From Agathobacter sp. (GTDB lineage Bacteria; Bacillota; Clostridia; Lachnospirales; Lachnospiraceae): a stretch of DNA of 64,000 nucleotides. Below, piece after piece: positions 1-64,000 of the stretch. The DNA is taken from positions 62,001 through 126,000 of the forward strand of contig JALEZW010000016.1 in the NCBI GenBank assembly GCA_022772675.1. Direction: 5' to 3'. The notes under the pieces are model-generated. The model saw only the letters and a program-made list of their open reading frames with translations. It did no database searches and was not told the DNA's origin. Numbering within the stretch: the stretch's first letter is position 1; each line of letters starts with the position of its first letter. The translations under genes and the position numbers were made by a program.

Positions 1-50
1 AAAAGAATCCATTTCCAGTATGGGAGCATGTTTTTAAAAATTTTACCCAT
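1..50 (-). CDS. N-terminal fragment of a probable ABC exporter (ATPase/permease), cut by window edge
   Basis: Sixteen codons are visible, reading MGKIFKNMLPYWKWIL, before the window ends. An AAGGAG Shine-Dalgarno lies 7 bases before the ATG. This start resembles the conserved beginning of heterodimeric ABC multidrug exporters of Lachnospiraceae, in which a short basic helix (KYMKPYWK-like) precedes the first membrane segment. Family membership rests on these few residues only, so the functional call is tentative, but the ribosome site makes a real gene start likely. Confidence 0.45.
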   Translation of the reverse strand, partial: MGKIFKNMLPYWKWIL

Positions 51-134
51 GCTTTTACTCCTTCCTGTTATTATTTATGATTCAGAACCTCTCCCGATAC
101 ATCCCCCAAAAGCGCACAGCAGTTCGTGCACACT

Positions 135-162
135 TTTATATCCTATCACTACCTTTTTCCAA
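135..162 (-). promoter_or_regulatory. Putative promoter for the left-edge ABC exporter
   Basis: On the minus strand TTGGAA and TATAAA are separated by 16 bases, about 85 bases before the ATG at position 50. It is near the sigma-A consensus but unsupported by other evidence. Confidence 0.35.
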
Positions 163-266
163 TAACAACCATGGAAATCTTAAACTTTTATAAAAACAAC
201 AAGGAAAAAGTTATACTGGAAACAAATTGAAACTGTCTTTGGTAATAATTTGAACCACTGCTTCAA

Positions 267-557
267 TTATTTTCTTTCCATCCACAACAAACTCCGCCTC
301 GGATACTCATGAAGCTTTCCAATCAGTGAATCAAAAAGAGTATTCTTTTCATAGAGAAGCATCCGTACAGCCGCCTGAAATCCAGCTTCTGTCCATGCCT
401 CCTGTCTGGATCCAAATGCCTCTTTTGCGCTGATTTCCTCATCCATCAGCTGGCAGAGTCTTGACACCAGAAACGGATATCCTGATGTGTAATCATGCAA
501 ATCTCCTGCTATACGGGAAATATCCATTCCGGTATGGAAATCCGCCTCATATTCCGA
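267..557 (-). pseudogene. Remnant of an AAA-like ATPase gene
   Basis: The reading frame begins after an in-frame TAG at 558-560 and codes for about 96 residues. They include DYTSGYPFLVSRLCQLMDE, typical of the middle of AAA-like ATPases that are common in Lachnospiraceae genomes. The frame breaks after KLHEYP, where the family normally continues. The Walker A region and the C-terminal part are missing, and no ribosome site precedes the first ATG (524-526). From about 305 to 211 another frame stays open and reads in part DGKKIIEAVVQIITKDSF before a TAA; it may be a frameshifted piece or a different gene remnant. It is a decayed fragment downstream of the glycan operon. Confidence 0.6.
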
Positions 558-564
558 CTAGTCA

Positions 565-589
565 GGCACCTAATATTGGCACCTAATAT
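565..589. repeat. 12-bp tandem duplication at the gltS stop codon
   Basis: GGCACCTAATAT occurs twice (565-576 and 578-589) with one base between. The copies cover the stop codon and last residues (DIRCQY) of the GltS-like gene and sit at the junction with the AAA ATPase remnant. They look like a small duplication or recombination scar. Confidence 0.7.
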
Positions 590-1913
590 CTTGTCGAAAG
601 ATTTTTTTGCAAACAACTAAACAGAATGATGCTACTGCTAATAAAACTATACTCCATAATAATCCATGGCCTTGTATAATCAGCATCGGCGATAGTGATA
701 CTAGCACGAGATCCACGAACGTCAAAAAAATCCATGCAAATCCAAAGTCCTCCAGCACTCCTGATTGAAATTCAGGATCAGTAATCCTCAACAAAATTAC
801 ACCAGTTGCCATCACGCCCGTTGAAAGACCATAAATATAAATACCTCTCTCAAACCAGAAGTTACGGAAAAATCTTGGAGATACTCCCCAAAACCAAATA
901 ATTACAAATAAGAAGCCAATCACTGACAACAGAATAATTGGTACAAGATATGCTATCACAATACTTATATTGATCGAAGCTACTCCGAAAGCAACCAAAT
1001 AGTCTGTCGCACTGCTACCAATGTGTGTAATTATTCTTTTATCAACGTATGCATCAAGTTTTAACAATTTTAAAATACTTTGCAAGATTACTCCACATAC
1101 TAACGCAATTCCATACACTGGAAATGAAATAGAAGGAACAAGTATCTTTAAGCCAGAATTAATTAAATACGCAGTCCCTACCGATACCATAACCAATACG
1201 AAATGCCATGAAAACGTATCCATCGACATTGCATTTACGGTATTCTTACCAAACTCTGTTTGATTATTTTCCTCAACAAGTCCAGTCATCATTTCATTGG
1301 GAAGTTCTTTAACATCCTTAATAATTGCGGTCTTTCCTTTTCTAGCACCAATATTAATTAAGATTACACCGCCGATAATACCACCCAGAAGTCCAATGGT
1401 AGCAAATGTTTGTGCCACACTAGTAGCAGCTGACCATCCATTTTCTTCTAACACTCCTCCAATTGCAGCAGCTGTTCCATGTCCACCAATAAAACCAGCA
1501 GGAACCATAAGACCAAAAGCTTTATCAATATTATTAAAAATAAGCGGTATTATTGTTACACCAAGTAAAATAAAGAAAGCATATTGTCCAATTTCTGCGG
1601 CAGCATTTACCAAAAACGTATCACCAACATTATTAAACATTGATTTAAAAGTAACCCTTCTCTTATTCCCAATAAACATCGAACTGAAAACCACGGCTAT
1701 CAAGATACCCGAATAACTTGATATTTGATTGCTAAAAGGCAACAAATTCAAAAACTGTGGTCCGAGAAACAATCCCAGAAATCCAGCTATCAAAGCAGCA
1801 GGAATATACAATTTCTGAATTATTTTTACTTTTGTTCTAATCACTTTACCAACAAAAAGTAAAGCAGACATGATTGCTACATCGTACAATAAGCTTGTCG
1901 CATTATAATCCAC
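570..1913 (-). CDS. gltS: GltS-family sodium/glutamate symporter
   Basis: The 447-residue protein is highly hydrophobic with about a dozen predicted membrane segments and matches the Na+/glutamate symporter (GltS) family in length and layout. A glycine-rich segment, GLMVPAGFIGGHGTAAAIGG, near residue 140 is the family's transport signature, and a related repeat lies in the second half. It would import glutamate with sodium at the cytoplasmic membrane. It begins 3 bases after the ATP-grasp gene and is the last gene of the glycan operon. That position is unusual for a nutrient transporter and suggests supply of an amino acid, or export of a related metabolite, for the ligase next door. The extreme C-terminus was altered by a 12-bp duplication. 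Confidence 0.85.
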   Translation of the reverse strand: MDYNATSLLYDVAIMSALLFVGKVIRTKVKIIQKLYIPAALIAGFLGLFLGPQFLNLLPFSNQISSYSGILIAVVFSSMFIGNKRRVTFKSMFNNVGDTFLVNAAAEIGQYAFFILLGVTIIPLIFNNIDKAFGLMVPAGFIGGHGTAAAIGGVLEENGWSAATSVAQTFATIGLLGGIIGGVILINIGARKGKTAIIKDVKELPNEMMTGLVEENNQTEFGKNTVNAMSMDTFSWHFVLVMVSVGTAYLINSGLKILVPSISFPVYGIALVCGVILQSILKLLKLDAYVDKRIITHIGSSATDYLVAFGVASINISIVIAYLVPIILLSVIGFLFVIIWFWGVSPRFFRNFWFERGIYIYGLSTGVMATGVILLRITDPEFQSGVLEDFGFAWIFLTFVDLVLVSLSPMLIIQGHGLLWSIVLLAVASFCLVVCKKIFRQDIRCQY

Positions 1914-1916
1914 TCA

Positions 1917-2897
1917 TTAATCCTCCTCAATTTTAGTAATGTATTCTTCATACTTTCTGGCCATATACATATTATGTTTAAATTCAAAATCATCAATAGA
2001 CAGGTGATTAAAAGCTCTCATGTGATTTCCAACACAATCATAACCAGCCATACAAGAAAATTCGCATCCTGCAGAAAATCTTGGGTTACACTCAACCAAA
2101 TAATATGTCCCATCCTTGCAACGAAGGAATTCAAAATTCACGCATCCAATAACCCCGAGAACATCCGCCATTTTCTTGCACGCTTCTTCAAGAAGCTTAT
2201 CTTGATAAATGTATACCGTCAAACCACAATTGTTGGAAGTTCGAAGAAGGCTTCCCAATCTTGTAATTGCGACAACATTATGGGGTTCTGATTGACGAAC
2301 AATCTCAACCATAACACATTCGCCCTCAATATATGGCTGCACAATATATTTTTTCTGATCTGCGGTTTGCTTGAATTGTTCCCATTCTTCATTAGTATAT
2401 ATAAATCTAAGACCTTGACTACTGCGACCATCATATGGTTTACAAACCAACGGGAACTTCCAAGGAATATCTTCAAGAACAGAGGATAACATTCGAGTTG
2501 GAATGGTGTTAATATCAGGACAATTAATGTCTATATAATCGGCAAGTTTCTTCTTGTTCCTAATAATATCTAAAGAGTTTTGGGGAGAAATACATAAACA
2601 TATTCCATTTTCTATAAACCAATCCCTGTTATTATTAAAAAAATCAACATCAATATCTGTTAGTGGCAAAATGTAATTTATTCTTTCATTCAAACATATT
2701 TCTTTTATGAATGATAAAAAAGATTGGGTATTGACTGATAGAGGTGCTCTATAAAAAGCATCAACATTATTCGCATCAACAACCCATTCCTTGGGGTAAA
2801 TATCGCAACCTACTACCCGGTAATTGTGCTGTTTAAGGCTTTTAATCACAATATCTCCAGCCACCGAACCTATAGAAGTAACTAATGCTGTTTTCAT
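1917..2897 (-). CDS. ATP-grasp ligase (carbamoyl-phosphate-synthase-like / PylC-like)
   Basis: The 326-residue protein has an N-terminal pre-ATP-grasp Rossmann-like fold (ALVTSIGSVAGDIVIKSL). An ATP-grasp domain follows: PLVCKPYDGRSSQGLRF near 150 binds ATP, YIVQPYIEGECVMVE near 190 forms the lid, and VECNPRFSAG at 268 carries the metal-binding Glu and Asn. Such enzymes join a carboxylate to an amine through an acyl-phosphate. The likely role, inferred from the DegT aminotransferase before it and GltS after it, is to attach an amino acid to an amino sugar. The substrate cannot be read from sequence. An AGAGGAAGG ribosome site supports the start. Confidence 0.75.
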   Translation of the reverse strand: MKTALVTSIGSVAGDIVIKSLKQHNYRVVGCDIYPKEWVVDANNVDAFYRAPLSVNTQSFLSFIKEICLNERINYILPLTDIDVDFFNNNRDWFIENGICLCISPQNSLDIIRNKKKLADYIDINCPDINTIPTRMLSSVLEDIPWKFPLVCKPYDGRSSQGLRFIYTNEEWEQFKQTADQKKYIVQPYIEGECVMVEIVRQSEPHNVVAITRLGSLLRTSNNCGLTVYIYQDKLLEEACKKMADVLGVIGCVNFEFLRCKDGTYYLVECNPRFSAGCEFSCMAGYDCVGNHMRAFNHLSIDDFEFKHNMYMARKYEEYITKIEED

Positions 2898-3086
2898 TTT
2901 TATCCTTCCTCTTAATGAATTGTGTTACAATATAAATGAATATCATAATCGATCATTACTCAAATCCATCTCTGTTAAGACAACATCTGTACTTTCACAT
3001 ATATAAATGCATGATATGGATTGATACTATATTAATTAAATTTCGTGTCCACATCTGTCGATTTTTGAGTTCTGTCTCCATATCAA

Positions 3087-4193
3087 TCACTTCAATATAA
3101 TGTCACAAATTTTATCTACGTCTTCCAAGCTCATATCAGCATAAAGAGGAAGTGTAAGTACCCTCAATGCTGTATGCTGAGCAATCGGAGTCTTTTCAGT
3201 TCCCGCTGTTGGGTAGTTCCGATAACATTCAAAGCTATTTGTAAGAGGATAGAAATACTTTCTTGCCCCAATTCCTACTTCTGCTAATTTTTCAAAGACT
3301 TCATTCCGGGTGTATTTATAGCTGTCGAATACAACTGGGAAGTATGCGTAGTTACTTTCTACTCCTTCTTGTATTTTAGTCAATTTAATTCCTTCCACAC
3401 CTTCAAGTCTCTCTCTATATCTCTCAACAACTTTCTTTCTCTTCGTAATTTCCTCATCCAGGTGTCGAAGGTTGCAAAGACCCATAGCAGCCTGGAACTC
3501 ATTCATCTTGGCATTGCCACCTATGTAATCCACTTCCTCGGGCCCATGGATTCCAAAATTCTTCATGTCATTTAAAAGCTGTACCCATGAATCATTGTGA
3601 AAACATACTGCGCCACCTTCAATCGTGTTAAAAACCTTGGTCGCATGAAAACTGTACATGGTAGCGTCCCCAAAGACAGCCAATGACTTTCCTTTATATT
3701 TCACAGCAAAGGCATGCGCTGCATCATAAATAACCTTAAGACCATATTTTTTTGAAATCCGGCTAATCTCTTCCACATCGCACATATTTCCATAGACATG
3801 AACCGGAACGATAGCGACGGTCCGGTCCGTAATCAATGATTCTATTCTCGACACATCTATCGTGTAATCCCTGTCGTTAATATCACAGAATACCGGAACC
3901 AGCCCATTTCTAACAATTGCATGGGTTGTAGACGCAAAGGTAAATGGAGATGTGATAACTTCTCCTCCCTTTGGAAGGTTAAGCGCATTAATTGCATTTT
4001 CCAGCGCAAGGTGACCATTTGTGTAGAGTGCCACATGTGGCACTCCAAGATACTCTTCCAGTATTTTTTGAAATTTCTGATGTTTCACTCCCATATTTGT
4101 AAGCCAATGAGTATCCCAGAGATCACGGATTTCTTCCATATACTCATCCAAATCCGGCAATGATGAACGTGTCACCAAAATATTCTGTTCCAT
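3087..4193 (-). CDS. DegT/DnrJ/EryC1/StrS-family sugar aminotransferase
   Basis: PLP-dependent aminotransferase of about 368 residues that would convert a nucleotide-linked keto-sugar to an amino sugar, usually with glutamate as donor. The PLP-binding DAAHAF lies near 157 and the Schiff-base lysine is in SFHATKVFN (K186). I start it at the internal ATG (MEQNILVT), 7 residues inside the longest frame, because AAGGAG lies 7 bases before it. This is the second aminotransferase in the glycan operon and is distinct from the PglE-like one. It lies between the flippase and the ATP-grasp gene, so a modified amino sugar is likely. Confidence 0.85.
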   Translation of the reverse strand: MEQNILVTRSSLPDLDEYMEEIRDLWDTHWLTNMGVKHQKFQKILEEYLGVPHVALYTNGHLALENAINALNLPKGGEVITSPFTFASTTHAIVRNGLVPVFCDINDRDYTIDVSRIESLITDRTVAIVPVHVYGNMCDVEEISRISKKYGLKVIYDAAHAFAVKYKGKSLAVFGDATMYSFHATKVFNTIEGGAVCFHNDSWVQLLNDMKNFGIHGPEEVDYIGGNAKMNEFQAAMGLCNLRHLDEEITKRKKVVERYRERLEGVEGIKLTKIQEGVESNYAYFPVVFDSYKYTRNEVFEKLAEVGIGARKYFYPLTNSFECYRNYPTAGTEKTPIAQHTALRVLTLPLYADMSLEDVDKICDIILK

Positions 4194-4286
4194 GGCAATC
4201 TCCTTTCCTGCCATATTTTTCTTACAAATCTATCTGCAAGATCACAATACAATTTAAATGCTTCTGATTTCAAGCCATTACTTTTC

Positions 4287-5738
4287 TCATTTTACACGCT
4301 TCAAAACTTGATTCATAACAGATTGAACGACATCTTTTAGATATTCAAAGGATTCCAATTTTAATACTATAGAACCCCCAATATAAATAGCTGCTCCTGT
4401 CATAACCTGAATTGCCAATTTTACAATTAGTGACAACGGAATTTTTCCTATTAGCAGAACAATTATACCCATAAACACGGCAAGTCCTACCGCAGGAAAA
4501 ATATCCTTCATCTGTTCCCAAAAACTGTAGTCCAACAGTTTCCAATTTGGCCATGAATTGATAATCATACTGATCACAGTACTGACCAGCAGACTGTATG
4601 CCATTGCTTTTACCCCAAACCACATAGTAGTCAATAAAAGTGTCATCCCTACTGCTTTTTTCATGATTTCCAATTTTAAAAATAAATCACTTCGCCCCAT
4701 CGCATTGATTGCATTCAAATTCGCGGTATGTATCGGCCAGAACATATAGGTAATACAGAAAATCTGTAGATACGTTACACACGGCAACCACTTATCCGTT
4801 AGAACAAGACGTACAACAGTTTCCGCACAAAATGCCAGTCCCATCATTAACGGAGCCATGATATAGGTGCTTATTTTAATGGCTTTACGTGTTATTATTT
4901 TGATCTGTTCATGAGAATCCTGCAATTTAGACATCGTTGGCAGCAAAACACTATCTATAGAACTATTAATATTTGACACAATAGCCAAAGGGAATTTATC
5001 ACCCTGATTATAAAATGCTAAATCAGATGAAGAATACATTTTTCCAATGATCAAGTTCCGTAAATTATTATATATAGTCCCAAGCAGCGTTGATACTAAC
5101 AATTTCCATCCAAATGAGAGCAATCCCTTCAATCGTCTCCATGAAAATAATTTTTGGGGACGCCATTTAACTGTAATCCATAAAATCAAGGTATCAACCG
5201 CAGTATTAGAGAGTTGTTGAACAACTAGTGCCCATACCCCACCTCCCATACATGCTATCCATATTCCAAGACCAGCAGACATGAGCGTTCCACCAATGGT
5301 AGAAAAGAAAAAACGTTTAAATAACATATTTCTCGAAACATAAGCCTGCTGTATTCCTTTGACCCCTGAAATCACAATTGTCAAACTCATTACTCTCACA
5401 ACAGATGTCAATGCTGGATCATTATAAAACACAGCGATAAAAGGTGCTGCCAGAAACATTCCCGCATACAATACTACGCAGACAAAAAAATTGAAATAAA
5501 AAACAGAAGAAAAATCCAAATCATCTGCATCTTTTTTTTGTATCAAAGCTGTTCCTAATCCACTATCTACAAAAACCTGCAGAATCGTAGTAAAAACCGT
5601 TATCAATGAAATTGTTCCATAATCCTCTGGTGCAAGAATACGCGCAAGAATAATAGAAACAATAAATGTAACAATCTGTGCACCACAGCGTTCAGCAAAA
5701 CGCCAAAAAAAATTCTTTACAATATTTAAATTACTCAT
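4287..5738 (-). CDS. Polysaccharide flippase (Wzx-like, MOP superfamily)
   Basis: A 483-residue membrane protein with about 12 to 14 helices. The N-terminal region (NFFWRFAERCGAQIVTFIVS, then LAPEDYGTISL) is typical of polysaccharide-transport flippases of the Wzx/TuaB type. It would move the undecaprenyl-pyrophosphate-linked oligosaccharide across the membrane. It lies downstream of the glycosyltransferases, as in Wzx/Wzy-type loci. A Wzx-dependent pathway is compatible both with polymer formation and with transfer of the glycan to protein. Confidence 0.88.
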   Translation of the reverse strand: MSNLNIVKNFFWRFAERCGAQIVTFIVSIILARILAPEDYGTISLITVFTTILQVFVDSGLGTALIQKKDADDLDFSSVFYFNFFVCVVLYAGMFLAAPFIAVFYNDPALTSVVRVMSLTIVISGVKGIQQAYVSRNMLFKRFFFSTIGGTLMSAGLGIWIACMGGGVWALVVQQLSNTAVDTLILWITVKWRPQKLFSWRRLKGLLSFGWKLLVSTLLGTIYNNLRNLIIGKMYSSSDLAFYNQGDKFPLAIVSNINSSIDSVLLPTMSKLQDSHEQIKIITRKAIKISTYIMAPLMMGLAFCAETVVRLVLTDKWLPCVTYLQIFCITYMFWPIHTANLNAINAMGRSDLFLKLEIMKKAVGMTLLLTTMWFGVKAMAYSLLVSTVISMIINSWPNWKLLDYSFWEQMKDIFPAVGLAVFMGIIVLLIGKIPLSLIVKLAIQVMTGAAIYIGGSIVLKLESFEYLKDVVQSVMNQVLKRVK

Positions 5739-5749
5739 TACTCTATACG

Positions 5750-6697
5750 CTATTGTTCTCCAAAATACTTTTTACAATAATTTACAAATTCTTCTGCGGA
5801 CTGTTTCCCTTCTTGATTTATCATAACATATCTTTCTCTTGCCTTATTTGCAGTTCTTCTTGCCCACTCAATCTCGTCGTTATCAAAACTGTAGGCAACA
5901 CCATATTTTTCCTCAATTGAGTCGCAATAGTCTTCCCAAGTCTTTCCCACTTCTGGTATCACTACAGAGATACATCCACAAATAGCTGCAATGCTGGAAT
6001 ATGCAGTCTGAGTATCATAAGAAATACAATATTCACACTGGTTAAAAATCTCCACCTTTTCTTTCTCTGGCAAATCATCAACTACAATTCCATCTAATTT
6101 TTCAGGTAAATCTAATCGCTTAGCTCCTTTTCGAACTACATAACATTTTCCACTTCTTTTTCCATAATTTTTCTGTCTATACAAATCCAAATTAAAATAT
6201 GGTGTATATAGTTTACGCTTCATTGGATTCAACTTCATATCATTAAAAACATCTCTATATGTAAAAAAAAGATCATCCTTCCCATATGCACTTTCATCAT
6301 AACGATTATAATATAGCAACCACCGCACAACTTTTCTTGCATGTAAGAAATTCCCATATATCATATCCGGATAAACAACAATTGTATTTTTGTCAGCTAT
6401 TGGAATTTCTTTCTTTTTACATTTCTTAACGCAAACATTAACATATCCATTAAAACTGATTTTTTTTGAAAAGAAATTGTCACCCAGGATATTGACACAA
6501 AGTTCTTTTAATCTGTCTTTTATTGTAAATCCAATCTGTTTAAACCAAAAATATAATTTTCTCCCTTTTTTATAACATGTTTGTCCCACATAATATATTG
6601 ACGCATCATATCCAAGTTGTGTCAAATAATTGCAAAGCGTATGTAAAACAATAGCTCCTCCGCACCCTGGTCTCAAAGAAACAATCACAAACTTCAT
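5750..6697 (-). CDS. Probable glycosyltransferase of unassigned family
   Basis: A 315-residue soluble protein opening with VIVSLRPGCGGAIVLHTLCN, which resembles the nucleotide-sugar or acceptor loop of GT-B transferases. The C-terminal half has SYDTQTAYSSIAAICGCISV followed by a conserved VVIPEVGK, resembling WavQ-like polysaccharide proteins. Its start overlaps the preceding gene's stop by 4 bases (ATGA), showing tight coupling. AT-rich coding compared with the rest of the window is typical of transferred surface-glycan genes. The enzymatic role is inferred from context and weak resemblance. Confidence 0.55.
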   Translation of the reverse strand: MKFVIVSLRPGCGGAIVLHTLCNYLTQLGYDASIYYVGQTCYKKGRKLYFWFKQIGFTIKDRLKELCVNILGDNFFSKKISFNGYVNVCVKKCKKKEIPIADKNTIVVYPDMIYGNFLHARKVVRWLLYYNRYDESAYGKDDLFFTYRDVFNDMKLNPMKRKLYTPYFNLDLYRQKNYGKRSGKCYVVRKGAKRLDLPEKLDGIVVDDLPEKEKVEIFNQCEYCISYDTQTAYSSIAAICGCISVVIPEVGKTWEDYCDSIEEKYGVAYSFDNDEIEWARRTANKARERYVMINQEGKQSAEEFVNYCKKYFGEQ

Positions 6698-7668
6698 ATC
6701 TCTTCCCCAATTCTATTTCCCGTTATATCTAATCCGAATCTTTCCAACCATGCTTTAAACGCATAATGCTGATAAACTGCTTCCTCCAATTGTTTAATAG
6801 GTTTATTTAAAAATTCAGGCAAGTTATTTATATCATCTTTTCCTACGATGAAAACATTATCTGGATGATACAAAGGTTCATTAACCAATTCTTCATTATT
6901 TGAAATTAATTTCTTGTGAAAGTACAGTGCTTCTAATGGTCGTAAAGTCATCCATTTATTGTCTGGTTCCACGATATCTAAAATTGCTCTGGACTTTTTT
7001 ACTATTTCATAATACTCATTCTCAGCAATTGCCGACTTTAATTCAAATGGCCTGTTTTTCCCTCTAGAATGATACAATACTTTAATATATGTACTTAATC
7101 CTTTCTTTTCACATATACTATAAAAATCAGATAATATTTGCACCCGATTATAATATATCTTTCCGACACTACCTACAAACATAATATCATAAAGCATTTT
7201 ATCTGGTTCCATTATGTTTTCATATATTTTTGAATCAACTGGTAAAAAAGTCGGATTATATTTCAAATTAAAATTTAAAGAATCATTCTTACTAAAGGAC
7301 CATTTTTCACATACCTCACTTTTAACCTTATCAGGTAATATCGTTTTAATTGCTGGATCCCACCAGTATATTATTCTCCGAACAGCTGGGTATCTTTTTC
7401 TTAAAATCTGAAATAATCTATATGTAGATTTATATGCAATAGCAATAACTGCCTCATATTGCTCTATTTCCTTCCACCACTCTCCAAACCATATTTGAAA
7501 TCCCGGTAAATTGAAATTACACCAAATTTTTCGTATCATTCTTATCAAAATATTATGATACGGATAATATATGGCTTCTGTTACTACTCCATCAACACTA
7601 TTCATTCCACTTTTACTAAGTTTGTTTTCTCTTTCTCCGATAGCCATCAAAATAAGTACTTTTTTCAT
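6694..7668 (-). CDS. Probable glycosyltransferase (CgeB-like / GT-B)
   Basis: A 324-residue protein. The middle reads YDIMFVGSVGKIYYNRVQIL and is followed by a C-terminal LRPLEALYFHKKLISNN. This pattern resembles the donor-binding half of GT-B glycosyltransferases of the CgeB/DUF3880 kind, where a glutamate in the RPLEAL motif contacts the nucleotide sugar. It sits among glycosyltransferase genes and overlaps the next gene by 4 bases. Sugar and acceptor are unknown. It is AT-rich. Confidence 0.6.
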   Translation of the reverse strand: MKKVLILMAIGERENKLSKSGMNSVDGVVTEAIYYPYHNILIRMIRKIWCNFNLPGFQIWFGEWWKEIEQYEAVIAIAYKSTYRLFQILRKRYPAVRRIIYWWDPAIKTILPDKVKSEVCEKWSFSKNDSLNFNLKYNPTFLPVDSKIYENIMEPDKMLYDIMFVGSVGKIYYNRVQILSDFYSICEKKGLSTYIKVLYHSRGKNRPFELKSAIAENEYYEIVKKSRAILDIVEPDNKWMTLRPLEALYFHKKLISNNEELVNEPLYHPDNVFIVGKDDINNLPEFLNKPIKQLEEAVYQHYAFKAWLERFGLDITGNRIGEEI

Positions 7669-7696
7669 TTCTCACCCAGTTAAACAATATATTTAA

Positions 7697-8587
7697 TTAC
7701 ACATATCTTATTTTCCAAAAAAAATATAATAAAACCCCAAAAATATAATTACAGGAAATCAAGATTTTTGCATTGCTTCTATCAATAATCTCCCAATATG
7801 CAAGACCTGCAAATTTTCCATAGCATACAAAAAGCCAGGCTCTCTTTATTCTTTCTCTCAGTGGAAAGTGCTTATCAAAACTGACTTTAGAATTATCCAT
7901 GCCTCCAAGTGGACAGGAAATTCTCAGTTTCCTCCCCTGCTTTGTCAATCCTCCTTCAAGATACTCACAAAGATAAATAATCCTATTACAATACATCATA
8001 GAATATTTTAAATAAATCTGACGCCAAATATAATCCTCTCCTATAAACTTTTCCCCGGAATAAACTGGAAATCTAAATTGCTTTAATATATCGCTCCTAA
8101 AGACCTCCGCCTTATCACCACTGATATTATGAGAAAACATTGCATCGATCATATCATAAGTTCCATCCTCCAACTCCGAATATCCGATACATGTTCCATC
8201 CTCATGTCCTTTTAAAAACACGCATCCTGCAACCTCTTTATCGTCACGTTTTTTCCATGTCTCTTCTATGATTTCGGTAGCATCCGGAATTAATGTGTCA
8301 TCACTATCTACTATAAGTGCAAGCTCTGTCTCTAAATTTGAAAATGCTACATTTAATGCAGTATGTTTTCCCCCATTATCTTTTTGATAAAATCGAATCT
8401 CAAAATCACTTTCTCCTATAATTTGATCCATTTCTTTCTTTATCTCATCCGTGCTTCCATCATCTATGACCATCCAAATGAAATTTTTATTTTTTTGTTT
8501 TATCAAACTATCAAACAATTTATTTATTAGCGATGCCCTATTATATACTGGAGTTATGATAGTCAACAATTTTTGCATATTCTTCAA
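7697..8587 (-). CDS. Family 2 glycosyltransferase
   Basis: A 296-residue GT-A protein. The N-terminus LLTIITPVYNRASLINKLFD, the motif IDDGSTD near 42 and the metal-binding LIVDSDDT near 92 identify the family. It would transfer a sugar from a nucleotide donor to the growing lipid-linked oligosaccharide at the inner face of the membrane. The C-terminal stretch is hydrophobic (YIFGVLLYFFWKI), suggesting membrane association. It follows the GT4 gene by 18 bases within the operon. Confidence 0.88.
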   Translation of the reverse strand: MKNMQKLLTIITPVYNRASLINKLFDSLIKQKNKNFIWMVIDDGSTDEIKKEMDQIIGESDFEIRFYQKDNGGKHTALNVAFSNLETELALIVDSDDTLIPDATEIIEETWKKRDDKEVAGCVFLKGHEDGTCIGYSELEDGTYDMIDAMFSHNISGDKAEVFRSDILKQFRFPVYSGEKFIGEDYIWRQIYLKYSMMYCNRIIYLCEYLEGGLTKQGRKLRISCPLGGMDNSKVSFDKHFPLRERIKRAWLFVCYGKFAGLAYWEIIDRSNAKILISCNYIFGVLLYFFWKIRYV

Positions 8588-8605
8588 ACAACCTCAATTC
8601 TTAAA

Positions 8606-9685
8606 TTAAATTTGATAATATTGTAGTAATTTTTTTGCATTCTCTCTGACATCATATCCTGCAGTTCTTAAAATCTCAGTTCCATTGTATCTTTCCTGGA
8701 CACCCGCCTCTTCAATAGATTGAATCCATGCCCCCTCATCCTGTTTCAAATTTAAAAAAACCACATGACCTGTTAGATTACAACTCACATCAATGGAATC
8801 AGAAGCAACAATAGAAAGTCCATTTGCCTGTGCCTCTAACATAGACAAACTTATTCCTTCATACACGGATGGAAAGACAAACACATCCATGGCACTGTAC
8901 ATTTTATACACCTCAGTTGATGCATTAACAAAAATAACCTTCTCAGAGAGATTTCTTTCCCGAACCAGTTGTTTTATATATTCTTTTTCCTCACCATCCC
9001 CACATACCATAAGTACTGCTTCGCTATGTTTTTTACTGAATTTTTCAAACAGTTCTACCAGGAAACGATGATTTTTTACCCGGCTGAAGCGTCCCACATG
9101 ACCAATTACAAATTGAGTTTCTGAAATATGATACTTATTCCGTATTTCATCCCTATATTCCTGTCTGAATCGAAATCTATCCACATCAATAGAATTATTA
9201 ATTACAACTGCACTATTCTTTGGATACAACAATTCTCCCGCCTGTTTACTGCATGCCAAATAAACATCTGCATACCGGGGAATTTTTCTTTGATAATGTT
9301 TTTTCAAAAATTTCACAAAAATATTCCCTGAAATGTTTGTATTATGAGAATGTGTAATACATGTTGCTACCCCGGCTTTTTTTGCACATTCAACCACTAT
9401 TCCGGATACCATGTCTAAATGAGAATGAACCACCTTATACTCTGGATGTTCCGCAAAAAATTTTTTTAATTCTTTATGATATTGGAATGGACCAACCTCA
9501 TTTACATAGTGCATTCTCCAGATTTTACCGCCCATCCGAATAATTTCATCATCAAATACTCCCGTTGTATTAACCAAAAAATCAAACTGTATACTATCTC
9601 TATCAATGACACGATATATATTCATTATAAAGTTTTCAGCCCCGCCTAAATTCATGGAATGAATAACCTGTAACACTCTTATCAT
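8606..9685 (-). CDS. Family 4 glycosyltransferase (EpsF-like)
   Basis: A 359-residue GT-B enzyme. The N-terminal acceptor domain begins RVLQVIHSMNLGGAENFIMN, a hallmark of GT4 exopolysaccharide transferases, and the donor domain contains VIGHVGRFSRVKNHRF and the EX7E motif EGISLSMLE near 277. It would be a retaining transferase using a nucleotide sugar. It belongs to the glycan operon, 59 bases after the previous gene. Confidence 0.9.
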   Translation of the reverse strand: MIRVLQVIHSMNLGGAENFIMNIYRVIDRDSIQFDFLVNTTGVFDDEIIRMGGKIWRMHYVNEVGPFQYHKELKKFFAEHPEYKVVHSHLDMVSGIVVECAKKAGVATCITHSHNTNISGNIFVKFLKKHYQRKIPRYADVYLACSKQAGELLYPKNSAVVINNSIDVDRFRFRQEYRDEIRNKYHISETQFVIGHVGRFSRVKNHRFLVELFEKFSKKHSEAVLMVCGDGEEKEYIKQLVRERNLSEKVIFVNASTEVYKMYSAMDVFVFPSVYEGISLSMLEAQANGLSIVASDSIDVSCNLTGHVVFLNLKQDEGAWIQSIEEAGVQERYNGTEILRTAGYDVRENAKKLLQYYQI

Positions 9686-9744
9686 TATATCTTCCTATCA
9701 ATGCCATCTTTAAATCTCTCTATTTCTGTTCAAAAAGTTCTCTA

Positions 9745-10875
9745 CTAACATATAAAACTATCAGAAGATAAATTCTCGATGGTTTTCTCAACCACCCGTT
9801 TTTTATCAAACACCAATTCCATATGCTTCCTGCCCTCTGCCCCCATATTTATTTTTTCTTCATATGGCAGCTCCACAAATTGCCTCATGGTTCGATACAG
9901 ACTATCCCCATTTCCAGCCTGGCATAATAAACCGCTCCTATGCTCCACAACGGCTTCCCTGCATCCCGGAATATCACTGGTGATCACCGGTCTGCCCATG
10001 GCTGCAGATTCCAGATTTGTGTTTGCCATTCCCTCATGCCAGGATGGAAGTACAAAACAATGGCAGGCCTCAATAAAAGGCTTCACATCTTTCTGATATC
10101 CGTGATAAGTCAGCCAGCCCTCCTGCTCTTTCTGTTTCATGATAGAAACATAATCTTCCTCACAGGGTCCCACTACATCCAGATAGACCGGATACTGCTC
10201 TGCACACAGCCGTTCCATTGCCTGCAGCAGCTCCTCTATTCCCTTTTCCCTCATGACCCGTCCGATAAACAGGAAATGTAGCAACGGTTCCTCTTTCGGA
10301 TATTTTGTGAAGGGATAGTCACTAAGATTCACCCCGGCTCCGTTTAAGAGAATGCTCCGATTCGGTTTTACAATTTTCTTCTCTTCTAAGACGTCCCGAT
10401 TTTCCGAATTTTCAAAAAATATCTTTTGAGCCTTCTTCAGGGCAATCCGGTACATCTTTGTAACCATGATCTGTAAAAAACCATTTTTCTGAAATGCAGT
10501 TCCTAATCCAGTTATATTAACATAATACGGTGTTTTTTTCAATCTGCAGGCAATACCGCCATAGATATTCGGTTTAATGGTGTAGGTAATCACTTTATCC
10601 GGCTGAATCTCTTTGATAATTTTTTGGTACTGCCGGAACAAGTGGATATCCTTAATCGGATTCATCCCTCTCCGGTCAATCGGTGTATCAATAAAATGAC
10701 AGCCTGTCTGCACCAGCGGTTTAACAAATTCTCCGTTGGGAAGGGCAATATATACCTCTGCGCCTTCCCCGCTTCGTCCATTCACTATGCTTCCCGGGCA
10801 AAGAAGTTCCTGAATCAGTTCCTTGCGAAATTTGTATAACCCAACATCATTATTTGCCAAAATTAAAATTTTCAT
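9745..10875 (-). CDS. Family 4 glycosyltransferase (PglA/CapM-like)
   Basis: About 376 residues. The N-terminus KILILANNDVGLYKFRKELI and the central GLGTAFQKNG are typical of transferases that act first on lipid-linked diacetamido sugars (PglA-like). The donor site includes FIGRVMREKGIEELL and the EX7E motif EGMANTNLE. I start at the second ATG, 10 codons in, because the longer form runs into the acetyltransferase gene and this ATG lies one base past its TAA. Its place directly after the PglD/PglC-like genes fits addition of the second sugar, which is an inference. Confidence 0.85.
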   Translation of the reverse strand: MKILILANNDVGLYKFRKELIQELLCPGSIVNGRSGEGAEVYIALPNGEFVKPLVQTGCHFIDTPIDRRGMNPIKDIHLFRQYQKIIKEIQPDKVITYTIKPNIYGGIACRLKKTPYYVNITGLGTAFQKNGFLQIMVTKMYRIALKKAQKIFFENSENRDVLEEKKIVKPNRSILLNGAGVNLSDYPFTKYPKEEPLLHFLFIGRVMREKGIEELLQAMERLCAEQYPVYLDVVGPCEEDYVSIMKQKEQEGWLTYHGYQKDVKPFIEACHCFVLPSWHEGMANTNLESAAMGRPVITSDIPGCREAVVEHRSGLLCQAGNGDSLYRTMRQFVELPYEEKINMGAEGRKHMELVFDKKRVVEKTIENLSSDSFIC

Positions 10876-10876
10876 T

Positions 10877-11482
10877 TTACAGTTTCCTTGCTGGAATCCC
10901 AATATATGTTCCTGATTCTGTGATATCTTTCACCACCACACCTCCGGCTCCAATCACACATTCCTCACAGATGAAAACATTATTACTTACTACAGCCCCG
11001 GCACCAATCCATGTACTCCGTCCAATATGTACAGTTCCCGCAACATGTGCTCCCACAGAAACATGCACATAATCTTCCACCACACAATCGTGGTCAACAG
11101 ACGCAGATGTATTCAAGATTACACCATCACCAATGATTGCTCCCGGATTAATAACTGCAGCTGCCATCACAACTGTCCCGATTCCAAGACTGACATCATC
11201 CGCAATCACAGCATTGGGATGTACCAGTGACACTATTTTTACACCACGCTGTATCAATTCTTCCTGAATCTGCTGCCGTATCTTTGCATTTCCAATTGCC
11301 ACTATGGTATCACAATTCAATTCTTCTGCCTGCTTTGAATTTCCCACAACGGGATAATTTCCACACCTTTTTACAGACACATCATCATCCAGAAACACAA
11401 TCGTATCATATCCTTTTTTCTTTGCGATATCAGCAACCACTTTTCCATGACCGCTGGCACCTATGATTGCAATCTTATTCAT
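10877..11482 (-). CDS. PglD/NeuD-family sugar N- or O-acetyltransferase
   Basis: A 201-residue protein with an N-terminal Rossmann-like domain (IAIIGASGHGKVVADIAKKK) and a C-terminal left-handed beta helix of hexapeptide repeats. HPNAVIADDVSLGIGTVVMA, DHDCVVEDYVHVSVGAHVAG and GIPARKL are visible. The catalytic histidine is the one in the conserved SVDHDC segment. In the bacillosamine pathway PglD acetylates the 4-amino group of the UDP-sugar made by PglE. The neighbouring PglC-, PglE- and PglF-like genes support that role here. Confidence 0.88.
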   Translation of the reverse strand: MNKIAIIGASGHGKVVADIAKKKGYDTIVFLDDDVSVKRCGNYPVVGNSKQAEELNCDTIVAIGNAKIRQQIQEELIQRGVKIVSLVHPNAVIADDVSLGIGTVVMAAAVINPGAIIGDGVILNTSASVDHDCVVEDYVHVSVGAHVAGTVHIGRSTWIGAGAVVSNNVFICEECVIGAGGVVVKDITESGTYIGIPARKL

Positions 11483-11541
11483 CCTGTTTTCCCACCCCCT
11501 GCATCATTACAAACCAATTTTATTTGTCTGTTTAAGCAGAA

Positions 11542-12171
11542 CTATTTCTGTCCACTTCCCATAAACTCTTCCATCGTCGCACTGGTCTGTGAGCTGATTC
11601 CATCATGCCTCAGCACCGTTCCTATAGTCTGGAAAATAATCTTCCAGTCCCCCAGAAACGTCACATGATCCACATATTTCACATCCCAGTCGAACTTTTC
11701 CTCCCAGGAAATGGCATTACGTCCATGCACCTGTGCCAGTCCGGTAAATCCCGGACGTACCTCGTGCCGCCTTGCCTGATGTGCGTTATACCTGGGGAGA
11801 TACTGAACCAGAAGGGGTCTCGGCCCCACGATAGACATATCCCCTTTCCAGATATTCATAAGCTCCGGAAGCTCATCCAGCGAGGTTGCCCGAAGCTTTT
11901 TCCCGAAATCCGTAAGGCGTTCCTCATCGGAAAGCAGATTTCCCTTTGCATCCCTTGCGTCCGTCATGGTTCGAAATTTATAGAGCTTAAAGACTTTTCC
12001 GTTCCTGCCCGGCCGATCCTGGGTGAAAATCACAGGAGACCCAAGCCTGGTGCGGACCAGAATGGCTGTCACGCCAAGGATTGGACTAAGAAGAATGAGT
12101 GCCAGGGAAGACAATACAAAATCCTGTCCACGCTTTATGTACTTTTCATAAAATCCCATCTTATGACTCAT
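11542..12171 (-). CDS. Undecaprenyl-phosphate phosphosugar transferase (PglC-like initiating enzyme)
   Basis: A 209-residue monotopic phosphoglycosyl transferase of the bacterial sugar transferase family. A single reentrant hydrophobic helix (residues 17-37, LSSLALILLSPILGVTAIL) is followed by DRPGRNGKVFKLYKFRTM near 52. The catalytic Asp-Glu pair lies in the TSLDELPELMNI segment, and VGPRPLLVQYLP comes near 115. It would move a phosphosugar, probably the diacetamido sugar, from UDP to undecaprenyl phosphate and so start glycan assembly. The short form lacking N-terminal membrane helices is the PglC type rather than the WbaP type. A GGGGAG site supports the start. Confidence 0.9.
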   Translation of the reverse strand: MSHKMGFYEKYIKRGQDFVLSSLALILLSPILGVTAILVRTRLGSPVIFTQDRPGRNGKVFKLYKFRTMTDARDAKGNLLSDEERLTDFGKKLRATSLDELPELMNIWKGDMSIVGPRPLLVQYLPRYNAHQARRHEVRPGFTGLAQVHGRNAISWEEKFDWDVKYVDHVTFLGDWKIIFQTIGTVLRHDGISSQTSATMEEFMGSGQK

Positions 12172-12248
12172 TTTTTCTCCCCTCTTCCATTCCTATCACC
12201 CACAGAAATCATCCTCTCATCATTCTCCGCTCAATCTTTATAACAACA

Positions 12249-13532
12249 TTACTCAAAGCAGCCATGCACCATCTCAATAATCTGTTCCTGCTGCTCCACT
12301 GTCATCTTGATGTCACTGGGAAGACACAACCCCCTGTGGAAAATATCCATTCCCACATCTGCCGGTTTTCCATCTCTTTCGACACTGCCCCCGCTGATAT
12401 AGGCATTGGTCAGTGCGCGTCCGCTTCCATCCCTTGTAAAAAACGGATTGTTCCGGTAAATCGGCTGCATATGCATGGGTTTCCAGATGGGACGTCCCTC
12501 TGCATTATATGCCGCCAGTGTCTCCAGTATTTCTGTGGGGCAGGATTTTCCCGGCTCCGATTGATAGAGTGCCTCATGCTCCGAACGCACCTGACGGCAC
12601 ATGGCATCTGCATCAATCAAAATACAGGACAGCCAGAAATTGGGGTCACTCTTTTTCTCATCAAAAGGATTCATCGTAACCGGCAGGTCTTTCAATCCTT
12701 CCTGATACCGCTCATAGATTTCCTTTTTCCTCGAGATATGTTCTTCCAGATACGGATACTGCCCACGAACCACCCCGGCAATCACATTGCTCATGCGGTA
12801 ATTATAGCCAAGCTCCTCATGCTGATACCAGGGTGCATTTTCCCTGGCCTGGGTGGACCACTTCCGTACCTTTTCCGCCGCTTCTCTGCTGTCTGTCAGA
12901 AGCATTCCTCCGGCAGAACCGGTAATGATTTTATTTCCGTTAAAGCTGATAGCACTGTAGGTTCCAAAGGTTCCGGTCTGTTTTCCATGATAAGAAGCCC
13001 CTAAAGACTCTGCTGCATCCTCCACCAGAATCGCCCCATGACGCTTGCAGACATCCATGATTTCATCCAATTTCCCCGGAACGCCATACAAGTGTGCCAT
13101 AACGACAATCCGGACATCCGGATACTTCGTAAATGCCTGTTCCAGAGCTGCCGGATCCATATTCCAGGTATCATACTCTGTATCAATCAATACAGGTATT
13201 CCCCCCTCATAGACAACCGGATTGACAGTCGCATCGAATGTCATGTCCGAACAGAATACATAATGTCCGCCCAATGCCCCTCTGCCCGGCACTGTCTGAC
13301 CATATACCTCTTCTCCTGCCAGTTTCACTGCCATATGTAATGCTGCGGTTCCCGCAGAAAGTGCCACCGCATAGCCACAGCCTGTTTTCTCACAGGTGAT
13401 TTTTTCCACCTCATTGATGTTCTCGCCTACGGTCGACATCCAGTTTGTCTCGTAGGCTTCTGTCATGAATTTAAGTTCTTCGCCATGCATGGTCGGCGAT
13501 GCAAGCCAGACTTTATTTTCAAATCGTTTCAC
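12249..13532 (-). CDS. PglE-like UDP-4-keto-sugar aminotransferase (DegT/DnrJ family)
   Basis: A 427-residue PLP enzyme. The active-site lysine is in SFNGNKIITG (K201) and the PLP-contacting EDAAESLGA lies near 171; the NGNKIIT form is typical of PglE-type enzymes. It would aminate the 4-keto product of the PglF-like dehydratase. It overlaps the dehydratase gene by 4 bases (ATGA), so the two are translationally coupled. At about 30 residues longer than the usual 390, it has small insertions around residues 76-90 and near the C-terminus. Confidence 0.88.
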   Translation of the reverse strand: MKRFENKVWLASPTMHGEELKFMTEAYETNWMSTVGENINEVEKITCEKTGCGYAVALSAGTAALHMAVKLAGEEVYGQTVPGRGALGGHYVFCSDMTFDATVNPVVYEGGIPVLIDTEYDTWNMDPAALEQAFTKYPDVRIVVMAHLYGVPGKLDEIMDVCKRHGAILVEDAAESLGASYHGKQTGTFGTYSAISFNGNKIITGSAGGMLLTDSREAAEKVRKWSTQARENAPWYQHEELGYNYRMSNVIAGVVRGQYPYLEEHISRKKEIYERYQEGLKDLPVTMNPFDEKKSDPNFWLSCILIDADAMCRQVRSEHEALYQSEPGKSCPTEILETLAAYNAEGRPIWKPMHMQPIYRNNPFFTRDGSGRALTNAYISGGSVERDGKPADVGMDIFHRGLCLPSDIKMTVEQQEQIIEMVHGCFE

Positions 13533-15421
13533 TCTATACTTCTCCCACCTTTCGCGCCCTGATACGACGGCACAATCTCCTTTACTGCCTGTTTAATATC
13601 CGTTCCATCCTCATAAGCCAGTTTCTTAAGCTCCACCAGCTCACCAAAGAATTTCTCCTCATCAAACTCAATCGGTCTCCCGATAAAAATCAGATTATTT
13701 GCAGTTTTCTGCAATCCCTCTTCTTTCCGCAGACATTCCTCATACATCTTTTCCCCGGGGCGAAGTCCCGTATAAACAATGGGAATATCCACATCCGGTT
13801 CAAATCCGGAAAGACGGATCAAATTTCGAGCCATATCATCAATTTTGACCGGCTCTCCCATATCAAGGACAAAAATTTCGCCGCCCTTTGCATAAGCTCC
13901 CGCCTGTAACACAAGGGACACAGCCTCCGGAATGGTCATAAAATAACGGATAATATTTTTGTCGGTAACCGTAACCGGACCGCCCTCTTCAATCTGCTTT
14001 TTAAAAAGGGGAATCACACTGCCATTGCTCCCCAGCACATTTCCAAACCGGACTGCCACGTAATTTGTTCCCGGATAGCGATGCCCCATTCCCTGAATAA
14101 TCATCTCACAGATGCGCTTTGTTGCACCCATGATATTGGTGGGATTGACCGCCTTGTCAGTGGAAATCAATACCATACGTGAGGTTCCATTCTCCCCAGC
14201 TGCCCTCGCAACATTGAGGGTACCAAACACGTTATTTTTTACTGCCTCATTGGGACTCTCTTCCATAAGCGGAACATGCTTGTGGGCCGCCGCATGAAAT
14301 ACAATATCCGGATGGTACTGTTTAAATACCATATCCACGCGGTGGGAATTCCGCACGGAGCCAATGAGCACGATAAGATTCAGCTCCGGGAAGTCGTGTC
14401 TTAACTCCATCTGTAAATCATAGGTAGTATTTTCATAAATATCAAAAATAATCAATTTATCCGGACGATGAAAAGCAATCTGACGGCAAAGTTCACTGCC
14501 AATAGAACCACCACCACCGGTAACCAGAACAGCACTATTGGAAATATATCCCATAACCTCGTCCAGATTTGTTTTTACCGGCTCTCTTCCAAGAAGATCC
14601 TCAATTTCCACCTCCCGGAATTTGGAGACTGTCACTTCCTCATTGACAAGCTGTGCCACACTCGGAAGGATTTTAATCTTACAGCCGGAATTCTTACATA
14701 TTTCAATAATTTCCTTTTTCCGCTTAGCAGTTAAATGTGGAATCGCAATAAAAATTTCTTTTACAGCATATTTTTCAACTGCCCACAGGATTTTATCATC
14801 ATTTCCTACAATAGGTACTCCAAGGATACTGTTGCCAATTTTGCTTAAATCCGCATCGATCACACATACTACATGATTTAGCACAACAGAGCTATTGTTC
14901 ATATCCTTGATCAACGAACACGCAGTATCGCCGGCTCCAATTACCATGGTGGGTACCGTCTCCACATTCTTTACCATGGTATAGGAATTTCTCACTACCC
15001 GTATGCCCCGGTAAAAGAATCTACTGAAACAAATGAGTGCCAGTAAAAAGAAAAAATACAGGATATAGTAAGAACGCGGCATATTCCACATCAGCATATG
15101 CATGCCGACACTCTGTGATCCAGCAGCCAGAAGACATGCCACTAATACATTCATCATCTCCTGCACACTGGCATACTGCCACAAACTGCTATATAGTTTT
15201 AAAAAAGCAAAAATAAATACCGTGACCGCAGCATTAATTACCGCATACTGAAAGGCATTTTCCCCAAATTCCGGTGTAATATGACTGGTACTAAACTCAA
15301 ACCGTGTCCACAATGCCAAAAACTCGGCAAAACAGACTGCCAAAATATCATATATAATCAGAAATGCAATGCGTACCGTTTTTGCACTATTATGAAAATG
15401 CTGTTGTATCTTCCTTAACAT
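13529..15421 (-). CDS. PglF/CapD-like membrane UDP-sugar 4,6-dehydratase
   Basis: A 630-residue protein with four N-terminal membrane helices (about 17-37, 58-78, 90-110, 118-138). A first Rossmann domain (VIGAGDTA at 160) and a second NAD-binding domain starting at TGGGGSIGSEL (301) follow. The catalytic STDKAVNPTN (about 420) has the Asp-Lys arrangement of the PglF/FlaA1 dehydratases, which lack the Tyr of classical SDRs. It would convert UDP-GlcNAc to the 4-keto-6-deoxy intermediate. It is the first enzyme of the bacillosamine-type pathway, with the aminotransferase overlapping its end. Confidence 0.9.
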   Translation of the reverse strand: MLRKIQQHFHNSAKTVRIAFLIIYDILAVCFAEFLALWTRFEFSTSHITPEFGENAFQYAVINAAVTVFIFAFLKLYSSLWQYASVQEMMNVLVACLLAAGSQSVGMHMLMWNMPRSYYILYFFFLLALICFSRFFYRGIRVVRNSYTMVKNVETVPTMVIGAGDTACSLIKDMNNSSVVLNHVVCVIDADLSKIGNSILGVPIVGNDDKILWAVEKYAVKEIFIAIPHLTAKRKKEIIEICKNSGCKIKILPSVAQLVNEEVTVSKFREVEIEDLLGREPVKTNLDEVMGYISNSAVLVTGGGGSIGSELCRQIAFHRPDKLIIFDIYENTTYDLQMELRHDFPELNLIVLIGSVRNSHRVDMVFKQYHPDIVFHAAAHKHVPLMEESPNEAVKNNVFGTLNVARAAGENGTSRMVLISTDKAVNPTNIMGATKRICEMIIQGMGHRYPGTNYVAVRFGNVLGSNGSVIPLFKKQIEEGGPVTVTDKNIIRYFMTIPEAVSLVLQAGAYAKGGEIFVLDMGEPVKIDDMARNLIRLSGFEPDVDIPIVYTGLRPGEKMYEECLRKEEGLQKTANNLIFIGRPIEFDEEKFFGELVELKKLAYEDGTDIKQAVKEIVPSYQGAKGGRSIE

Positions 15422-15494
15422 TTCAATGTCTATCCTTCGATTTTCCTGTCCTGTTACTTTCCAGTTACTTACAAAATAACCTTAAAGTTATCCT

Positions 15495-17291
15495 CTATGC
15501 CTCATTCTCATTTTCCAGCTTTTCTGAAAGCATGCGGTTAACCGCCATACCCAGTCCCAGTAAAATCCAAAATACCGGAGCCGTGCAGACATTGGAATCA
15601 TTTGCAATACCTACGATCAAATATGCCAGCACTCCTGTAAAAAGTCCGATTCCCGTCCATGTAAGGCTTTCATGGAGATCTGCCTTCCGGTAAATTCTGA
15701 TACAATTAACCAGATACCCCAGACAGAATACTAAAAAAGCACACATGGCAATCAAACCATTTTCTACCCACTGTTGCAGATACAGACTGTGGGGCTTTAC
15801 ATCCAGTGTATTCTGCATGTTATTATACTCCCTGTAGATATAATCGTTCTGTGGATAGGCAAAGATAAATGTATTGGCTCCGCTTCCTACCAGCAAATAA
15901 TGCCTTAAAATAGGAAGAACCCCATCCCAGATACGTCCTCTTCCATTCAGGGCATTATCATAAAACAGATATGAAAATTCCGGAGACTTATATCTCTCCA
16001 GCTTTCCAGCCTGATTAATCATACAATAGCCATCATCCTTCGTTTTTGCGAAATACCAGTTATGACCATCTACTGTGACATCAACTGCCAGAATATCCTC
16101 AACCATCATGGGAGTAACCGCGCATCCTATATAATCCTTATCATCAATCACGCTTGTCAGCGAGCCGGTTTCCAAAGGGGTGGTGGCCAGCTTCTTCCCA
16201 TTTTCATCCATACAGTTAACCGAAACCTCACCGGAAACTTCATTATAATCATAAGTAACCTGCAGGGTTTTGTGATTAATATTCATAATAATGCTGTCCC
16301 CTGTGGTATCAATTTCTCGTACAGCATGTCCCGCAGGAGTTCCCAGCAGTGAAGCTGAAACTGCATTTCCAATAGGTGTCAGCACACAGACTGCAATTAC
16401 TGCCGCAATACCGATGCCCATCACAATCCCTGCTGTCTTGAAGGCTTTCTTTTTCCTGCTGAAAAGTACAAACGCAACTATAACAGCCGATCCAGCAAGA
16501 GCAATCCAGCTGGATGAACTGCTGGCTCCAAGCATACATGCCATAGCAAGAATCTCTACGACAATCAGAACAATACGATACGATACCTTTTTACATCCAA
16601 TGATGAGCCCTAAAATTAAAGGAATCATCATACCACAGTAAAATGACAGGAAATTCTGATTATATAATGTGGCATATACCGTATGCTTTGGAACCTGAAA
16701 CTGAATTTTGTCAATCTCCTTCCAGTGGCTCGGATTGGTAATTAATAGCCTTCCGATTTTAGACTTGAAAAAATCCAAACCAATAAACTGAAAGGTTCCA
16801 ATCAATGTTAATATCACAATGCCGACTCCACCCCACGTAAGCAGTGAACGGATCTGTGATTCATCCCTGACATACTGATATGTATAAAAACAAAACATGA
16901 TGTATGCAAAAAGCACCCAGACAGATTCAAACATCTGATAAGACCCGCAAACTACCCAATGCTTGTATTGCGAAAGCAATGCCGATACGGCAACAAATAC
17001 TCCATAGATAAACAGTGCATAAAAATTGCTCTCAAATCTTATCCTGTTGTGTTTCACAAAACGCTGAACTAGCAGAAGCATGGTCATCACAGCACCAACC
17101 GTAATGATGGCTATCATCTTCCATGCAAGAAAAAAATCACAGGATTTACCTGAATCATCCGGGAACCAGATAAACTGTGTTAATTGATTATCGTAATTGA
17201 ATGCATGCGTGATAAGTGGTATAACCCCCAGTGCAATCATTGATGGAATCAGTATTGTATTTCTTTTCTTTTTCTGTATTGTGTTCTCCAA
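15495..17291 (-). CDS. O-antigen ligase/polymerase-family membrane protein (Wzy_C), candidate glycan polymerase or protein O-glycosyltransferase
   Basis: A 598-residue protein with about 10 membrane helices and a soluble insertion at roughly 320-447, before the conserved Wzy_C element GRGRIWDGVLPIL and a C-terminal GANTFIFAYP segment. Such proteins polymerise lipid-linked oligosaccharides, ligate them to lipid, or (PglL/PilO type) transfer them to pilin serines. The extracytoplasmic insertion is unusual for a plain Wzy. It is the first gene of the glycan operon and directly follows the pilus operon terminator, which makes a role in pilin glycosylation possible but unproven. The start is TTG, with AAGGAGG 9 bases before it. 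Confidence 0.8.
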   Translation of the reverse strand: MENTIQKKKRNTILIPSMIALGVIPLITHAFNYDNQLTQFIWFPDDSGKSCDFFLAWKMIAIITVGAVMTMLLLVQRFVKHNRIRFESNFYALFIYGVFVAVSALLSQYKHWVVCGSYQMFESVWVLFAYIMFCFYTYQYVRDESQIRSLLTWGGVGIVILTLIGTFQFIGLDFFKSKIGRLLITNPSHWKEIDKIQFQVPKHTVYATLYNQNFLSFYCGMMIPLILGLIIGCKKVSYRIVLIVVEILAMACMLGASSSSSWIALAGSAVIVAFVLFSRKKKAFKTAGIVMGIGIAAVIAVCVLTPIGNAVSASLLGTPAGHAVREIDTTGDSIIMNINHKTLQVTYDYNEVSGEVSVNCMDENGKKLATTPLETGSLTSVIDDKDYIGCAVTPMMVEDILAVDVTVDGHNWYFAKTKDDGYCMINQAGKLERYKSPEFSYLFYDNALNGRGRIWDGVLPILRHYLLVGSGANTFIFAYPQNDYIYREYNNMQNTLDVKPHSLYLQQWVENGLIAMCAFLVFCLGYLVNCIRIYRKADLHESLTWTGIGLFTGVLAYLIVGIANDSNVCTAPVFWILLGLGMAVNRMLSEKLENENEA

Positions 17292-17319
17292 AACCTAAAT
17301 CCTCCTTCTCTCTTTTTCT

Positions 17320-17348
17320 ATTATATCACTAAACTATTCCATTTCCAA
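17320..17348 (-). promoter_or_regulatory. Sigma-A promoter of the glycan operon
   Basis: TTGGAA and TATAAT on the minus strand are separated by 17 bases, giving a leader of about 20 bases before the TTG start at 17291. It lies after the pilus operon terminator, so the glycan operon has its own promoter. Confidence 0.75.
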
Positions 17349-17433
17349 CAGGGCTAGCCTACAATCTTGGCGAAAAACTTTGTCCGGCAGTTTTGCGTGT
17401 CTGACCACTGCTACTGTTTCAAAATCAAAACAC

Positions 17434-17476
17434 AAAAACTGCCGCCCATGGGAAAAATCCCATGAAGCGGCAGTTT
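17434..17476 (-). terminator. Rho-independent terminator ending the type IV pilus operon
   Basis: A 10-bp outer stem (17436-17445 with 17467-17476) and a 7-bp inner stem (17447-17453 with 17458-17464) flank a small loop. Read on the minus strand it is followed by a T-rich run (TTTTTGTGTTTTGATTT). It lies 18 bases after the DUF5057 stop codon. Confidence 0.9.
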
Positions 17477-17493
17477 GTCATGAACCCTCAGTT

Positions 17494-20400
17494 TTAATCC
17501 AGGAGAAACAATGCCTGTAACGACATATTCAATTTTGTATATCCCAGTTTCTTTGTTTCTTCATTTTTAATCTTAAATACAATGTCACGTCTGGGAGTCT
17601 GTGTATTTCCATCTACATCCTTCCACTCATTCAAGTATTTTTCCGGATAAAAGAAATAGTATTCATCCATATTATTAAGACCTTCAAAATACGGATTTCC
17701 ATCCCCATCCAGCTTCAAATCCGGATTTTCTTTCCCATCTTTTTCTTTTGCCAGGTAGATTGGTTTATCTGTATCCTTCTCATAAATGACATCAATATAT
17801 TCCTTCGTTCCATTCACATCATAATAGACAGAGCAATTCAGCTGGGGGCTGACAGCATTAACCTCCTCCGGACTGAATTCGATCTTAACCTCCTTATTTG
17901 TTTCTGGTTCTGTTTCCACAACATTGTTATATTCCTGCGCAAAAGACATCTGATAAGTGAGATTATTAATATCTGTCAGCTCTGCCTCAGAATTTAACAC
18001 TTCAACAATTGGCGACTCATAGGAAGCCCTGTAAGCTGCAATCATCGTGTTGATGAAGAGCTTAGCTTCCATATCACCATTATTATCATTCACCTTAGCA
18101 TGACCTACTCCGGAATAGAACACATTTTTCTTACTGTAAATATAGTAATTGTTGGCAGCATCATGGGGAGAAAGGTCATATACCGTATTTCCCGACAAAC
18201 AATACCACACCGTAACTTCCGGATCTTCCATATTAAGCTGATAATACTGCCCGTGGGTAGACGCAACATTAAAAATCTGGTCAATCTTATAGGGATACTG
18301 CGTAATCTGTCCCTCGTTAATCTGTGATACCTTAGTTGTTGACTCATTGCCGTCACCAAACCCGGTACCACCATTCTTTGTAAGAGTCTTATATGGCATC
18401 ATTATCTGTTTTCCACTCGAATTCGTTTTACTCAGATTTGTTCCCAGACGTCTCATACAATAATAGGTATATCCGTGCCGGGCATCTAATGGATCTCCAT
18501 TGATATCCGTTACTGTGTCATACTTATAGTTCTCCTGATATCCAATGATTTTGTTTCTTTCATCCTCGCTGATCCGGTTGCTGACAGCCTGATACCGGTT
18601 CATGCCCATCGTATCACGCATCAGCATATTTGCCGAATATCCAAACCAGGTACTGGCACCATCCTTTGAAGCATTCATGGATGTCAGATCATGCGTAAAC
18701 AGTACACCCTTTCCTACCGCAATAAAATACTTGATAAAATCAACAGCCCCATTTTCATTATCAAGATCGTCCCCTCCATACATATCTCCAAAACCTACAA
18801 TGAGCATATTATAATTTTCCAAGAGCTGCTTCTGTTCATCGGAAATCTGACTCGGATTTAGAGACTCCCCCTCATAAGTGACATCTTTCGAATAATCAAA
18901 TTTGAAAGGATGATCTTTAAACTTTTTCAGATAATCCGAAACCTTCATGGTTTCAACGGTAATACTATAATCATCCAATGCATCATAATATTTCTTAAAT
19001 AACTCGTCCTCCTGCAGATTCAGGTTTCCTCCAGAATTCGGCATAATCTGTAAAACTTTAATCTGCTTCTTAGTTCCTGTAATATTTTTTGCTGCGGAAC
19101 ATCCGGTTTTGACAAAACGAACCTTCTCATTGTCCTCCAAATACACCTCAATCTTCCACTGAATCAGTCCCATGTACTTTTTGGACAATGGTATATCCTT
19201 CTGAGCTCCTTGCGACGCAGAAAAGGATTTTCCTGTATAAAACCGTTCTTTTTTTGAAAACTTACCATCCTGATTCTGATCGATATAAACCCGCCACTTA
19301 TACTTCCTGTCTACCGGGTCTTTCACTGTGAATTTAAACTTTAGTAAAGACCTACCAATACTGTCCCTCTCAAGATAATTTGCATCTTTGATTTCGGCTT
19401 TTCCCGTGTCGGTTGTACCATTGTATATATTCGGAAGCTGGGTAAATTCCACCTGCGGTTTTCCATTCCTGATGGCTTCATAAATCTTATCCGCATCTGT
19501 GGATTTATAAAGAGTTGACTTCTCTTTGTTTTCTTTCATGAAGTCACAAATATGGGAATGCTGATCAATCCTTGTGGTATCTGTATCGTACAGATACGGA
19601 ACTGCAACGATCGGATAACCTGCTTTAAGGAAATCCTCCAGTTCATCCTTCTTCAGTTTCGTAATATCATTGCCCGGAAACCGAAGGTCATAGCCTTCCA
19701 CCTTTTTTTTATCTTTTACTGACCACAGGAAGTCCACGTTACGTTTCTCTCCCGAACCATTATGCCCTCCCCATGAGGAGGAATCTCCCGTATGAAAATA
19801 AATTTTGCCATTCATACTGGTATCATTCCATACCGGAAGTCCATCCGTTCCAAGATTGTATGCTCCGCAGTCCAGTCCCATAAAAATCAAATCATAGGTA
19901 CTGTTCAAATCCTCTGCCAGACCGATATATTCCGCGGTAGTCATATGTTTAATCTCAATATCACCAACAAATTTCGGAATCATCATACGGATATAACTTT
20001 CCTGCAGTCCCCATTTTTTACTCTCATAGTCATAGCATGGTTCGATATCCAGAATATTCAATTTGCCTGTAATCTTATCGTCTTTCTTCTTTGAATTATC
20101 TCCTAAAATATAACGCACCGCATCCGATGGAGTACCACCATGATTGGTTCCGTCTGTCACGTTGTAATATTCATTCAGATAATCCTGATAGTCTGTAAAC
20201 TTGGAATTTGGTACCTCTGAGCCCGCTGTATAATCAAAGGAAAGCGCATTGTTATCATTGAACGTATACACATGTCCGTCAACCCGCACATTGTAGTTTC
20301 CATCATTCAGATTTCCCAGAATTCCATGGGATTCCCACAAACCATACTTACTGTTATTGGTCCAGTAGTCATATGGATTGATATATCCGGTCTGCTCCAC

Positions 20401-21825
20401 CGGCGGAATCGTCAAAAATGAATAGATAGACCAGTATTTCTGATCCTCCTTATCCTCCTGCAGTAGAAAATTTCCAGAGTTATCTATCAGCTTCTTTTTC
20501 AGTGGATTCTTATCTGTCAGATATAGATTCTTAAAGAGATCCTGATCCATGGAAAGAAGCATGAGAGCCAGCTTGTAAACATTATTATTACTTCTTGTAC
20601 CGCTGTCAACCGTAGATATTGTCTTTTTTAAATTCCAGTCATAAGCGTACAATTTTTTACTGCCCACGGTAGACCCGGCCAGTGCCGGGTCGTCAACCTT
20701 GTACAATGTGGTTCCCATAACAATAGCAGCAAAGTTCTTCTTGGCACTCACCCTATCGAAAATTTTCATTGCCACACTCCAGCTGATATCACGACTTTTA
20801 TCTGTACCTGTATTGACAAAACCATTCTTAACATAGCCGCTTCCTTTGTTTGTGGGAGATTCATTATAACGGTTATATTTTATCCAAAGACCTGACTGCC
20901 CGTAATATTCTTTTCCGGTAAAAAGAATCAGATCTGCATACTTTGTCCAATTCTGGTTTGTATTTAACTCACTCGGTGTAATCGTCTTAACAACAACAGA
21001 ATAATTCTTTGCCTCCTCGACCGAAAGCTTCAAAGATTTTATCAAAAAATCGTCATTATTTTTGTAATAAAAATACCCTTTGTTGCTACAATAAGCTGGA
21101 TCCTCTTCAGAGTTCATACGCACCGTATAAACCCGGTCACCCACATTCACTAACTTAACATCCTTAGCAGCATCAAGGCTTAAGAAATCCTGTTCATCCT
21201 GCTCCTGTTCCGTTGCACACATAGTGTGCCAGATAATATTCCCGCCTGATTTCTTTTTTATGGTTCCATCTTCCAGCTGTTCAAAATAACCGCTGCCCTC
21301 TGCCACACGCTCGTAATATCCATTTTTGAACTGATTATCTACTTTTTTTGTCGGACTTGCGGAACTATCATCATACTGAAGCTTTCGCTCCGGTTCCTCC
21401 TCAAAGAAAAAAGCCTCATCCTGCTGTTCTACAATTCCAGTCTTTAATGATTTTATAGTTCCCATGACACTTTGCGTATGCCCGTTCATCTGACTCATGT
21501 CAATGGGCTCACAACCACTGATATGATATCCGAAGAGAGCATATTCCTTATAAGGAACCACTTCCAGTATCAAAAACGGATTTTCCCTGGTTCCAAGGGT
21601 TTCCTTGGTATCTTCCGTATTATTATCGTATATATCTTTCTTGGACTGGGGAATCTGGTTGAGATCTTTTATTACACCACGAGTGACAACATCCCACGCA
21701 TAGAATCTCTCTTGCATTCCCGCTATGCCAAAACCGGCCGCAGCAAGACAAAGCACCAGAAAAGCTGCAGCTAAAAGCCGGCCTGTTATCTTTGACACCT
21801 TTCTACTCTTCCATTTTTTTTTCAT
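17494..21825 (-). CDS. Giant DUF5057-domain extracytoplasmic protein, last gene of the pilus operon
   Basis: A 1443-residue protein with an N-terminal signal-anchor (residues about 13-34, GRLLAAAFLVLCLAAAGFGI). The rest is hydrophilic and should lie outside the membrane. I recognise it as DUF5057, a family I associate with Clostridia, whose function is not known to me. Three segments look like Rossmann- or amidotransferase-like cores: DLILFTGKEYYGQSG near 298, YDLIFMGLDCGAYN near 645 and MLIVGFGDMYGGDD near 1005. An EF-hand-like loop, DQNQDGKFSKKE, lies near 846 and could bind calcium. No sortase motif or C-terminal anchor is visible. Cotranscription with pilins suggests a pilus-associated or assembly role. 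Confidence 0.8.
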   Translation of the reverse strand: MKKKWKSRKVSKITGRLLAAAFLVLCLAAAGFGIAGMQERFYAWDVVTRGVIKDLNQIPQSKKDIYDNNTEDTKETLGTRENPFLILEVVPYKEYALFGYHISGCEPIDMSQMNGHTQSVMGTIKSLKTGIVEQQDEAFFFEEEPERKLQYDDSSASPTKKVDNQFKNGYYERVAEGSGYFEQLEDGTIKKKSGGNIIWHTMCATEQEQDEQDFLSLDAAKDVKLVNVGDRVYTVRMNSEEDPAYCSNKGYFYYKNNDDFLIKSLKLSVEEAKNYSVVVKTITPSELNTNQNWTKYADLILFTGKEYYGQSGLWIKYNRYNESPTNKGSGYVKNGFVNTGTDKSRDISWSVAMKIFDRVSAKKNFAAIVMGTTLYKVDDPALAGSTVGSKKLYAYDWNLKKTISTVDSGTRSNNNVYKLALMLLSMDQDLFKNLYLTDKNPLKKKLIDNSGNFLLQEDKEDQKYWSIYSFLTIPPVEQTGYINPYDYWTNNSKYGLWESHGILGNLNDGNYNVRVDGHVYTFNDNNALSFDYTAGSEVPNSKFTDYQDYLNEYYNVTDGTNHGGTPSDAVRYILGDNSKKKDDKITGKLNILDIEPCYDYESKKWGLQESYIRMMIPKFVGDIEIKHMTTAEYIGLAEDLNSTYDLIFMGLDCGAYNLGTDGLPVWNDTSMNGKIYFHTGDSSSWGGHNGSGEKRNVDFLWSVKDKKKVEGYDLRFPGNDITKLKKDELEDFLKAGYPIVAVPYLYDTDTTRIDQHSHICDFMKENKEKSTLYKSTDADKIYEAIRNGKPQVEFTQLPNIYNGTTDTGKAEIKDANYLERDSIGRSLLKFKFTVKDPVDRKYKWRVYIDQNQDGKFSKKERFYTGKSFSASQGAQKDIPLSKKYMGLIQWKIEVYLEDNEKVRFVKTGCSAAKNITGTKKQIKVLQIMPNSGGNLNLQEDELFKKYYDALDDYSITVETMKVSDYLKKFKDHPFKFDYSKDVTYEGESLNPSQISDEQKQLLENYNMLIVGFGDMYGGDDLDNENGAVDFIKYFIAVGKGVLFTHDLTSMNASKDGASTWFGYSANMLMRDTMGMNRYQAVSNRISEDERNKIIGYQENYKYDTVTDINGDPLDARHGYTYYCMRRLGTNLSKTNSSGKQIMMPYKTLTKNGGTGFGDGNESTTKVSQINEGQITQYPYKIDQIFNVASTHGQYYQLNMEDPEVTVWYCLSGNTVYDLSPHDAANNYYIYSKKNVFYSGVGHAKVNDNNGDMEAKLFINTMIAAYRASYESPIVEVLNSEAELTDINNLTYQMSFAQEYNNVVETEPETNKEVKIEFSPEEVNAVSPQLNCSVYYDVNGTKEYIDVIYEKDTDKPIYLAKEKDGKENPDLKLDGDGNPYFEGLNNMDEYYFFYPEKYLNEWKDVDGNTQTPRRDIVFKIKNEETKKLGYTKLNMSLQALFLLD

Positions 21826-21883
21826 TACCGCTCTCTCCCTTCACGATATGACCAGCATGTTTTTCTATTAACAAAATTCTGGA

Positions 21884-22492
21884 CTACCGGACTTTATTTC
21901 TGAGCTTAAACTCGTTACTAAGCTTATAGTCCTGCTTTCCTGCTTTCATACTGAATGAAACATCAACTGCAGAACAACCGCTGACAACAGACCCCGGTGT
22001 CGCAACCGTCACCTGCTGTCCGCTGACTGTCTGTACCATTGCAGCAGGGGAAAATACAGTAACATATTCCCCAATCAGCGTATCATTTCCCTCATCTGTT
22101 GTTAAATGCTCCGGTGCTGCCGGATTATCCGTCGGATAGTTTACCGCCGGAAAATTTTTCATATACAATTTATTGTCATGATACCAGATTTTACGAATTG
22201 CCGATGTCGTTGTCACCCCAGCTGAAGCACCTGTGGTTGTAGATATATGTGGAATCTGATAAATATTTATATAATCACTTCCAACCTCAACCCGGTTTCC
22301 CTCCATCGTCCACATTCCGATTTGTTCCATCAAAACCTGTGCTTCCGACTGTAAATCTATCGCTGAAGATGCATTACTGTATCCCTTGTGGGCGGAACTC
22401 AAAAGGAGCGTTGCCGCTCCAACGATAATGGACGAGATTGCAATCGCAATCAAAAGTTCCACCAATGTAAGTCCTCTATCGTCTTTTCGCAC
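21884..22492 (-). CDS. Minor pilin, PilW/GspJ-like
   Basis: A 202-residue prepilin with a short basic leader and cleavage site DDRG^LTLVELL: Gly at -1 and Glu at +5, followed by a hydrophobic helix. After processing it would enter the pilus or its initiation complex. The globular part (SSAIDLQSEAQVLMEQIGMW) resembles PilW/GspJ. The start is GTG, preceded by AGGAGAG. It is the last pilin gene before the DUF5057 gene and completes a set of four minor pilins. Confidence 0.85.
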   Translation of the reverse strand: MRKDDRGLTLVELLIAIAISSIIVGAATLLLSSAHKGYSNASSAIDLQSEAQVLMEQIGMWTMEGNRVEVGSDYINIYQIPHISTTTGASAGVTTTSAIRKIWYHDNKLYMKNFPAVNYPTDNPAAPEHLTTDEGNDTLIGEYVTVFSPAAMVQTVSGQQVTVATPGSVVSGCSAVDVSFSMKAGKQDYKLSNEFKLRNKVR

Positions 22493-22535
22493 ACAATCAC
22501 TCTCCTTTCTGTCTCTGCTTGCTTTATCCCTTAAA

Positions 22536-23048
22536 TCAGTGATTCAAAAAATGTTTTCCTGTATCCGTAACAAGCTGAATTTTATAAGTCGGACCGCCCT
22601 TCACAATAATATTGCTTACATTTGTATTTGTCGAATCGAAGGTTAATGCCTTGGTATAAGTAACCTTTATAAAAGTTGTACCATCCACCTTATGTGCCGA
22701 ATCTTCCGAATCCATATAAATCTCTACCGTATTATTTGCCAGTCTCTTTCCACTATTGTCTAGCTTGGAACTGTCAAAGGTGGTTAAATCCTCGGACAAT
22801 ACCTTCATATAGCAACCGTTTCCCAGATGATAAATATAAAGATAACGGCTGCCGGACTTACTCATGGTCTCCACCTGCAGCTTATCCAGTGCAGAATCTA
22901 TAGCTCTTGCCGCTTTCTCTGTATCCGCATACCTAAGATGTCCAATAACGAGAAACGCAGAGCCAGCCATAATACCTACTATGGCAAATACGAGGATGAT
23001 TTCCACCAATGTCATACCTTTTTGATTCAGTTTCAAATACTTACTCAT
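22536..23048 (-). CDS. Minor pilin, GspH/FimT-like
   Basis: A 170-residue prepilin. The cleavage site is NQKG^MTLVEIIL with Glu at +5, followed by a helix ending near residue 33. After it, LRYADTEKAARAIDSALDKL resembles the alpha-helical spine extension of GspH/FimT pseudopilins. The next pilin gene starts 43 bases downstream. Confidence 0.85.
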   Translation of the reverse strand: MSKYLKLNQKGMTLVEIILVFAIVGIMAGSAFLVIGHLRYADTEKAARAIDSALDKLQVETMSKSGSRYLYIYHLGNGCYMKVLSEDLTTFDSSKLDNSGKRLANNTVEIYMDSEDSAHKVDGTTFIKVTYTKALTFDSTNTNVSNIIVKGGPTYKIQLVTDTGKHFLNH

Positions 23049-23059
23049 TGGCTCACCCC

Positions 23060-25375
23060 TTATACATTCTTTTTCCAGTTATCATAAGTCAGATACTGCT
23101 TCATATCAATGAGACCACTGATTGGATTATTCTCCGTTCCCACTCCATTGTAATCATTAAAATACTGAGAAAACAGCTTGGTGGAATGTTTCAGATCATC
23201 CTTAAACAAACTGGAAACCAGATATTCATCACTATCAATTACTGCTCCCGATCCAAAATTTATTTTCCCATTGGAAATAATAAGTCCTTTGAAATCATTG
23301 GTAGAAACCATAACATCTCCACCTGCAACAATAATGCCATTGAACGGAACATTAACCTCTACATTTCCTTTTGCAATCAGTACCTGATGATTTGCAGACA
23401 AAAAATCGGCTCCAAAGTTAGTAGAACTAATCTGATAAGTACCGGCAGTTTCATCATAATGTACAGCGTAAGTGGTGCCATCCTCCAAAGTCCTTACTTC
23501 TGAGGTGGATGCTCCGGATAAACCATTCAGTTCCGTCTCATTAATCAGATGTATAAACATCGGCGAAACCGTTTTATCAATTGCTGCACCACTTGTGATT
23601 CTTACATTATCCGGTGTTGCATCCGGGTGTGAATCTGAAAGACTTAGCTGTAATGCTTTATATTTCACAGCCAGCTGAGAAGACAGATTCCAATATATAT
23701 TACCGTTGTCCCAATTGGAAACTCCTCCGACTGCCGGCTCGATAGTGATTTCTTTAAATTCACCACCAACCGTATCCCTACACATAACATCCCCTTTTAA
23801 GGTATAAATCGTATGGGAGTCTAAAATCAGTGCATCATTTGCAGCATATTCTGATGCCCGAGAAGAAACACTTATTCTTTTATTCTGACAGTATTCCATA
23901 AAGAACTTATTTGCTTTCTCCTCATTGGCAAAGTTTAAATAGTAATTTGTTTTGTGGTTACCGGTTCCCTTTTCTATATAATAATAAGGAACTACTTCCT
24001 TTTCTGCATTTAAATATCCGCCAGCATCCAGGTCAATCCCTGTATCTGCTTTAAACTCTACCGCTCCATCTGTCGTAATCTTAGTATGTGGAGTTACGGA
24101 TGTATCCAGATACTTCTCCGGCACATAATAAGCCATCTGATTCGGTCTGACCGAAAGGGATTCTCCCAATGTCACATCTGATATTGCTGATCCGCTGGGC
24201 ACAAGAGTTTCCTCCCCCCGCGACAGATATGTTCTGCCCGCCAGCATCAAATAGTTCAGTCCTTCCATCTTCAGATGGGAATCCCGGCTGTTGATCATCA
24301 TGGCACTGCTGTATTTCGCCTCCACAGAAGGTTCCGTCGTGGTTCCATAATTTTTTCTGAAATTGTATCCATAGTAGCTTCCATTCAGTTCAACAGTACT
24401 GCCAGTGACTACGTCACCGTTTTTCACGCATCCATTCAGAGTCAGGTCATCCGCCACATAACAGTTTCCATTCACTGTAATATGGGATGCCCCTCCTCTT
24501 TTTGTCTCAATATTCTCTGCCCAGATTGAGGAACTTCCATTTCCAAGTACCAGAGAAGAAGAACCAGAGGTTGCAATATCCCCCCGTGTTAGAATTGTTT
24601 TTCCTGTGAAAGTTCCTGTACTTGGGCTTCCGCCAGTACCATCACCTCCAGCAATTCCCTCTGCTCCGGCATAAACACTTCCTCCAACAGTGGCATTTGC
24701 ATTTATTTCAATCTTCTTATTCGCAATCAGGGAATACTTCATGAACTCGGACATCCGGTCATCATCAAAGTTCATGACCGGCACAGAAAATACCAGATCT
24801 GTCTTAATGGTATCCTCGTAATCCTGGTCATTTTTATACTTGACCTGCACATTTTTCAGTGTATAGGTTCCTTCCTTATAATCCACATAATAGATGGCAT
24901 CACCGGTGGTTGTTGTAACCAGATCCTGTTGTGCAGCATCGATACAGCTTTTTAAATTGCCCACCTTATAGGAAGCCTGTCGGAATATCACCTTACTTCC
25001 ATCGGTGGTCTCAATTGCGGCCCCTGTCACCGCCCCAAATTGGTCCTGCAGACCATCCAGATACTTTTCGCTGAATACCTCCTGTGGATTCTGCCCTGCA
25101 TTTACAATACTAACATAATTCTCCAGCACATGCTGGTAGGCATCTCCCATTGCCGTAGAAGCCTTCTCTCCTGCTCCTGCATAGACAGCATCCATGACAG
25201 ATTCTGCATTATAGAAATTCTTCTTGGTGGCACGCTCCACTTCTTTCATCTGAATATTCGTGATGGTAACCCTTGTAATCACAACACCGATTGCAGTCAC
25301 AACCACCAGCACCATAATAACTGCAAGAAGAGAGGCACCACGGTTATCATTTTTTAAAGACTTCTTCTTTTCCAT
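23060..25375 (-). CDS. Very large PilX/GspK-like minor pilin without Glu5
   Basis: A 771-residue protein with a type III-signal-like N-terminus NDNRG^ASLLAVIMVLVVV. The residue at +5 is Ala, not Glu, the feature that marks GspK, the tip pseudopilin of type II secretion systems. The helix is followed by a long globular region rich in Gly, Ser and Thr. Repeated short strands (HITVNGNCYVADDLTLNGCV and NVEVNVPFNGIIVAGGDVMV) suggest a beta-solenoid. PilX and GspK are usually 170-330 residues, so this is two to four times the usual size. It may form an enlarged pilus tip with adhesive function. AAGGAG lies 8 bases before the ATG. Confidence 0.8.
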   Translation of the reverse strand: MEKKKSLKNDNRGASLLAVIMVLVVVTAIGVVITRVTITNIQMKEVERATKKNFYNAESVMDAVYAGAGEKASTAMGDAYQHVLENYVSIVNAGQNPQEVFSEKYLDGLQDQFGAVTGAAIETTDGSKVIFRQASYKVGNLKSCIDAAQQDLVTTTTGDAIYYVDYKEGTYTLKNVQVKYKNDQDYEDTIKTDLVFSVPVMNFDDDRMSEFMKYSLIANKKIEINANATVGGSVYAGAEGIAGGDGTGGSPSTGTFTGKTILTRGDIATSGSSSLVLGNGSSSIWAENIETKRGGASHITVNGNCYVADDLTLNGCVKNGDVVTGSTVELNGSYYGYNFRKNYGTTTEPSVEAKYSSAMMINSRDSHLKMEGLNYLMLAGRTYLSRGEETLVPSGSAISDVTLGESLSVRPNQMAYYVPEKYLDTSVTPHTKITTDGAVEFKADTGIDLDAGGYLNAEKEVVPYYYIEKGTGNHKTNYYLNFANEEKANKFFMEYCQNKRISVSSRASEYAANDALILDSHTIYTLKGDVMCRDTVGGEFKEITIEPAVGGVSNWDNGNIYWNLSSQLAVKYKALQLSLSDSHPDATPDNVRITSGAAIDKTVSPMFIHLINETELNGLSGASTSEVRTLEDGTTYAVHYDETAGTYQISSTNFGADFLSANHQVLIAKGNVEVNVPFNGIIVAGGDVMVSTNDFKGLIISNGKINFGSGAVIDSDEYLVSSLFKDDLKHSTKLFSQYFNDYNGVGTENNPISGLIDMKQYLTYDNWKKNV

Positions 25376-25378
25376 AGT

Positions 25379-26530
25379 CTACTCTCCTTTCGATGCATTC
25401 ACAGTGATATAAGGCTCTGCCCCAAGAGTATTGCCTGTTCCTTTTTTGTATACACTGACTTCCAGATTTACCTTACGTGTCTGTGGAGCATAGTCTACAA
25501 TATTATTTGCTGCGCTGATCGTAACAGGTACCCCATCTGCCTTTATCACATTATGGTTCGAATTCTTACCGATATTTGTCACAATATTATTTCCGAGCAT
25601 GGCACCACTAATCGTTGTGGAATCACTGTATTTTGCAGTGATATTCAAAAGATCTCCTGTCCCCGCCGGATCCAGATTCTGGCAGATCAGATAAAACTCC
25701 GGCAGATACCCTGACGGAAAGATTCCGCTTTGCACTGAAATCTCCAAATTATCATTTGCCTCTTTAGAAAAAAGGAGGTAAATCTTTTTCACATCCGAAA
25801 GTTTCTTCTCTGCAAACGGACTGCACTCGAAATATTCATCTGTTCCCGTTGTTCCTTTCAATCCGCTACAGGAATAAGAGCAGGTTACCTCCACCTTATA
25901 TTCCGTTCCCGGCAAAGCTTCTTTTGAAATGTCAATTTTCATGGTCCGTTTCATGGCAGCCTTTATCTGATCCCCGGTCAATAGCGTAACCGCTGCGGGA
26001 GAAATCGTATTGGCACTGGTATTCACAGCCATAAATTTTGTTACTGCCTCATTCGCCTGTCCATTCTCAGCAGCAAAAACATCCGTATCCGCATTGATTG
26101 CTGCAACCTGTGCCACATCCTTTTCATTCTCCGGTGTCGAGCAGTTCACCTTTACAACTACATCATAATCCTTTCCAGTCATGACTCCATCACCTAAATA
26201 TACCGCAGAACCGCTGACTGCTGAGCCGGATACTACTTCCATATCATTCGATATTTCTGTATATCCCTTACCGGTCAGACTCGGTACAGAATATGCTGTT
26301 CCCGATACAGCCGCCGGTGTCACTTCCTGCACCAGATGTTCTTCATTCTTCATGCCCTCCAGCACCTCCTGTGCCAGTGCTGTCGCATGCTGCTTTTCCG
26401 CCATCTTTGCATTATATTTCATAGAATCTGAAAAATAACTAAGAAGCGGTATCGATATAATTGCCAGAATTGCCATGGAAAGGACAACCTCTACCAATGA
26501 AAAACCACCATCATTCAGTTTATGTTTCAT
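25379..26530 (-). CDS. Minor pilin, PilV/GspI-like, with enlarged passenger domain
   Basis: About 383 residues from the chosen ATG; the frame is open 11 codons further, but AAAGGA lies 6 bases before this ATG. The prepilin site NDGG^FSLVEVVLSMAILAI has Glu at +5. The segment YNAKMAEKQHATALAQEVLEGMK is characteristic of PilV/GspI. The C-terminal 300 residues are rich in Val, Thr and Ser and beta-strand-like, much longer than typical PilV (about 130-170). Only 3 bases separate its stop from the start of the large PilX-like gene. Confidence 0.85.
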   Translation of the reverse strand: MKHKLNDGGFSLVEVVLSMAILAIISIPLLSYFSDSMKYNAKMAEKQHATALAQEVLEGMKNEEHLVQEVTPAAVSGTAYSVPSLTGKGYTEISNDMEVVSGSAVSGSAVYLGDGVMTGKDYDVVVKVNCSTPENEKDVAQVAAINADTDVFAAENGQANEAVTKFMAVNTSANTISPAAVTLLTGDQIKAAMKRTMKIDISKEALPGTEYKVEVTCSYSCSGLKGTTGTDEYFECSPFAEKKLSDVKKIYLLFSKEANDNLEISVQSGIFPSGYLPEFYLICQNLDPAGTGDLLNITAKYSDSTTISGAMLGNNIVTNIGKNSNHNVIKADGVPVTISAANNIVDYAPQTRKVNLEVSVYKKGTGNTLGAEPYITVNASKGE

Positions 26531-26607
26531 AATCCATCCTTTCCATGCAGTTCCTGCATTCATCCATCCTGATAAAACACATCTGTTCCCTGTTTTAATT
26601 CATGAGG

Positions 26608-27390
26608 TTACTCATCGGTATCCCCTGCATCATCGGCAGAGCCGCCGAAGATATTCGTAACCCCCTTGGAGATTCCCTCAAATTCCGGTGGAATGTATTC
26701 TTTTCCGGTATTCATGAGATAGTACATATTCAAGGTCATCGTACCGGATAATCCGCCGGTTTCACTGTCAAAGCTTGCGGAGGTATCCGAAATAGTCATA
26801 CGGTCCTCATAGGTATTGACATACTCTATCATATCCTTAAGCCCGGTGTAGCTTGCCTCATAATTTATGCCAATAGTTGCGTAATATCCACTGACCGGAT
26901 TCGACGGTGCTGCCGCAGCCTCTGTTCCATCCGAAGCTGCAGTTTCTGTGGATGCCGCCTCGGTAGACGAAGTATCGGCAGCAGCGGTATCGGTACTTCC
27001 CTCCGCTGTTCCGTCTGCTGTAGGTGCAATCATCGGAGAACCCATCAGAAACGAAATGCTTTTAATGTGAAAATCACTGTTGTTATTGTCCTCAATGGAC
27101 TGCAAAATTTCAATTACTTTCTCCGTCTTTAAATCTGCCGGATATCTGGCAATGATATTTGCCTCTTTCTGCTTTAACTCTTTAATATTCTCCTGAACCT
27201 GCGGCAGATTTGCTTCCATTGCCTCCATCTGCTGTACCGTTGCCCGGTCTTTATCATTCTGCTCCTCAATTTCAGATGCCTTGTCCATATTCTTGGTAAA
27301 AACAAAGAAATAGGAACATACCACAATAATAATTGCCAGAAAGATTACAAGCAGACGCTTGTCTGAATCGGATAATTTAAGTTTATTCAT
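26608..27390 (-). CDS. pilO: PilO-like pilus alignment protein
   Basis: About 260 residues with one N-terminal membrane helix (LLVIFLAIIIVVCSYFFVF) and a coiled-coil (EIEEQNDKDRATVQQMEAME). An Ala/Thr/Ser-rich linker follows (around AADTSSTEAASTETAASDG). The C-terminal ferredoxin-like domain contains YTGLKDMIEYVNTYEDRM and ends MYYLMNTGKE, as in PilO. It would pair with the PilN part of the upstream protein. I use the ATG that overlaps the pilMN stop (ATGAATAA), 14 codons inside the longest frame. The overlap suggests translational coupling and matched stoichiometry. Confidence 0.85.
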   Translation of the reverse strand: MNKLKLSDSDKRLLVIFLAIIIVVCSYFFVFTKNMDKASEIEEQNDKDRATVQQMEAMEANLPQVQENIKELKQKEANIIARYPADLKTEKVIEILQSIEDNNNSDFHIKSISFLMGSPMIAPTADGTAEGSTDTAAADTSSTEAASTETAASDGTEAAAAPSNPVSGYYATIGINYEASYTGLKDMIEYVNTYEDRMTISDTSASFDSETGGLSGTMTLNMYYLMNTGKEYIPPEFEGISKGVTNIFGGSADDAGDTDE

Positions 27391-29179
27391 CTGCCTCGCC
27401 CTCTCCTTCCGCTGTCTGATCAGCATCCACATTATCTGTGTTATTCTCCATACCTTCTGTCTCTAAGGAGTCTCCCGGAAGCTGCATATTAAGAAGATCC
27501 TCCGGTGGAAGCTCACTGTAAACAGCATTTACAGAATAGTTCCACTGGGTATTGCCCGCATCATCCTCGTCCTCCTGCATGGCAGGAATGGAAACATTAG
27601 TAAGTAATGTTACATCCTGAAAATTAAGAAGCATCTGACCAGCGGTAATCTTTGTATCAGAAACCATATTTAAGGTAACAGAGTCATTATTAGCCTGCAT
27701 ACTTTCTACATGAATCTCACTGGGGAGATTTTCCTCCAGCTGGGTAATCAGCGGAAGAAGCTGCTCGTTCTTTGTCCGGGTCTGGTTATGCAGTCCCTCA
27801 TAGACCCCTTCTTCCTGTTGAATCAAAGCCTGTTCATCGTAGGTGTCTTGCACATAGGAAAGATCCTGAATCCGCTTCTGCAACTTATTATGCTGGGTAA
27901 TCGCAACCAGATGACGAATACTGGAGCCAAGAATCAGTCCCAGGCTCACAAGAGTTGCACCTGCCAGTATGATATATGACGTTCTCAGACTGTTCTTCTT
28001 GCTGGCTGCCTCCACCAGATCCTTGGGCTTCGCATCAATGGGATGCACCGCCGCACCAATGACGGAAAGGAATCCCACCGGCGTAGCTGCTCTCGGCTTG
28101 TTATTTACAGATGCCGCTCCTTCCTGGGAGGAAACGGTTTCACTGTCCTCTACCTTTGGCGTTTCTCTCTTTAAATCGATCAGTACCGCAAAATCAATCT
28201 CCTGCAGTGGGAGTGGCATCTCCTGTGAAAACAGCTTGTGAATGCCGGAAAAACGGGAGCCCTCTCCTACAAGATAAAGATTTCCGGTAAACTCCTCTTT
28301 CTTCTGATTCTGGTAATATTCAATTGCCGTATGGGCAATCCGCAGATGGTAACGGAGGGATTCTGCCAGATCATCATAGGCTTCATCTGCAAGCTTCTGT
28401 CTCCTCTCCCGCTCTGTTTCATCTGCCATCGACTGGATGGACGGGCGGTTGTAAACCACGTTGTGACTTAACATGAAATCAAAGGCTGCATATTCATCCT
28501 TCACACCAAGAATCGGATGCTCTACCACACTGGTCAGAGTCTGACCATATCCATAGGGAGTCACACGCTGGAATACCAGCCGCTTGTTTTCCAGAATACT
28601 GATAATGGTGGACTGTTCCTCCAGCTGTACCACCACTGCGTTCTGCACAAAGCTGTCGCACATGAGCTGAACAGTACCATTTCCCAGATAGTCAAAGGTC
28701 TCAACATGTAAACCTGCCAGTGTGGCAAAGGTAACATAATTGTTCAGCAGGTTGTCGGGAATGGCTACCAGAAGAAGCTTTAACTGCTTCTTTCCATCCT
28801 CCTCAAAGACATCCATCTTACTGTAGCTGATGGTATAGTTACTCACATCCATGGGGAAATAATCACGGATCTGCGCATCCACGATTCCCCGAATCTTGTT
28901 ATCCTTTACAAAGGGAATGACCACCTCACGGGTAACTACCTTAGAGGAAGACAGGGTAAATACCACATCCTTTTCCCGGATGCTGCGCCTTGCCAGCTCA
29001 GTCTTTAAGGCAGAGGCCAGACTGTCCTTATCCCGGATATAACCATCCTCCACCGCATGCTCCGGTGTAGGAAATGCAAATGCCTGATAGACAGGCGGAT
29101 TTTTCTTTCGGTATTCTACGAGAGCGACCTTGGTCCACCAGACCCCCGCCTCGATACTAATTACTTTTTTTGATGTCAT
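27383..29179 (-). CDS. PilM-PilN fusion protein of the pilus inner-membrane platform
   Basis: A 598-residue protein. Residues 1 to about 340 form an actin-like PilM domain: VISIEAGVWWTKVALVEYR at the N-terminus, VEDGYIRD, REVVIPFVKDNKI, and LYLVGEGSRFSGIH as the second phosphate loop. A linker of about 45 residues leads to a membrane helix near 390-410 (YIILAGATLVSLGLILGSS). A coiled-coil and a PilN-like domain (LPSEIHVESMQANNDSVTLN) follow. In Proteobacteria PilM is cytoplasmic and binds the N-terminal tail of PilN; here the two are one polypeptide. AAGGAG before the ATG supports the start. Confidence 0.87.
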   Translation of the reverse strand: MTSKKVISIEAGVWWTKVALVEYRKKNPPVYQAFAFPTPEHAVEDGYIRDKDSLASALKTELARRSIREKDVVFTLSSSKVVTREVVIPFVKDNKIRGIVDAQIRDYFPMDVSNYTISYSKMDVFEEDGKKQLKLLLVAIPDNLLNNYVTFATLAGLHVETFDYLGNGTVQLMCDSFVQNAVVVQLEEQSTIISILENKRLVFQRVTPYGYGQTLTSVVEHPILGVKDEYAAFDFMLSHNVVYNRPSIQSMADETERERRQKLADEAYDDLAESLRYHLRIAHTAIEYYQNQKKEEFTGNLYLVGEGSRFSGIHKLFSQEMPLPLQEIDFAVLIDLKRETPKVEDSETVSSQEGAASVNNKPRAATPVGFLSVIGAAVHPIDAKPKDLVEAASKKNSLRTSYIILAGATLVSLGLILGSSIRHLVAITQHNKLQKRIQDLSYVQDTYDEQALIQQEEGVYEGLHNQTRTKNEQLLPLITQLEENLPSEIHVESMQANNDSVTLNMVSDTKITAGQMLLNFQDVTLLTNVSIPAMQEDEDDAGNTQWNYSVNAVYSELPPEDLLNMQLPGDSLETEGMENNTDNVDADQTAEGEGEADE

Positions 29180-29200
29180 GTTTCTTCTCCTTAAATTTCT

Positions 29201-29263
29201 AAATGGTACCCCTATTCCAAAAGAACACCCGGTTCCCCTCGAATAGAGATACCCTATCCATTT
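29201..29263 (-). other. Inverted repeat between pilMN and the prepilin peptidase gene
   Basis: AAATGG plus TACCCCTATTC (29201-29217) pairs with the reverse-complementary arm at 29241-29263, allowing a bulge and G-U pairs. It forms a hairpin within the pilus transcript just upstream of the pilMN ribosome site, with no T-run, so it is more likely an mRNA processing or stability element than a terminator. Confidence 0.45.
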
Positions 29264-29295
29264 GCCGCCATTTACAGCAGCATTTTCATTTTAAA

Positions 29296-30057
29296 CTATG
29301 AAATCATCAGTGACATATACCAGTTCCAGAAATGACTGCCCCAGAGAGCCGCAATAAAGATTCCAAGAGACAGATACGGTCCCATGGCAAGCAGATTATT
29401 CTTTTTGCTGACCTTCATGCGGATCAAGTGAATCACAGACCCCAGAACACATGCCAGCACAAATGCCAGAATAATATTTTTCCATCCAAGGATCAGCCCT
29501 GCCACTGCCATCAGTTTGATATCCCCTCCTCCGATTGCCTGTCCGGAGGAAAAATAGTACAGTGCGTACAATAACAGGCTGACACATACCATCCCAATCA
29601 GATGGGACAGGATGTGCCGCCAGTCATAGACTGTCATTACGATACCGATGAGCCCTAGAAACAGGTTGAAGGTCACCGGTATCTTCATGGTTCTCTCATC
29701 TACCACTGTAATGACAATGAGTGCCGACGTCATGAGGCAATAGAGAACGCTGCTGAAGGTAAAACCGTTCGCCATGAAAACGATCACATACAGCATGCCA
29801 TTCAGAGCCTCAATTAATGGGTACTGTATGGATATCTTTGCCCCACAATATCGGCATCTGCCTTTTAAAAACAGATAAGAAAAAATCGGAAACATATCAT
29901 GCCAGTGCAGCTTATGCCCACAGCTCATACAATGAGAATGGGTTACAATATTCTCCCTGTTGGGAATACGGTAGATGCAGACATTTAAGAAGCTGCCAAT
30001 GACGATTCCGTAGAGGAAGACGATTGTGTATAGTAAAATGGTAAGTGACACTAGCAT
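29296..30057 (-). CDS. pilD: Prepilin peptidase (type 4 leader peptidase, A24A)
   Basis: A 253-residue membrane protein with about 7 helices. The zinc-binding cytoplasmic loop has two CxxC pairs (CMSCGHKLHW and RCRYCGAKI). The two catalytic aspartates are in VVDERTMKIP and GGGDIKLMA. It cleaves the leader from the five pilins encoded in the operon and N-methylates the new N-terminus. The length and both CxxC pairs match bifunctional PilD enzymes. Confidence 0.93.
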   Translation of the reverse strand: MLVSLTILLYTIVFLYGIVIGSFLNVCIYRIPNRENIVTHSHCMSCGHKLHWHDMFPIFSYLFLKGRCRYCGAKISIQYPLIEALNGMLYVIVFMANGFTFSSVLYCLMTSALIVITVVDERTMKIPVTFNLFLGLIGIVMTVYDWRHILSHLIGMVCVSLLLYALYYFSSGQAIGGGDIKLMAVAGLILGWKNIILAFVLACVLGSVIHLIRMKVSKKNNLLAMGPYLSLGIFIAALWGSHFWNWYMSLMIS

Positions 30058-30083
30058 TTATGTATTACTCCTTTAGATTTTAA

Positions 30084-30584
30084 TTACATATCAGATACAG
30101 CAGCATCCAGCATAGGATTATTAGATGTATCAAAAGCTTGTGCTGAAACTACTTTCTTAGTAAAGTCATAGTGTACTTTAATAGTTTTAAATTTATCTCC
30201 TTTTTTAGACTTAAATTTGTTCTTTGCTTCTGCAGATGTACTATATGTTAATTCTCTAATTGCATTAACTAAAACAGCCGTATCACCCGTTGAATTTTCA
30301 TCAATACTACTATCATAAACATCAAAATCAATAGTAGTTCCTGTTGTTGTTAGTTTTGCAACATTTGAAGAATATGCTGTTACAGCAGCTGTTGAATAAC
30401 TACTAACCACTTGATAATCTTTTGCTTCTTTTGACTTATTGATATAAGGAATAACCTGTGTACCAACAATACCAACAAGAATTGCCATAATTGCGATAAC
30501 GATAATCAACTCAACAAGAGAGAAACCATTGTTATCTTTTTTTAATTCGTCTCTTTTTTTCTGTAATTTGCTCATAAATTTCAT
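30084..30584 (-). CDS. pilA: Major type IV pilin (PilA-like)
   Basis: A 166-residue prepilin with a 19-residue basic leader. Cleavage is at DNNG^FSLVELIIVIAIMAIL with Glu at +5. The mature pilin of about 147 residues is Ser/Thr/Lys-rich and lacks the C-terminal disulfide pair of proteobacterial pilins. Its codons are more AT-rich and more biased than those of its neighbours, consistent with high expression. AAGGAG lies 9 bases before the ATG, and the 73-base gap before it is the widest in this part of the operon. Candidate glycosylation sites such as TTTGTT are present, but this is only suggestive. Confidence 0.9.
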   Translation of the reverse strand: MKFMSKLQKKRDELKKDNNGFSLVELIIVIAIMAILVGIVGTQVIPYINKSKEAKDYQVVSSYSTAAVTAYSSNVAKLTTTGTTIDFDVYDSSIDENSTGDTAVLVNAIRELTYSTSAEAKNKFKSKKGDKFKTIKVHYDFTKKVVSAQAFDTSNNPMLDAAVSDM

Positions 30585-30657
30585 ACCCTTTTTCTCCTTT
30601 TCCTTTTCTTAATTTTTTAATTTATCATCATATGCCCCATGGCAGGCACATAACAAT

Positions 30658-31869
30658 CTACGCTCCAATATTGTTGTACAGCGTGTACATCGGCATCATA
30701 ATTGCCAGCACAATCGGTACAACCACACATGCCATAATAATGATAATAAGCGGTTCCATCGCAGCCAGAAGTGACTGGGTCTCCATTTCTACCTCATCCT
30801 CATAATACTCTGATACTTTGTCCAGCATATCCTCCATATTACCGGTTTCCTCACCAATTTCTATCATGTGGTAAACCATAGGTGGAAATACTCCACTGTC
30901 TGCCAGCGGTTTCGATAAGGAGATGCCCCTCGTAACCTCTTCCTGTGCCTCTTCCAGTGCATGCTTTACGATTGCATTGCTCATCATTTCAGCTACCAGC
31001 CGGATGGCATCCACCAGCTGAATACCGGATGCCAGTAACGTGGCTAAGGTTCTGGTCATTCGTGCACAGGCTGTTTTGATATTTAATTTTCCAAACAAAG
31101 GAGCCTTCAGACCTAATTTTCCAAAAAGTTCTGCCCCAACGGAAGTTTTCTTAAACTCTTTTAAAAAGAGAACAACAGCCACCAGTACAATCAGCATAAT
31201 ATACCAGCTGTTTACAAAAAAATCACTGACTGCCATTACAGCCAATGTAATACCCGGAAGCTGTCCACCCACCTCATCAAATGATTCGGTAAAGGTCGGT
31301 ACAATCTTAATCATCATGATTGCCACAACAACAATGATTACAAGAATCAATATACATGGATAAATTGCAGACTTTACAATCAGTCCTTTCAGATGCGCAT
31401 CTTTCTCAAAGGAAGTGCCCATACGATTTAACGCTTTATCCAGTCCACCGGAAGTCTCTCCTGCCGCAATCATCTGAATCATGAGAGGTGGAAAAATCTT
31501 AGGATGCTCTGACATTGCCGCAGCAAGCGTCTCACCTTTCTGCACAGCGTCCCTTACATCCTCAAGTGCCGACTTAAAGCTCTTGTTTTCCGTCTGTTCT
31601 GCCAGCATGGAAAGAGCCTCAATCACGGTAACACCGGCATTCAATACACTCTCGAACTGGCGGCAGAATACGCTCAATTCCCGAACGCTTACCGCTTTTC
31701 CAATATGGATATCGATATCCTTATTCAGTGCATTGGCTTTACTGATGGAAACAATAACACTTCCTCCAGCCTTTAACTCTCCGGAGGCTGCCTCTATATT
31801 GATTGCGTCAATCTGCCCGGACTGGGGTTTTCCGTCCGGTCCGATAATCTCATACTTATAACTAGGCAT
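30658..31869 (-). CDS. pilC: PilC/GspF pilus platform protein
   Basis: A 403-residue membrane protein with two T2SSF domains (about 65-190 and 270-395). Each has the family helix pattern, for example FPPLMIQMIAAGETSGGLD and its counterpart FPPMVYHMIEIGEETGNME. Three membrane segments are visible at about 170-190, 220-240 and 370-395. It couples the motor ATPases PilB and PilT to pilin addition and removal. AAAGGA lies 8 bases before the ATG. Confidence 0.93.
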   Translation of the reverse strand: MPSYKYEIIGPDGKPQSGQIDAINIEAASGELKAGGSVIVSISKANALNKDIDIHIGKAVSVRELSVFCRQFESVLNAGVTVIEALSMLAEQTENKSFKSALEDVRDAVQKGETLAAAMSEHPKIFPPLMIQMIAAGETSGGLDKALNRMGTSFEKDAHLKGLIVKSAIYPCILILVIIVVVAIMMIKIVPTFTESFDEVGGQLPGITLAVMAVSDFFVNSWYIMLIVLVAVVLFLKEFKKTSVGAELFGKLGLKAPLFGKLNIKTACARMTRTLATLLASGIQLVDAIRLVAEMMSNAIVKHALEEAQEEVTRGISLSKPLADSGVFPPMVYHMIEIGEETGNMEDMLDKVSEYYEDEVEMETQSLLAAMEPLIIIIMACVVVPIVLAIMMPMYTLYNNIGA

Positions 31870-31889
31870 TTATGTAATCCTTTCTGGGC

Positions 31890-32951
31890 TTAATATAGCT
31901 TCTGCTGCATACTCTCGGTATCCTGGGCAAACTCCACGCAGTTGGCTCCGTCAATCTTATGCTTCAGATAAAGGTTAAACAGTGAGTCGTCCATGGTCTG
32001 CATGCCCAGCTTCTTACTTGTCTGCATAATAGATGGTATCTGATGAGCCTTATCCTCTCGGATCAGGTTCTTGATGGCCGGTGTGCCTAACATAACCTCA
32101 AAGGCTGCCACCCGTCCTTTCCCGTCAATGGTGGGAAGAAGCTGCTGGGATATAACCGCTTCCAGTACGGAAGCCAGCTGGCTTCTGATCTGGTTCTGCT
32201 GGTGGGCCGGGAATACATCCACAATACGTTCAATAGTCGGTGCCGCACCAATGGTATGCAGTGTGGAGAACACTAAGTGTCCGGTCTCTGCTGCAGTAAT
32301 GGCAGTGGATATGGTATCGAAGTCACGCATCTCTCCTACCAGTATGATATCCGGATCCTCACGGAGTGCTGCACGTAGTGCATTTCCATAGGAATCGGTA
32401 TCCAGTCCGATTTCCCTCTGATTGACAATGGCGTGATTATGCTTATGTAAATACTCGATTGGATCCTCAAGAGTAATGATATGTTCATTTCGCTCTTTAT
32501 TGATGACATCAATCAGGGATGCCAGCGTGGTAGATTTACCACTTCCGGTGGGTCCTGTTACCAGTACCAGGCCACGTTTCTTCTTGGTCAGTCCAATAAC
32601 CGCCTCCGGCACTCCCAGGCTTTCCGGTGTGGGAATCTTGGAGCCTACGATTCGAAGAACTGCCGCATAGGAGCCTCTCTGTTTAAATGCATTGACACGG
32701 AACCGGCCAAGATCCGGATGGGCATAGGCGAAATCCACTTCTCCTTTCTCATCCATAGTTGCCTGCTGCTTAGGTTGAAACAGGGACTCTACCAGTTCCT
32801 TTGTCTTTGCTGGTGTCAGCACTTCAAAGGCTGCCATCTCATATAAGGTACCGCTGATACGGCACTTGGGTTTAATTCCTACTGTAATATGTATATCAGA
32901 TGCATTGTTTGCCTTTGCAGTGGCAAGCAGATTGTACATATTTGTTTCCAT
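31890..32951 (-). CDS. pilT: PilT retraction ATPase
   Basis: A 353-residue secretion-superfamily ATPase. Walker A is GPTGSGKSTT near 130, the Asp box is ITLEDPIEYLH, Walker B is DPDIILVGEMRD, and the His box is STLHTIGAAPTIERI. The C-terminal AIKNLIREDKAHQI is the PilT-specific AIRNLIRE signature, which is missing in PilB. It depolymerises pili, so this pilus should retract and may support twitching or DNA uptake. It lies between pilB and pilC. Confidence 0.95.
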   Translation of the reverse strand: METNMYNLLATAKANNASDIHITVGIKPKCRISGTLYEMAAFEVLTPAKTKELVESLFQPKQQATMDEKGEVDFAYAHPDLGRFRVNAFKQRGSYAAVLRIVGSKIPTPESLGVPEAVIGLTKKKRGLVLVTGPTGSGKSTTLASLIDVINKERNEHIITLEDPIEYLHKHNHAIVNQREIGLDTDSYGNALRAALREDPDIILVGEMRDFDTISTAITAAETGHLVFSTLHTIGAAPTIERIVDVFPAHQQNQIRSQLASVLEAVISQQLLPTIDGKGRVAAFEVMLGTPAIKNLIREDKAHQIPSIMQTSKKLGMQTMDDSLFNLYLKHKIDGANCVEFAQDTESMQQKLY

Positions 32952-33018
32952 TTTCTATTTCCCCCATCTGTATTTCCTTCTTAAGAATCATCCTTATGAT
33001 CCATTTCTGCACTGCAGA

Positions 33019-34755
33019 CTACAATTCATCATCATCCTCGAATGCAACACGTCTGACTTCCTCAACGGTTGTAATTCCTTTCAGTGCATATTCCACTGCA
33101 CCCATGCGGAGGGTTTTCATTCCCTGCCTTAATGCAATGGCCTCAAGCTCATCTGCATTATCTCCACGGTTAATGGCCTGGCGCAGTTCTGCATTGATGG
33201 GCATAATCTCATAGACACCGATTCGTCCATAGTATCCGGTTCCTCCGCATCGGACACATTCTTTATGTCCGGGATGCTTAATCATCACCCTGCGGGTCGG
33301 GTCCGTAATACCTAAGGTCTTCTTTTCTCTCTCATCTGCTTCTTTTAAAGTTCCGCAAACCGGGCAGACCCTGCGCACCAGTCGCTGTGCAATCACCCCC
33401 ACTACGGAATCGGAAATCAGATAGTTTTCCACTCCCATATCCGCAAGACGGGTAATGGTATTGGCAGAACTGTTTGTATGTAAAGTACTGACAACCAGAT
33501 GTCCTGTAATAGATGCCTTAACGGCGATCTCTGCGGTCTCCTGGTCTCGAATCTCACCAATCATGATGATATCCGGATCCTGTCGCAAAATAGAACGAAG
33601 GGCACTGCTGAATGTCAGTCCTGCTTTCTCATTTACCTGTACCTGGTTGACTCCGTTTAAGTTAGCCTCAACCGGGTCTTCTACTGTAATAATATTAACT
33701 CCCTCCACATTCAACTCGCTAAGAGCGGTATATAATGTGGTGGATTTTCCACTTCCGGTAGGTCCTGTTACCAGGATCAGGCCGTTGGGATGGCTTAATA
33801 TACGATTAAATTTGTCTAATTCTTCATCCGGGAATCCCAGATCACGTTTATCCATGGTAAGGGCTTTCTTCTGGGCAATTCGCATAACGACCTTTTCTCC
33901 GTAGACTGTAGGCAGAATGGAAACACGGATATCGTACTCCTGTCTGTCTACAATGCTGGTAGCTCGTCCGTCCTGTGGGCGTCGTTTTTCAGAAATATCA
34001 AGGCCGCTGACAATCTTGATTCTCGCAATCAGTGCTGCATGAAGGCCGATATCATGCCGCATCACCTCATGTAATACGCCATCCACACGGAAACGGATGC
34101 GCACCTGATTTTCCAACGGTTCGATATGGATATCACTGGCACGCTGGTGGACAGCCTGCTCCACAATCTGTCCTAAAAGTCTGACAATCGGTGCCTCAGC
34201 GACATTCGATTCGTCATTCTTCTCAGCTTCCCGTGCTTTTTCCTGTTCTTCGCGTTCTTTTGTGTACTGTTCCGCCACCCGGAGTGCTTCGGCATTACCA
34301 TAATAGCGGTCAATGGTTGCTGCAATATTGCTGGGTGTCGCAACATACCGTTCAATCTGGAGACCTGTGATAATGGAAACATCATCCATTGCACGGATAT
34401 CCAGTGGATCGCTCATTGCCACTTTAATCAGATTCGGATTTTTCTCGCTAAATTGAAATGGAATCAAGCTGTATTTTCTCAATATAGATTCCTGCAACAG
34501 CTTAATAACTTCCTCCGGTATTCTTACCGTGGATAAATCAATGCCCGGCAGTTTTAACTGCTCGCACATTGCCTTCATAATCTGCTTCTCATCTGTGTAG
34601 CCCAAATCAATCAGCAGTTCTCCGAGACGCATATCTCTCTTTTCAGTTTTCTGAATGCCCAAGGCCTTTACAAGTTGATCCTGGCTGATCACCCCGGCAT
34701 CTACCAGTAAATCACCCAGTCGTTTCTTCCGGCCAAACCCGATTGGCTTATCCAT
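33019..34755 (-). CDS. pilB: PilB/GspE extension ATPase
   Basis: A 578-residue hexameric ATPase. The N-terminal GSPII_E domain begins KKRLGDLLVDAGVISQDQLV. Walker A is GPTGSGKSTT near 334, Walker B is DPDIIMIGEIRD, and the His box is STLHTNSSANTITRL. A zinc-binding tetracysteine appears as CPVCG and CVRCG. It powers pilus polymerisation. It is the first gene of the operon, about 50 bases after a consensus promoter. Confidence 0.95.
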   Translation of the reverse strand: MDKPIGFGRKKRLGDLLVDAGVISQDQLVKALGIQKTEKRDMRLGELLIDLGYTDEKQIMKAMCEQLKLPGIDLSTVRIPEEVIKLLQESILRKYSLIPFQFSEKNPNLIKVAMSDPLDIRAMDDVSIITGLQIERYVATPSNIAATIDRYYGNAEALRVAEQYTKEREEQEKAREAEKNDESNVAEAPIVRLLGQIVEQAVHQRASDIHIEPLENQVRIRFRVDGVLHEVMRHDIGLHAALIARIKIVSGLDISEKRRPQDGRATSIVDRQEYDIRVSILPTVYGEKVVMRIAQKKALTMDKRDLGFPDEELDKFNRILSHPNGLILVTGPTGSGKSTTLYTALSELNVEGVNIITVEDPVEANLNGVNQVQVNEKAGLTFSSALRSILRQDPDIIMIGEIRDQETAEIAVKASITGHLVVSTLHTNSSANTITRLADMGVENYLISDSVVGVIAQRLVRRVCPVCGTLKEADEREKKTLGITDPTRRVMIKHPGHKECVRCGGTGYYGRIGVYEIMPINAELRQAINRGDNADELEAIALRQGMKTLRMGAVEYALKGITTVEEVRRVAFEDDDEL

Positions 34756-34812
34756 CTTACAATAACACCCCAGTATTTGTAGCTATACTACATTTTGTAT
34801 TATCTAATTTGT

Positions 34813-34841
34813 ATTATACTATTTTCATTCTGGATTGGCAA
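34813..34841 (-). promoter_or_regulatory. Sigma-A promoter of the type IV pilus operon
   Basis: TTGCCA and TATAAT on the minus strand, with 17 bases between, about 50 bases before the pilB start. The 339-base divergent gap (34756-35094) holds this promoter and the candidate forespore promoter of spoIVB. I see nothing else in it. Confidence 0.75.
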
Positions 34842-35012
34842 GTATTTGAACAAATATTACAAAATTATTTGCCCAGCCCTCTGGTTTTTCTTACTAAAGT
34901 ACTAATTTCTATTATACCTTCGTCCTGTTTTTATCATTGTTTTCGGAATTTTGACGTTTATTCCTGTCTTTTCCTGTCACATTTTGATGCCCTGAAGTCA
35001 AACTAAAGTGTG

Positions 35013-35043
35013 CGTATAGAACCCTTCTATAAAACAAATACTA
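35013..35043 (+). promoter_or_regulatory. Candidate forespore (sigma-F/G-type) promoter of spoIVB
   Basis: CGTATA and AATACTA are separated by 18 bases, resembling the sigma-G pattern (TGAATA ... CATACTA), about 50 bases before the spoIVB start. No good sigma-A promoter is visible. spoIVB is transcribed in the forespore in Bacillus, which fits; the match is imperfect. Confidence 0.45.
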
Positions 35044-35094
35044 TCCTTATCTTGTTCCCGGAACACATGATAATATCAAAATCGGAGTAATCGT

Positions 35095-36366
35095 ATGCAA
35101 TCTTATTTTATGCGTTTTTTTAAAAATATAGCAGGAATTTATCTCTGCGCCGTCTGCTGTCTCAGCTATGCCACCATGATAGATGCGGTCCCTGACCATG
35201 TATATCTGTGCGAGGGAGATGAGCTTTCTCTGGACAGCAAACTCCCGGTGGCTCTCAAAATGAGTGACAGCAGGCAGAGTGTCATGGCGGACATCGGGCA
35301 TAACACATATGAAACCTTAAAAAGAGAACAAACAGGCACTGCCTGTGAATCTCTTTCAGAAGGCGAATATACTTTAGACTGCTGTCTGTTTGGAATCTTT
35401 CCTATTAAGGAAGTGCAGCTTTCTGTTGTGGATGGAAAACAGCTCTATGTCAGTGGCCATGTGGTAGGCATTTACGGGGCTTCCCAGGGAGTTCTCGTAC
35501 TGGGTTCCAGTCCGGTGGAAGCCGATGATGGAAGCTATCAGGAGCCTGCGGAGCATGTCCTCTTTTCCGGCGATTACATTACTGCCGTAAATGGAGAAAA
35601 AATCCAAAAAAAAGAGGAATTAATAGAAGCAGTGAACCATTTCGGCAGTGCTCCCATGATTCTTACTTTATGGCGCGGTTCAGAGCAGATTGATGTGTCG
35701 GTCTCTGCTGTTTCTGCTGCCGATGGCGGCTATATGCTCGGGCTGTGGGTAAAGGATGACATGGCAGGTATCGGAACACTTACTTATTATGACGACCAGG
35801 GAAATTTCGGAGCATTGGGACATGGCATCGGAGACGGACAGACCAAGGATTTATTGCGCCTTTCCAATGGCAGACTTTACCGTGCCCGGGTTGTAGATAT
35901 TAAAAAGGGAAAACGAGGGGATCCCGGGGAAATTCAGGGAATCGTCTATTACGGAGCAAAAAACCGTATTGGCGAGGTAGCCAGCAATACTAAAATCGGT
36001 ATTTATGGAAAACTTGACGAAAATTTCCTGTCAGAACGGAATGGGCAGGATATGCTGTACCCTCTTGCCTACAAGCAGGAAATCAAACAGGGTCAGGCTT
36101 TCGTACTCTCAGATGTCAGCGGAACCCCACAGTTTTACCGGATTGAAATCGATGATATAGACTACTCGCCTGCTGACACCAACAAGGGAATCCATTTTCA
36201 TGTGGTGGATGAAAACCTGCTATCCCTTACCGGCGGAATCGTGCAGGGATTAAGTGGTTCCCCCATTGTGCAGGACGGAAAGATCATCGGAGCTGTAACC
36301 CATGTGCTGGTCAACGATCCAACAAAGGGATATGGGATTTTTATTGAAAATATGGTGGAGCACTAA
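35095..36366 (+). CDS. spoIVB: SpoIVB-like S55 serine protease (sporulation signalling)
   Basis: A 423-residue protein with an N-terminal membrane anchor, a PDZ domain (about 120-205) and a C-terminal S55 domain. The catalytic His is in GALGHGIGD (H243) and the catalytic Ser in QGLSGSPIV (S389); AVTHVLVNDPTKGYG follows as in SpoIVB. In Bacillus it is secreted by the forespore and triggers pro-sigma-K processing in the mother cell. GGAG lies 7 bases before the ATG. It is on the strand opposite to recN, unlike the usual recN-spoIVB-spo0A order, and no spo0A follows. Confidence 0.93.
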   Translation: MQSYFMRFFKNIAGIYLCAVCCLSYATMIDAVPDHVYLCEGDELSLDSKLPVALKMSDSRQSVMADIGHNTYETLKREQTGTACESLSEGEYTLDCCLFGIFPIKEVQLSVVDGKQLYVSGHVVGIYGASQGVLVLGSSPVEADDGSYQEPAEHVLFSGDYITAVNGEKIQKKEELIEAVNHFGSAPMILTLWRGSEQIDVSVSAVSAADGGYMLGLWVKDDMAGIGTLTYYDDQGNFGALGHGIGDGQTKDLLRLSNGRLYRARVVDIKKGKRGDPGEIQGIVYYGAKNRIGEVASNTKIGIYGKLDENFLSERNGQDMLYPLAYKQEIKQGQAFVLSDVSGTPQFYRIEIDDIDYSPADTNKGIHFHVVDENLLSLTGGIVQGLSGSPIVQDGKIIGAVTHVLVNDPTKGYGIFIENMVEH

Positions 36367-36444
36367 AATACCTTTTTCTGTTTTCAGGCTAACTGACACT
36401 GCATATGTTCATGAATCACCTTTGGCTATGTAAGATATGCGTCC

Positions 36445-36552
36445 GGGGACATACAGCACTGAAAAATACTCTATATGTCCTCACACGTCAATTCTACATT
36501 GTAATCTGAGCTTTTTCGGGACATAGAACTGTCAAAAATTTCCTATATATCC
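36445..36552. repeat. Two imperfect 36-bp direct repeats, each an inverted repeat
   Basis: Copies at 36445-36480 and 36517-36552, spaced 72 bp start to start. Each begins with GGGACATA and ends with TATGTCC or the variant TATATCC, so each can fold as a hairpin. They lie in the 475-base gap between spoIVB and the Rpn-like gene. Function is unknown; they may belong to a dispersed repeat family. Confidence 0.5.
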
Positions 36553-36585
36553 ATTTCACCGTGAAAGATTAACTACAAAACTTTC

Positions 36586-36614
36586 TTGCGCTTTATCCGG
36601 TAACATGCTATAAT
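36586..36614 (+). promoter_or_regulatory. Sigma-A promoter of the Rpn-like gene
   Basis: TTGCGC and TATAAT separated by 17 bases. The start codon is about 225 bases downstream, implying a long leader. Confidence 0.7.
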
Positions 36615-36620
36615 GTTACA

Positions 36621-36841
36621 AAAGCAAATTTTCATAGCAGGCATGGCCATTGGCTACATGTTCTTCCATATATCTTAGTTTATTGATTACATATCCCGAA
36701 AATTCTTGCTTTTTATTACCACACTACAACTGAAGGCAGGAATTTTCTGAATGCATGGTTCTGTAAATGTACCGTACGGTAATGCAGTAACTGACTTTAC
36801 AGACTAAAGATTTCTGCCGGCATATACGAAGGAGGAATCTT
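36621..36841 (+). other. Long structured 5' leader of the Rpn-like gene
   Basis: The leader contains an almost perfect 12-bp inverted repeat (GAAAATTCTTGC with GCAGGAATTTTC), a palindrome TACCGTACGGTA, and CTGTAAA/TTTACAG arms enclosing the palindrome. It ends in AAGGAGG, 6 bases before the ATG. No known riboswitch was recognised. The leader could control translation. Confidence 0.4.
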
Positions 36842-37813
36842 ATGTCAGGAAACAGAGAGTACAAAAGTGATGTTTTTTCAATGCTGATGGAGGACAAGGC
36901 AAATGCTCTTCAGCTTTACAATGCCATGAACCATTCGGATTATTCTGACCCGGAGCTGGTGGAGATTCACACATTGGATAAAGGAGTATCCCTTTCCGTC
37001 AGAAATGATGCCGCATTCATTCTGGATGCAAGTTTAAGCATTTACGAGCACCAGTCCAGTATCTGCCCCAACATGCCGGTACGCTGTCTGGTCTATTTTA
37101 CGAACATTCTGGAACGCCTGTTAAAAAAACGCAACATTTACGGTCGTTCCCTGATTCGCATTCCAATTCCAAAATTTGCTGTATTTTACAATGGACAGGA
37201 AGATCAGCCTGATGAATATGAAATGAGGCTGTCTGATGCTTTTGAAAAACCGGTAGAGAATCCGGAACTGGAACTGACATGTCATATATATAACATCAAT
37301 AACGGACATAACGCAGAGCTTCTTAATCGCTGCCCTGTTTTAAAGGAATATATGATCTTCGTGGATTATGTCAGGGAATACCACAAGCGGGAAGGCTATG
37401 AAAATCTTGAAACTGCAATCAACCTTGCAATCAACCGATGCATAGAGGAAAATGTCCTGAAGGACTTTTTAAGCGAGCATCGTTCGGAGGTGGTAAAAGT
37501 GACACAGCTGGATTATACATTTGACAGACAAATTGCATTAGAACGTGAAGAAGCTGTTCGAGACGGAATCGAAATAGGTATTAAAAAGGGTATTAAACAG
37601 GGTGTTAAACAGGGTGTTAAACAAGGCATTGCGCAGGGATTTAAACAAGGCTCTGAGCAGGGATTTAAACAAGGCTCTGAGCAGGAACGTATTACCGCTA
37701 TCAAAAATATGCTCTCTTTAGGGGTTTCCCCAGAGCTTATTCTTACAAAATATTCGGAAGAAGACTACACCAAAGCTACGTTAACATCAAATGATGGACA
37801 AGAGAACTCATAA
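36842..37813 (+). CDS. Rpn/PD-(D/E)XK-type nuclease family protein with C-terminal tetrapeptide repeats
   Basis: A 323-residue protein opening with SDVFSMLMEDKANALQLYNA and followed by FILDASLSIYEHQSS, similar to the Rpn (YhgA-like) transposase-related nuclease family abundant in Lachnospiraceae. The VLVDxxxxxYEHQS-type core contains the nuclease fold, but the first Asp of the usual motif is conserved only weakly. Residues 246-281 are GxKQ and GFKQGSEQ repeats. In E. coli, Rpn proteins promote RecA-independent recombination and cleave DNA. No inverted repeats typical of an IS flank it. Confidence 0.75.
   Translation: MSGNREYKSDVFSMLMEDKANALQLYNAMNHSDYSDPELVEIHTLDKGVSLSVRNDAAFILDASLSIYEHQSSICPNMPVRCLVYFTNILERLLKKRNIYGRSLIRIPIPKFAVFYNGQEDQPDEYEMRLSDAFEKPVENPELELTCHIYNINNGHNAELLNRCPVLKEYMIFVDYVREYHKREGYENLETAINLAINRCIEENVLKDFLSEHRSEVVKVTQLDYTFDRQIALEREEAVRDGIEIGIKKGIKQGVKQGVKQGIAQGFKQGSEQGFKQGSEQERITAIKNMLSLGVSPELILTKYSEEDYTKATLTSNDGQENS
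37577..37684 (+). repeat. In-frame 12-bp and 24-bp tandem repeats in the Rpn-like gene
   Basis: Five 12-bp units of the type GGTGTTAAACAG (37577-37636) are followed by two identical 24-bp units starting GGATTTAAACAAGG (37637-37684). All are multiples of three, so copy-number change would alter protein length without breaking the frame. Confidence 0.85.
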
Positions 37814-37848
37814 GAAACACCCGGGCAGAATTTGCCCGGGTGTTTCTT
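37812..37848 (+). terminator. Strong terminator between the Rpn-like gene and recN
   Basis: Perfect 16-bp inverted repeat (37812-37827 with 37833-37848) centred on CACCCGGGCA, followed by a T/C-rich run. It starts within the Rpn stop codon. The two genes converge, and the hairpin may act on both strands. Confidence 0.85.
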
Positions 37849-37888
37849 AGTCTATTCTATTCTTATTCCTATTCTATTCTACTCTGCT

Positions 37889-39565
37889 CTACTCCCCTGT
37901 TATTCTCTGCGCCAGTGCCTTCATCTCTCGGGCATTCTGAATCACGGTATCTGTAATTTCTACACCGCCAAGCATCCGAGCCAATTCCTGCACACTTTCC
38001 TCTTCATTGAGCGGATGAATCCGGGAAATGGTCTCATTATTCTCGACGGACTTTTCGATCAGGAAATGGACATCTGCCATGGCTGCAATCTGCGGCAGAT
38101 GAGTAATACAAATAATCTGGTGTGTCCCGGCTAAAAGTTTCATCTTCTGGGAAACCATCTGGGCAGTTCTGCCACTGATTCCACTGTCAATCTCATCAAA
38201 AATAAGGGTCGGTATCTCATCGGTATCTGCCATAACGGTTTTAACAGCAAGAGCAATACGTGACAGTTCTCCACCGGATGCCACCTTTGCAAGCGGTTTT
38301 ACCGGTTCACCCGGATTGGTACTGATCATAAATTCCGCTTCGTCCGTACCGTTGGCACTGTAGTCGGTCTGCCTGAACTCCATGGAAAACTGCACATCCA
38401 GGAAATTCAAATCCTCAAGTGCCTGGGCGATTGCATCCGAAAGCCCGCCAGCTTCCTTCTGCCGGATTTCAGATACTTCTGTACACAGGGCATCCAGTTC
38501 TCTCTTTTTCAAATCTAAAGATGATCTTAACTTTTCCAGATAAGTATCATAATCCCGTAATACAGCAATCCGTTTGGACTTTTCCTCAGCTGCCGCTTTG
38601 ATTTCCTCAATGGTGCTTCCATACTTGGATTTCAAGTGATTGATTTCATCCAGCCGTTTCTCGGTCTGATAGAAAACCTCCTCATCAAATTCCTCCTCGG
38701 AAAGATAAGAAGCAATCTCATGATTAAAATCACTTAACAGGTTATCAATGTCAGTCAATGACTGCTCCATCCCTGCAAGCTTCTCATCATATTGTGAAAC
38801 CGTACCAAGTCCTCTTAGTGCTCTGCCAATCAGCTCCGATGCGCACTCTCCGTCACCGCCGGTGGCCCCGTAGGTCATACTGACCGCATCCATAATCTGC
38901 TTGCCATTTGCAAATTTTTTATACTGTTCCTCAAGGATTGCGTCCTCATTATCCAATAGATTTGCGTCCTCAATCTCCTTTACCTCATATTCCAGAAAGG
39001 ACAATTCCCTGGCCCGTTCCTCGGAATCCGTATTGGAGGAATCCCATTCTTTCTTCAGTTTCTGATACTCATGAAAGCATGCTGACAAACGGATTTTTTT
39101 ATCTCCTAACGCATCCTTTGCATAGGCATCCAGAATTTCCAAGTGTTTTTTCTTAGACAGCAGTGACTGATGTTCATGCTGACCATGAATGTCAATAAGA
39201 AGTGATGCCACCTCTTTCAATTTCGATACGGAGACCGCCTCTCCATTGACCCTTGCGATAGCACGTCCTGCCGTAATCTTTCTGCTTAAAATTACCGTCT
39301 CGTCCTCGGCTTCAATTCCCAGAGAGCGGATTTTTTCCAGTACTTTTGGATTTTCCACGAAAAATACCAGTTCCACAAGGGCGGTATCATCGCCCTCCCG
39401 CAAAAGTTCCTTCGGAACTTTTTCTCCCAGTGCCAGTGAAACTGAGCCGATTATAATGGATTTTCCGGCACCGGTCTCTCCTGTTAAAATATTCAGTCCA
39501 TCTTTTAATGTAATCTCCGTCTCTTTGATCAAAGCGAGATTCTTCACATGTAAACTCTGCAGCAT
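37889..39565 (-). CDS. recN: DNA repair protein RecN
   Basis: A 558-residue SMC-like ATPase. Walker A is GETGAGKSI near 31, the central region is coiled-coil (about 150-370), the signature is ASGGELSRIALAVK and Walker B is TLIFDEIDSGISG. The length matches the family (about 550-570). RecN acts early in double-strand break repair. Its place after argR is the conserved Bacillus and Clostridium order. An AGGAG site precedes the ATG. Confidence 0.96.
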   Translation of the reverse strand: MLQSLHVKNLALIKETEITLKDGLNILTGETGAGKSIIIGSVSLALGEKVPKELLREGDDTALVELVFFVENPKVLEKIRSLGIEAEDETVILSRKITAGRAIARVNGEAVSVSKLKEVASLLIDIHGQHEHQSLLSKKKHLEILDAYAKDALGDKKIRLSACFHEYQKLKKEWDSSNTDSEERARELSFLEYEVKEIEDANLLDNEDAILEEQYKKFANGKQIMDAVSMTYGATGGDGECASELIGRALRGLGTVSQYDEKLAGMEQSLTDIDNLLSDFNHEIASYLSEEEFDEEVFYQTEKRLDEINHLKSKYGSTIEEIKAAAEEKSKRIAVLRDYDTYLEKLRSSLDLKKRELDALCTEVSEIRQKEAGGLSDAIAQALEDLNFLDVQFSMEFRQTDYSANGTDEAEFMISTNPGEPVKPLAKVASGGELSRIALAVKTVMADTDEIPTLIFDEIDSGISGRTAQMVSQKMKLLAGTHQIICITHLPQIAAMADVHFLIEKSVENNETISRIHPLNEEESVQELARMLGGVEITDTVIQNAREMKALAQRITGE

Positions 39566-39649
39566 ATCTTCTCCTTACTACTTTTCCGAAGCAGTAATCT
39601 TCCCCTGTTTTCAACTTGTTACTATTTTTCCATTTATAACTATTTTTTA

Positions 39650-40099
39650 CTATTCTACAATTTTTCTTATTTTCTTCATGAACCGGATTGCAGCCTCAGA
39701 CGAACGCAGCACGCATAAAATCGTATCGTCCCCCGCAAGAGAACCAACGATTTCATTTAAACGCATGGCATCCACAGCAGCCGCAACTGCACCCGCCATG
39801 CCGGAAACTGTCTTGATGACAACTATATTCTCTGCCGCATCCACGGAAAGAAAACCCTCCCTTAAAACACGGGAGTATTTTTCCAGCATGTTGGAATCTG
39901 CATCCGCAATCACAGCGTATTTTTGTCTGCCATTTGGAAGGGCTATCTTGGTAAGCTTAAGTTCCCGAATATCACGGGAGACCGTTGCCTGCGTTACCTG
40001 AAAGCCTTCTTTTTCCAGATAGGCAGACAGTTCCTCCTGGGTTTCTATATCGTTTTTCTGAATTAGTTCCAGTATTTTTGACTGTCGTGTTGTCTTCAT
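39650..40099 (-). CDS. argR: Arginine repressor ArgR/AhrC
   Basis: A 149-residue protein. The N-terminal winged helix (KILELIQKNDIETQEELSAYLE with VTQATVSRDIRELKL) binds ARG boxes. The C-terminal oligomerisation and arginine-binding domain includes VGSLAGDDTILCV. It represses arginine synthesis and activates catabolism, and may also respond to agmatine or other signals in Clostridia. Upstream lies a duplicated hairpin repeat. Length is typical. Confidence 0.95.
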   Translation of the reverse strand: MKTTRQSKILELIQKNDIETQEELSAYLEKEGFQVTQATVSRDIRELKLTKIALPNGRQKYAVIADADSNMLEKYSRVLREGFLSVDAAENIVVIKTVSGMAGAVAAAVDAMRLNEIVGSLAGDDTILCVLRSSEAAIRFMKKIRKIVE

Positions 40100-40113
40100 A
40101 GAGTATCTCCTCC

Positions 40114-40233
40114 GGCAAATGGGCTGACCAATGTGATGAGCTTAAAAAGCTCATCTATCGGGAACATCAGCCCATGCATAATTTGCCTTCGGCAAATGGG
40201 CTGACGCTGCGTGATGAGCTTAAAAAGCTCATC
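40114..40233. repeat. Duplicated nested-hairpin repeat between nadK and argR
   Basis: GGCAAATGGGCTGAC occurs at 40114-40128 and again at 40191-40205. Each copy is followed by the perfect 21-bp palindrome GATGAGCTT-AAA-AAGCTCATC (40135-40155 and 40213-40233). Between them (40167-40187) lies an inverted copy of the outer arm (TCAGCCC ... ATTTGCC). The first unit therefore forms a nested cruciform-like hairpin. It could act as a mobile repeat, a processing signal or a weak terminator. Confidence 0.8.
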
Positions 40234-40238
40234 ACATA

Positions 40239-41081
40239 TCACATAATTTTTTTGCGCATGATTTCCAGGAAGCTCTGATTACTGATTTTACAGATTCTTA
40301 CGGTGCTGGCTGCCTGGGAAATCCGCACACGGTCACCGACTTTCAGGTGCTCCGGTGTATCGCCGTCAAAGCTTACGCAGGCAGTCTCATCCCGCTGGAA
40401 ACGTCTGCTTCCCATCTCAATTTCCACCACATCCTCGGCTCCAAATACAATGCTGGGGGAATTTAAATCATGGGCATTGATGGGGGTCAGAAGAAGCACC
40501 CGGGCCTTGGGATCCACAATCGGTCCTCCGGTAGACAGATTATAACCGGTAGAGCCTGTGGGCGTGGCGATAATGACTCCATCTGCATGGAAGGTTGCGA
40601 GATATTCCCCGTTTACATAGACCAGCAAAAGGAGCATTGACAGATCCCCGGACCAGTGGATGACTACATCATTTAATGCCAGATGTGCTCCGCCTCCCCC
40701 CAGCTTCTCGCCGGTCAGCATAATGCGTTCTTCCATGATATATTCATCCCGCATCAGACAGTCAATGGCGCGGAAAACCGTTGTCTCCTCCAGTTCACAC
40801 AGATATCCGAGGGTACCCAGATTCACCCCGATCAACGGAATCTGTAAAGACTCTACTTTCGTTGCAGCCCGAATCAGTGTACCGTCACCGCCCAGCACCA
40901 TGATGCACTCCGTATCAGATGGAATTTCAGAAAGTTCAAAACCCTTTTCATCATCATCCTCCACGCTGCTGACGCAGATATCCCCACTGCCACCCTTTTG
41001 CTGTATGTATGTGACAATCTCCCTGGAAAGTGCCAGATTCTGATCCTTATATCGGTTGGTGATCAACATGAATTTACGCAT
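40239..41081 (-). CDS. nadK: NAD kinase
   Basis: A 280-residue protein. The GGDGTLIRAA motif (about 68) and NLGTLGYL (about 94) form the ATP and NAD sites, and TGSTGYNLSTGGPIV near 174 is the second conserved block. It phosphorylates NAD to NADP. Its ATG directly follows the tlyA stop codon. The position between tlyA and argR is typical of Clostridia. Confidence 0.95.
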   Translation of the reverse strand: MRKFMLITNRYKDQNLALSREIVTYIQQKGGSGDICVSSVEDDDEKGFELSEIPSDTECIMVLGGDGTLIRAATKVESLQIPLIGVNLGTLGYLCELEETTVFRAIDCLMRDEYIMEERIMLTGEKLGGGGAHLALNDVVIHWSGDLSMLLLLVYVNGEYLATFHADGVIIATPTGSTGYNLSTGGPIVDPKARVLLLTPINAHDLNSPSIVFGAEDVVEIEMGSRRFQRDETACVSFDGDTPEHLKVGDRVRISQAASTVRICKISNQSFLEIMRKKIM

Positions 41082-41885
41082 TTATTTATCCAGTTCTCCG
41101 TGTGCGGCCTCCACAACTGCGTGAATGTCCACGGATTCCTCCTTTACCGTTTCCTCAGATTTCTGAATATGTACCAGATATTCGATATTACCCTCAGGTC
41201 CCTTGATGGGAGAATATTCCAGATGCAGCACGGAAAAACCATTTTCCAGTGCAAAAGAAATAATATTGGTGATTACTTCCTCATGCACTGCCTTATCCCT
41301 TACCACACCCTTTTTCCCGACTTTCTCACGTCCGGCCTCAAACTGCGGCTTAATGAGACAGACCATCTCTCCTCCCTCAGCAAGAAGCTCACGGACCGGC
41401 CCCAGAACCTTCGTCAGGGAAATAAAAGAAACATCCACCGATGCGAAATCCAGCACATCCGCAATGTCCTCCGGAGTTACATACCGGATATTGGTTTTTT
41501 CCATACATACTACCCGGGGATCCTGTCTTAGTTTCCAGGCAAACTGCCCGTAACCCACATCTACGGAATAGACCTTTTTTGCTCCGTTCTGAAGCATACA
41601 GTCTGTAAATCCTCCCGTTGACGCACCGATATCCATACAGATTTTTCCATCCAGCCGGATGCCAAAATGGGTCATGGCCTTTTCCAGTTTGAGCCCGCCA
41701 CGGCTTACATACTTTAAAGTATTGCCGTGTATCTCAATGGGGCAGTCTTCCGGAAACATGCTGCCCGCTTTATCCTCACGGTTATTGTTGACAAAAACAT
41801 TGCCCTCCATGATCATGGTCTTTGCTTTTTCCCTGGAAGGCGCAAGCCCCCGCTTTACAAGAAGTACATCCAATCGTTCTTTCAT
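41082..41885 (-). CDS. tlyA: TlyA-family rRNA 2'-O-methyltransferase
   Basis: About 267 residues. The N-terminal S4 RNA-binding domain (RLDVLLVKRGLAPSREKAKT) is followed by an FtsJ-like methyltransferase domain with the SAM motif DIGASTGGFTDCML near 88. I start at MKERLD, since its ATG overlaps the dxs stop (ATGA) and GGAGG lies 7 bases before it; the upstream 35 codons overlap dxs. TlyA methylates 16S and/or 23S rRNA cytidines in mycobacteria; the exact target here is inferred. Confidence 0.92.
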   Translation of the reverse strand: MKERLDVLLVKRGLAPSREKAKTMIMEGNVFVNNNREDKAGSMFPEDCPIEIHGNTLKYVSRGGLKLEKAMTHFGIRLDGKICMDIGASTGGFTDCMLQNGAKKVYSVDVGYGQFAWKLRQDPRVVCMEKTNIRYVTPEDIADVLDFASVDVSFISLTKVLGPVRELLAEGGEMVCLIKPQFEAGREKVGKKGVVRDKAVHEEVITNIISFALENGFSVLHLEYSPIKGPEGNIEYLVHIQKSEETVKEESVDIHAVVEAAHGELDK

Positions 41886-43753
41886 TCTGTCGCCTCCGGT
41901 AATTTTGCCATAATTCTTTCCGCCACGGAATCCGGGTCCATGCCCAGTGCTTTTTTTAGTTCCCCTACATCCCCATGCTCCACAAAGCAATCCGGGATTG
42001 CTATACTTAAAAATCTTACGGAAATTTCCTCTTCCATAAGCATGGATGCCACATGCTGCCCCAGACCGCCGCTAGCCACATTCTCCTCCAGCACAACCAA
42101 AAGGTCATGGCTTTCTGCCAGGGTTTGCACCAGGTCTCTGTCAAAGGGAACAGCAAAACGCGCATTGACAACCGTTGCCATAATTCCCTTCGTCTCCAGA
42201 AGCGCACGCACCTCCCATGCCGTCTGAACCATAGAACCAATGGCAAAGAGTGCCACACGGCTTCCTTCTACCAGTACCTCTGCGCGGCCCTTTTCAATTG
42301 GTGCACGCTTTTCCTTCCATAAATCACAGGCCTCGCCCCGGGGATAGCGGATTGCCACCGGTTCCTCAGCGGCAATGGCAAATTTTAACATGTCAGAAAG
42401 CTCCCACTTATTTTTCGGAGCCATCACCGTCAGATTCGGAATACCAGACAGATAGGACAGATCAAAAATCCCCTGGTGAGTTGCCCCATCCTTACCCACA
42501 AGTCCGGCCCGGTCAATGGCAAAAACCACTGGAAGTTTCTGGGCGCAGACATCATGTAGGATCTGATCATATGCCCTCTGTAAAAACGAAGAATAGACGG
42601 CAAACACCGGCTTAAGTCCGGCTTTTGCCATTCCCGCCGCAAAAGTAACCGCATGTTCTTCCGCAATTCCCACATCAAAGAAACGATCTGGGAACATATT
42701 TCGGAAACGCTTAAGTCCGGTTCCCTCTCCCATGGCTGCAGTAATCGCAACAAGCTTTGGCTCCCGCTCTCCCATCTTGCGCATCACGGTAGAAAACACA
42801 TCTGTATAATTGGCTTTACTTTGTTTCTGAAGCGGCACACCGGTGTCAACATCAAAGGGGCCGGTTCCATGAAAACGTGCAGGATGACGTTCTGCAGGAA
42901 GATAACCTGCTCCCTTCTTGGTGCGGACATGTACCAGAACCGGTCCCCGTACACGCTTTGCCTCGTCAAAGATTTTCCACATGTCACGAATATTCGTACC
43001 ATCCACCGGTCCCAAATACGTGATTCCCATATTTTCAAAAAACATGCCGGGAACAAAAAGCTGCTTGATTCCGCTTTTTGCATTGTGGATTTTCCGAACC
43101 ATTTTCTCGCCTACCACCGGGATTTTATTCAAAGAATTTGTCACACCATTCTTTAAGTCCAGATAGGCGTCCGAGGTTCGAAAAGAACTTAAATACTGAT
43201 TCATCCCGCCCACATTTTCGGAAATGGACATCTGATTATCATTTAAAACGATGATAAAATTGGACTTCATGCGGGAAGCATTGTTCATAGCCTCATAGGC
43301 CATGCCTCCGGTTAATGCCCCATCTCCGATGACGGATACCACGTAGTAATGCTCTCCCATCAGTTCTCTGGCCTGTGCCATTCCCAGTCCGGCAGAAATG
43401 GAGGTGGAACTGTGTCCTGTATTAAAGGCATCCGCCTCATCTTCCTGTGTTTTCGGAAAACCACTCATTCCGCCATATTCTCTTAGCGTGGCAAATCCGT
43501 CTTTCCTGCCGGTTAGAATCTTATGGGTGTAGGACTGGTGCCCCACATCCCAGATTACACGGTCTATGGTCAAATCAAAGGAAAGGTGTAATGCCATGGT
43601 AAGTTCAATCACCCCGAGGTTTGATGCCAGATGACCTCCGGTTTTGGAAATGTTTTCCACTAGAAAATCACGGATTTCTTCTTTCAGTTTTCCCAGTTCT
43701 TCTTCATTCAGTTCTTTGATATCATTTATCTTATTTATCCGATCTAAAACCAT
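41882..43753 (-). CDS. dxs: 1-deoxy-D-xylulose-5-phosphate synthase
   Basis: A 623-residue thiamine-diphosphate enzyme. The ThDP-binding motif is GDGALTGGMAYEAMNN near 146, and DVGIAEEHAVTFAAGMA near 362 contains the conserved Glu. It condenses pyruvate and glyceraldehyde 3-phosphate, the first step of the MEP isoprenoid pathway, and feeds the prenyl synthase encoded just upstream. Length matches the family. Confidence 0.97.
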   Translation of the reverse strand: MVLDRINKINDIKELNEEELGKLKEEIRDFLVENISKTGGHLASNLGVIELTMALHLSFDLTIDRVIWDVGHQSYTHKILTGRKDGFATLREYGGMSGFPKTQEDEADAFNTGHSSTSISAGLGMAQARELMGEHYYVVSVIGDGALTGGMAYEAMNNASRMKSNFIIVLNDNQMSISENVGGMNQYLSSFRTSDAYLDLKNGVTNSLNKIPVVGEKMVRKIHNAKSGIKQLFVPGMFFENMGITYLGPVDGTNIRDMWKIFDEAKRVRGPVLVHVRTKKGAGYLPAERHPARFHGTGPFDVDTGVPLQKQSKANYTDVFSTVMRKMGEREPKLVAITAAMGEGTGLKRFRNMFPDRFFDVGIAEEHAVTFAAGMAKAGLKPVFAVYSSFLQRAYDQILHDVCAQKLPVVFAIDRAGLVGKDGATHQGIFDLSYLSGIPNLTVMAPKNKWELSDMLKFAIAAEEPVAIRYPRGEACDLWKEKRAPIEKGRAEVLVEGSRVALFAIGSMVQTAWEVRALLETKGIMATVVNARFAVPFDRDLVQTLAESHDLLVVLEENVASGGLGQHVASMLMEEEISVRFLSIAIPDCFVEHGDVGELKKALGMDPDSVAERIMAKLPEATE

Positions 43754-43823
43754 AGTTTCCTCAATTACAAATTACTTTTCAAAGCTGCGTGTCCTGTCGC
43801 AGCATCTGGATTTCACACTTATC

Positions 43824-44717
43824 TTAACGGTTTCTGTTAATAAGATAAAGAAACAGTTCCCGCAAAAAAGTGTGATTTCCCCGCAGTTTGTCCAGAATAG
43901 AAACTGCCTCCTCTGAAAACCTGCGCACATCCTCCTTTGCCTTGTCCAGCCCCTCAAAGGCCACATAAGTAGCCTTATCATTTTTGTCATCACTTCCAAT
44001 GGGTTTTCCCAGCTGTTCAAAGGTGCCCGTCACATCCAGAATATCGTCCTGAATCTGAAATGCCAGCCCCAGCTTCGTACCCGCCGCTTCCATCTGTGCA
44101 ACCTCGATGTCATCTGCTCCGGCAAGTACAGCTCCAATCATAAGCGAGGCCTCAAGCAATGCGCTGGTCTTAAGGCGGTAAATAAAGTCCAGACGTTCCC
44201 TGTCAATGGTCTGACCGTTTTTTTCACTTTCCACATCCACAACCTGTCCGCCGATCATGCCGTAAATGCCTGCTTTTTTTGCCAGAATCTGAAATGCTTT
44301 TGCCACACGTATATCACCGGCATTCTGCACAACTGCAGATACAGCTGTCTCATAGGCATAATTTAAAAGTGCATCACCGGCAAGAATCGCCATAGCCTCC
44401 CCATATACTGCATGTGTAGTCTTTTTTCCCCGGCGGTATTCATCATTATCCATAGCCGGAAGGTCATCATGAACAAGAGAATACGTATGGATCATCTCGA
44501 TTGCAGCCATAAAGGCTTCAATCACATTTCCCTTTCCGCCAAACATCTGATAAGATGCCTCCATCAGCATCGGACGCAGTCTTTTACCACCTGCAAAAAC
44601 ACTGTAATCCATGGCATCCAGCACCGTCTGCTGAAATCCTTTTTCTTTTGGCATATATGTGCGAATTTTATCTTCAATGGCAGAAGCCCTGTTTAAAATT
44701 TCCTGTTCGATATCCAT
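43824..44717 (-). CDS. ispA: Farnesyl/geranyl diphosphate synthase
   Basis: A 297-residue polyprenyl synthetase. The first aspartate-rich motif is DDLPAMDNDEYRRGK near 83 and the second is LAFQIQDDILDVTG near 222. Short-chain features (aromatic residue before the first motif, HTYSLVHDD) indicate FPP synthase. It supplies the precursor of undecaprenyl phosphate, the glycan carrier. Its start overlaps the xseB end by one base. Confidence 0.95.
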   Translation of the reverse strand: MDIEQEILNRASAIEDKIRTYMPKEKGFQQTVLDAMDYSVFAGGKRLRPMLMEASYQMFGGKGNVIEAFMAAIEMIHTYSLVHDDLPAMDNDEYRRGKKTTHAVYGEAMAILAGDALLNYAYETAVSAVVQNAGDIRVAKAFQILAKKAGIYGMIGGQVVDVESEKNGQTIDRERLDFIYRLKTSALLEASLMIGAVLAGADDIEVAQMEAAGTKLGLAFQIQDDILDVTGTFEQLGKPIGSDDKNDKATYVAFEGLDKAKEDVRRFSEEAVSILDKLRGNHTFLRELFLYLINRNR

Positions 44718-45004
44718 CAGAATTCCTCCAGTTCTCCATTTTCATTTAATACCTGCATGGCTTTTTCAATGGAATCCAGTGACCGATTCGCTGCCTTAAT
44801 CTGTTCCAATCCCTGTTTATACAAGGCAAAGGACTGATCCAGTGTCACATCCTCTGCCTCCATCTGATCCAGAATTGACTCGATTGCCGCAAACCGTTCT
44901 TCTAAACCCGGTTCTTTTCTCTTGGAATTCTCATCCCCATCCATGACCTCTGCATTCTTTGTTACTTTTTCTTCCACGTTGCAATTGCTATCACTTTTTT
45001 CCAC
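44717..45004 (-). CDS. xseB: Exodeoxyribonuclease VII small subunit
   Basis: A 95-residue protein starting at GTG. The C-terminal 65 residues (FAAIESILDQMEAEDVTLDQ ... LDSIEKAMQVLNENG) match XseB. The N-terminal 30 residues are an acidic and basic extension not typical of the family. It forms ExoVII with XseA, with many small subunits per large one. A weak AGGAAG site precedes the start. Confidence 0.9.
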   Translation of the reverse strand: MEKSDSNCNVEEKVTKNAEVMDGDENSKRKEPGLEERFAAIESILDQMEAEDVTLDQSFALYKQGLEQIKAANRSLDSIEKAMQVLNENGELEEF

Positions 45005-45109
45005 TTTATTTCTTCCTGCTTTTTCTTCATATTATGATATAAGGGTTAAAAAGTATTTTGCCCCTTATTTGATACACGAATTGTTCCGCTGCAAGCAAAC
45101 TCCGCAATT

Positions 45110-46318
45110 CTACACCCATTCGGAATCCGTCTCTGTCACCCTGGCATGCACGGTTCCATCCAGCATCCGGATATGAACCGTATCTCCTTTTTCTACCGAC
45201 TTTGCCGACCGGACTGCTTTTCCATCCTGCCCTTCCACAAATGCATATCCACCGCTTAACTTTCTGACCGGAGAATAGCTGTCAAGTGTTCCCGCCAGCA
45301 AAGAAAGAGTATGACGCCTGTCCTTAATCAGACTTCTCATACTATCCGTCAGCTTTTCTTCATAATCCGCTGCCCTGTGCCTGTTTTCATTCAGGCGGTT
45401 CTGCGGGCTCAGATAATGCAACTGCATCTTATCCCGGTTGAGCCGCTCTCTGGCAAAGGCAAGCTTCCGGCTTAATTCCTTATCCATCTGCTGTCTCAGT
45501 CCCGCAAGCTCTGCTATCGTCTGCCGGTAATCAAATACTGCAAGTTCTGCCGCTGCTGACGGTGTTGGTGCCCTGAGATCCGCCACGTAATCCGCAATGG
45601 TCCAGTCCGTCTGGTGTCCCACTGCGGAAATAACCGGTGTCCTGCACTCAAAAATTGCCCGGGCCACGATTTCCTCATTAAATGCCCAGAGATCTTCGAT
45701 GGAACCGCCGCCTCGTCCGACAATCATCACATCCACCCCCATCATATCAAGGGCGTGAATACCGTTTACAATGGATTCCGCCGCCCCCAGTCCCTGGACC
45801 TGCGCCGGGTAGAGAATCAGCTGTACAAAGGGGTTCCGTCTGGCAGAAATATTCCGGATATCCTGAATTGCCGCACCGGTGGGTGCTGTTACAATACCGA
45901 CTGTTTTTGCAAAAGGGGGAATTGGCTGTTTATACTCTTTAGCAAACATCCCCATCTCTTCCAGTTCCTGCTTCAGCTTTTCAAATTCCAGATATAGGTT
46001 TCCTCTTCCATCCTGCTCAATATTTCTGGCATAAATCTGGTATTTTCCGTCACGCTCATAGACTTCAATGGAACCGGTCACAATCACCATATCCCCCTCT
46101 TTCATGGGAAAAAGCAACCCCCGCTTGCGGTTCCCCGCAAACATGACAGCATCTATTGTGCCGGTTTCGTCCTTCAGTTTAAAATAAATATGTCCTCTGC
46201 TGTGATATTTGCAGTTGGAAACCTCGCCCTTCAGACTGATTTCATGCAGCATAAAATCCTGGGCAAACATATTTTTTATATATTGATTAACCTGTCCTAC
46301 AGAATAAACATTATTCAT
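45110..46318 (-). CDS. xseA: Exodeoxyribonuclease VII large subunit
   Basis: About 402 residues. An N-terminal OB-fold domain begins YSVGQVNQYIKNMFAQDF and is followed by the catalytic domain with VGIVTAPTGAAIQDI and the GGGSIEDLWAFN block, then VISAVGHQTDWTIADYVAD. It degrades single-stranded DNA. The ATG used overlaps the nusB stop (ATGAATAA); the longer frame starts at TTG and is less likely. Confidence 0.95.
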   Translation of the reverse strand: MNNVYSVGQVNQYIKNMFAQDFMLHEISLKGEVSNCKYHSRGHIYFKLKDETGTIDAVMFAGNRKRGLLFPMKEGDMVIVTGSIEVYERDGKYQIYARNIEQDGRGNLYLEFEKLKQELEEMGMFAKEYKQPIPPFAKTVGIVTAPTGAAIQDIRNISARRNPFVQLILYPAQVQGLGAAESIVNGIHALDMMGVDVMIVGRGGGSIEDLWAFNEEIVARAIFECRTPVISAVGHQTDWTIADYVADLRAPTPSAAAELAVFDYRQTIAELAGLRQQMDKELSRKLAFARERLNRDKMQLHYLSPQNRLNENRHRAADYEEKLTDSMRSLIKDRRHTLSLLAGTLDSYSPVRKLSGGYAFVEGQDGKAVRSAKSVEKGDTVHIRMLDGTVHARVTETDSEWV

Positions 46319-46715
46319 TTTTTGCAAATTTTGCCAGAACCCCGTTTACAAAAGAAGAGGACTCATCGGTTCCATACTTCTTTGCCAGCTCCACGGCTTC
46401 ATTAACAGCTACCTTAAAGGGAATATCATCATCAAACAGAATCTCATAGACTGCCAGACGGATGATTGCCAGATCCACCTTACCCATACGGCTGGTTTTC
46501 CATCCCTTTGCAGCTCCATTGATGGCCTCATCTATCTCAGGGAGATGGGAATACACATCCTGAAAGCGTTCTGTAACCATATCCACTTCATGATCCTTTA
46601 TATGATCAAGTTCCTCGCCGAAAAGTTCCAGCTGCTCTGTAAGCTCTTTTTCATCATAGAATTCCACACGAAAAAGTATTTTAAATACACTATCTCTTAA
46701 TTCTCTTCTAGTCAT
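46311..46715 (-). CDS. nusB: Transcription antitermination factor NusB
   Basis: A 134-residue all-helical protein. It begins TRRELRDSVFKILFRVEFYD and contains VDLAIIRLAVYEILFDDDIP and AVNEAVELAKKYGTDESSSF near the C-terminus, the classic NusB signature. It binds boxA with NusE during rRNA transcription. GAGGAG precedes the ATG. Confidence 0.95.
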   Translation of the reverse strand: MTRRELRDSVFKILFRVEFYDEKELTEQLELFGEELDHIKDHEVDMVTERFQDVYSHLPEIDEAINGAAKGWKTSRMGKVDLAIIRLAVYEILFDDDIPFKVAVNEAVELAKKYGTDESSSFVNGVLAKFAKNE

Positions 46716-46737
46716 TTTATCTCCTCATAATATAAGT

Positions 46738-46765
46738 AAAGGATGTCCTATGTCAGACATCCTTT
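46738..46765 (-). terminator. Hairpin between asp23 gene and nusB (weak terminator or attenuator)
   Basis: A 10-bp perfect stem (AAAGGATGTC, 46738-46747, with 46756-46765) and an 8-base loop. On the minus strand the tail is TTTACTTATATT, T-rich but interrupted. It may reduce read-through from the Asp23-family gene into nusB. Confidence 0.5.
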
Positions 46766-46797
46766 ATTATAGCATATTCTCTTTCAAATACAAAGCG

Positions 46798-47175
46798 TTA
46801 AATGTCGTTTTCCATGCTGACGCTTGCAATACGGACATTAACCACAGCAACTGTAAGCCCTGTCATATTCTCAATGGCAGATTTCACCTTTTCCTGTACC
46901 TTTGCCGAAACCTCCGGAATGCTGAATCCATATGCAATATTGATTGCAACATCAACCTTGACCTCATTGTCCACAATCTCTGTCATGATTCCCTTTGACA
47001 GGTTCTTCATGCCAAGCTTGCTGACAATCTCGTTCGTAATATTGCCCGCCATGGAACTGACCCCATCCACCTCTGTTGCGGCAAGACCTGCGATTATTGC
47101 AACAACCTCGTCTGCAATACGGACTTCCCCGACGGGATCTTCTTTTATCTGAAATGTTTTTCTGCTATCAGCCAT
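46798..47175 (-). CDS. Asp23/Gls24 family envelope protein (YqhY-like)
   Basis: A 125-residue protein. The pattern VRIADEVVAIIAGLAATEVDGV, VDVAINIAYGFSIPEV and MTGLTVAVVNVRIASVSME is the Asp23/Gls24 fold. Next to nusB its counterpart is YqhY of Bacillus, linked to control of fatty acid synthesis and envelope homeostasis. It heads the housekeeping block and has its own promoter. An AGGAGG site precedes the ATG. Confidence 0.93.
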   Translation of the reverse strand: MADSRKTFQIKEDPVGEVRIADEVVAIIAGLAATEVDGVSSMAGNITNEIVSKLGMKNLSKGIMTEIVDNEVKVDVAINIAYGFSIPEVSAKVQEKVKSAIENMTGLTVAVVNVRIASVSMENDI

Positions 47176-47208
47176 AATGCAATGCCTCCTACATGATTTA
47201 TCTATTTT

Positions 47209-47237
47209 ATTATAGCAGACTCTGTATTATTTGGAAA
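47209..47237 (-). promoter_or_regulatory. Extended -10 promoter of the asp23-nusB block
   Basis: TTTCCA and TATAAT separated by 17 bases, with TGC just before the -10 (extended -10), 34 bases before the start codon. Confidence 0.65.
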
Positions 47238-47261
47238 GCACAATTTGTACAGGAATCATAA

Positions 47262-48404
47262 CTATACGGTTTCCCCCTTGGCCACATACACCTGATAAGA
47301 ATCATTACCGGTCAGAGATTTTCCGGCAGAAATTCTTACATCCTTATCGGTGATGACATACTCTACATTTGCATTTTCACCGACAATGGTATCCTGCATC
47401 AGAACACAGTTTTTCACTTTTGCGCCTTTTCCGACATGGACACCACGGAACAGCACGCTGTTCTCCACTTCGCCTTCAATAACACATCCATCGGCGACCA
47501 TCACATTCTTTGCCCTAGAGCCCGAAATGTATCGTGTAGGGTTGTCGTCACGAATCTTTGTATAAATCTGATTCGGAGAAAACAGGGCAGTTAAATTTTC
47601 TTCCTGAAGCAGACGCATATTCTCCTCAAAATAGCTCTGGGTATCATGGATATTTGCCACATAACCGTCGTAACAGAAGCCTCTGATATCCATACGGTCA
47701 ATCTGTCTTGCCAGAAGATCCCGGACAAAGTAGGTATATCCATGAATATAGGCATCATCAATGAGATCTATCAGCAGCTTTCTGTCAACCACATAAATAT
47801 TCATGCTGAAATTAATCTCACCCTCGTCGGTGGGATTAATATAAATCTTGCTGACATGGTCGCCATTCATCCCAAGGGTGTAATATAATGCATCCCTTTC
47901 CCTGCTCTGGCGAATAAATGCCTTTGGAATTTCCTGCTTCCGGTACATAATCGTAACATCTGCGCCACTCTTAATATGTGCATCCAAAAGCTCATTGAAA
48001 TCAAAATTAAGTGCAAGGTTTGCATCGGTCATAATAACGTACTTCTGTGGCTGCTTGAGAAGGTAGCCGCGAATACTCTCCAATGCCTCGATTTTTCCCT
48101 CAAACACCTTCACCTGCTTCTGGGCAAAGGGAGGTACGATATTCAGTCCGCCGTTTTTGCGAACCAGATCCCACTCACGGCCTGCACCGAGATGATCCAG
48201 CAGGGAATGATAATTCTTTCTAACGATCATGGAAATATTGTCAATGCCGCTGTGTACCATGCTGGAAAGCATAAAATCGCAAAGACGATATCTGCTGGCA
48301 AATGGAATGGATGCCATGAGGCGCTCCGATACAAGCTCCGGTACCATACTGTCATAACTGTTTGGAAAAATAATACCCAATGCCTCTGTATTTGAATTTA
48401 ACAT
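47262..48404 (-). CDS. glgD: GlgD, non-catalytic or regulatory ADP-glucose pyrophosphorylase subunit
   Basis: A 380-residue nucleotidyltransferase-like protein with C-terminal left-handed beta helix repeats. The N-terminal pyrophosphorylase loop GGxGxRL is replaced by [12 protein letters not shown], as in GlgD. In Firmicutes GlgD pairs with GlgC and boosts its activity. Its start overlaps glgC (ATGTTAA). No glycogen synthase or branching enzyme gene follows here. Confidence 0.93.
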
Positions 48405-49609
48405 TGCTCCTCACCCTCCTTCACATCTTCATAAACCATGGCACTTGGACCAATCTTAGCTCCTTTTCCGATGGTCACATCTGCTGCAATCGTTGCCACT
48501 TCACCAATGCCCTCTCCCTCATGTTTTACACCGACAATGGCATTCTCCTCAATGGTTGCATTCTCCGCTATAATACAGTGTTCGACCACTGCCCCTGCTT
48601 TAATGGTAGAGTGCCCCATAACAACAGCATCCTCAACCACTGCTCCTTCTTCTACCGTAACTCCTGCAAAAAGGATGGAGTGCTTAACCGTTCCCTTTAT
48701 ATTACATCCATCTGTAATCATACAATTATCAAGAACTGCATGCTCACCGATGCGGTGTCCGGTCATACCACTGTTCCGGCTGTAAATCTTCCAGTTATCA
48801 TCAAAAAGATCAATTCCACTGTGCTCCGGATCCAGAACCTCCATATTTGCCTCCCAGAGAGATGGAATGGTTCCAACATCCTTCCAGTATCCATTGAAAT
48901 GGTAAGCATACATCTTCCGGCCATCCCGCAAAAGGTTCGGAATAATGTTATTTCCGAAATCATTCTCTGAGTTCGGATCTGCTTCATCCTCAATTAAGTA
49001 TTTCTTTAAAACATCCCAGTTAAATATGTAAATTCCCATGGAAGCCAGATTAGACTTTGGCTCCTTTGGTTTCTCCTGAAACTCTGTAATCCTGTCATTT
49101 TCATCTGCTACCATAAGCCCAAAGCGGGAAGCGTCCTCCCACGGAACTTCCATGACTGCAACAGAAAACTCCGCTCCCTTCTCCTTATGGAATGCAAGGA
49201 AATCGCTATAATCCTGTTTACAGATCTGATCACCTGACAGAATAATAACATACTGCGGATCATACCGCTCAATAAATGCAATATTCTGGTAAATCGCATT
49301 TGCCGTACCCTTATACCAGTCCGAGCCGGATGCCTTCTGGTATGGTGGCAGAACATGAACTCCACCGTAGAGACGATCCAGATCCCAGGGCTGTCCGTTT
49401 CCAATATATTCATTCAAAACGAACGGCTGATACTGAGTCAGAATACCCACTGTATCAATTCCCGAATTTACGCAGTTCGACAGAGGGAAGTCGATGATTC
49501 GATACTTTCCACCAAATGGAACTGCAGGTTTTGCAAGTTTTTGTGTCAACGCATACAGTCTGGAACCCTGTCCTCCGGCGAGCAGCATTGCAACTAGTTC
49601 TTTTGCCAT
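48398..49609 (-). CDS. glgC: Glucose-1-phosphate adenylyltransferase GlgC
   Basis: About 403 residues. The nucleotide loop [14 protein letters not shown], the substrate motif [12 protein letters not shown], and [13 protein letters not shown] near 103 are intact, with beta helix repeats at the C-terminus. It makes ADP-glucose for glycogen. I place the start at ATG (MAKEL), with AGGGGG 8 bases before; the longer frame starts at TTG. It overlaps glgD. Confidence 0.95.
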
Positions 49610-49707
49610 ATAAGTTTCCCCCTTCAAATTTCATATTGATGACAATTCTATGGTATCATAACAAAAGATAAATTCCTAGCACTTTCGCTTATTTTAGTAA
49701 CGTTTTT

Positions 49708-50481
49708 TTACAACCGGGTCTCCTCTATCCATTTCTTAATATAATCGAACTTAATTTCCAGTTTCCCATCATAGATTCTAACCGGAACAGGCTGATCCAA
49801 TCCATAGAGAATCGGCCATGAATCTTCCTCATTCTCCAGATAATACACCAGCAGTTTCTGCTGATATGGATCTAAAATCCAGTATTCCCGAACTCCTGCT
49901 TCCACATACTTCGACAACTTCTTAATATGATCTTTGCGTCTCGTGGATGGAGAAGTAACCTCCAGAACAAAATCCGGCGCACCATAAACGCCCCAGCGTT
50001 TCACCCTGTCATCATGACAGAGGATACCTACATCCGGCTGAACCATAGTTTTCTCATCACAGTCCAGCTGCACATCCACCGGAGCAATCAGTGGCTTACA
50101 GGAACCTCCATTCTCCATAATGTAATTGGCAATCTGCCTATGCACTTCTCCTGCTATCTGCTGGTGCAAAAAAGAAGGTGATGCCATGTCATAAAAATAT
50201 CCATCAATCAGTTCCACTCTCCTGTCCTCCGGAAGTGCCCGATAATCATCCACTGTATAGGATCCCTGTGTGTGAACCGGAAAACCGGCTTCTTCCCGCA
50301 CCATAAAAGATGGTTCATCAAAGACTTTCTCCAGAGCTGCCTTCGTATCATAGCGCGGACAGGTGGTCTCCCCTGAAAAAATCTTCTGTACCGTGCCTAA
50401 CGGCACCCCTGACAATTCTGATATTCTGGCATAACTGTAGCCCTTCTCCTTCTTTTTCTGCTTCATTTCCTCAATTGTCAT
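49708..50481 (-). CDS. HTH-Uma2 fusion: XRE-like repressor domain plus Uma2 (DUF820) PD-(D/E)XK domain
   Basis: A 257-residue protein. Residues 5-50 form a helix-turn-helix (GYSYARISELSGVPLGTVQK). Residues 75-250 form the Uma2 domain, with RVELIDGYFYDMASPS, QPDVGILC and FVLEVTSPSTRRKD. The Asp and the Glu-x-Thr of the last two are the expected nuclease metal ligands. The biological role of Uma2 proteins is poorly known. The HTH may bind the repeats in its own promoter, which would give autoregulation; that is an inference. AAGGAGG precedes the ATG. Confidence 0.85.
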   Translation of the reverse strand: MTIEEMKQKKKEKGYSYARISELSGVPLGTVQKIFSGETTCPRYDTKAALEKVFDEPSFMVREEAGFPVHTQGSYTVDDYRALPEDRRVELIDGYFYDMASPSFLHQQIAGEVHRQIANYIMENGGSCKPLIAPVDVQLDCDEKTMVQPDVGILCHDDRVKRWGVYGAPDFVLEVTSPSTRRKDHIKKLSKYVEAGVREYWILDPYQQKLLVYYLENEEDSWPILYGLDQPVPVRIYDGKLEIKFDYIKKWIEETRL

Positions 50482-50534
50482 ACCGATTCCTCCTTACAGT
50501 TTTTTCTGCAGCATGTATCCATATTATTTCCATT

Positions 50535-50563
50535 ATTGTACCAATAGTTCGGCATATTGTCAA
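50535..50563 (-). promoter_or_regulatory. Sigma-A promoter of the HTH-Uma2 gene
   Basis: TTGACA and TACAAT on the minus strand with 17 bases between, about 55 bases before the ATG. Confidence 0.8.
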
Positions 50564-50598
50564 CCGTTTTATATCCGTTTTATATTCATTTTATATCC
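50564..50598. repeat. Three imperfect 11-12-bp repeats abutting the -35 of the HTH-Uma2 promoter
   Basis: Plus-strand units CCGTTTTATAT, CCGTTTTATATT and CATTTTATATCC lie directly upstream of the -35 box. They could be operator half-sites for the encoded HTH protein or an AT-rich UP element. Confidence 0.6.
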
Positions 50599-50620
50599 AT
50601 CCGCTTCGCTTATATGCGTC

Positions 50621-50656
50621 AAAAAGGCAGTTCGATTATATCGAACTGCCTCTTTT
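50621..50656 (-). terminator. Terminator of the alarmone-synthetase-like gene
   Basis: A perfect 11-bp stem (50625-50635 with 50641-50651) and 5-base loop. On the minus strand it is followed by TTTTT, and on the plus strand by TTTT. It lies 15 bases after the stop codon at 50671. Confidence 0.9.
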
Positions 50657-50670
50657 CCTTATCTCTAAGG

Positions 50671-51660
50671 TTAATCAATCAGATCATTCTGAAACCGTGA
50701 AAGGTGCTCATAGGGAAGAATCAGCCTGCCACGGAAAAGTCCGCATCCATCGTTAATCAGACTATTATTGGCTGCAGAAAACATGTTCACATCCAGTTTG
50801 GAAAGTTCCAGCTGCTGAAGCTTCATTCCCCGCTCATATGCCTCATCAAAGTAGATACATTCCCCTTCCGGAATCCTGTCTCTTCTGGCACGCTCCAGTT
50901 CCTGTTTTTTCTCATAACCCAGATGATTGGCGGAACCAATTTCCGCAATGTCATCCATCTCTTTTGTGCGAAGCTGCATTTCCATATAGCATCCGGCACT
51001 ATTGTCAAAAAAAGTAATATGCAGCGAACGATATCCGTTTGGGCTTTCCTGCTCAATATAATCCCTGAAATAGGGACGCACAGCATCATCCATCAGCTTC
51101 GATGCGCTCTCTTTGACTCCTCCTGCCGGCTCAGCCGTAAACCCACGCTCCTCCAAAAAATCAGGAAGTACATTTGCAATGCGATACAAATGACTGATTT
51201 CCTCTGATTCACGATCTTTCAGACAACTCAAATGACACTTTGGCATGGAAATCACAATACGGTATGCAATCAGGTCACGAAAACAGGTCAGCCGGTTCTT
51301 AAGCTCCGATACCGACGGATAGGTTCCGTTTTTTGTATAATAGTCATAAATATATTCCACGATGTATCCGTTAAACTTTTCCTCTGCACGAATCAGGGAT
51401 TTAATTCTTCCCTTAAATGTAAAGGAAAGATACGGATACTCCTTCACCATATATTTATAAAATTCCCGGATTCTCTGGGACTGTGCCGTAAGGAAATCAT
51501 TATGTTCCAACAGACCCTCAATCTGCAGAAGAAAATTACAATGGATAAGATCCACTTCGTTATGATTTTTCTTTGCGGATTCCTTTAAATCCTCCATGTA
51601 CTTTTTTAAAATCCGAAGAACGGTATCTCCGGAATATAGATAATCATTTAATGTAACCAT
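50671..51660 (-). CDS. Small alarmone synthetase-like protein (RelA/SpoT synthetase domain)
   Basis: About 329 residues. RelA_SpoT synthetase motifs are FKGRIKSLIRAEEK (near 93), FRDLIAYRIV (near 134), NGYRSLHITFFD (about 226) and MEMQLRTKEMDDI. They retain the catalytic Asp, the GYRSLH loop and the Glu. There is no HD hydrolase, TGS or ACT domain. The 90-residue helical N-terminus and spacing between motifs differ from RelP/RelQ, so it may be a divergent synthetase. I choose the ATG at 51660 because the promoter puts transcription start at about 51689, too close to the TTG at 51687. Its AGGAG is only 2 bases away, so the start is uncertain. Confidence 0.75.
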   Translation of the reverse strand: MVTLNDYLYSGDTVLRILKKYMEDLKESAKKNHNEVDLIHCNFLLQIEGLLEHNDFLTAQSQRIREFYKYMVKEYPYLSFTFKGRIKSLIRAEEKFNGYIVEYIYDYYTKNGTYPSVSELKNRLTCFRDLIAYRIVISMPKCHLSCLKDRESEEISHLYRIANVLPDFLEERGFTAEPAGGVKESASKLMDDAVRPYFRDYIEQESPNGYRSLHITFFDNSAGCYMEMQLRTKEMDDIAEIGSANHLGYEKKQELERARRDRIPEGECIYFDEAYERGMKLQQLELSKLDVNMFSAANNSLINDGCGLFRGRLILPYEHLSRFQNDLID

Positions 51661-51695
51661 TGCTCCTACCTGTCTCTTTTGTTTCAATCCAATCC

Positions 51696-51724
51696 ATTAT
51701 ACTATATCAAAACAGGCATGGCAA
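51696..51724 (-). promoter_or_regulatory. Sigma-A promoter of the alarmone-synthetase-like gene
   Basis: TTGCCA and TATAAT on the minus strand separated by 17 bases, about 36 bases before the ATG at 51660. Confidence 0.75.
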
Positions 51725-51781
51725 AGAAATAATTATTATATTTGTAACATCTGTAATGACTCATCACCCTGTTCTGTTATT

Positions 51782-52717
51782 TCATTTTCGCTGTTTAAAA
51801 TCAATCTGAGCCAGCACAATGGCTGCAAAAATAAATATACAGCCAATAATTTCCCGGCTGCTCAGATACTGCTTAAGAATCACTGCCCCCGCCAGCACGG
51901 AGAACACAGACTCCAGGCTCATAAGCAGTGATGCAACGGTCGGATTCAGACCGTCCTGTCCCACAATTTGCAGCGTATAGGCCACCCCGCAGGACATAAT
52001 ACCTGCATAAAGAATCGGTATCCAGGCATTCCATGAGGCCAGAGAGCGGGCCCAGACCATGATTGTCTCTGCCGAGTGTCCCATCTCACTGTAAATCATG
52101 GGTATAAGACCGATGATACCACTGACAAAAAACTGGATACAGGACAAACGAACCCCGTCCACCAAAGGAGAAAAATGATCTACTGCCATGATCTGAACAC
52201 TGAAAAAAAATGCACAGAAAAGCAGCAGAATATCACTCATCTGTATCGCGGAAAATCCGTCTTTCAGACACAGTAAAAACAATCCCACCAGTGTCAGTAC
52301 CACACCACACCATATGTTCCAGCCGCATTTTCGCCCCAGGAAAATTCCCATGACTGGTACGATCAAGATGTAACATGCTGTCAAAAATCCTGCCTTCCCC
52401 ACCGATGAACCGTAGGTAATTCCCAGCTGCTGGAGAGTTGATGCCGTAAAAAGCGCGGCTCCACAGATGATTCCCCCTGTCAGAAGACGCTTTCTGTCCT
52501 CTCTGTTTTGAGGTTTTCGCTGTGTGAACCCCATCTTATCCAGAAGTGCTATGACCGGAAGTAAAACCAAGCCTCCAAGTAAAGACCGTACACAGTTAAA
52601 GGTGTACGGTCCAACAGCATCTCCTCCCTGACTCTGGGCCACAAAGGCAACTCCCCAGATGAATGCAGTCAAAAGCAGTAAAGCGGAATTTCTTATTTGT
52701 TTTTTCTTACTTGTCAT
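51782..52717 (-). CDS. DMT-superfamily (EamA) transporter
   Basis: About 311 residues with ten membrane helices in two EamA halves. It begins RNSALLLLTAFIWGVAFVAQ, and the second half ends with the conserved GYTLQ-like AYTLQIVGQDGLNPTVASLL and ESVFSVLAGAVIL segments. Such proteins export amino acids or other metabolites. I start at ATG (MTSKKK), with AAAGGA 9 bases before; the longer TTG frame overlaps the ABC ATPase gene. It is 22 bases after that gene, suggesting one operon. Confidence 0.9.
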   Translation of the reverse strand: MTSKKKQIRNSALLLLTAFIWGVAFVAQSQGGDAVGPYTFNCVRSLLGGLVLLPVIALLDKMGFTQRKPQNREDRKRLLTGGIICGAALFTASTLQQLGITYGSSVGKAGFLTACYILIVPVMGIFLGRKCGWNIWCGVVLTLVGLFLLCLKDGFSAIQMSDILLLFCAFFFSVQIMAVDHFSPLVDGVRLSCIQFFVSGIIGLIPMIYSEMGHSAETIMVWARSLASWNAWIPILYAGIMSCGVAYTLQIVGQDGLNPTVASLLMSLESVFSVLAGAVILKQYLSSREIIGCIFIFAAIVLAQIDFKQRK

Positions 52718-52739
52718 TTTTAAATTTCCTTTATGTACT

Positions 52740-53522
52740 TCATTTTTTCTCAAGGACGGACTTTAAGAAACTCTGTGTCCTTGGATTCTGCGGATGATTG
52801 AAGATATCTTGCGGCTTTCCCTCTTCAGCAATGATTCCATCTGCCATAAAGAGAACCCGGTCGGCAACCTCTCTGGCGAAGCTCATCTCGTGGGTCACAC
52901 AGAGCATGGTCATTCCTTCCTTCGCAAGATCCTGCATTACTTTAAGTACCTCGCCCACCAGTTCCGGATCCAGTGCTGAAGTCGGCTCGTCAAACAGCAT
53001 GATTTCCGGCTTCATGGCTAATGCACGGGCAATCGCCACCCGCTGCTGCTGACCTCCCGACAGACGGTTGGGATATTCATCGGCTTTTTCCAGAAGCCCC
53101 ACCTTATCCAAAAGCATCAGGGCTTCCTCTCTGGCCGTCTTCCTGTCCACCTTTTTCACAGCCACAGGAGCTGCCATCACATTTTCCAATGCTGTCTTGT
53201 GAGGAAAAAGATTAAACTTCTGAAAACACATCCCCATTTCCAGAAGTAATCTCTGCTGCTCCTTCTTGTCAATCCGGTGTATCGTCCTGTCATTTTCCCG
53301 GTGCAAAAAGAGCGTGTCTTTAATGTATATCTTACCGCTGGTGATTTTCTCCAGCTGATTCAGGGAACGCAGGAAGGTGGATTTTCCGGCACCGGAGGGA
53401 CCAATCATGCAGATTACTTCCCCCTTTCGTACCTTGAGACTGATATCCTTAAGCACCTCCAGCTCACCGAAGCTCTTTTTAATATGTTCTGTCTCCAAAA
53501 TATAGGTATATGGTTCTTGCAT
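52740..53522 (-). CDS. Polar amino acid ABC transporter ATPase (GlnQ-like)
   Basis: A 260-residue ABC ATPase. Walker A is [15 protein letters not shown], the signature is [17 protein letters not shown] and Walker B is [14 protein letters not shown]; the closing [11 protein letters not shown] is typical of GlnQ/HisP. It drives uptake with the permease and binding protein encoded upstream. [21 protein letters not shown]-like helical domain is also standard. Confidence 0.93.
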
Positions 53523-53536
53523 CTTTTCTCTCCCTC

Positions 53537-54589
53537 CTATTCATAGACTGAAAACTTTTTCTCAATCTTATCAAAAATCCAGCTGAAAATTGCCGTAATA
53601 ATCAGGTAGATAATCAATGCCGGAACGAAGACCAGATAAGACCCTTCACTGGTCATGATATTCTTGGAAATTGTAGTAATATCCATCAGCGAGATTGCAA
53701 ATACTAATGAAGCATCCTTCAAAACCATAATAAACTCGTTGCAGACCGGTGGAATCATCCGCCGTACAGACTGGGGAATAATGACAATGGACATGGTCTT
53801 TGCGTAATTCATACCAAGAGCCCTGGCCGCCTCAAACTGCCCCTTGTCGATTGACTGGATGGCTGCACGGACGATTTCTGCACAGTAGGCACCACTGTTT
53901 AGGGCAAAGGAAATCAATGCTGCCAGAAATGCGCCCTTGTATACTGCTTCGTTATCGGCGGCGGAAAACAAATCCCGCCACGCAAATCCGAATATGCTTG
54001 GCACAGAAAAGTAGATCACAAACAGCTGTATCAAAAGAGGAGTACCCCGGAAAAAGAAAATATATCCGCTGCAGAATCTGCTTAATAATTTATTTTTGGA
54101 TATTTTTCCCAATGCCAGGAAAGTTCCTAAAATGACACCGATAATAACCGTTAATGTGGTCAATAAAATCGTGAGCTTTGCACCATGCATCACGTTTTCC
54201 CCACATCCCAGCATACGATAAGTATAGTTGACCATCTGGCCTGCTACTTTGGCCGCACCGCTATCTGCGGAATAAATATGGCCTGCGAATCCTACATACT
54301 TCTCACTGAGCTGGCTGGCGCCGGAGGATGAGAAAGAGCAGTAGCTGATCACCCCCAGACTGTTATATGTGACCGTTACGCGCTTTCTGGATCTGCCCTG
54401 ATCCTGCTTTATCAGCTTTTGCATCTGCTGGGAAGCCTGTCCTGCCATCTCTGTTCTTCCGGGTTTGATTGCCGCAAGTACAAAAACCGCAAGCAACACC
54501 AGGGCCCAGATCAGACACAGCCTTTTTGTTTTCTTTGACCATTTCGCCGGAGATACCGGCACTGCCGCCCTTTTCTTTTCATCACTCAT
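53537..54589 (-). CDS. Polar amino acid ABC transporter permease with N-terminal extracytoplasmic domain
   Basis: A 350-residue protein. The C-terminal 220 residues are a HisM/GlnP permease with [20 protein letters not shown] as the EAA loop. An extra membrane helix ([16 protein letters not shown], about 28-44) and a ~75-residue soluble segment rich in Ser and Gly precede it. Typical permeases have about 220-240 residues, so the extension is unusual. It might contact the binding lipoprotein. Confidence 0.9.
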
Positions 54590-54628
54590 ATCTGTTTCTC
54601 CTGTTTTCCAACTTCTGTATATGGTTTT

Positions 54629-55510
54629 TTATTCCGCTGAACCAAACCAGTAATCGTAAGTCTCTTTGATGAATCCATCCTCTTCCATCTGTGCCAGTGC
54701 CTCATCAATAGCAGATTTCAGTGCAGTGTTCTTAAGACCCATGGCAATACCAAACTGCTCCGGCTCTTTCTCATCCTGATATACGATAGTGTACTTATCC
54801 GGATTCTGAGCCACATATCCATCTGCTACGGTACTGTCAACCACAATTGCATCCACTTCACCGTTGGTCAGCTGTGTAAAGCAGCTTGTCACCTTTTCAT
54901 TCGCTACAATTTCAACATCAATGGTTCCTGTAGATTTATAATCACTCATCAGCTCGTCAGAGGTAGTCTCCTTCTGAACTGCAACTGTCATACCATCCAG
55001 ATCATTGAAACTTGAAATAGCAAGATCGCTGCCTGTAGGAATGACGACTGCCTGATAATTGTTGATGTAAGGTGTGGAGAAAGCCATAGTCTCCTGACGC
55101 TCATCGGTAATGGTAACTGCAGAACATACGCAGTCATAGTTCGTGTCAATGCCGGCAAAAATACCATCCCAGGCGGTGTTGATGAAGTTCACCTCAAGAC
55201 CCAGCCTGGACGCCACCTCTGTTGCAATATCAATATCATAGCCAATTGGTGTCGTTCCATCATCGGCGAAATCCTCAAATGGCGGATATCCCACTTCAAC
55301 TCCCACCGTAAGGACGCCATCCTTCATCAAAGTGATGCCCGATGTATCAATACTGCTTTCCTTCTGACTTTCCGTATCTCCTGCTGCCTCACTCTCAGCA
55401 GCCCCGGACTGTGCAGCTGTACCTGCTGAATCAGCATTGGAAGAGCCACAGCCTCCAAGCATACCAAATGCCATAACTGTTGTTAACAATAATGCAATTT
55501 TCTTTTTCAT
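54629..55510 (-). CDS. Amino acid ABC transporter substrate-binding lipoprotein
   Basis: About 293 residues starting MKKKIALLLTTVMAFGML, with lipobox LGGC directly after. A Ser/Ala/Glu linker follows, then an SBP_bac_3 domain: LTVGVEVGYPPFEDFADD, IGYDIDIATEVASRLGLE and TDERQETMAFSTPY. It should bind a polar or aromatic amino acid outside the cell. Ligand residues cannot be assigned. GGAGG lies 8 bases before the ATG; the longer frame is not used. Confidence 0.93.
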   Translation of the reverse strand: MKKKIALLLTTVMAFGMLGGCGSSNADSAGTAAQSGAAESEAAGDTESQKESSIDTSGITLMKDGVLTVGVEVGYPPFEDFADDGTTPIGYDIDIATEVASRLGLEVNFINTAWDGIFAGIDTNYDCVCSAVTITDERQETMAFSTPYINNYQAVVIPTGSDLAISSFNDLDGMTVAVQKETTSDELMSDYKSTGTIDVEIVANEKVTSCFTQLTNGEVDAIVVDSTVADGYVAQNPDKYTIVYQDEKEPEQFGIAMGLKNTALKSAIDEALAQMEEDGFIKETYDYWFGSAE

Positions 55511-55532
55511 ACTATTTTCCTCCCTGTCTACG

Positions 55533-55570
55533 AAAAAAAACAAGGGTGTCCTCTTTTGAACACCCTTGTT
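55533..55570 (-). terminator. Terminator/attenuator in the leader of the ABC transporter operon
   Basis: An 11-bp stem (55539-55549 with 55560-55570) followed on the minus strand by a run of eight T. It lies downstream of trpD and of a promoter at 55597-55625, and ends 14 bases before the transporter's ribosome site. It can end trp transcripts and must also be crossed by transcripts from the transporter's own promoter. Confidence 0.9.
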
Positions 55571-55596
55571 CTTTTACATATTTAATTATAAAGCTT

Positions 55597-55625
55597 ATCA
55601 TACCTGTAGTTATTTAAAAAGTCAA
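55597..55625 (-). promoter_or_regulatory. Sigma-A promoter of the amino acid ABC transporter operon
   Basis: TTGACT and TATGAT on the minus strand with 17 bases between. The predicted start at about 55590 gives a leader of about 80 bases that contains the terminator. Confidence 0.75.
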
Positions 55626-55657
55626 GAGAGAATTTTTTGTTCGGGAAAAATGAAACA

Positions 55658-56668
55658 TTACTGATTTGTGGCCTTTACCATTGCATCCATTGTCTTTACA
55701 GCTGCCCCGGAATCAATTGCGTTTGCAGCAAGTTTCATCCCCTCCTCAATACTCTCTGCTTTGCCTCCGATGTAAAGGGTTGCACCGGCGTTCAAAAGAA
55801 CAATATCCCTCTTTGCTCCCTTTTCTTTTCCGGAAAGAATATCCTTTGTGATCTGTGCATTGACGGTTCCATCCCCTCCCTGCAGCTTGTCAATGGTACA
55901 TCTCTTTAATCCAAACTGCTCCGGCGTCACCTGATAAGTATTTACCTTACCGTCTTTGATCTCAGAAACTGTTGTTGCGCCTGTCAGTGTAAACTCATCC
56001 ATGTTGTCCTCTCCGCTGACCACAAACCCACGCTCCACACCAAGATTCATCATCGTACCGGCAATGACCTCTGTTAACGCCGGGGAATAGACACCCACAA
56101 CCATTGCCTTCGCCCGGGATGGATTGGAAAGGGGTCCTAAAATGTTAAATACCGTACGGATACCCAGCTCTTTTCTTACGGGTCCCACATATTTCATGGC
56201 CGGATTGAAATGAGGCGCAAACATAAAACCGATTCCTGCTTCCTCTACGCATTTCTCTACAACCTCAGGATCCGCAGAAATATTAACTCCAAGTGCCTCC
56301 AGCACATCTCCTGCACCACTCTTAGATGAGATGGAACGGTTTCCATGCTTTGCCACCGGAAGCCCGGCTGCTGCGACAACAAAAGCAGAGGTTGTTGAGA
56401 TATTAAAAGAATAGGTGCAGTCACCACCGGTTCCTACCAGGTCTACATAATTGTCAACCTTCGGGCTGATGGTGTTTGCCTTATCTCGTAAGACAGCTGC
56501 AATACCTGTAATTTCATCTAATGTCTCACCTTTCATACGAAGTGCCGTAAGGAAGCATGCAATCTGGGCCGGTGTTGCCTGACCGGTTAAAATCAGCTCC
56601 TGTGCCTCCATTGCCTCCTCTTTTGTCAAATCTTTTCCTTCAACCAGTTTTGCAAGTATTTCCTTCAT
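55658..56668 (-). CDS. trpD: Anthranilate phosphoribosyltransferase
   Basis: About 336 residues. The PRPP-binding VGTGGDCTYSFNISTTSAFV is near 78 and KHGNRSISSKSGAGDVLEAL follows. It transfers phosphoribose to anthranilate. I use the ATG 9 bases after GGAGG rather than the frame start 8 codons earlier, which overlaps trpA. It is at the end of the operon instead of between trpG and trpC. Confidence 0.95.
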   Translation of the reverse strand: MKEILAKLVEGKDLTKEEAMEAQELILTGQATPAQIACFLTALRMKGETLDEITGIAAVLRDKANTISPKVDNYVDLVGTGGDCTYSFNISTTSAFVVAAAGLPVAKHGNRSISSKSGAGDVLEALGVNISADPEVVEKCVEEAGIGFMFAPHFNPAMKYVGPVRKELGIRTVFNILGPLSNPSRAKAMVVGVYSPALTEVIAGTMMNLGVERGFVVSGEDNMDEFTLTGATTVSEIKDGKVNTYQVTPEQFGLKRCTIDKLQGGDGTVNAQITKDILSGKEKGAKRDIVLLNAGATLYIGGKAESIEEGMKLAANAIDSGAAVKTMDAMVKATNQ

Positions 56669-56681
56669 TGTCAGTATCCTC

Positions 56682-57476
56682 CTATAATACATTCAGTTCT
56701 TTTTTAAACGTGCTACAGTAATCCGCCGCTGTCTGCGGGTCAAAATTGTGTTCCCGCATCAATGTAATGAAATGGGAACCAACGATTGCTCCGTCAATGA
56801 TATCCTTCATGGGACGCACATCCTCTGCCGTACGGATTCCAAACCCCATCATAACCGGAATCTTTGACTGCTTTTTCACGTCAGCCAGATAGTTCATGAC
56901 CTCCCTGTGGAAGGAAGCCTCCTGCCCTGTCACTCCCATGGAAGAGACGCAGTAGACAAAGCCTCTCGCATTCTCAAGAATCTTAGGAATTCGGTCTTTG
57001 GACACCGGGGAAACCAGCTCAATCAGAATCGTTTTATCCTCTCTATCCAAAAATTCCTTTATTTCCTCCTGCTCCTCCAACGGCAGATCCGGAATAATCA
57101 GACCATCCACTCCACAGGAACCGCACTCCTTTACAAACTTTTCCAGTCCGTAATGAAGTACCGTATTGTAATACATCATAAATACAATTGGAATCTCAAC
57201 ACCCTCATCCCTCATTTCCTTCATCAGGGCAAAGGTTTTTTCCAGATTTGCCCCACCCTGGATTGCCTCATAGGAAGCAGCCTGAATGACCGGACCGTCT
57301 GCAACCGGATCGGAAAAGGGAATTCCCAGCTCGATAATATCCGTTCCTGCTTTCTCCTGTGCCTTTATAATTTCTTTGGTTTTCCCGTAATCCGGAAGCC
57401 CGGCGGTGATATAAGTAATAAATGCTTTCTCTTTTTTATCCTGTAATGTGCTAAGCGCATTCTCAATTCGATTCAT
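56682..57476 (-). CDS. trpA: Tryptophan synthase alpha subunit
   Basis: A 264-residue TIM barrel. The catalytic Glu is in IIELGIPFSDPVADG, and the other conserved Asp is in the FITYITAGLPDYGKT region and active loop. It cleaves indole-glycerol phosphate and passes indole to TrpB. It lies after trpB with GGAGG before the ATG. Confidence 0.96.
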   Translation of the reverse strand: MNRIENALSTLQDKKEKAFITYITAGLPDYGKTKEIIKAQEKAGTDIIELGIPFSDPVADGPVIQAASYEAIQGGANLEKTFALMKEMRDEGVEIPIVFMMYYNTVLHYGLEKFVKECGSCGVDGLIIPDLPLEEQEEIKEFLDREDKTILIELVSPVSKDRIPKILENARGFVYCVSSMGVTGQEASFHREVMNYLADVKKQSKIPVMMGFGIRTAEDVRPMKDIIDGAIVGSHFITLMREHNFDPQTAADYCSTFKKELNVL

Positions 57477-57490
57477 CCTGCAATCCCTCC

Positions 57491-58678
57491 TTAATTCAGA
57501 TAGCCTTTTCCATCCAGATAATCGGCAATTGTGTTAACATCCTTGTCTCCCCGGCCGGACAGGCAGATGATCATGCTCTGATCCATTGTCATCTCTTTTG
57601 CCTTCTTAAATGCGTAGGCAACAGCATGGGCACTCTCAATAGCCGGGATGATACCCTCCAGTCTGCAGAGCTCAAGGAGTGCCTCCATTGCCTCCTGATC
57701 GGTAATTGCCACATACTTTGCACGACCGGTATCTCTTAAATAGGCATGTTCCGGTCCGACTCCCGGATAATCCAGCCCTGCAGAAATAGAATGGGCAAGC
57801 TGAATATTGCCATCCGTATCCTGAAGCAGATAGGATTTCATGCCATGCAGGACCCCTGGCTCCCCAAGAGCCATGGCACTGGCATGTTTTCCGGTCTCGA
57901 TTCCAAGTCCTGCAGCCTCTACTCCAATGAGTTCCACATCCTTTTCGTCAATAAAATCTGCAAACATTCCAATGGAATTGGAACCGCCGCCCACACATGC
58001 CATTACCACATCCGGGTTTTTGCCCTCAGCTTCCATGTGCTGTCTCTTTGCCTCACGGCTGATCACACTCTGGAACTCTTTAACCATTTTGGGATACGGG
58101 TAAGGTCCTACTGCGGAACCGATAATGTAAAAGGTATCCTCTGCGGTCTTTGCCCAGGTACGGATTGCTTCGTTTGTGGCATCTTTTAATGTATTGCTGC
58201 CGGATTCCACGGAAACCACCTTTGCTCCCAGCATTTCCATACGCATGACATTTAATTTCTGCCGCTCCATATCCTCTTTTCCCATATAGACCGTGCACTC
58301 CATGTTAAAAAGTGCTGCACCCGTTGCCGTTGCCACACCGTGCTGTCCTGCCCCGGTCTCTGCAATGACCTTTGTCTTTCCCATCCGTTTTGCTAACAGA
58401 ATCTGACCAATCACATTGTTAATCTTGTGGGCACCGGTATGGTTTAAATCCTCTCTCTTTAAATAAATCCTGGTTCCATATTTCTCGGAAAGCCGTTCTG
58501 CGTAATAGAGAGGAGTTTCTCTTCCCACATACTGGCGCAGGTAATAGTGGTACTGCTCCATAAATTCCGGATCATGGATGGCCTCCTCAAAGGCTTTATC
58601 CAGTTCTTCCAGCGTGTTCATCAGTGACTCGGACACATACTGCCCGCCAAACTGTCCGTAATATGCTTTTTTATTCAT
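57491..58678 (-). CDS. trpB: Tryptophan synthase beta subunit
   Basis: About 395 residues. The PLP lysine is in [14 protein letters not shown] near 88, the phosphate loop is [10 protein letters not shown] near 233, and [15 protein letters not shown] precedes. It is the classical TrpB1 type that pairs with TrpA. The ATG (MNKKAYYG) has AAAGG 8 bases before it. It condenses indole with serine. Confidence 0.96.
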
Positions 58679-58746
58679 AATCCTCACCTTTCCTGCATAA
58701 TCTATTTTCTATATGTTTTTCGTCCTGTTGTTCTGATATCACATCA

Positions 58747-59391
58747 TCAGCCCTGCCTGACAGCGGATACAAATTCCTGAATTAATCTTTCATCTTTTCC
58801 CTCTGTTTTCTCTACTCCGGAGCTGACATCCACCACATCTGGAGAAAAGATCTCAATCCCCTCTCTCACATTAGAGGCATTCAGCCCACCGGCCAGAATA
58901 AATTTTCTTCCCGAAAATAAGGTACTCTGTTTTCTGACATCTTCTGTCTGTTTCCAGTCAAAGGTCTTTCCACTTCCGTAAACAGCACCGTCAACCACAA
59001 TTGCCTGCACCTTATCCTGTAATCTTTGCGGCAGCCTTTCAAAAAACGCAGTTTTTTCCTTTAATTCCTCCGGTCTTGCAATATTGACGGCGTACCAGAC
59101 CGGAAGCTGTGCTTCCTTTAATACCTCTTCACTAAGTGTTCCGTGAATCTGCAGAATATCAAATCCCGCCTCCTGCAGCATCTGTATCAGCTTCGTATCC
59201 GGAGATACCATCACCGCAACTTTTTTAATTTCCGGATTTAATCCCTTCATAATTTTCTGTGCCTGGGGCACCGTTACATTCCGCTTACTTTTTTTAAAAA
59301 ACACAAATCCAGCATAATCAGCACCTGCAGTATTTAAGAAACCAGCTTCCCGGATTCTGGTAAGCCCGCAGATTTTTATTTCCGGTATCAT
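58747..59391 (-). CDS. trpF: Phosphoribosylanthranilate isomerase
   Basis: About 214 residues. The IKICGLTR motif at the start carries the catalytic Cys, ADYAGFVFFKKSKR and FILAGGLNASNV follow. I start at the ATG that overlaps the trpC stop (ATGA), which gives the normal N-terminus; the longer frame runs 8 codons into trpC. The overlap suggests coupled translation. Confidence 0.94.
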   Translation of the reverse strand: MIPEIKICGLTRIREAGFLNTAGADYAGFVFFKKSKRNVTVPQAQKIMKGLNPEIKKVAVMVSPDTKLIQMLQEAGFDILQIHGTLSEEVLKEAQLPVWYAVNIARPEELKEKTAFFERLPQRLQDKVQAIVVDGAVYGSGKTFDWKQTEDVRKQSTLFSGRKFILAGGLNASNVREGIEIFSPDVVDVSSGVEKTEGKDERLIQEFVSAVRQG

Positions 59392-60176
59392 TTTTTCTGA
59401 TACAGCTCCTTCCATTTCTTTGCCAGTGCCCTGGGGTTTTCGGATTCCATAAACGCTCTTCCAATCAGGAATGCATCCACACCACAGTCTCTTAAAAATT
59501 CCACATCCCCATCGCCGGTAATGCCGCTCTCCGCTACAAAGACTTTATCCCCCGGCACATAAGGTCTGAGTCGCTTTGTATTCTCCAGGGAGATGGTGAA
59601 ATCCTTGAGATTACGGTTATTCACACCGATAATTCTCGGATTAATTTTCATCGCCCGTTCAATTTCCTCCTCATTATGCACCTCCACCAGCACATCTAAA
59701 GAAAGTTCTCTGGCAAGCATATAAAAATCATGCATCTGCACATCATCAAGAATTGCTGTAATTAGAAGAACCGCATCTGCACCGATTGCCTTTGCCTCAT
59801 AAAACTGGTACTCATCGATCATAAAATCCTTACGAAGAACCGGAAGAGACGACTTTTGTCTAATCTCCTTTAAATAATCCACATTCCCGTGGAAATGGTC
59901 TTCCTCGGTCAGACAGGAAATTGCATCCACGGATTCGTTATACTCACTGATCCGCTCCATTAAATCTATTTTACTGTGAATCTCCCCAAGACTCGGAGAT
60001 GCCTTTTTAAACTCCCCGATAATGGAAAGACCCGGTTTTTTCAAGTTTTCATAGAAACTGTCTGAGGATCTTGTTTTTGTTTTCTCTGCCATGGAACGCA
60101 TTTTGATTGCCGGAATCCGATTCTTGTGTTCCACCAGTCTCTTTTTCTTATCCGCTACAATTTCGTCTAAAATCAT
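59388..60176 (-). CDS. trpC: Indole-3-glycerol-phosphate synthase
   Basis: A 262-residue TIM barrel. IIGEFKKASPSLGEI near 52 carries the catalytic Lys, VLRKDFMID near 112 carries another, and VAESGI is near 212. It closes the indole ring. AGGAG lies 6 bases before the ATG. It is separate from TrpF, unlike the fused form in E. coli. Confidence 0.96.
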   Translation of the reverse strand: MILDEIVADKKKRLVEHKNRIPAIKMRSMAEKTKTRSSDSFYENLKKPGLSIIGEFKKASPSLGEIHSKIDLMERISEYNESVDAISCLTEEDHFHGNVDYLKEIRQKSSLPVLRKDFMIDEYQFYEAKAIGADAVLLITAILDDVQMHDFYMLARELSLDVLVEVHNEEEIERAMKINPRIIGVNNRNLKDFTISLENTKRLRPYVPGDKVFVAESGITGDGDVEFLRDCGVDAFLIGRAFMESENPRALAKKWKELYQKK

Positions 60177-60185
60177 GTCATGCTC

Positions 60186-60755
60186 CTATACTGTACCGTT
60201 TACAAAATTTTCCACAATTCGTTTGCCGTGCTCCGTATAGATGGATTCCGGATGGAACTGCAGTCCCACCACAGGAAAATCCTTATGGCGCATTGCCATA
60301 ATCTCGCCGTCCTCCGTGCGGGCAAGAATCTTAAGACACTCCGGCAGCCCCTCCTCCTGTACGGCAAGTGAATGATATCTTGCCACACGGATTGGAGAAT
60401 CAATTCCGGTAAATACACTGGTTCCGTCGTGCTGAATCAGGGACTGTTTTCCATGAAACAGTGCCTTTGCATAGGAAACGGTGCCGCCTAATGCCTCGCC
60501 AATACACTGGTGTCCTAAGCAGATACCGAGAATGGGCTTCTTTCCGGTAAACTCTTTTACCACGTCCATACAGATACCGGCCTCTTTCGGACTCTTTGGC
60601 CCCGGAGAGAGCACAATACGCTCCGGGTTCAGTTTCTTTATCTCATCAATCGTGATTTTATCGTTTCGTACTACACGGATGTCGGAGTTAAAGATTCCAA
60701 TATACTGATACAAATTGTAAGTAAATGAATCATAGTTATCAATCAGTAAAATCAT
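60186..60755 (-). CDS. trpG: Anthranilate synthase glutamine amidotransferase subunit
   Basis: A 189-residue class I amidotransferase. The catalytic Cys is in GICLGHQCIGEALGG and the His-Glu pair in LQFHPESIYTEHG. It delivers ammonia to TrpE. Its ATG overlaps the trpE stop by 4 bases and has GGAGG before it. In some Bacteria it also serves folate synthesis, but no pab gene is nearby. Confidence 0.96.
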   Translation of the reverse strand: MILLIDNYDSFTYNLYQYIGIFNSDIRVVRNDKITIDEIKKLNPERIVLSPGPKSPKEAGICMDVVKEFTGKKPILGICLGHQCIGEALGGTVSYAKALFHGKQSLIQHDGTSVFTGIDSPIRVARYHSLAVQEEGLPECLKILARTEDGEIMAMRHKDFPVVGLQFHPESIYTEHGKRIVENFVNGTV

Positions 60756-62164
60756 AAGTTTTCCTCCTCCACAAGTGTCTTTGCCAGTGCCATGACCTTA
60801 TTGCAGCACTCCCTGTACTCGTTCTCCGGTACGGAATCTGCCACGATTCCGGCACCGGCCTGCAGATAGACACGATTTCCTTTTTTGACCATGGTCCGGA
60901 TTGTGATACAGAAATCCATGTCCCCGGAGAAATCCACATATCCGGTTGCCCCTCCATAAAGACCTCTTCTTACACTTTCCAACTCATCGATGATTTCCAT
61001 TGCACGAATCTTCGGAGCTCCGGAAAGGGTTCCTGCCGGAAGGAAGGAAGATACCAGATCCAGCGGATGAAACTCTCCTTTTTTCCGTCCCTCTACCATG
61101 GATACGATATGCATGACATGGGAGTAATTCTGCACCTCCATAAACTGGGTTACTTTAACAGTTCCAAACTCGGAAATCCTGCCCATATCATTTCTCGCCA
61201 GATCCACCAGCATAACATGTTCTGCCCGTTCCTTCTCATCCCGAAGCAGCTCATCCCGAAGCAGTGCATCCTCCTCAGCATCCACACCACGCCTTCTGGT
61301 TCCTGCAATAGGGCAGGTAAAGACTCTGTTCCCCTGCTGTTTTACAATCATCTCCGGAGAGCTTCCGATTACCTCGAAATCTCCGTAGTTGAAATAATAC
61401 AGATATGGAGATGGATTTAACTCTCTCAATTCCTTATATAAATCAAAACCGGTCTGCCGGGTCTCAATCGTCCATCTCTGGGAGAGAACGGTCTGAAAAA
61501 TATGTCCCTCTCTGATGTACTCCTTGATTTTCTCAACCTTCTCACAGTACTGCTCTAAGCTGTCGGACTGATTTACGATTACACCGTCGTGATCAAAGTG
61601 CCTTTCCTCTTTCTCCCCGGCATTCTTTCTGGCATCCTGGATAAGCTGAGCCGCCTCAGCAAGAGATGTCACCCGTCCCTCCTGGGAATCCGGCCCCAGT
61701 ACAATGGCCGTTAAGGTTTCCGCTACATGATCCACCAGAAGAAATCTGGTCATTAACATCATCTGGATAGTCTCAATTCCAATTTCATCCGGATTGTTAT
61801 CCGGAAGGACTTCCGCATAACGGACGAAATCATATCCTAAATTTCCTACAAGTCCTCCGGAAAAGGAGAGTTCCTCATTATCCTTTACGATATCAAATTC
61901 ACTGTAGTACTCCTTAAGTCTCTCCAGGGGGTTCCCCTCACGGACTTCCTCAGTTCCGTCATTTTTTGTAATGACAAGGGAATTTCCCCGGGATGTAATA
62001 ATCTCTTCCGGCTCCCTCCCAAAAAACGTATATCGGTCGTAATTCTTATCGTAACTCTCCAGCAGAAACCCTTTTTTATTTCCTACCAGGCTTTCATACA
62101 TACCGGTCGCTGTCTCATTTACAATACTGACCGTCTTTTTGTACACGCGCAGTCTTCTTTTCAT
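60752..62164 (-). CDS. trpE: Anthranilate synthase component I
   Basis: A 470-residue chorismate-binding enzyme. The N-terminal GFLLESYDKN contains the LLES element for tryptophan feedback inhibition. The C-terminal domain has PSPYLYYFNYGDFEVIGSSP, IAGTRRRGVDAEED and GTLSGAPKIRAMEIIDELE. It is first in the operon, about 20 bases after the T-box terminator, with AAAGGAG before the ATG. Confidence 0.96.
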   Translation of the reverse strand: MKRRLRVYKKTVSIVNETATGMYESLVGNKKGFLLESYDKNYDRYTFFGREPEEIITSRGNSLVITKNDGTEEVREGNPLERLKEYYSEFDIVKDNEELSFSGGLVGNLGYDFVRYAEVLPDNNPDEIGIETIQMMLMTRFLLVDHVAETLTAIVLGPDSQEGRVTSLAEAAQLIQDARKNAGEKEERHFDHDGVIVNQSDSLEQYCEKVEKIKEYIREGHIFQTVLSQRWTIETRQTGFDLYKELRELNPSPYLYYFNYGDFEVIGSSPEMIVKQQGNRVFTCPIAGTRRRGVDAEEDALLRDELLRDEKERAEHVMLVDLARNDMGRISEFGTVKVTQFMEVQNYSHVMHIVSMVEGRKKGEFHPLDLVSSFLPAGTLSGAPKIRAMEIIDELESVRRGLYGGATGYVDFSGDMDFCITIRTMVKKGNRVYLQAGAGIVADSVPENEYRECCNKVMALAKTLVEEENL

Positions 62165-62184
62165 GCCTGTGCTCCTTTCTCAAT

Positions 62185-62210
62185 AAAAAATCCCTGACAT
62201 AAGTCAGGGA
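62185..62210 (-). terminator. T-box regulated terminator of the trp operon
   Basis: TCCCTGACAT/AAGTCAGGGA hairpin (62191-62210) followed on the minus strand by TTTTTT. It competes with the antiterminator formed by the T-box bulge just upstream. Confidence 0.92.
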
Positions 62211-62524
62211 CGATTTTCTTCGTGGTGCCACCCATCTTTGCTGCATAAGTAAAAATAAAAAGGCAGCTACCCCCGAAACCGGAAATAACTGCCACCAATT
62301 ACGCAACCTCTCTGATACAGGAACGATTTCATATCTTAAACCACTCCGATATCTACCCCCTGTAACGTGGGGAAACGGCTCAACTACTCATGCAATGCAC
62401 TTTCACCTCGCATCTAACGAATCCATTCCAGACAAATTATCCTGCCGGCTTACACCTGCCGCCGGCTCTCTGTAAGGAATCACCTGCTGTACTTACTTTC
62501 GCTCATCGATTTTTTCTTTGATTT
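62211..62524 (-). promoter_or_regulatory. T-box leader, probably tRNA-Trp responsive
   Basis: The T-box sequence GGGTGGCACCACG is at 62221-62233 (minus). Stem I has AGAGAG (62466-62471) and GGTG (62453-62456) in the expected order. Uncharged tRNA pairing with the T-box favours antitermination. Two TGG triplets in the right region (62423-62425 and 62428-62430) are candidate specifier codons for tryptophan, which matches the downstream genes. Confidence 0.92.
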
Positions 62525-62530
62525 GTTAAT

Positions 62531-62559
62531 AGTTTAATCCATCAAAGTGCAAATGTCAA
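62531..62559 (-). promoter_or_regulatory. Sigma-A promoter of the trp operon
   Basis: TTGACA and TAAACT on the minus strand with a 17-base spacer. Transcription would start near 62524, at the beginning of the T-box leader. Confidence 0.8.
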
Positions 62560-62617
62560 CCCTTAAATTACGACAAAATATGTAATTTGTCATATGAATG
62601 GTAATTTGCGGAAATAT

Positions 62618-64000
62618 TTAACCCTCTGCCAGATCCGGCAGCCTGCCTGCAATCAGTTCCTTTACTTCTTCTACCTTCAGATCATCCATTAGTTCCTCAA
62701 TCTTTGCAAACAATTCCTCATTTTCTGCATCCATCCGGTACTGCTTTACATCCTCAAGAATATCAAAGACTTCCGAGAAATCGAATGCTTCCACATGGTT
62801 TTTAATATTTAACAGAATATTAGAAATCATATCTTCACTTAATATCTCAGCATCTTCTTTTGTTTCCTGAATGAGACCATAATGTCTGAGTACCTCTCCT
62901 ATTTTTTGTAACAGAGACTCGTATGCCTCATTAAAAGACTCAAAATTCTCATCAATATAACTGTAAGCTTCCGCATTTCCTGCTTCTTCCTGCTTAAGAG
63001 CCATATCCGACACTTCCATAGCTCCGATGCCTTTTGAGGTACTCTTCATTGCATGAATCTTGATGGTGTAATTTTTGTAATTTTTTTCCTGCAGCAGGCT
63101 CTTAAGTTCATCCAGATTTTTTTTACCATATGTATAATTAATCTTTAAGATATCAAGATAATCGCTCACTTTTCCTCCGCAGCTGACAAGTCCGGCATCT
63201 ACATCCACCTCCGGAAGCTGTTCCTTCAGATATCCGATATCCTCTCTCTGGGTATTCTCCTCTTTCTCCACTTCCTGCTCTTCGATGTCTTCATCCGGAA
63301 GTTCCACATAACTGATCTTATCCTCCGGAGTATATTCGGTGAGCAATGCCTCAACTCTCTTCATATTCATCGGCTTGCCAAGATACTCATCAAACCCTTC
63401 CTTCATCAGCAGCTCTCTGGTACCCCGGATAGCATTGGCTGTAAGGACGATAATTTTTCCCTCTCCGCCCCTGGCATAGAAAGAATCAATCTGACGAATG
63501 CGTTTCATAGCTTCAATTCCATCCATCTCCGGCATCATCTGATCCAGAAAGATGATGGGATAATGGGTTTTTTTACATAACTCAATAGCATCAGCCCCAC
63601 TGGAAGCCGTATCCACCATTAAGCCGTAAGAGGATAATAACCCCTTCGCAACCATCAGATTAATCTGATTATCATCCACGAGAAGAACTCTCATATCTTT
63701 GATAACCAGCTGCCTGGTATCACTTTCTTCCTGTACCCTGTCAATTGTAAACTGATGCTCAAATGGAGTGGCATCCACCACCTTCTGGTTGATGGTTATG
63801 GTAAATACCGAACCCTGTCCATATTCACTGTCAACAGTAATTTCTCCACCCATCAGGTTCACATACCCCTTAGCAATGGAAAGGCCAAGGCCGGAACCCT
63901 CCACTCCATAATTTAACTGCTGATCCAATCGCTCAAAACTCTTAAACAGATTCTTTAAATTTTCCTTCTTTATGCCAATACCTGTATCACTAACGATAAA
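62618..64000 (-). CDS. Hybrid sensor histidine kinase with REC and Hpt domains (C-terminal part)
   Basis: The 5' end lies beyond the window; the frame is open to position 64000. The visible part begins in the HATPase domain (SDTGIGIKKENLKNLFKSFE, then GSGLGLSIAKG). A receiver domain follows (VLLVDDNQINLMVAKGLL; phosphoacceptor Asp in IIFLDQMMPEMDG; Lys region IIVLTANAI). A histidine phosphotransfer domain contains KIHAMKSTSKGIGA. The Hpt should carry a phosphate to a separate regulator. It is transcribed toward the trp operon, with no clear terminator between. Ligand and target are unknown. Confidence 0.92.
   Translation of the reverse strand, partial: FIVSDTGIGIKKENLKNLFKSFERLDQQLNYGVEGSGLGLSIAKGYVNLMGGEITVDSEYGQGSVFTITINQKVVDATPFEHQFTIDRVQEESDTRQLVIKDMRVLLVDDNQINLMVAKGLLSSYGLMVDTASSGADAIELCKKTHYPIIFLDQMMPEMDGIEAMKRIRQIDSFYARGGEGKIIVLTANAIRGTRELLMKEGFDEYLGKPMNMKRVEALLTEYTPEDKISYVELPDEDIEEQEVEKEENTQREDIGYLKEQLPEVDVDAGLVSCGGKVSDYLDILKINYTYGKKNLDELKSLLQEKNYKNYTIKIHAMKSTSKGIGAMEVSDMALKQEEAGNAEAYSYIDENFESFNEAYESLLQKIGEVLRHYGLIQETKEDAEILSEDMISNILLNIKNHVEAFDFSEVFDILEDVKQYRMDAENEELFAKIEELMDDLKVEEVKELIAGRLPDLAEG

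Follow-up and report, generated by a model that had tools for sequence, protein, structure and literature searches.

The bacillosamine-type glycan operon that follows a Gram-positive type IV pilus operon in Agathobacter sp. is best read as a protein O-glycosylation system, with pilin not its best-supported acceptor. We analysed a window of 64,000 nt, the whole stretch at 62,001-126,000 on the forward strand of contig JALEZW010000016.1 (GCA_022772675.1), in which the pilus operon occupies 17494-34755 on the minus strand and the glycan operon comes next (Table 1). We consider it probable, if not with great confidence, that the glycan genes are an inserted cassette and that their 598-residue Wzy_C protein, WzyC598, is an O-oligosaccharyltransferase with an S-layer-like protein as main acceptor. 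In such a scenario, an exchangeable cassette would have been inserted where the pilus operon ends; PglF, PglE, PglD and PglC would produce a bacillosamine-type UDP-diacetamido sugar and attach it to undecaprenyl phosphate, the glycosyltransferases would lengthen the glycan, the flippase would move it to the outer face, and WzyC598 would transfer it en bloc to Ser/Thr-rich exported proteins. Chief among these would be an abundant Ig-domain S-layer-like protein encoded downstream of purL on another contig, with pilin, on the same cell surface, at most an additional acceptor.

Table 1. Features of the pilus and glycan loci in the window, with the candidate acceptor on another contig
Feature	Position	Strand	Basis
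Core type IV pilus genes, from PilB through the minor pilins	21884..34755	-	Pfam matches; gene order same in relatives
PilB	33019-34755	-	Pfam
PilT	31890-32951	-	Pfam
PilC	30658-31869	-	Pfam
Prepilin	30084-30584	-	Pfam
Prepilin peptidase	29296-30057	-	Pfam
PilM/PilN fusion	27383-29179	-	Pfam
PilO-like	26608-27432	-	Named from size and place; no Pfam match
Minor subunits	21884-26563	-	N-methylation motif in three, absent from the 771-aa one
DUF5057 protein, final pilus operon gene	17494..21825	-	PF16480, 270 bits
Terminator-like hairpin and T-run after DUF5057	17429..17471	-	Seen in sequence; absent from the scan's list
Whole glycan locus, DUF5057 to ABC-transporter pair at the window's left edge	51..17434	.	
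WzyC598, membrane protein of 598 aa with Wzy_C domain (O-antigen ligase superfamily); proposed protein O-oligosaccharyltransferase	15495..17291	-	PF04932
Beta-rich insert in WzyC598 (roughly residues 322-432), before the catalytic motif	15996..16328 approx.	-	Model confidence and split profile matches
PglF-type membrane-bound UDP-GlcNAc C4,C6 dehydratase	13529..15421	-	PF02719, 397 bits; CoA_binding_3
PglE/LegC-type aminotransferase	12249..13532	-	PF01041; LegC-family model 290.9 bits, below cut-off 420
PglC-type phosphoglycosyl transferase, attaching the first sugar to undecaprenyl phosphate	11542..12171	-	PF02397, 202 bits
PglD/NeuD-type acetyltransferase	10877..11482	-	PglD_N; NeuD/PglB/VioB model 220.6 bits, above cut-off 160.8
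GT4 glycosyltransferase	9745..10902	-	PF00534, PF13477; G237 operon ortholog 67% identical
GT4 glycosyltransferase	8606..9685	-	PF00534
GT2 glycosyltransferase	7697..8587	-	PF00535
WaaS/CpsH-family glycosyltransferase	6694..7668	-	NF053598, 163.6 bits, cut-off 60
ORF, possibly glycosyltransferase	5750..6697	-	Position alone; no Pfam or NCBIfam match
Wzx-type flippase	4287..5738	-	PF13440, 323 bits
Second DegT aminotransferase (nucleotide amino-sugar)	3087..4214	-	PF01041, 327 bits
ATP-grasp ligase; may acylate an amino sugar (role inferred)	1917..2897	-	PF15632, PF02655
Membrane protein, insert's last gene	570..1913	-	No Pfam match
S-layer-like secreted Ig-domain protein, window genome	G000:C35, L113:8112-10511		Big_2, 38.5 bits; signal peptide by eye

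PilB, PilC, prepilins, prepilin peptidase, PilM and PilN are all present in the pilus operon, and its final gene, DUF5057, lies 3' of the minor pilins in nine of the ten relatives' loci that reach that point (it was not detected in locus L108). An earlier note on this DNA had ended the operon at a terminator near 17434, where a hairpin with a T-run is indeed visible, though the scan missed it. Beyond it, where the note placed a new promoter, a promoter-like TTGGAA-17-TATAAT is found ahead of WzyC598 at 17348-17320, although sites of this kind are not enriched over shuffled sequence (42 found, 45.2 expected). The note's account of the glycan operon is largely borne out, with an O-antigen-ligase-family protein at its head (PF04932, 39.4 bits against a cut-off of 31.7), a flippase, and a complete UDP-diacetamido-sugar pathway. 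Homologs of PglF, PglE, PglD and PglC occur together by Pfam and NCBIfam, pointing to UDP-diNAc-bacillosamine as the likely sugar, although PglD's is the only NCBIfam model of the pathway to exceed its cut-off. Of the five known or probable glycosyltransferases claimed, four are recognisable and the fifth lacks a family match. The operon continues past the flippase to about 570, its last product being a presumably glutamate-symporter-like membrane protein, judged by eye. The same core operon occurs at another genomic site in a congener (G237), where the PglF gene in the same position is 78% identical.

WzyC598 is the only PF04932 match in its genome, and all 37 aligned proteins of its type match this profile (E 0.01), with R451, W455, G469, G471 and H501 invariant. 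PMC3643930 gives the catalytic residues of the Wzy_C motif as R298 and H349 in PglL and R288 and H338 in WaaL; R451 and H501, 50 residues apart, fit these spacings of 51 and 50, an argument from spacing only. None of the 37 matches PglL_A (PF15864), and Pfam finds no TPR motif in WzyC598 or its aligned relatives. What sets the protein and its subfamily apart is a putative beta-rich insert, which makes it longer than a comparison set of 20 insert-less Wzy_C proteins and at whose position the profile matches of other Wzy_C proteins break; several genomes carry both types. By our reading, full-length matches occur in 67 of 196 genomes of the order. In an otherwise poor AlphaFold2 model from a seven-sequence alignment (mean pLDDT 44.7), the insert alone is fairly confident (block pLDDT 62-82, residues 321-430). 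Foldseek with this model gave a best E of 0.16, the lipocalin/FABP-like and lectin folds among the rest being meaningless. A single-sequence search of the PDB with WzyC598 found nothing, and a profile search does not separate ligase from polymerase, because its matches are weak and go to both an oligosaccharyltransferase (9rmk, E 0.056) and WaaL (7tpg, E 0.063).

The candidate acceptor shows S-layer traits as far as its sequence tells: a predicted signal peptide, Ig-like domains, and codon usage like that of ribosomal proteins, a sign of very high expression. Its CAI of 0.821 compares with 0.706-0.837 in 24 ribosomal-region genes, which themselves form the reference set; 20 other genes of the window have 0.43-0.65, and the pilin gene is also high (0.709). 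The protein is 16% Thr and 8% Ser, and no SLH, CWB2 or other Pfam wall anchor was found in it at E values up to 1. The window genome has one such gene, downstream of purL and unlinked to WzyC598.

In relatives, WzyC598 and S-layer-like proteins go together. Within the genus, the S-layer-like protein is present in 10/10 genomes whose WzyC598 ortholog is close (at least 40% identical) and in 3/52 others (p=3e-9); with all homolog-bearing genomes the figures are 11/16 and 2/46, both sets of counts ignoring kinship. The protein used for the genus search was taken from G228, itself a bearer of WzyC598; this genome holds S-layer-like genes next to purL at two loci and is possibly a mixed assembly (contamination 4%). 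With one genome per genus, the protein occurs in 8/32 genomes with a homolog and 5/168 without (p=1.4e-4), and in four of them (G024, G099, G162, G166) both genes lie at most 10 kb apart. We further compared 36 WzyC598 regions, 20 from 19 of the 31 other family genomes with a homolog and 16 from 14 of the 15 other genus genomes, a 3-kb contig of G260 not being counted. Of these, 17 have an S-layer-like ORF no more than 8 kb away, in nine cases no more than 1 kb, against 4/40 random, 1/20 Bac_transf (other glycan), 0/18 pilus and 0/20 insert-less Wzy_C regions; the controls are mostly contig starts, some short, and on short contigs neighbours are less likely to be seen. A profile built from purL-linked proteins alone gave 15/36 against 5/60 for random and Bac_transf regions together, and a search without iteration that started from the S-layer-like protein of the window genome gave 8/36, 1/40 random and 0/18 pilus. 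A composition-only criterion, which we regard as only supporting, gave 11/36, with 0/40 random, 0/20 insert-less, 5/20 Bac_transf and 2/18 pilus regions. Three of the five Bac_transf matches look like lipoproteins by eye, and the two pilus ones are minor pilins. Big_2 was dropped as a linkage marker, as it has matches in at least 30 of 31 genomes, often dozens. In G228 (L064) a single row runs from purL through the S-layer gene and a cassette to WzyC598, and in G229 (L062, L117) one contig carries purL, the S-layer gene, cassettes, PglF and WzyC598. In one random control (L157, G076) there is a strong S-layer-like gene that does not lie near WzyC598.

Several observations speak against the S-layer reading: besides the unlinked genes of the window genome, the missing PglL_A, the missing wall anchor and the poor structure model, a Wzz-like two-TM protein (called by eye and hydropathy; no Pfam Wzz match) is the neighbour of WzyC598 in two relatives (G229, G230) and of PglF in a third (G252). 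Such a neighbour would fit a Wzy polymerase. It is rather unlikely, though a real alternative, that WzyC598 is one and that the product of the locus is a free or wall-linked polysaccharide, the place beside the pilus being accidental. Wzy polymerases, too, have the Wzy_C motif, and WzyC598, its genome's sole PF04932 protein, leads an operon that includes several glycosyltransferases and a flippase. PMC3643930 describes the motif as common to WaaL and PglL. The S-layer-like neighbours would, however, be unexpected for a polymerase, and a glycosyltransferase or flippase match occurs in 10/36 WzyC598 regions against 15/20 for the shorter insert-less proteins, a contrast weakened because 17 of those 20 loci come from other families. 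Rather less likely still is a general O-oligosaccharyltransferase serving S-layer-like protein, pilin and other exported proteins alike. This would accord with the broad specificity given for neisserial PglL in PMC3643930 and with the varied secreted proteins adjoining the relatives, among them a GH10 enzyme with Ig-like parts that is included in the neighbour counts (L087) and flagellin-like proteins, near which some homologs lie instead (L065, L067, L068); against it, linkage is strongest with a single protein family.

The adjacency of pilus and glycan genes, whose conservation in other Lachnospiraceae had been set as a check, was seen in the window genome alone among those compared. An ABC-transporter pair directly follows DUF5057 in three of the six relatives in which its downstream side is visible (G201, G235, G229), and the pair at the window's left edge (L073) is 74-88% identical to theirs; in the window genome some 17.4 kb of glycan genes separate it from DUF5057. 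This arrangement suggests insertion of the glycan locus at the end of the pilus operon; no convincing direct repeats were found at its edges. In all 12 sampled genera with both, the Wzy_C homolog and the DUF5057 relative are on different contigs. A search with the window's pilus proteins found no pilus operon in the 36 regions, a PilT-like ATPase lying 13 kb off in L070 (G232) and 12 kb off in its syntenic G223 counterpart. Within the genus, the Wzy_C protein and PilT occur independently of each other, PilT being present in 9/10 genomes with the Wzy_C protein and 40/52 without (p=0.67). A pilin-specific enzyme, as the note proposed from the direct adjacency in the window genome and as the proximity of 21/31 Gram-negative PglL homologs to pilin genes in PMC3643930 would suggest, is thus highly improbable, since the relatives' regions lack pilus operons, presence does not follow PilT and the locus looks inserted: of the pilin O-glycosylation system, O-glycosylation stands as the best reading, and the probable acceptor shifts to the S-layer-like protein that WzyC598 tracks. 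One genome's adjacency is a poor guide to function.

Relatives also carry inverted, promoterless S-layer cassettes, an arrangement suggesting antigenic variation of S-layer-like proteins. We tentatively propose, as a possibility well short of probable, that Lachnospiraceae have a combined surface-variation system, in which C-terminal parts of S-layer-like proteins would be swapped by cassette inversion, glycan cassettes exchanged, and glycans transferred by a distinct clade of insert-bearing O-oligosaccharyltransferases with a beta-rich acceptor-recognition domain, one glycan cassette having landed beside the window's pilus operon. The best-known cases of S-layer glycosylation come from a handful of genera, Paenibacillus, Geobacillus and Tannerella among them. 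Within Lachnospiraceae, Clostridium symbiosum HB25 reportedly has an S-layer glycan with bacillosamine, for which our literature search returned no support; work on S-layer glycosylation genes of the family was not evident among the matches listed. If right, the readings advanced here would give a major gut family a gene-level hypothesis for a variable glycoprotein coat, the first contact for hosts, phages and antibodies, and a Gram-positive oligosaccharyltransferase clade recognisable by its extra domain.

How does this compare with known systems? Invertible surface-protein systems include sap of Campylobacter fetus and slp of Lactobacillus; the relatives here likewise have an expressed S-layer gene and an inverted promoterless second cassette, with a long homologous stretch common to both, but their cassettes are linked to an O-oligosaccharyltransferase candidate, in some genomes also to a tyrosine recombinase, and their inversion is predicted. 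With Wzy polymerases of O-antigen and capsule, WzyC598 shares the Wzy_C domain and, in the window, an operon with glycosyltransferases and flippase, whereas its relatives often lie apart from glycosyltransferases and beside secreted-protein genes. With Neisseria PglL and its homologs it shares the superfamily, the Arg/His spacing, the diacetamido-sugar pathway and the flippase; it differs in lacking PglL_A and the conserved pilin neighbourhood, in its linkage to S-layer-like genes and, putatively, in its insert. Also close, as described in PMC2943079, are WsfB of Paenibacillus alvei and WsaB of Geobacillus stearothermophilus, predicted S-layer O-oligosaccharyltransferases whose acceptors are SpaA and SgsE, where our candidate is an Ig-domain protein. 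WsfB, not WsaB, has a C-terminal TPR motif that WzyC598 lacks in Pfam, and the Geobacillus model differs in its rhamnose-containing glycan and ABC-transporter export. Linkage to an S-layer gene, absent in the window genome itself, is found in its relatives, and WzyC598 shares with both enzymes a Gram-positive host, the Wzy_C domain, a glycan locus with a low-GC variable part and, as proposed here, an S-layer acceptor.

The gene content that the earlier note claimed for the pilus operon and the adjoining glycan operon is confirmed by family matches: two T2SSE ATPases, T2SSF, a prepilin peptidase, PilM/PilN and four N-methylated prepilins on the pilus side, and Wzy_C, PglF, PglE, PglD, PglC, a Wzx flippase and glycosyltransferases on the glycan side. 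Of the five known or probable glycosyltransferases it listed, four are recognisable in this way, while ORF 5750-6697, like the PilO-like protein and the 771-residue minor subunit, has no curated family match. Further genes of the glycan operon encode another DegT aminotransferase, then an ATP-grasp protein and, at 570, a membrane protein resembling symporters. Elsewhere the window genome encodes another PilT-like ATPase, with 51% identity.

With what does WzyC598, the 598-residue Wzy_C membrane protein opening the glycan operon, co-occur? Among 62 genus genomes, PilT-like proteins (counted at E 1e-60) are present in 9/10 with a close WzyC598 ortholog and 40/52 without (p=0.67). A secreted Ig-domain protein of ~800 residues, here called S-layer-like and searched with the copy adjoining WzyC598 in the relative G228, is found in 10/10 versus 3/52, the ortholog line of 40% identity having been set after the data were seen; with all homolog-bearing genomes counted the figures are 11/16 versus 2/46, and with one genome per genus 8/32 with a homolog versus 5/168 without. 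S-layer-like ORFs occur in 17 of 36 WzyC598 regions, the nearest being <1 kb away in nine, as against 4/40 random, 1/20 Bac_transf (other glycan loci) and 0/18 pilus regions, and 0/20 loci of shorter Wzy_C proteins, 17 of them from other families, where the profile may not reach. A profile built from purL-linked copies only matches in 15/36 WzyC598 regions versus 5/60 control regions. Among the four random-region matches is that of L157, from G076, with a strong S-layer-like gene; this genome carries its WzyC598 at another place. More distant homologs sit, by eye, near flagellin-like genes, so flagellin may be an acceptor in some lineages.

The S-layer-like gene of the window genome lies on another contig, in a place downstream of purL (named by eye) that is kept in 10 fetched loci from 10 genus genomes; a second such locus in G228 (L064) suggests that this assembly may be mixed. 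Its product, the candidate acceptor, begins with what resembles a signal peptide and contains Big_2 domains; Thr makes up 16% of its residues and Ser 8%, with Cys, His, Met and Trp together at ~1%. Its codon adaptation index is 0.821, compared with 0.706-0.837 for 24 ribosomal-region genes, which are themselves the reference set, 0.43-0.65 for 20 other window genes and 0.709 for the pilin. Judged from sequence, composition and codon usage fit an abundant surface protein. As Pfam gives no SLH or CWB2 match in it, "S-layer" is a working name only.

In an alignment of WzyC598 with 36 relatives, R451, W455, G469, G471, H501 and G512 are among the invariant columns. The R451/H501 spacing matches that of the conserved R288/H338 of Escherichia coli WaaL and R298/H349 of Neisseria PglL, as given in PMC3643930. 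G469 and G471 match the offsets of PglL G316 and G318, which that paper lists as conserved in PglL only, WaaL lacking them; since G-x-G is also present at this place in WaaL 7tpg (PDB alignment), we give them little weight. The PglL_A motif is absent from all 37 sequences. A beta-rich insert (residues ~322-432, between R279 and R451) is the sole fairly confident part of the structure model. At order level the WzyC598 profile matches in 100/196 genomes, in 67 of these full-length across the insert (match list read by eye); in other, mostly shorter Wzy_C proteins matches split at the insert, and several genomes hold both types. A glycosyltransferase or flippase match accompanies 15/20 insert-less loci (open frames of 425-561 aa) versus 10/36 of the WzyC598 type (p=9e-4), a contrast that speaks against the usual polymerase for proteins with the insert. 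A polymerase role for WzyC598, favoured by its operon context in the window and by a Wzz-like neighbour in two relatives (these proteins have no Wzz match in Pfam), is a less likely alternative.

Relatives have the pilus genes in the same order. In 9/10 of their loci reaching that point the minor pilins are followed by a very large DUF5057 protein, which may belong to the pilus tip or interact with the wall (in L108, which reaches past them, it was not detected). Of six genomes with visible downstream sequence, three (G201, G235, G229) continue with an ABC-transporter pair and three (G227, G210, G243) differ. A pair 74-88% identical to the relatives' ends at the left window edge, which implies gain of the intervening 17.4 kb (~51-17434) at this site in the window genome, or its loss from the other genomes. 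In G201 the same gap holds four ORFs of 135-317 aa, similar to one another by eye, and the site may thus be an insertion hot spot. Gene GC in the 3' part of the locus is 0.30-0.41 versus ~0.40-0.48 in most surrounding windows, as in variable surface-glycan loci; low GC is likewise stated for S-layer glycan clusters in PMC2943079. In G237 the core operon recurs at a different genomic place, downstream of one gene resembling comEC (Pfam Competence) and another read by eye as holA, in the order Wzy_C, PglF, PglE, PglC, PglD-like, GT4; identities to the window are 78% for PglF, 80% for PglE, 87% for PglC and 67% for GT4, and lower for Wzy_C (48%) and PglD (34%). Conserved adjacency elsewhere, a check named in the earlier note, did not emerge: in 12/12 sampled genera that have both, the WzyC598 homolog and the DUF5057 relative lie on different contigs, which in fragmented assemblies is no proof of distance, although the fetched flanks agree. 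That WzyC598 is a general enzyme taking pilin too is improbable.

Several S-layer-like genes occur as inverted pairs. In G229 (L117) a gene called expressed faces an open frame without signal peptide and, by eye, without start signals; the inverted arms are identical at 299 of 330 nt, and only 49 of the 200 nt upstream match. The arrangement in G228 (L064) is similar, and in G166 (L076) two full S-layer-like genes are inverted around two WzyC598 genes. A tyrosine recombinase family member adjoins such genes in L059 (with a Pfam Phage_integrase match), L076 and L123. Promoterless inverted cassettes, in some genomes with a recombinase close by, suggest a possible inversion switch for S-layer antigenic variation; inversion itself was not observed in these loci.

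Coordinates of the features discussed (L, fetched locus; G, genome; C, contig)
Feature	Location	Remark
DUF5057 protein	window 17494-21825	
DUF5057 protein, relatives	L097, L101, L102, L103, L109, L112, L129, L130, L131	
S-layer-like gene, window genome	C35, L113:8112-10511	downstream of purL
purL-linked S-layer-like loci	L113, L114, L115, L117, L118, L119, L121, L122, L124, L126	
Inverted S-layer-like cassettes and/or recombinase	L117:1616-6328; L064:5009-9750; L076:5779-15109; L059:2962-6427; L123:1-3499	
WzyC598 genes of G166	L076:8374-12489	tandem, between inverted S-layer-like genes
Wzz-like protein	L061:7400-8944; L062:7023-8567; L053:603-2180	two transmembrane segments; beside WzyC598 or PglF
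Distant WzyC598 homologs near flagellin-like genes	L065:3343-4848; L067; L068	
Four ORFs in DUF5057-ABC gap, G201	L129:7381-11482	
Second PilT-like ATPase, window genome	G000:C2:17942-18973 (L107)	

In the mechanism we propose, a diacetamido sugar would be synthesised on undecaprenyl phosphate, and the glycan would be extended, flipped and then O-transferred en bloc to Ser/Thr of the exported S-layer-like protein; gene content and linkages are what is directly shown for it. A literature search combining Lachnospiraceae, S-layer protein and O-antigen ligase found no paper, and a term search of a 2025 S-layer review (PMC12175726) gave no occurrence of Lachnospir or oligosaccharyl. Wzy_C proteins have been predicted as S-layer oligosaccharyltransferases in Paenibacillus and Geobacillus (PMC2943079), and Gram-negative PglL homologs commonly adjoin their target (PMC3643930). 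Thus, the WzyC598 system would vary a known theme, with a different acceptor family, an added domain and another bacterial family.
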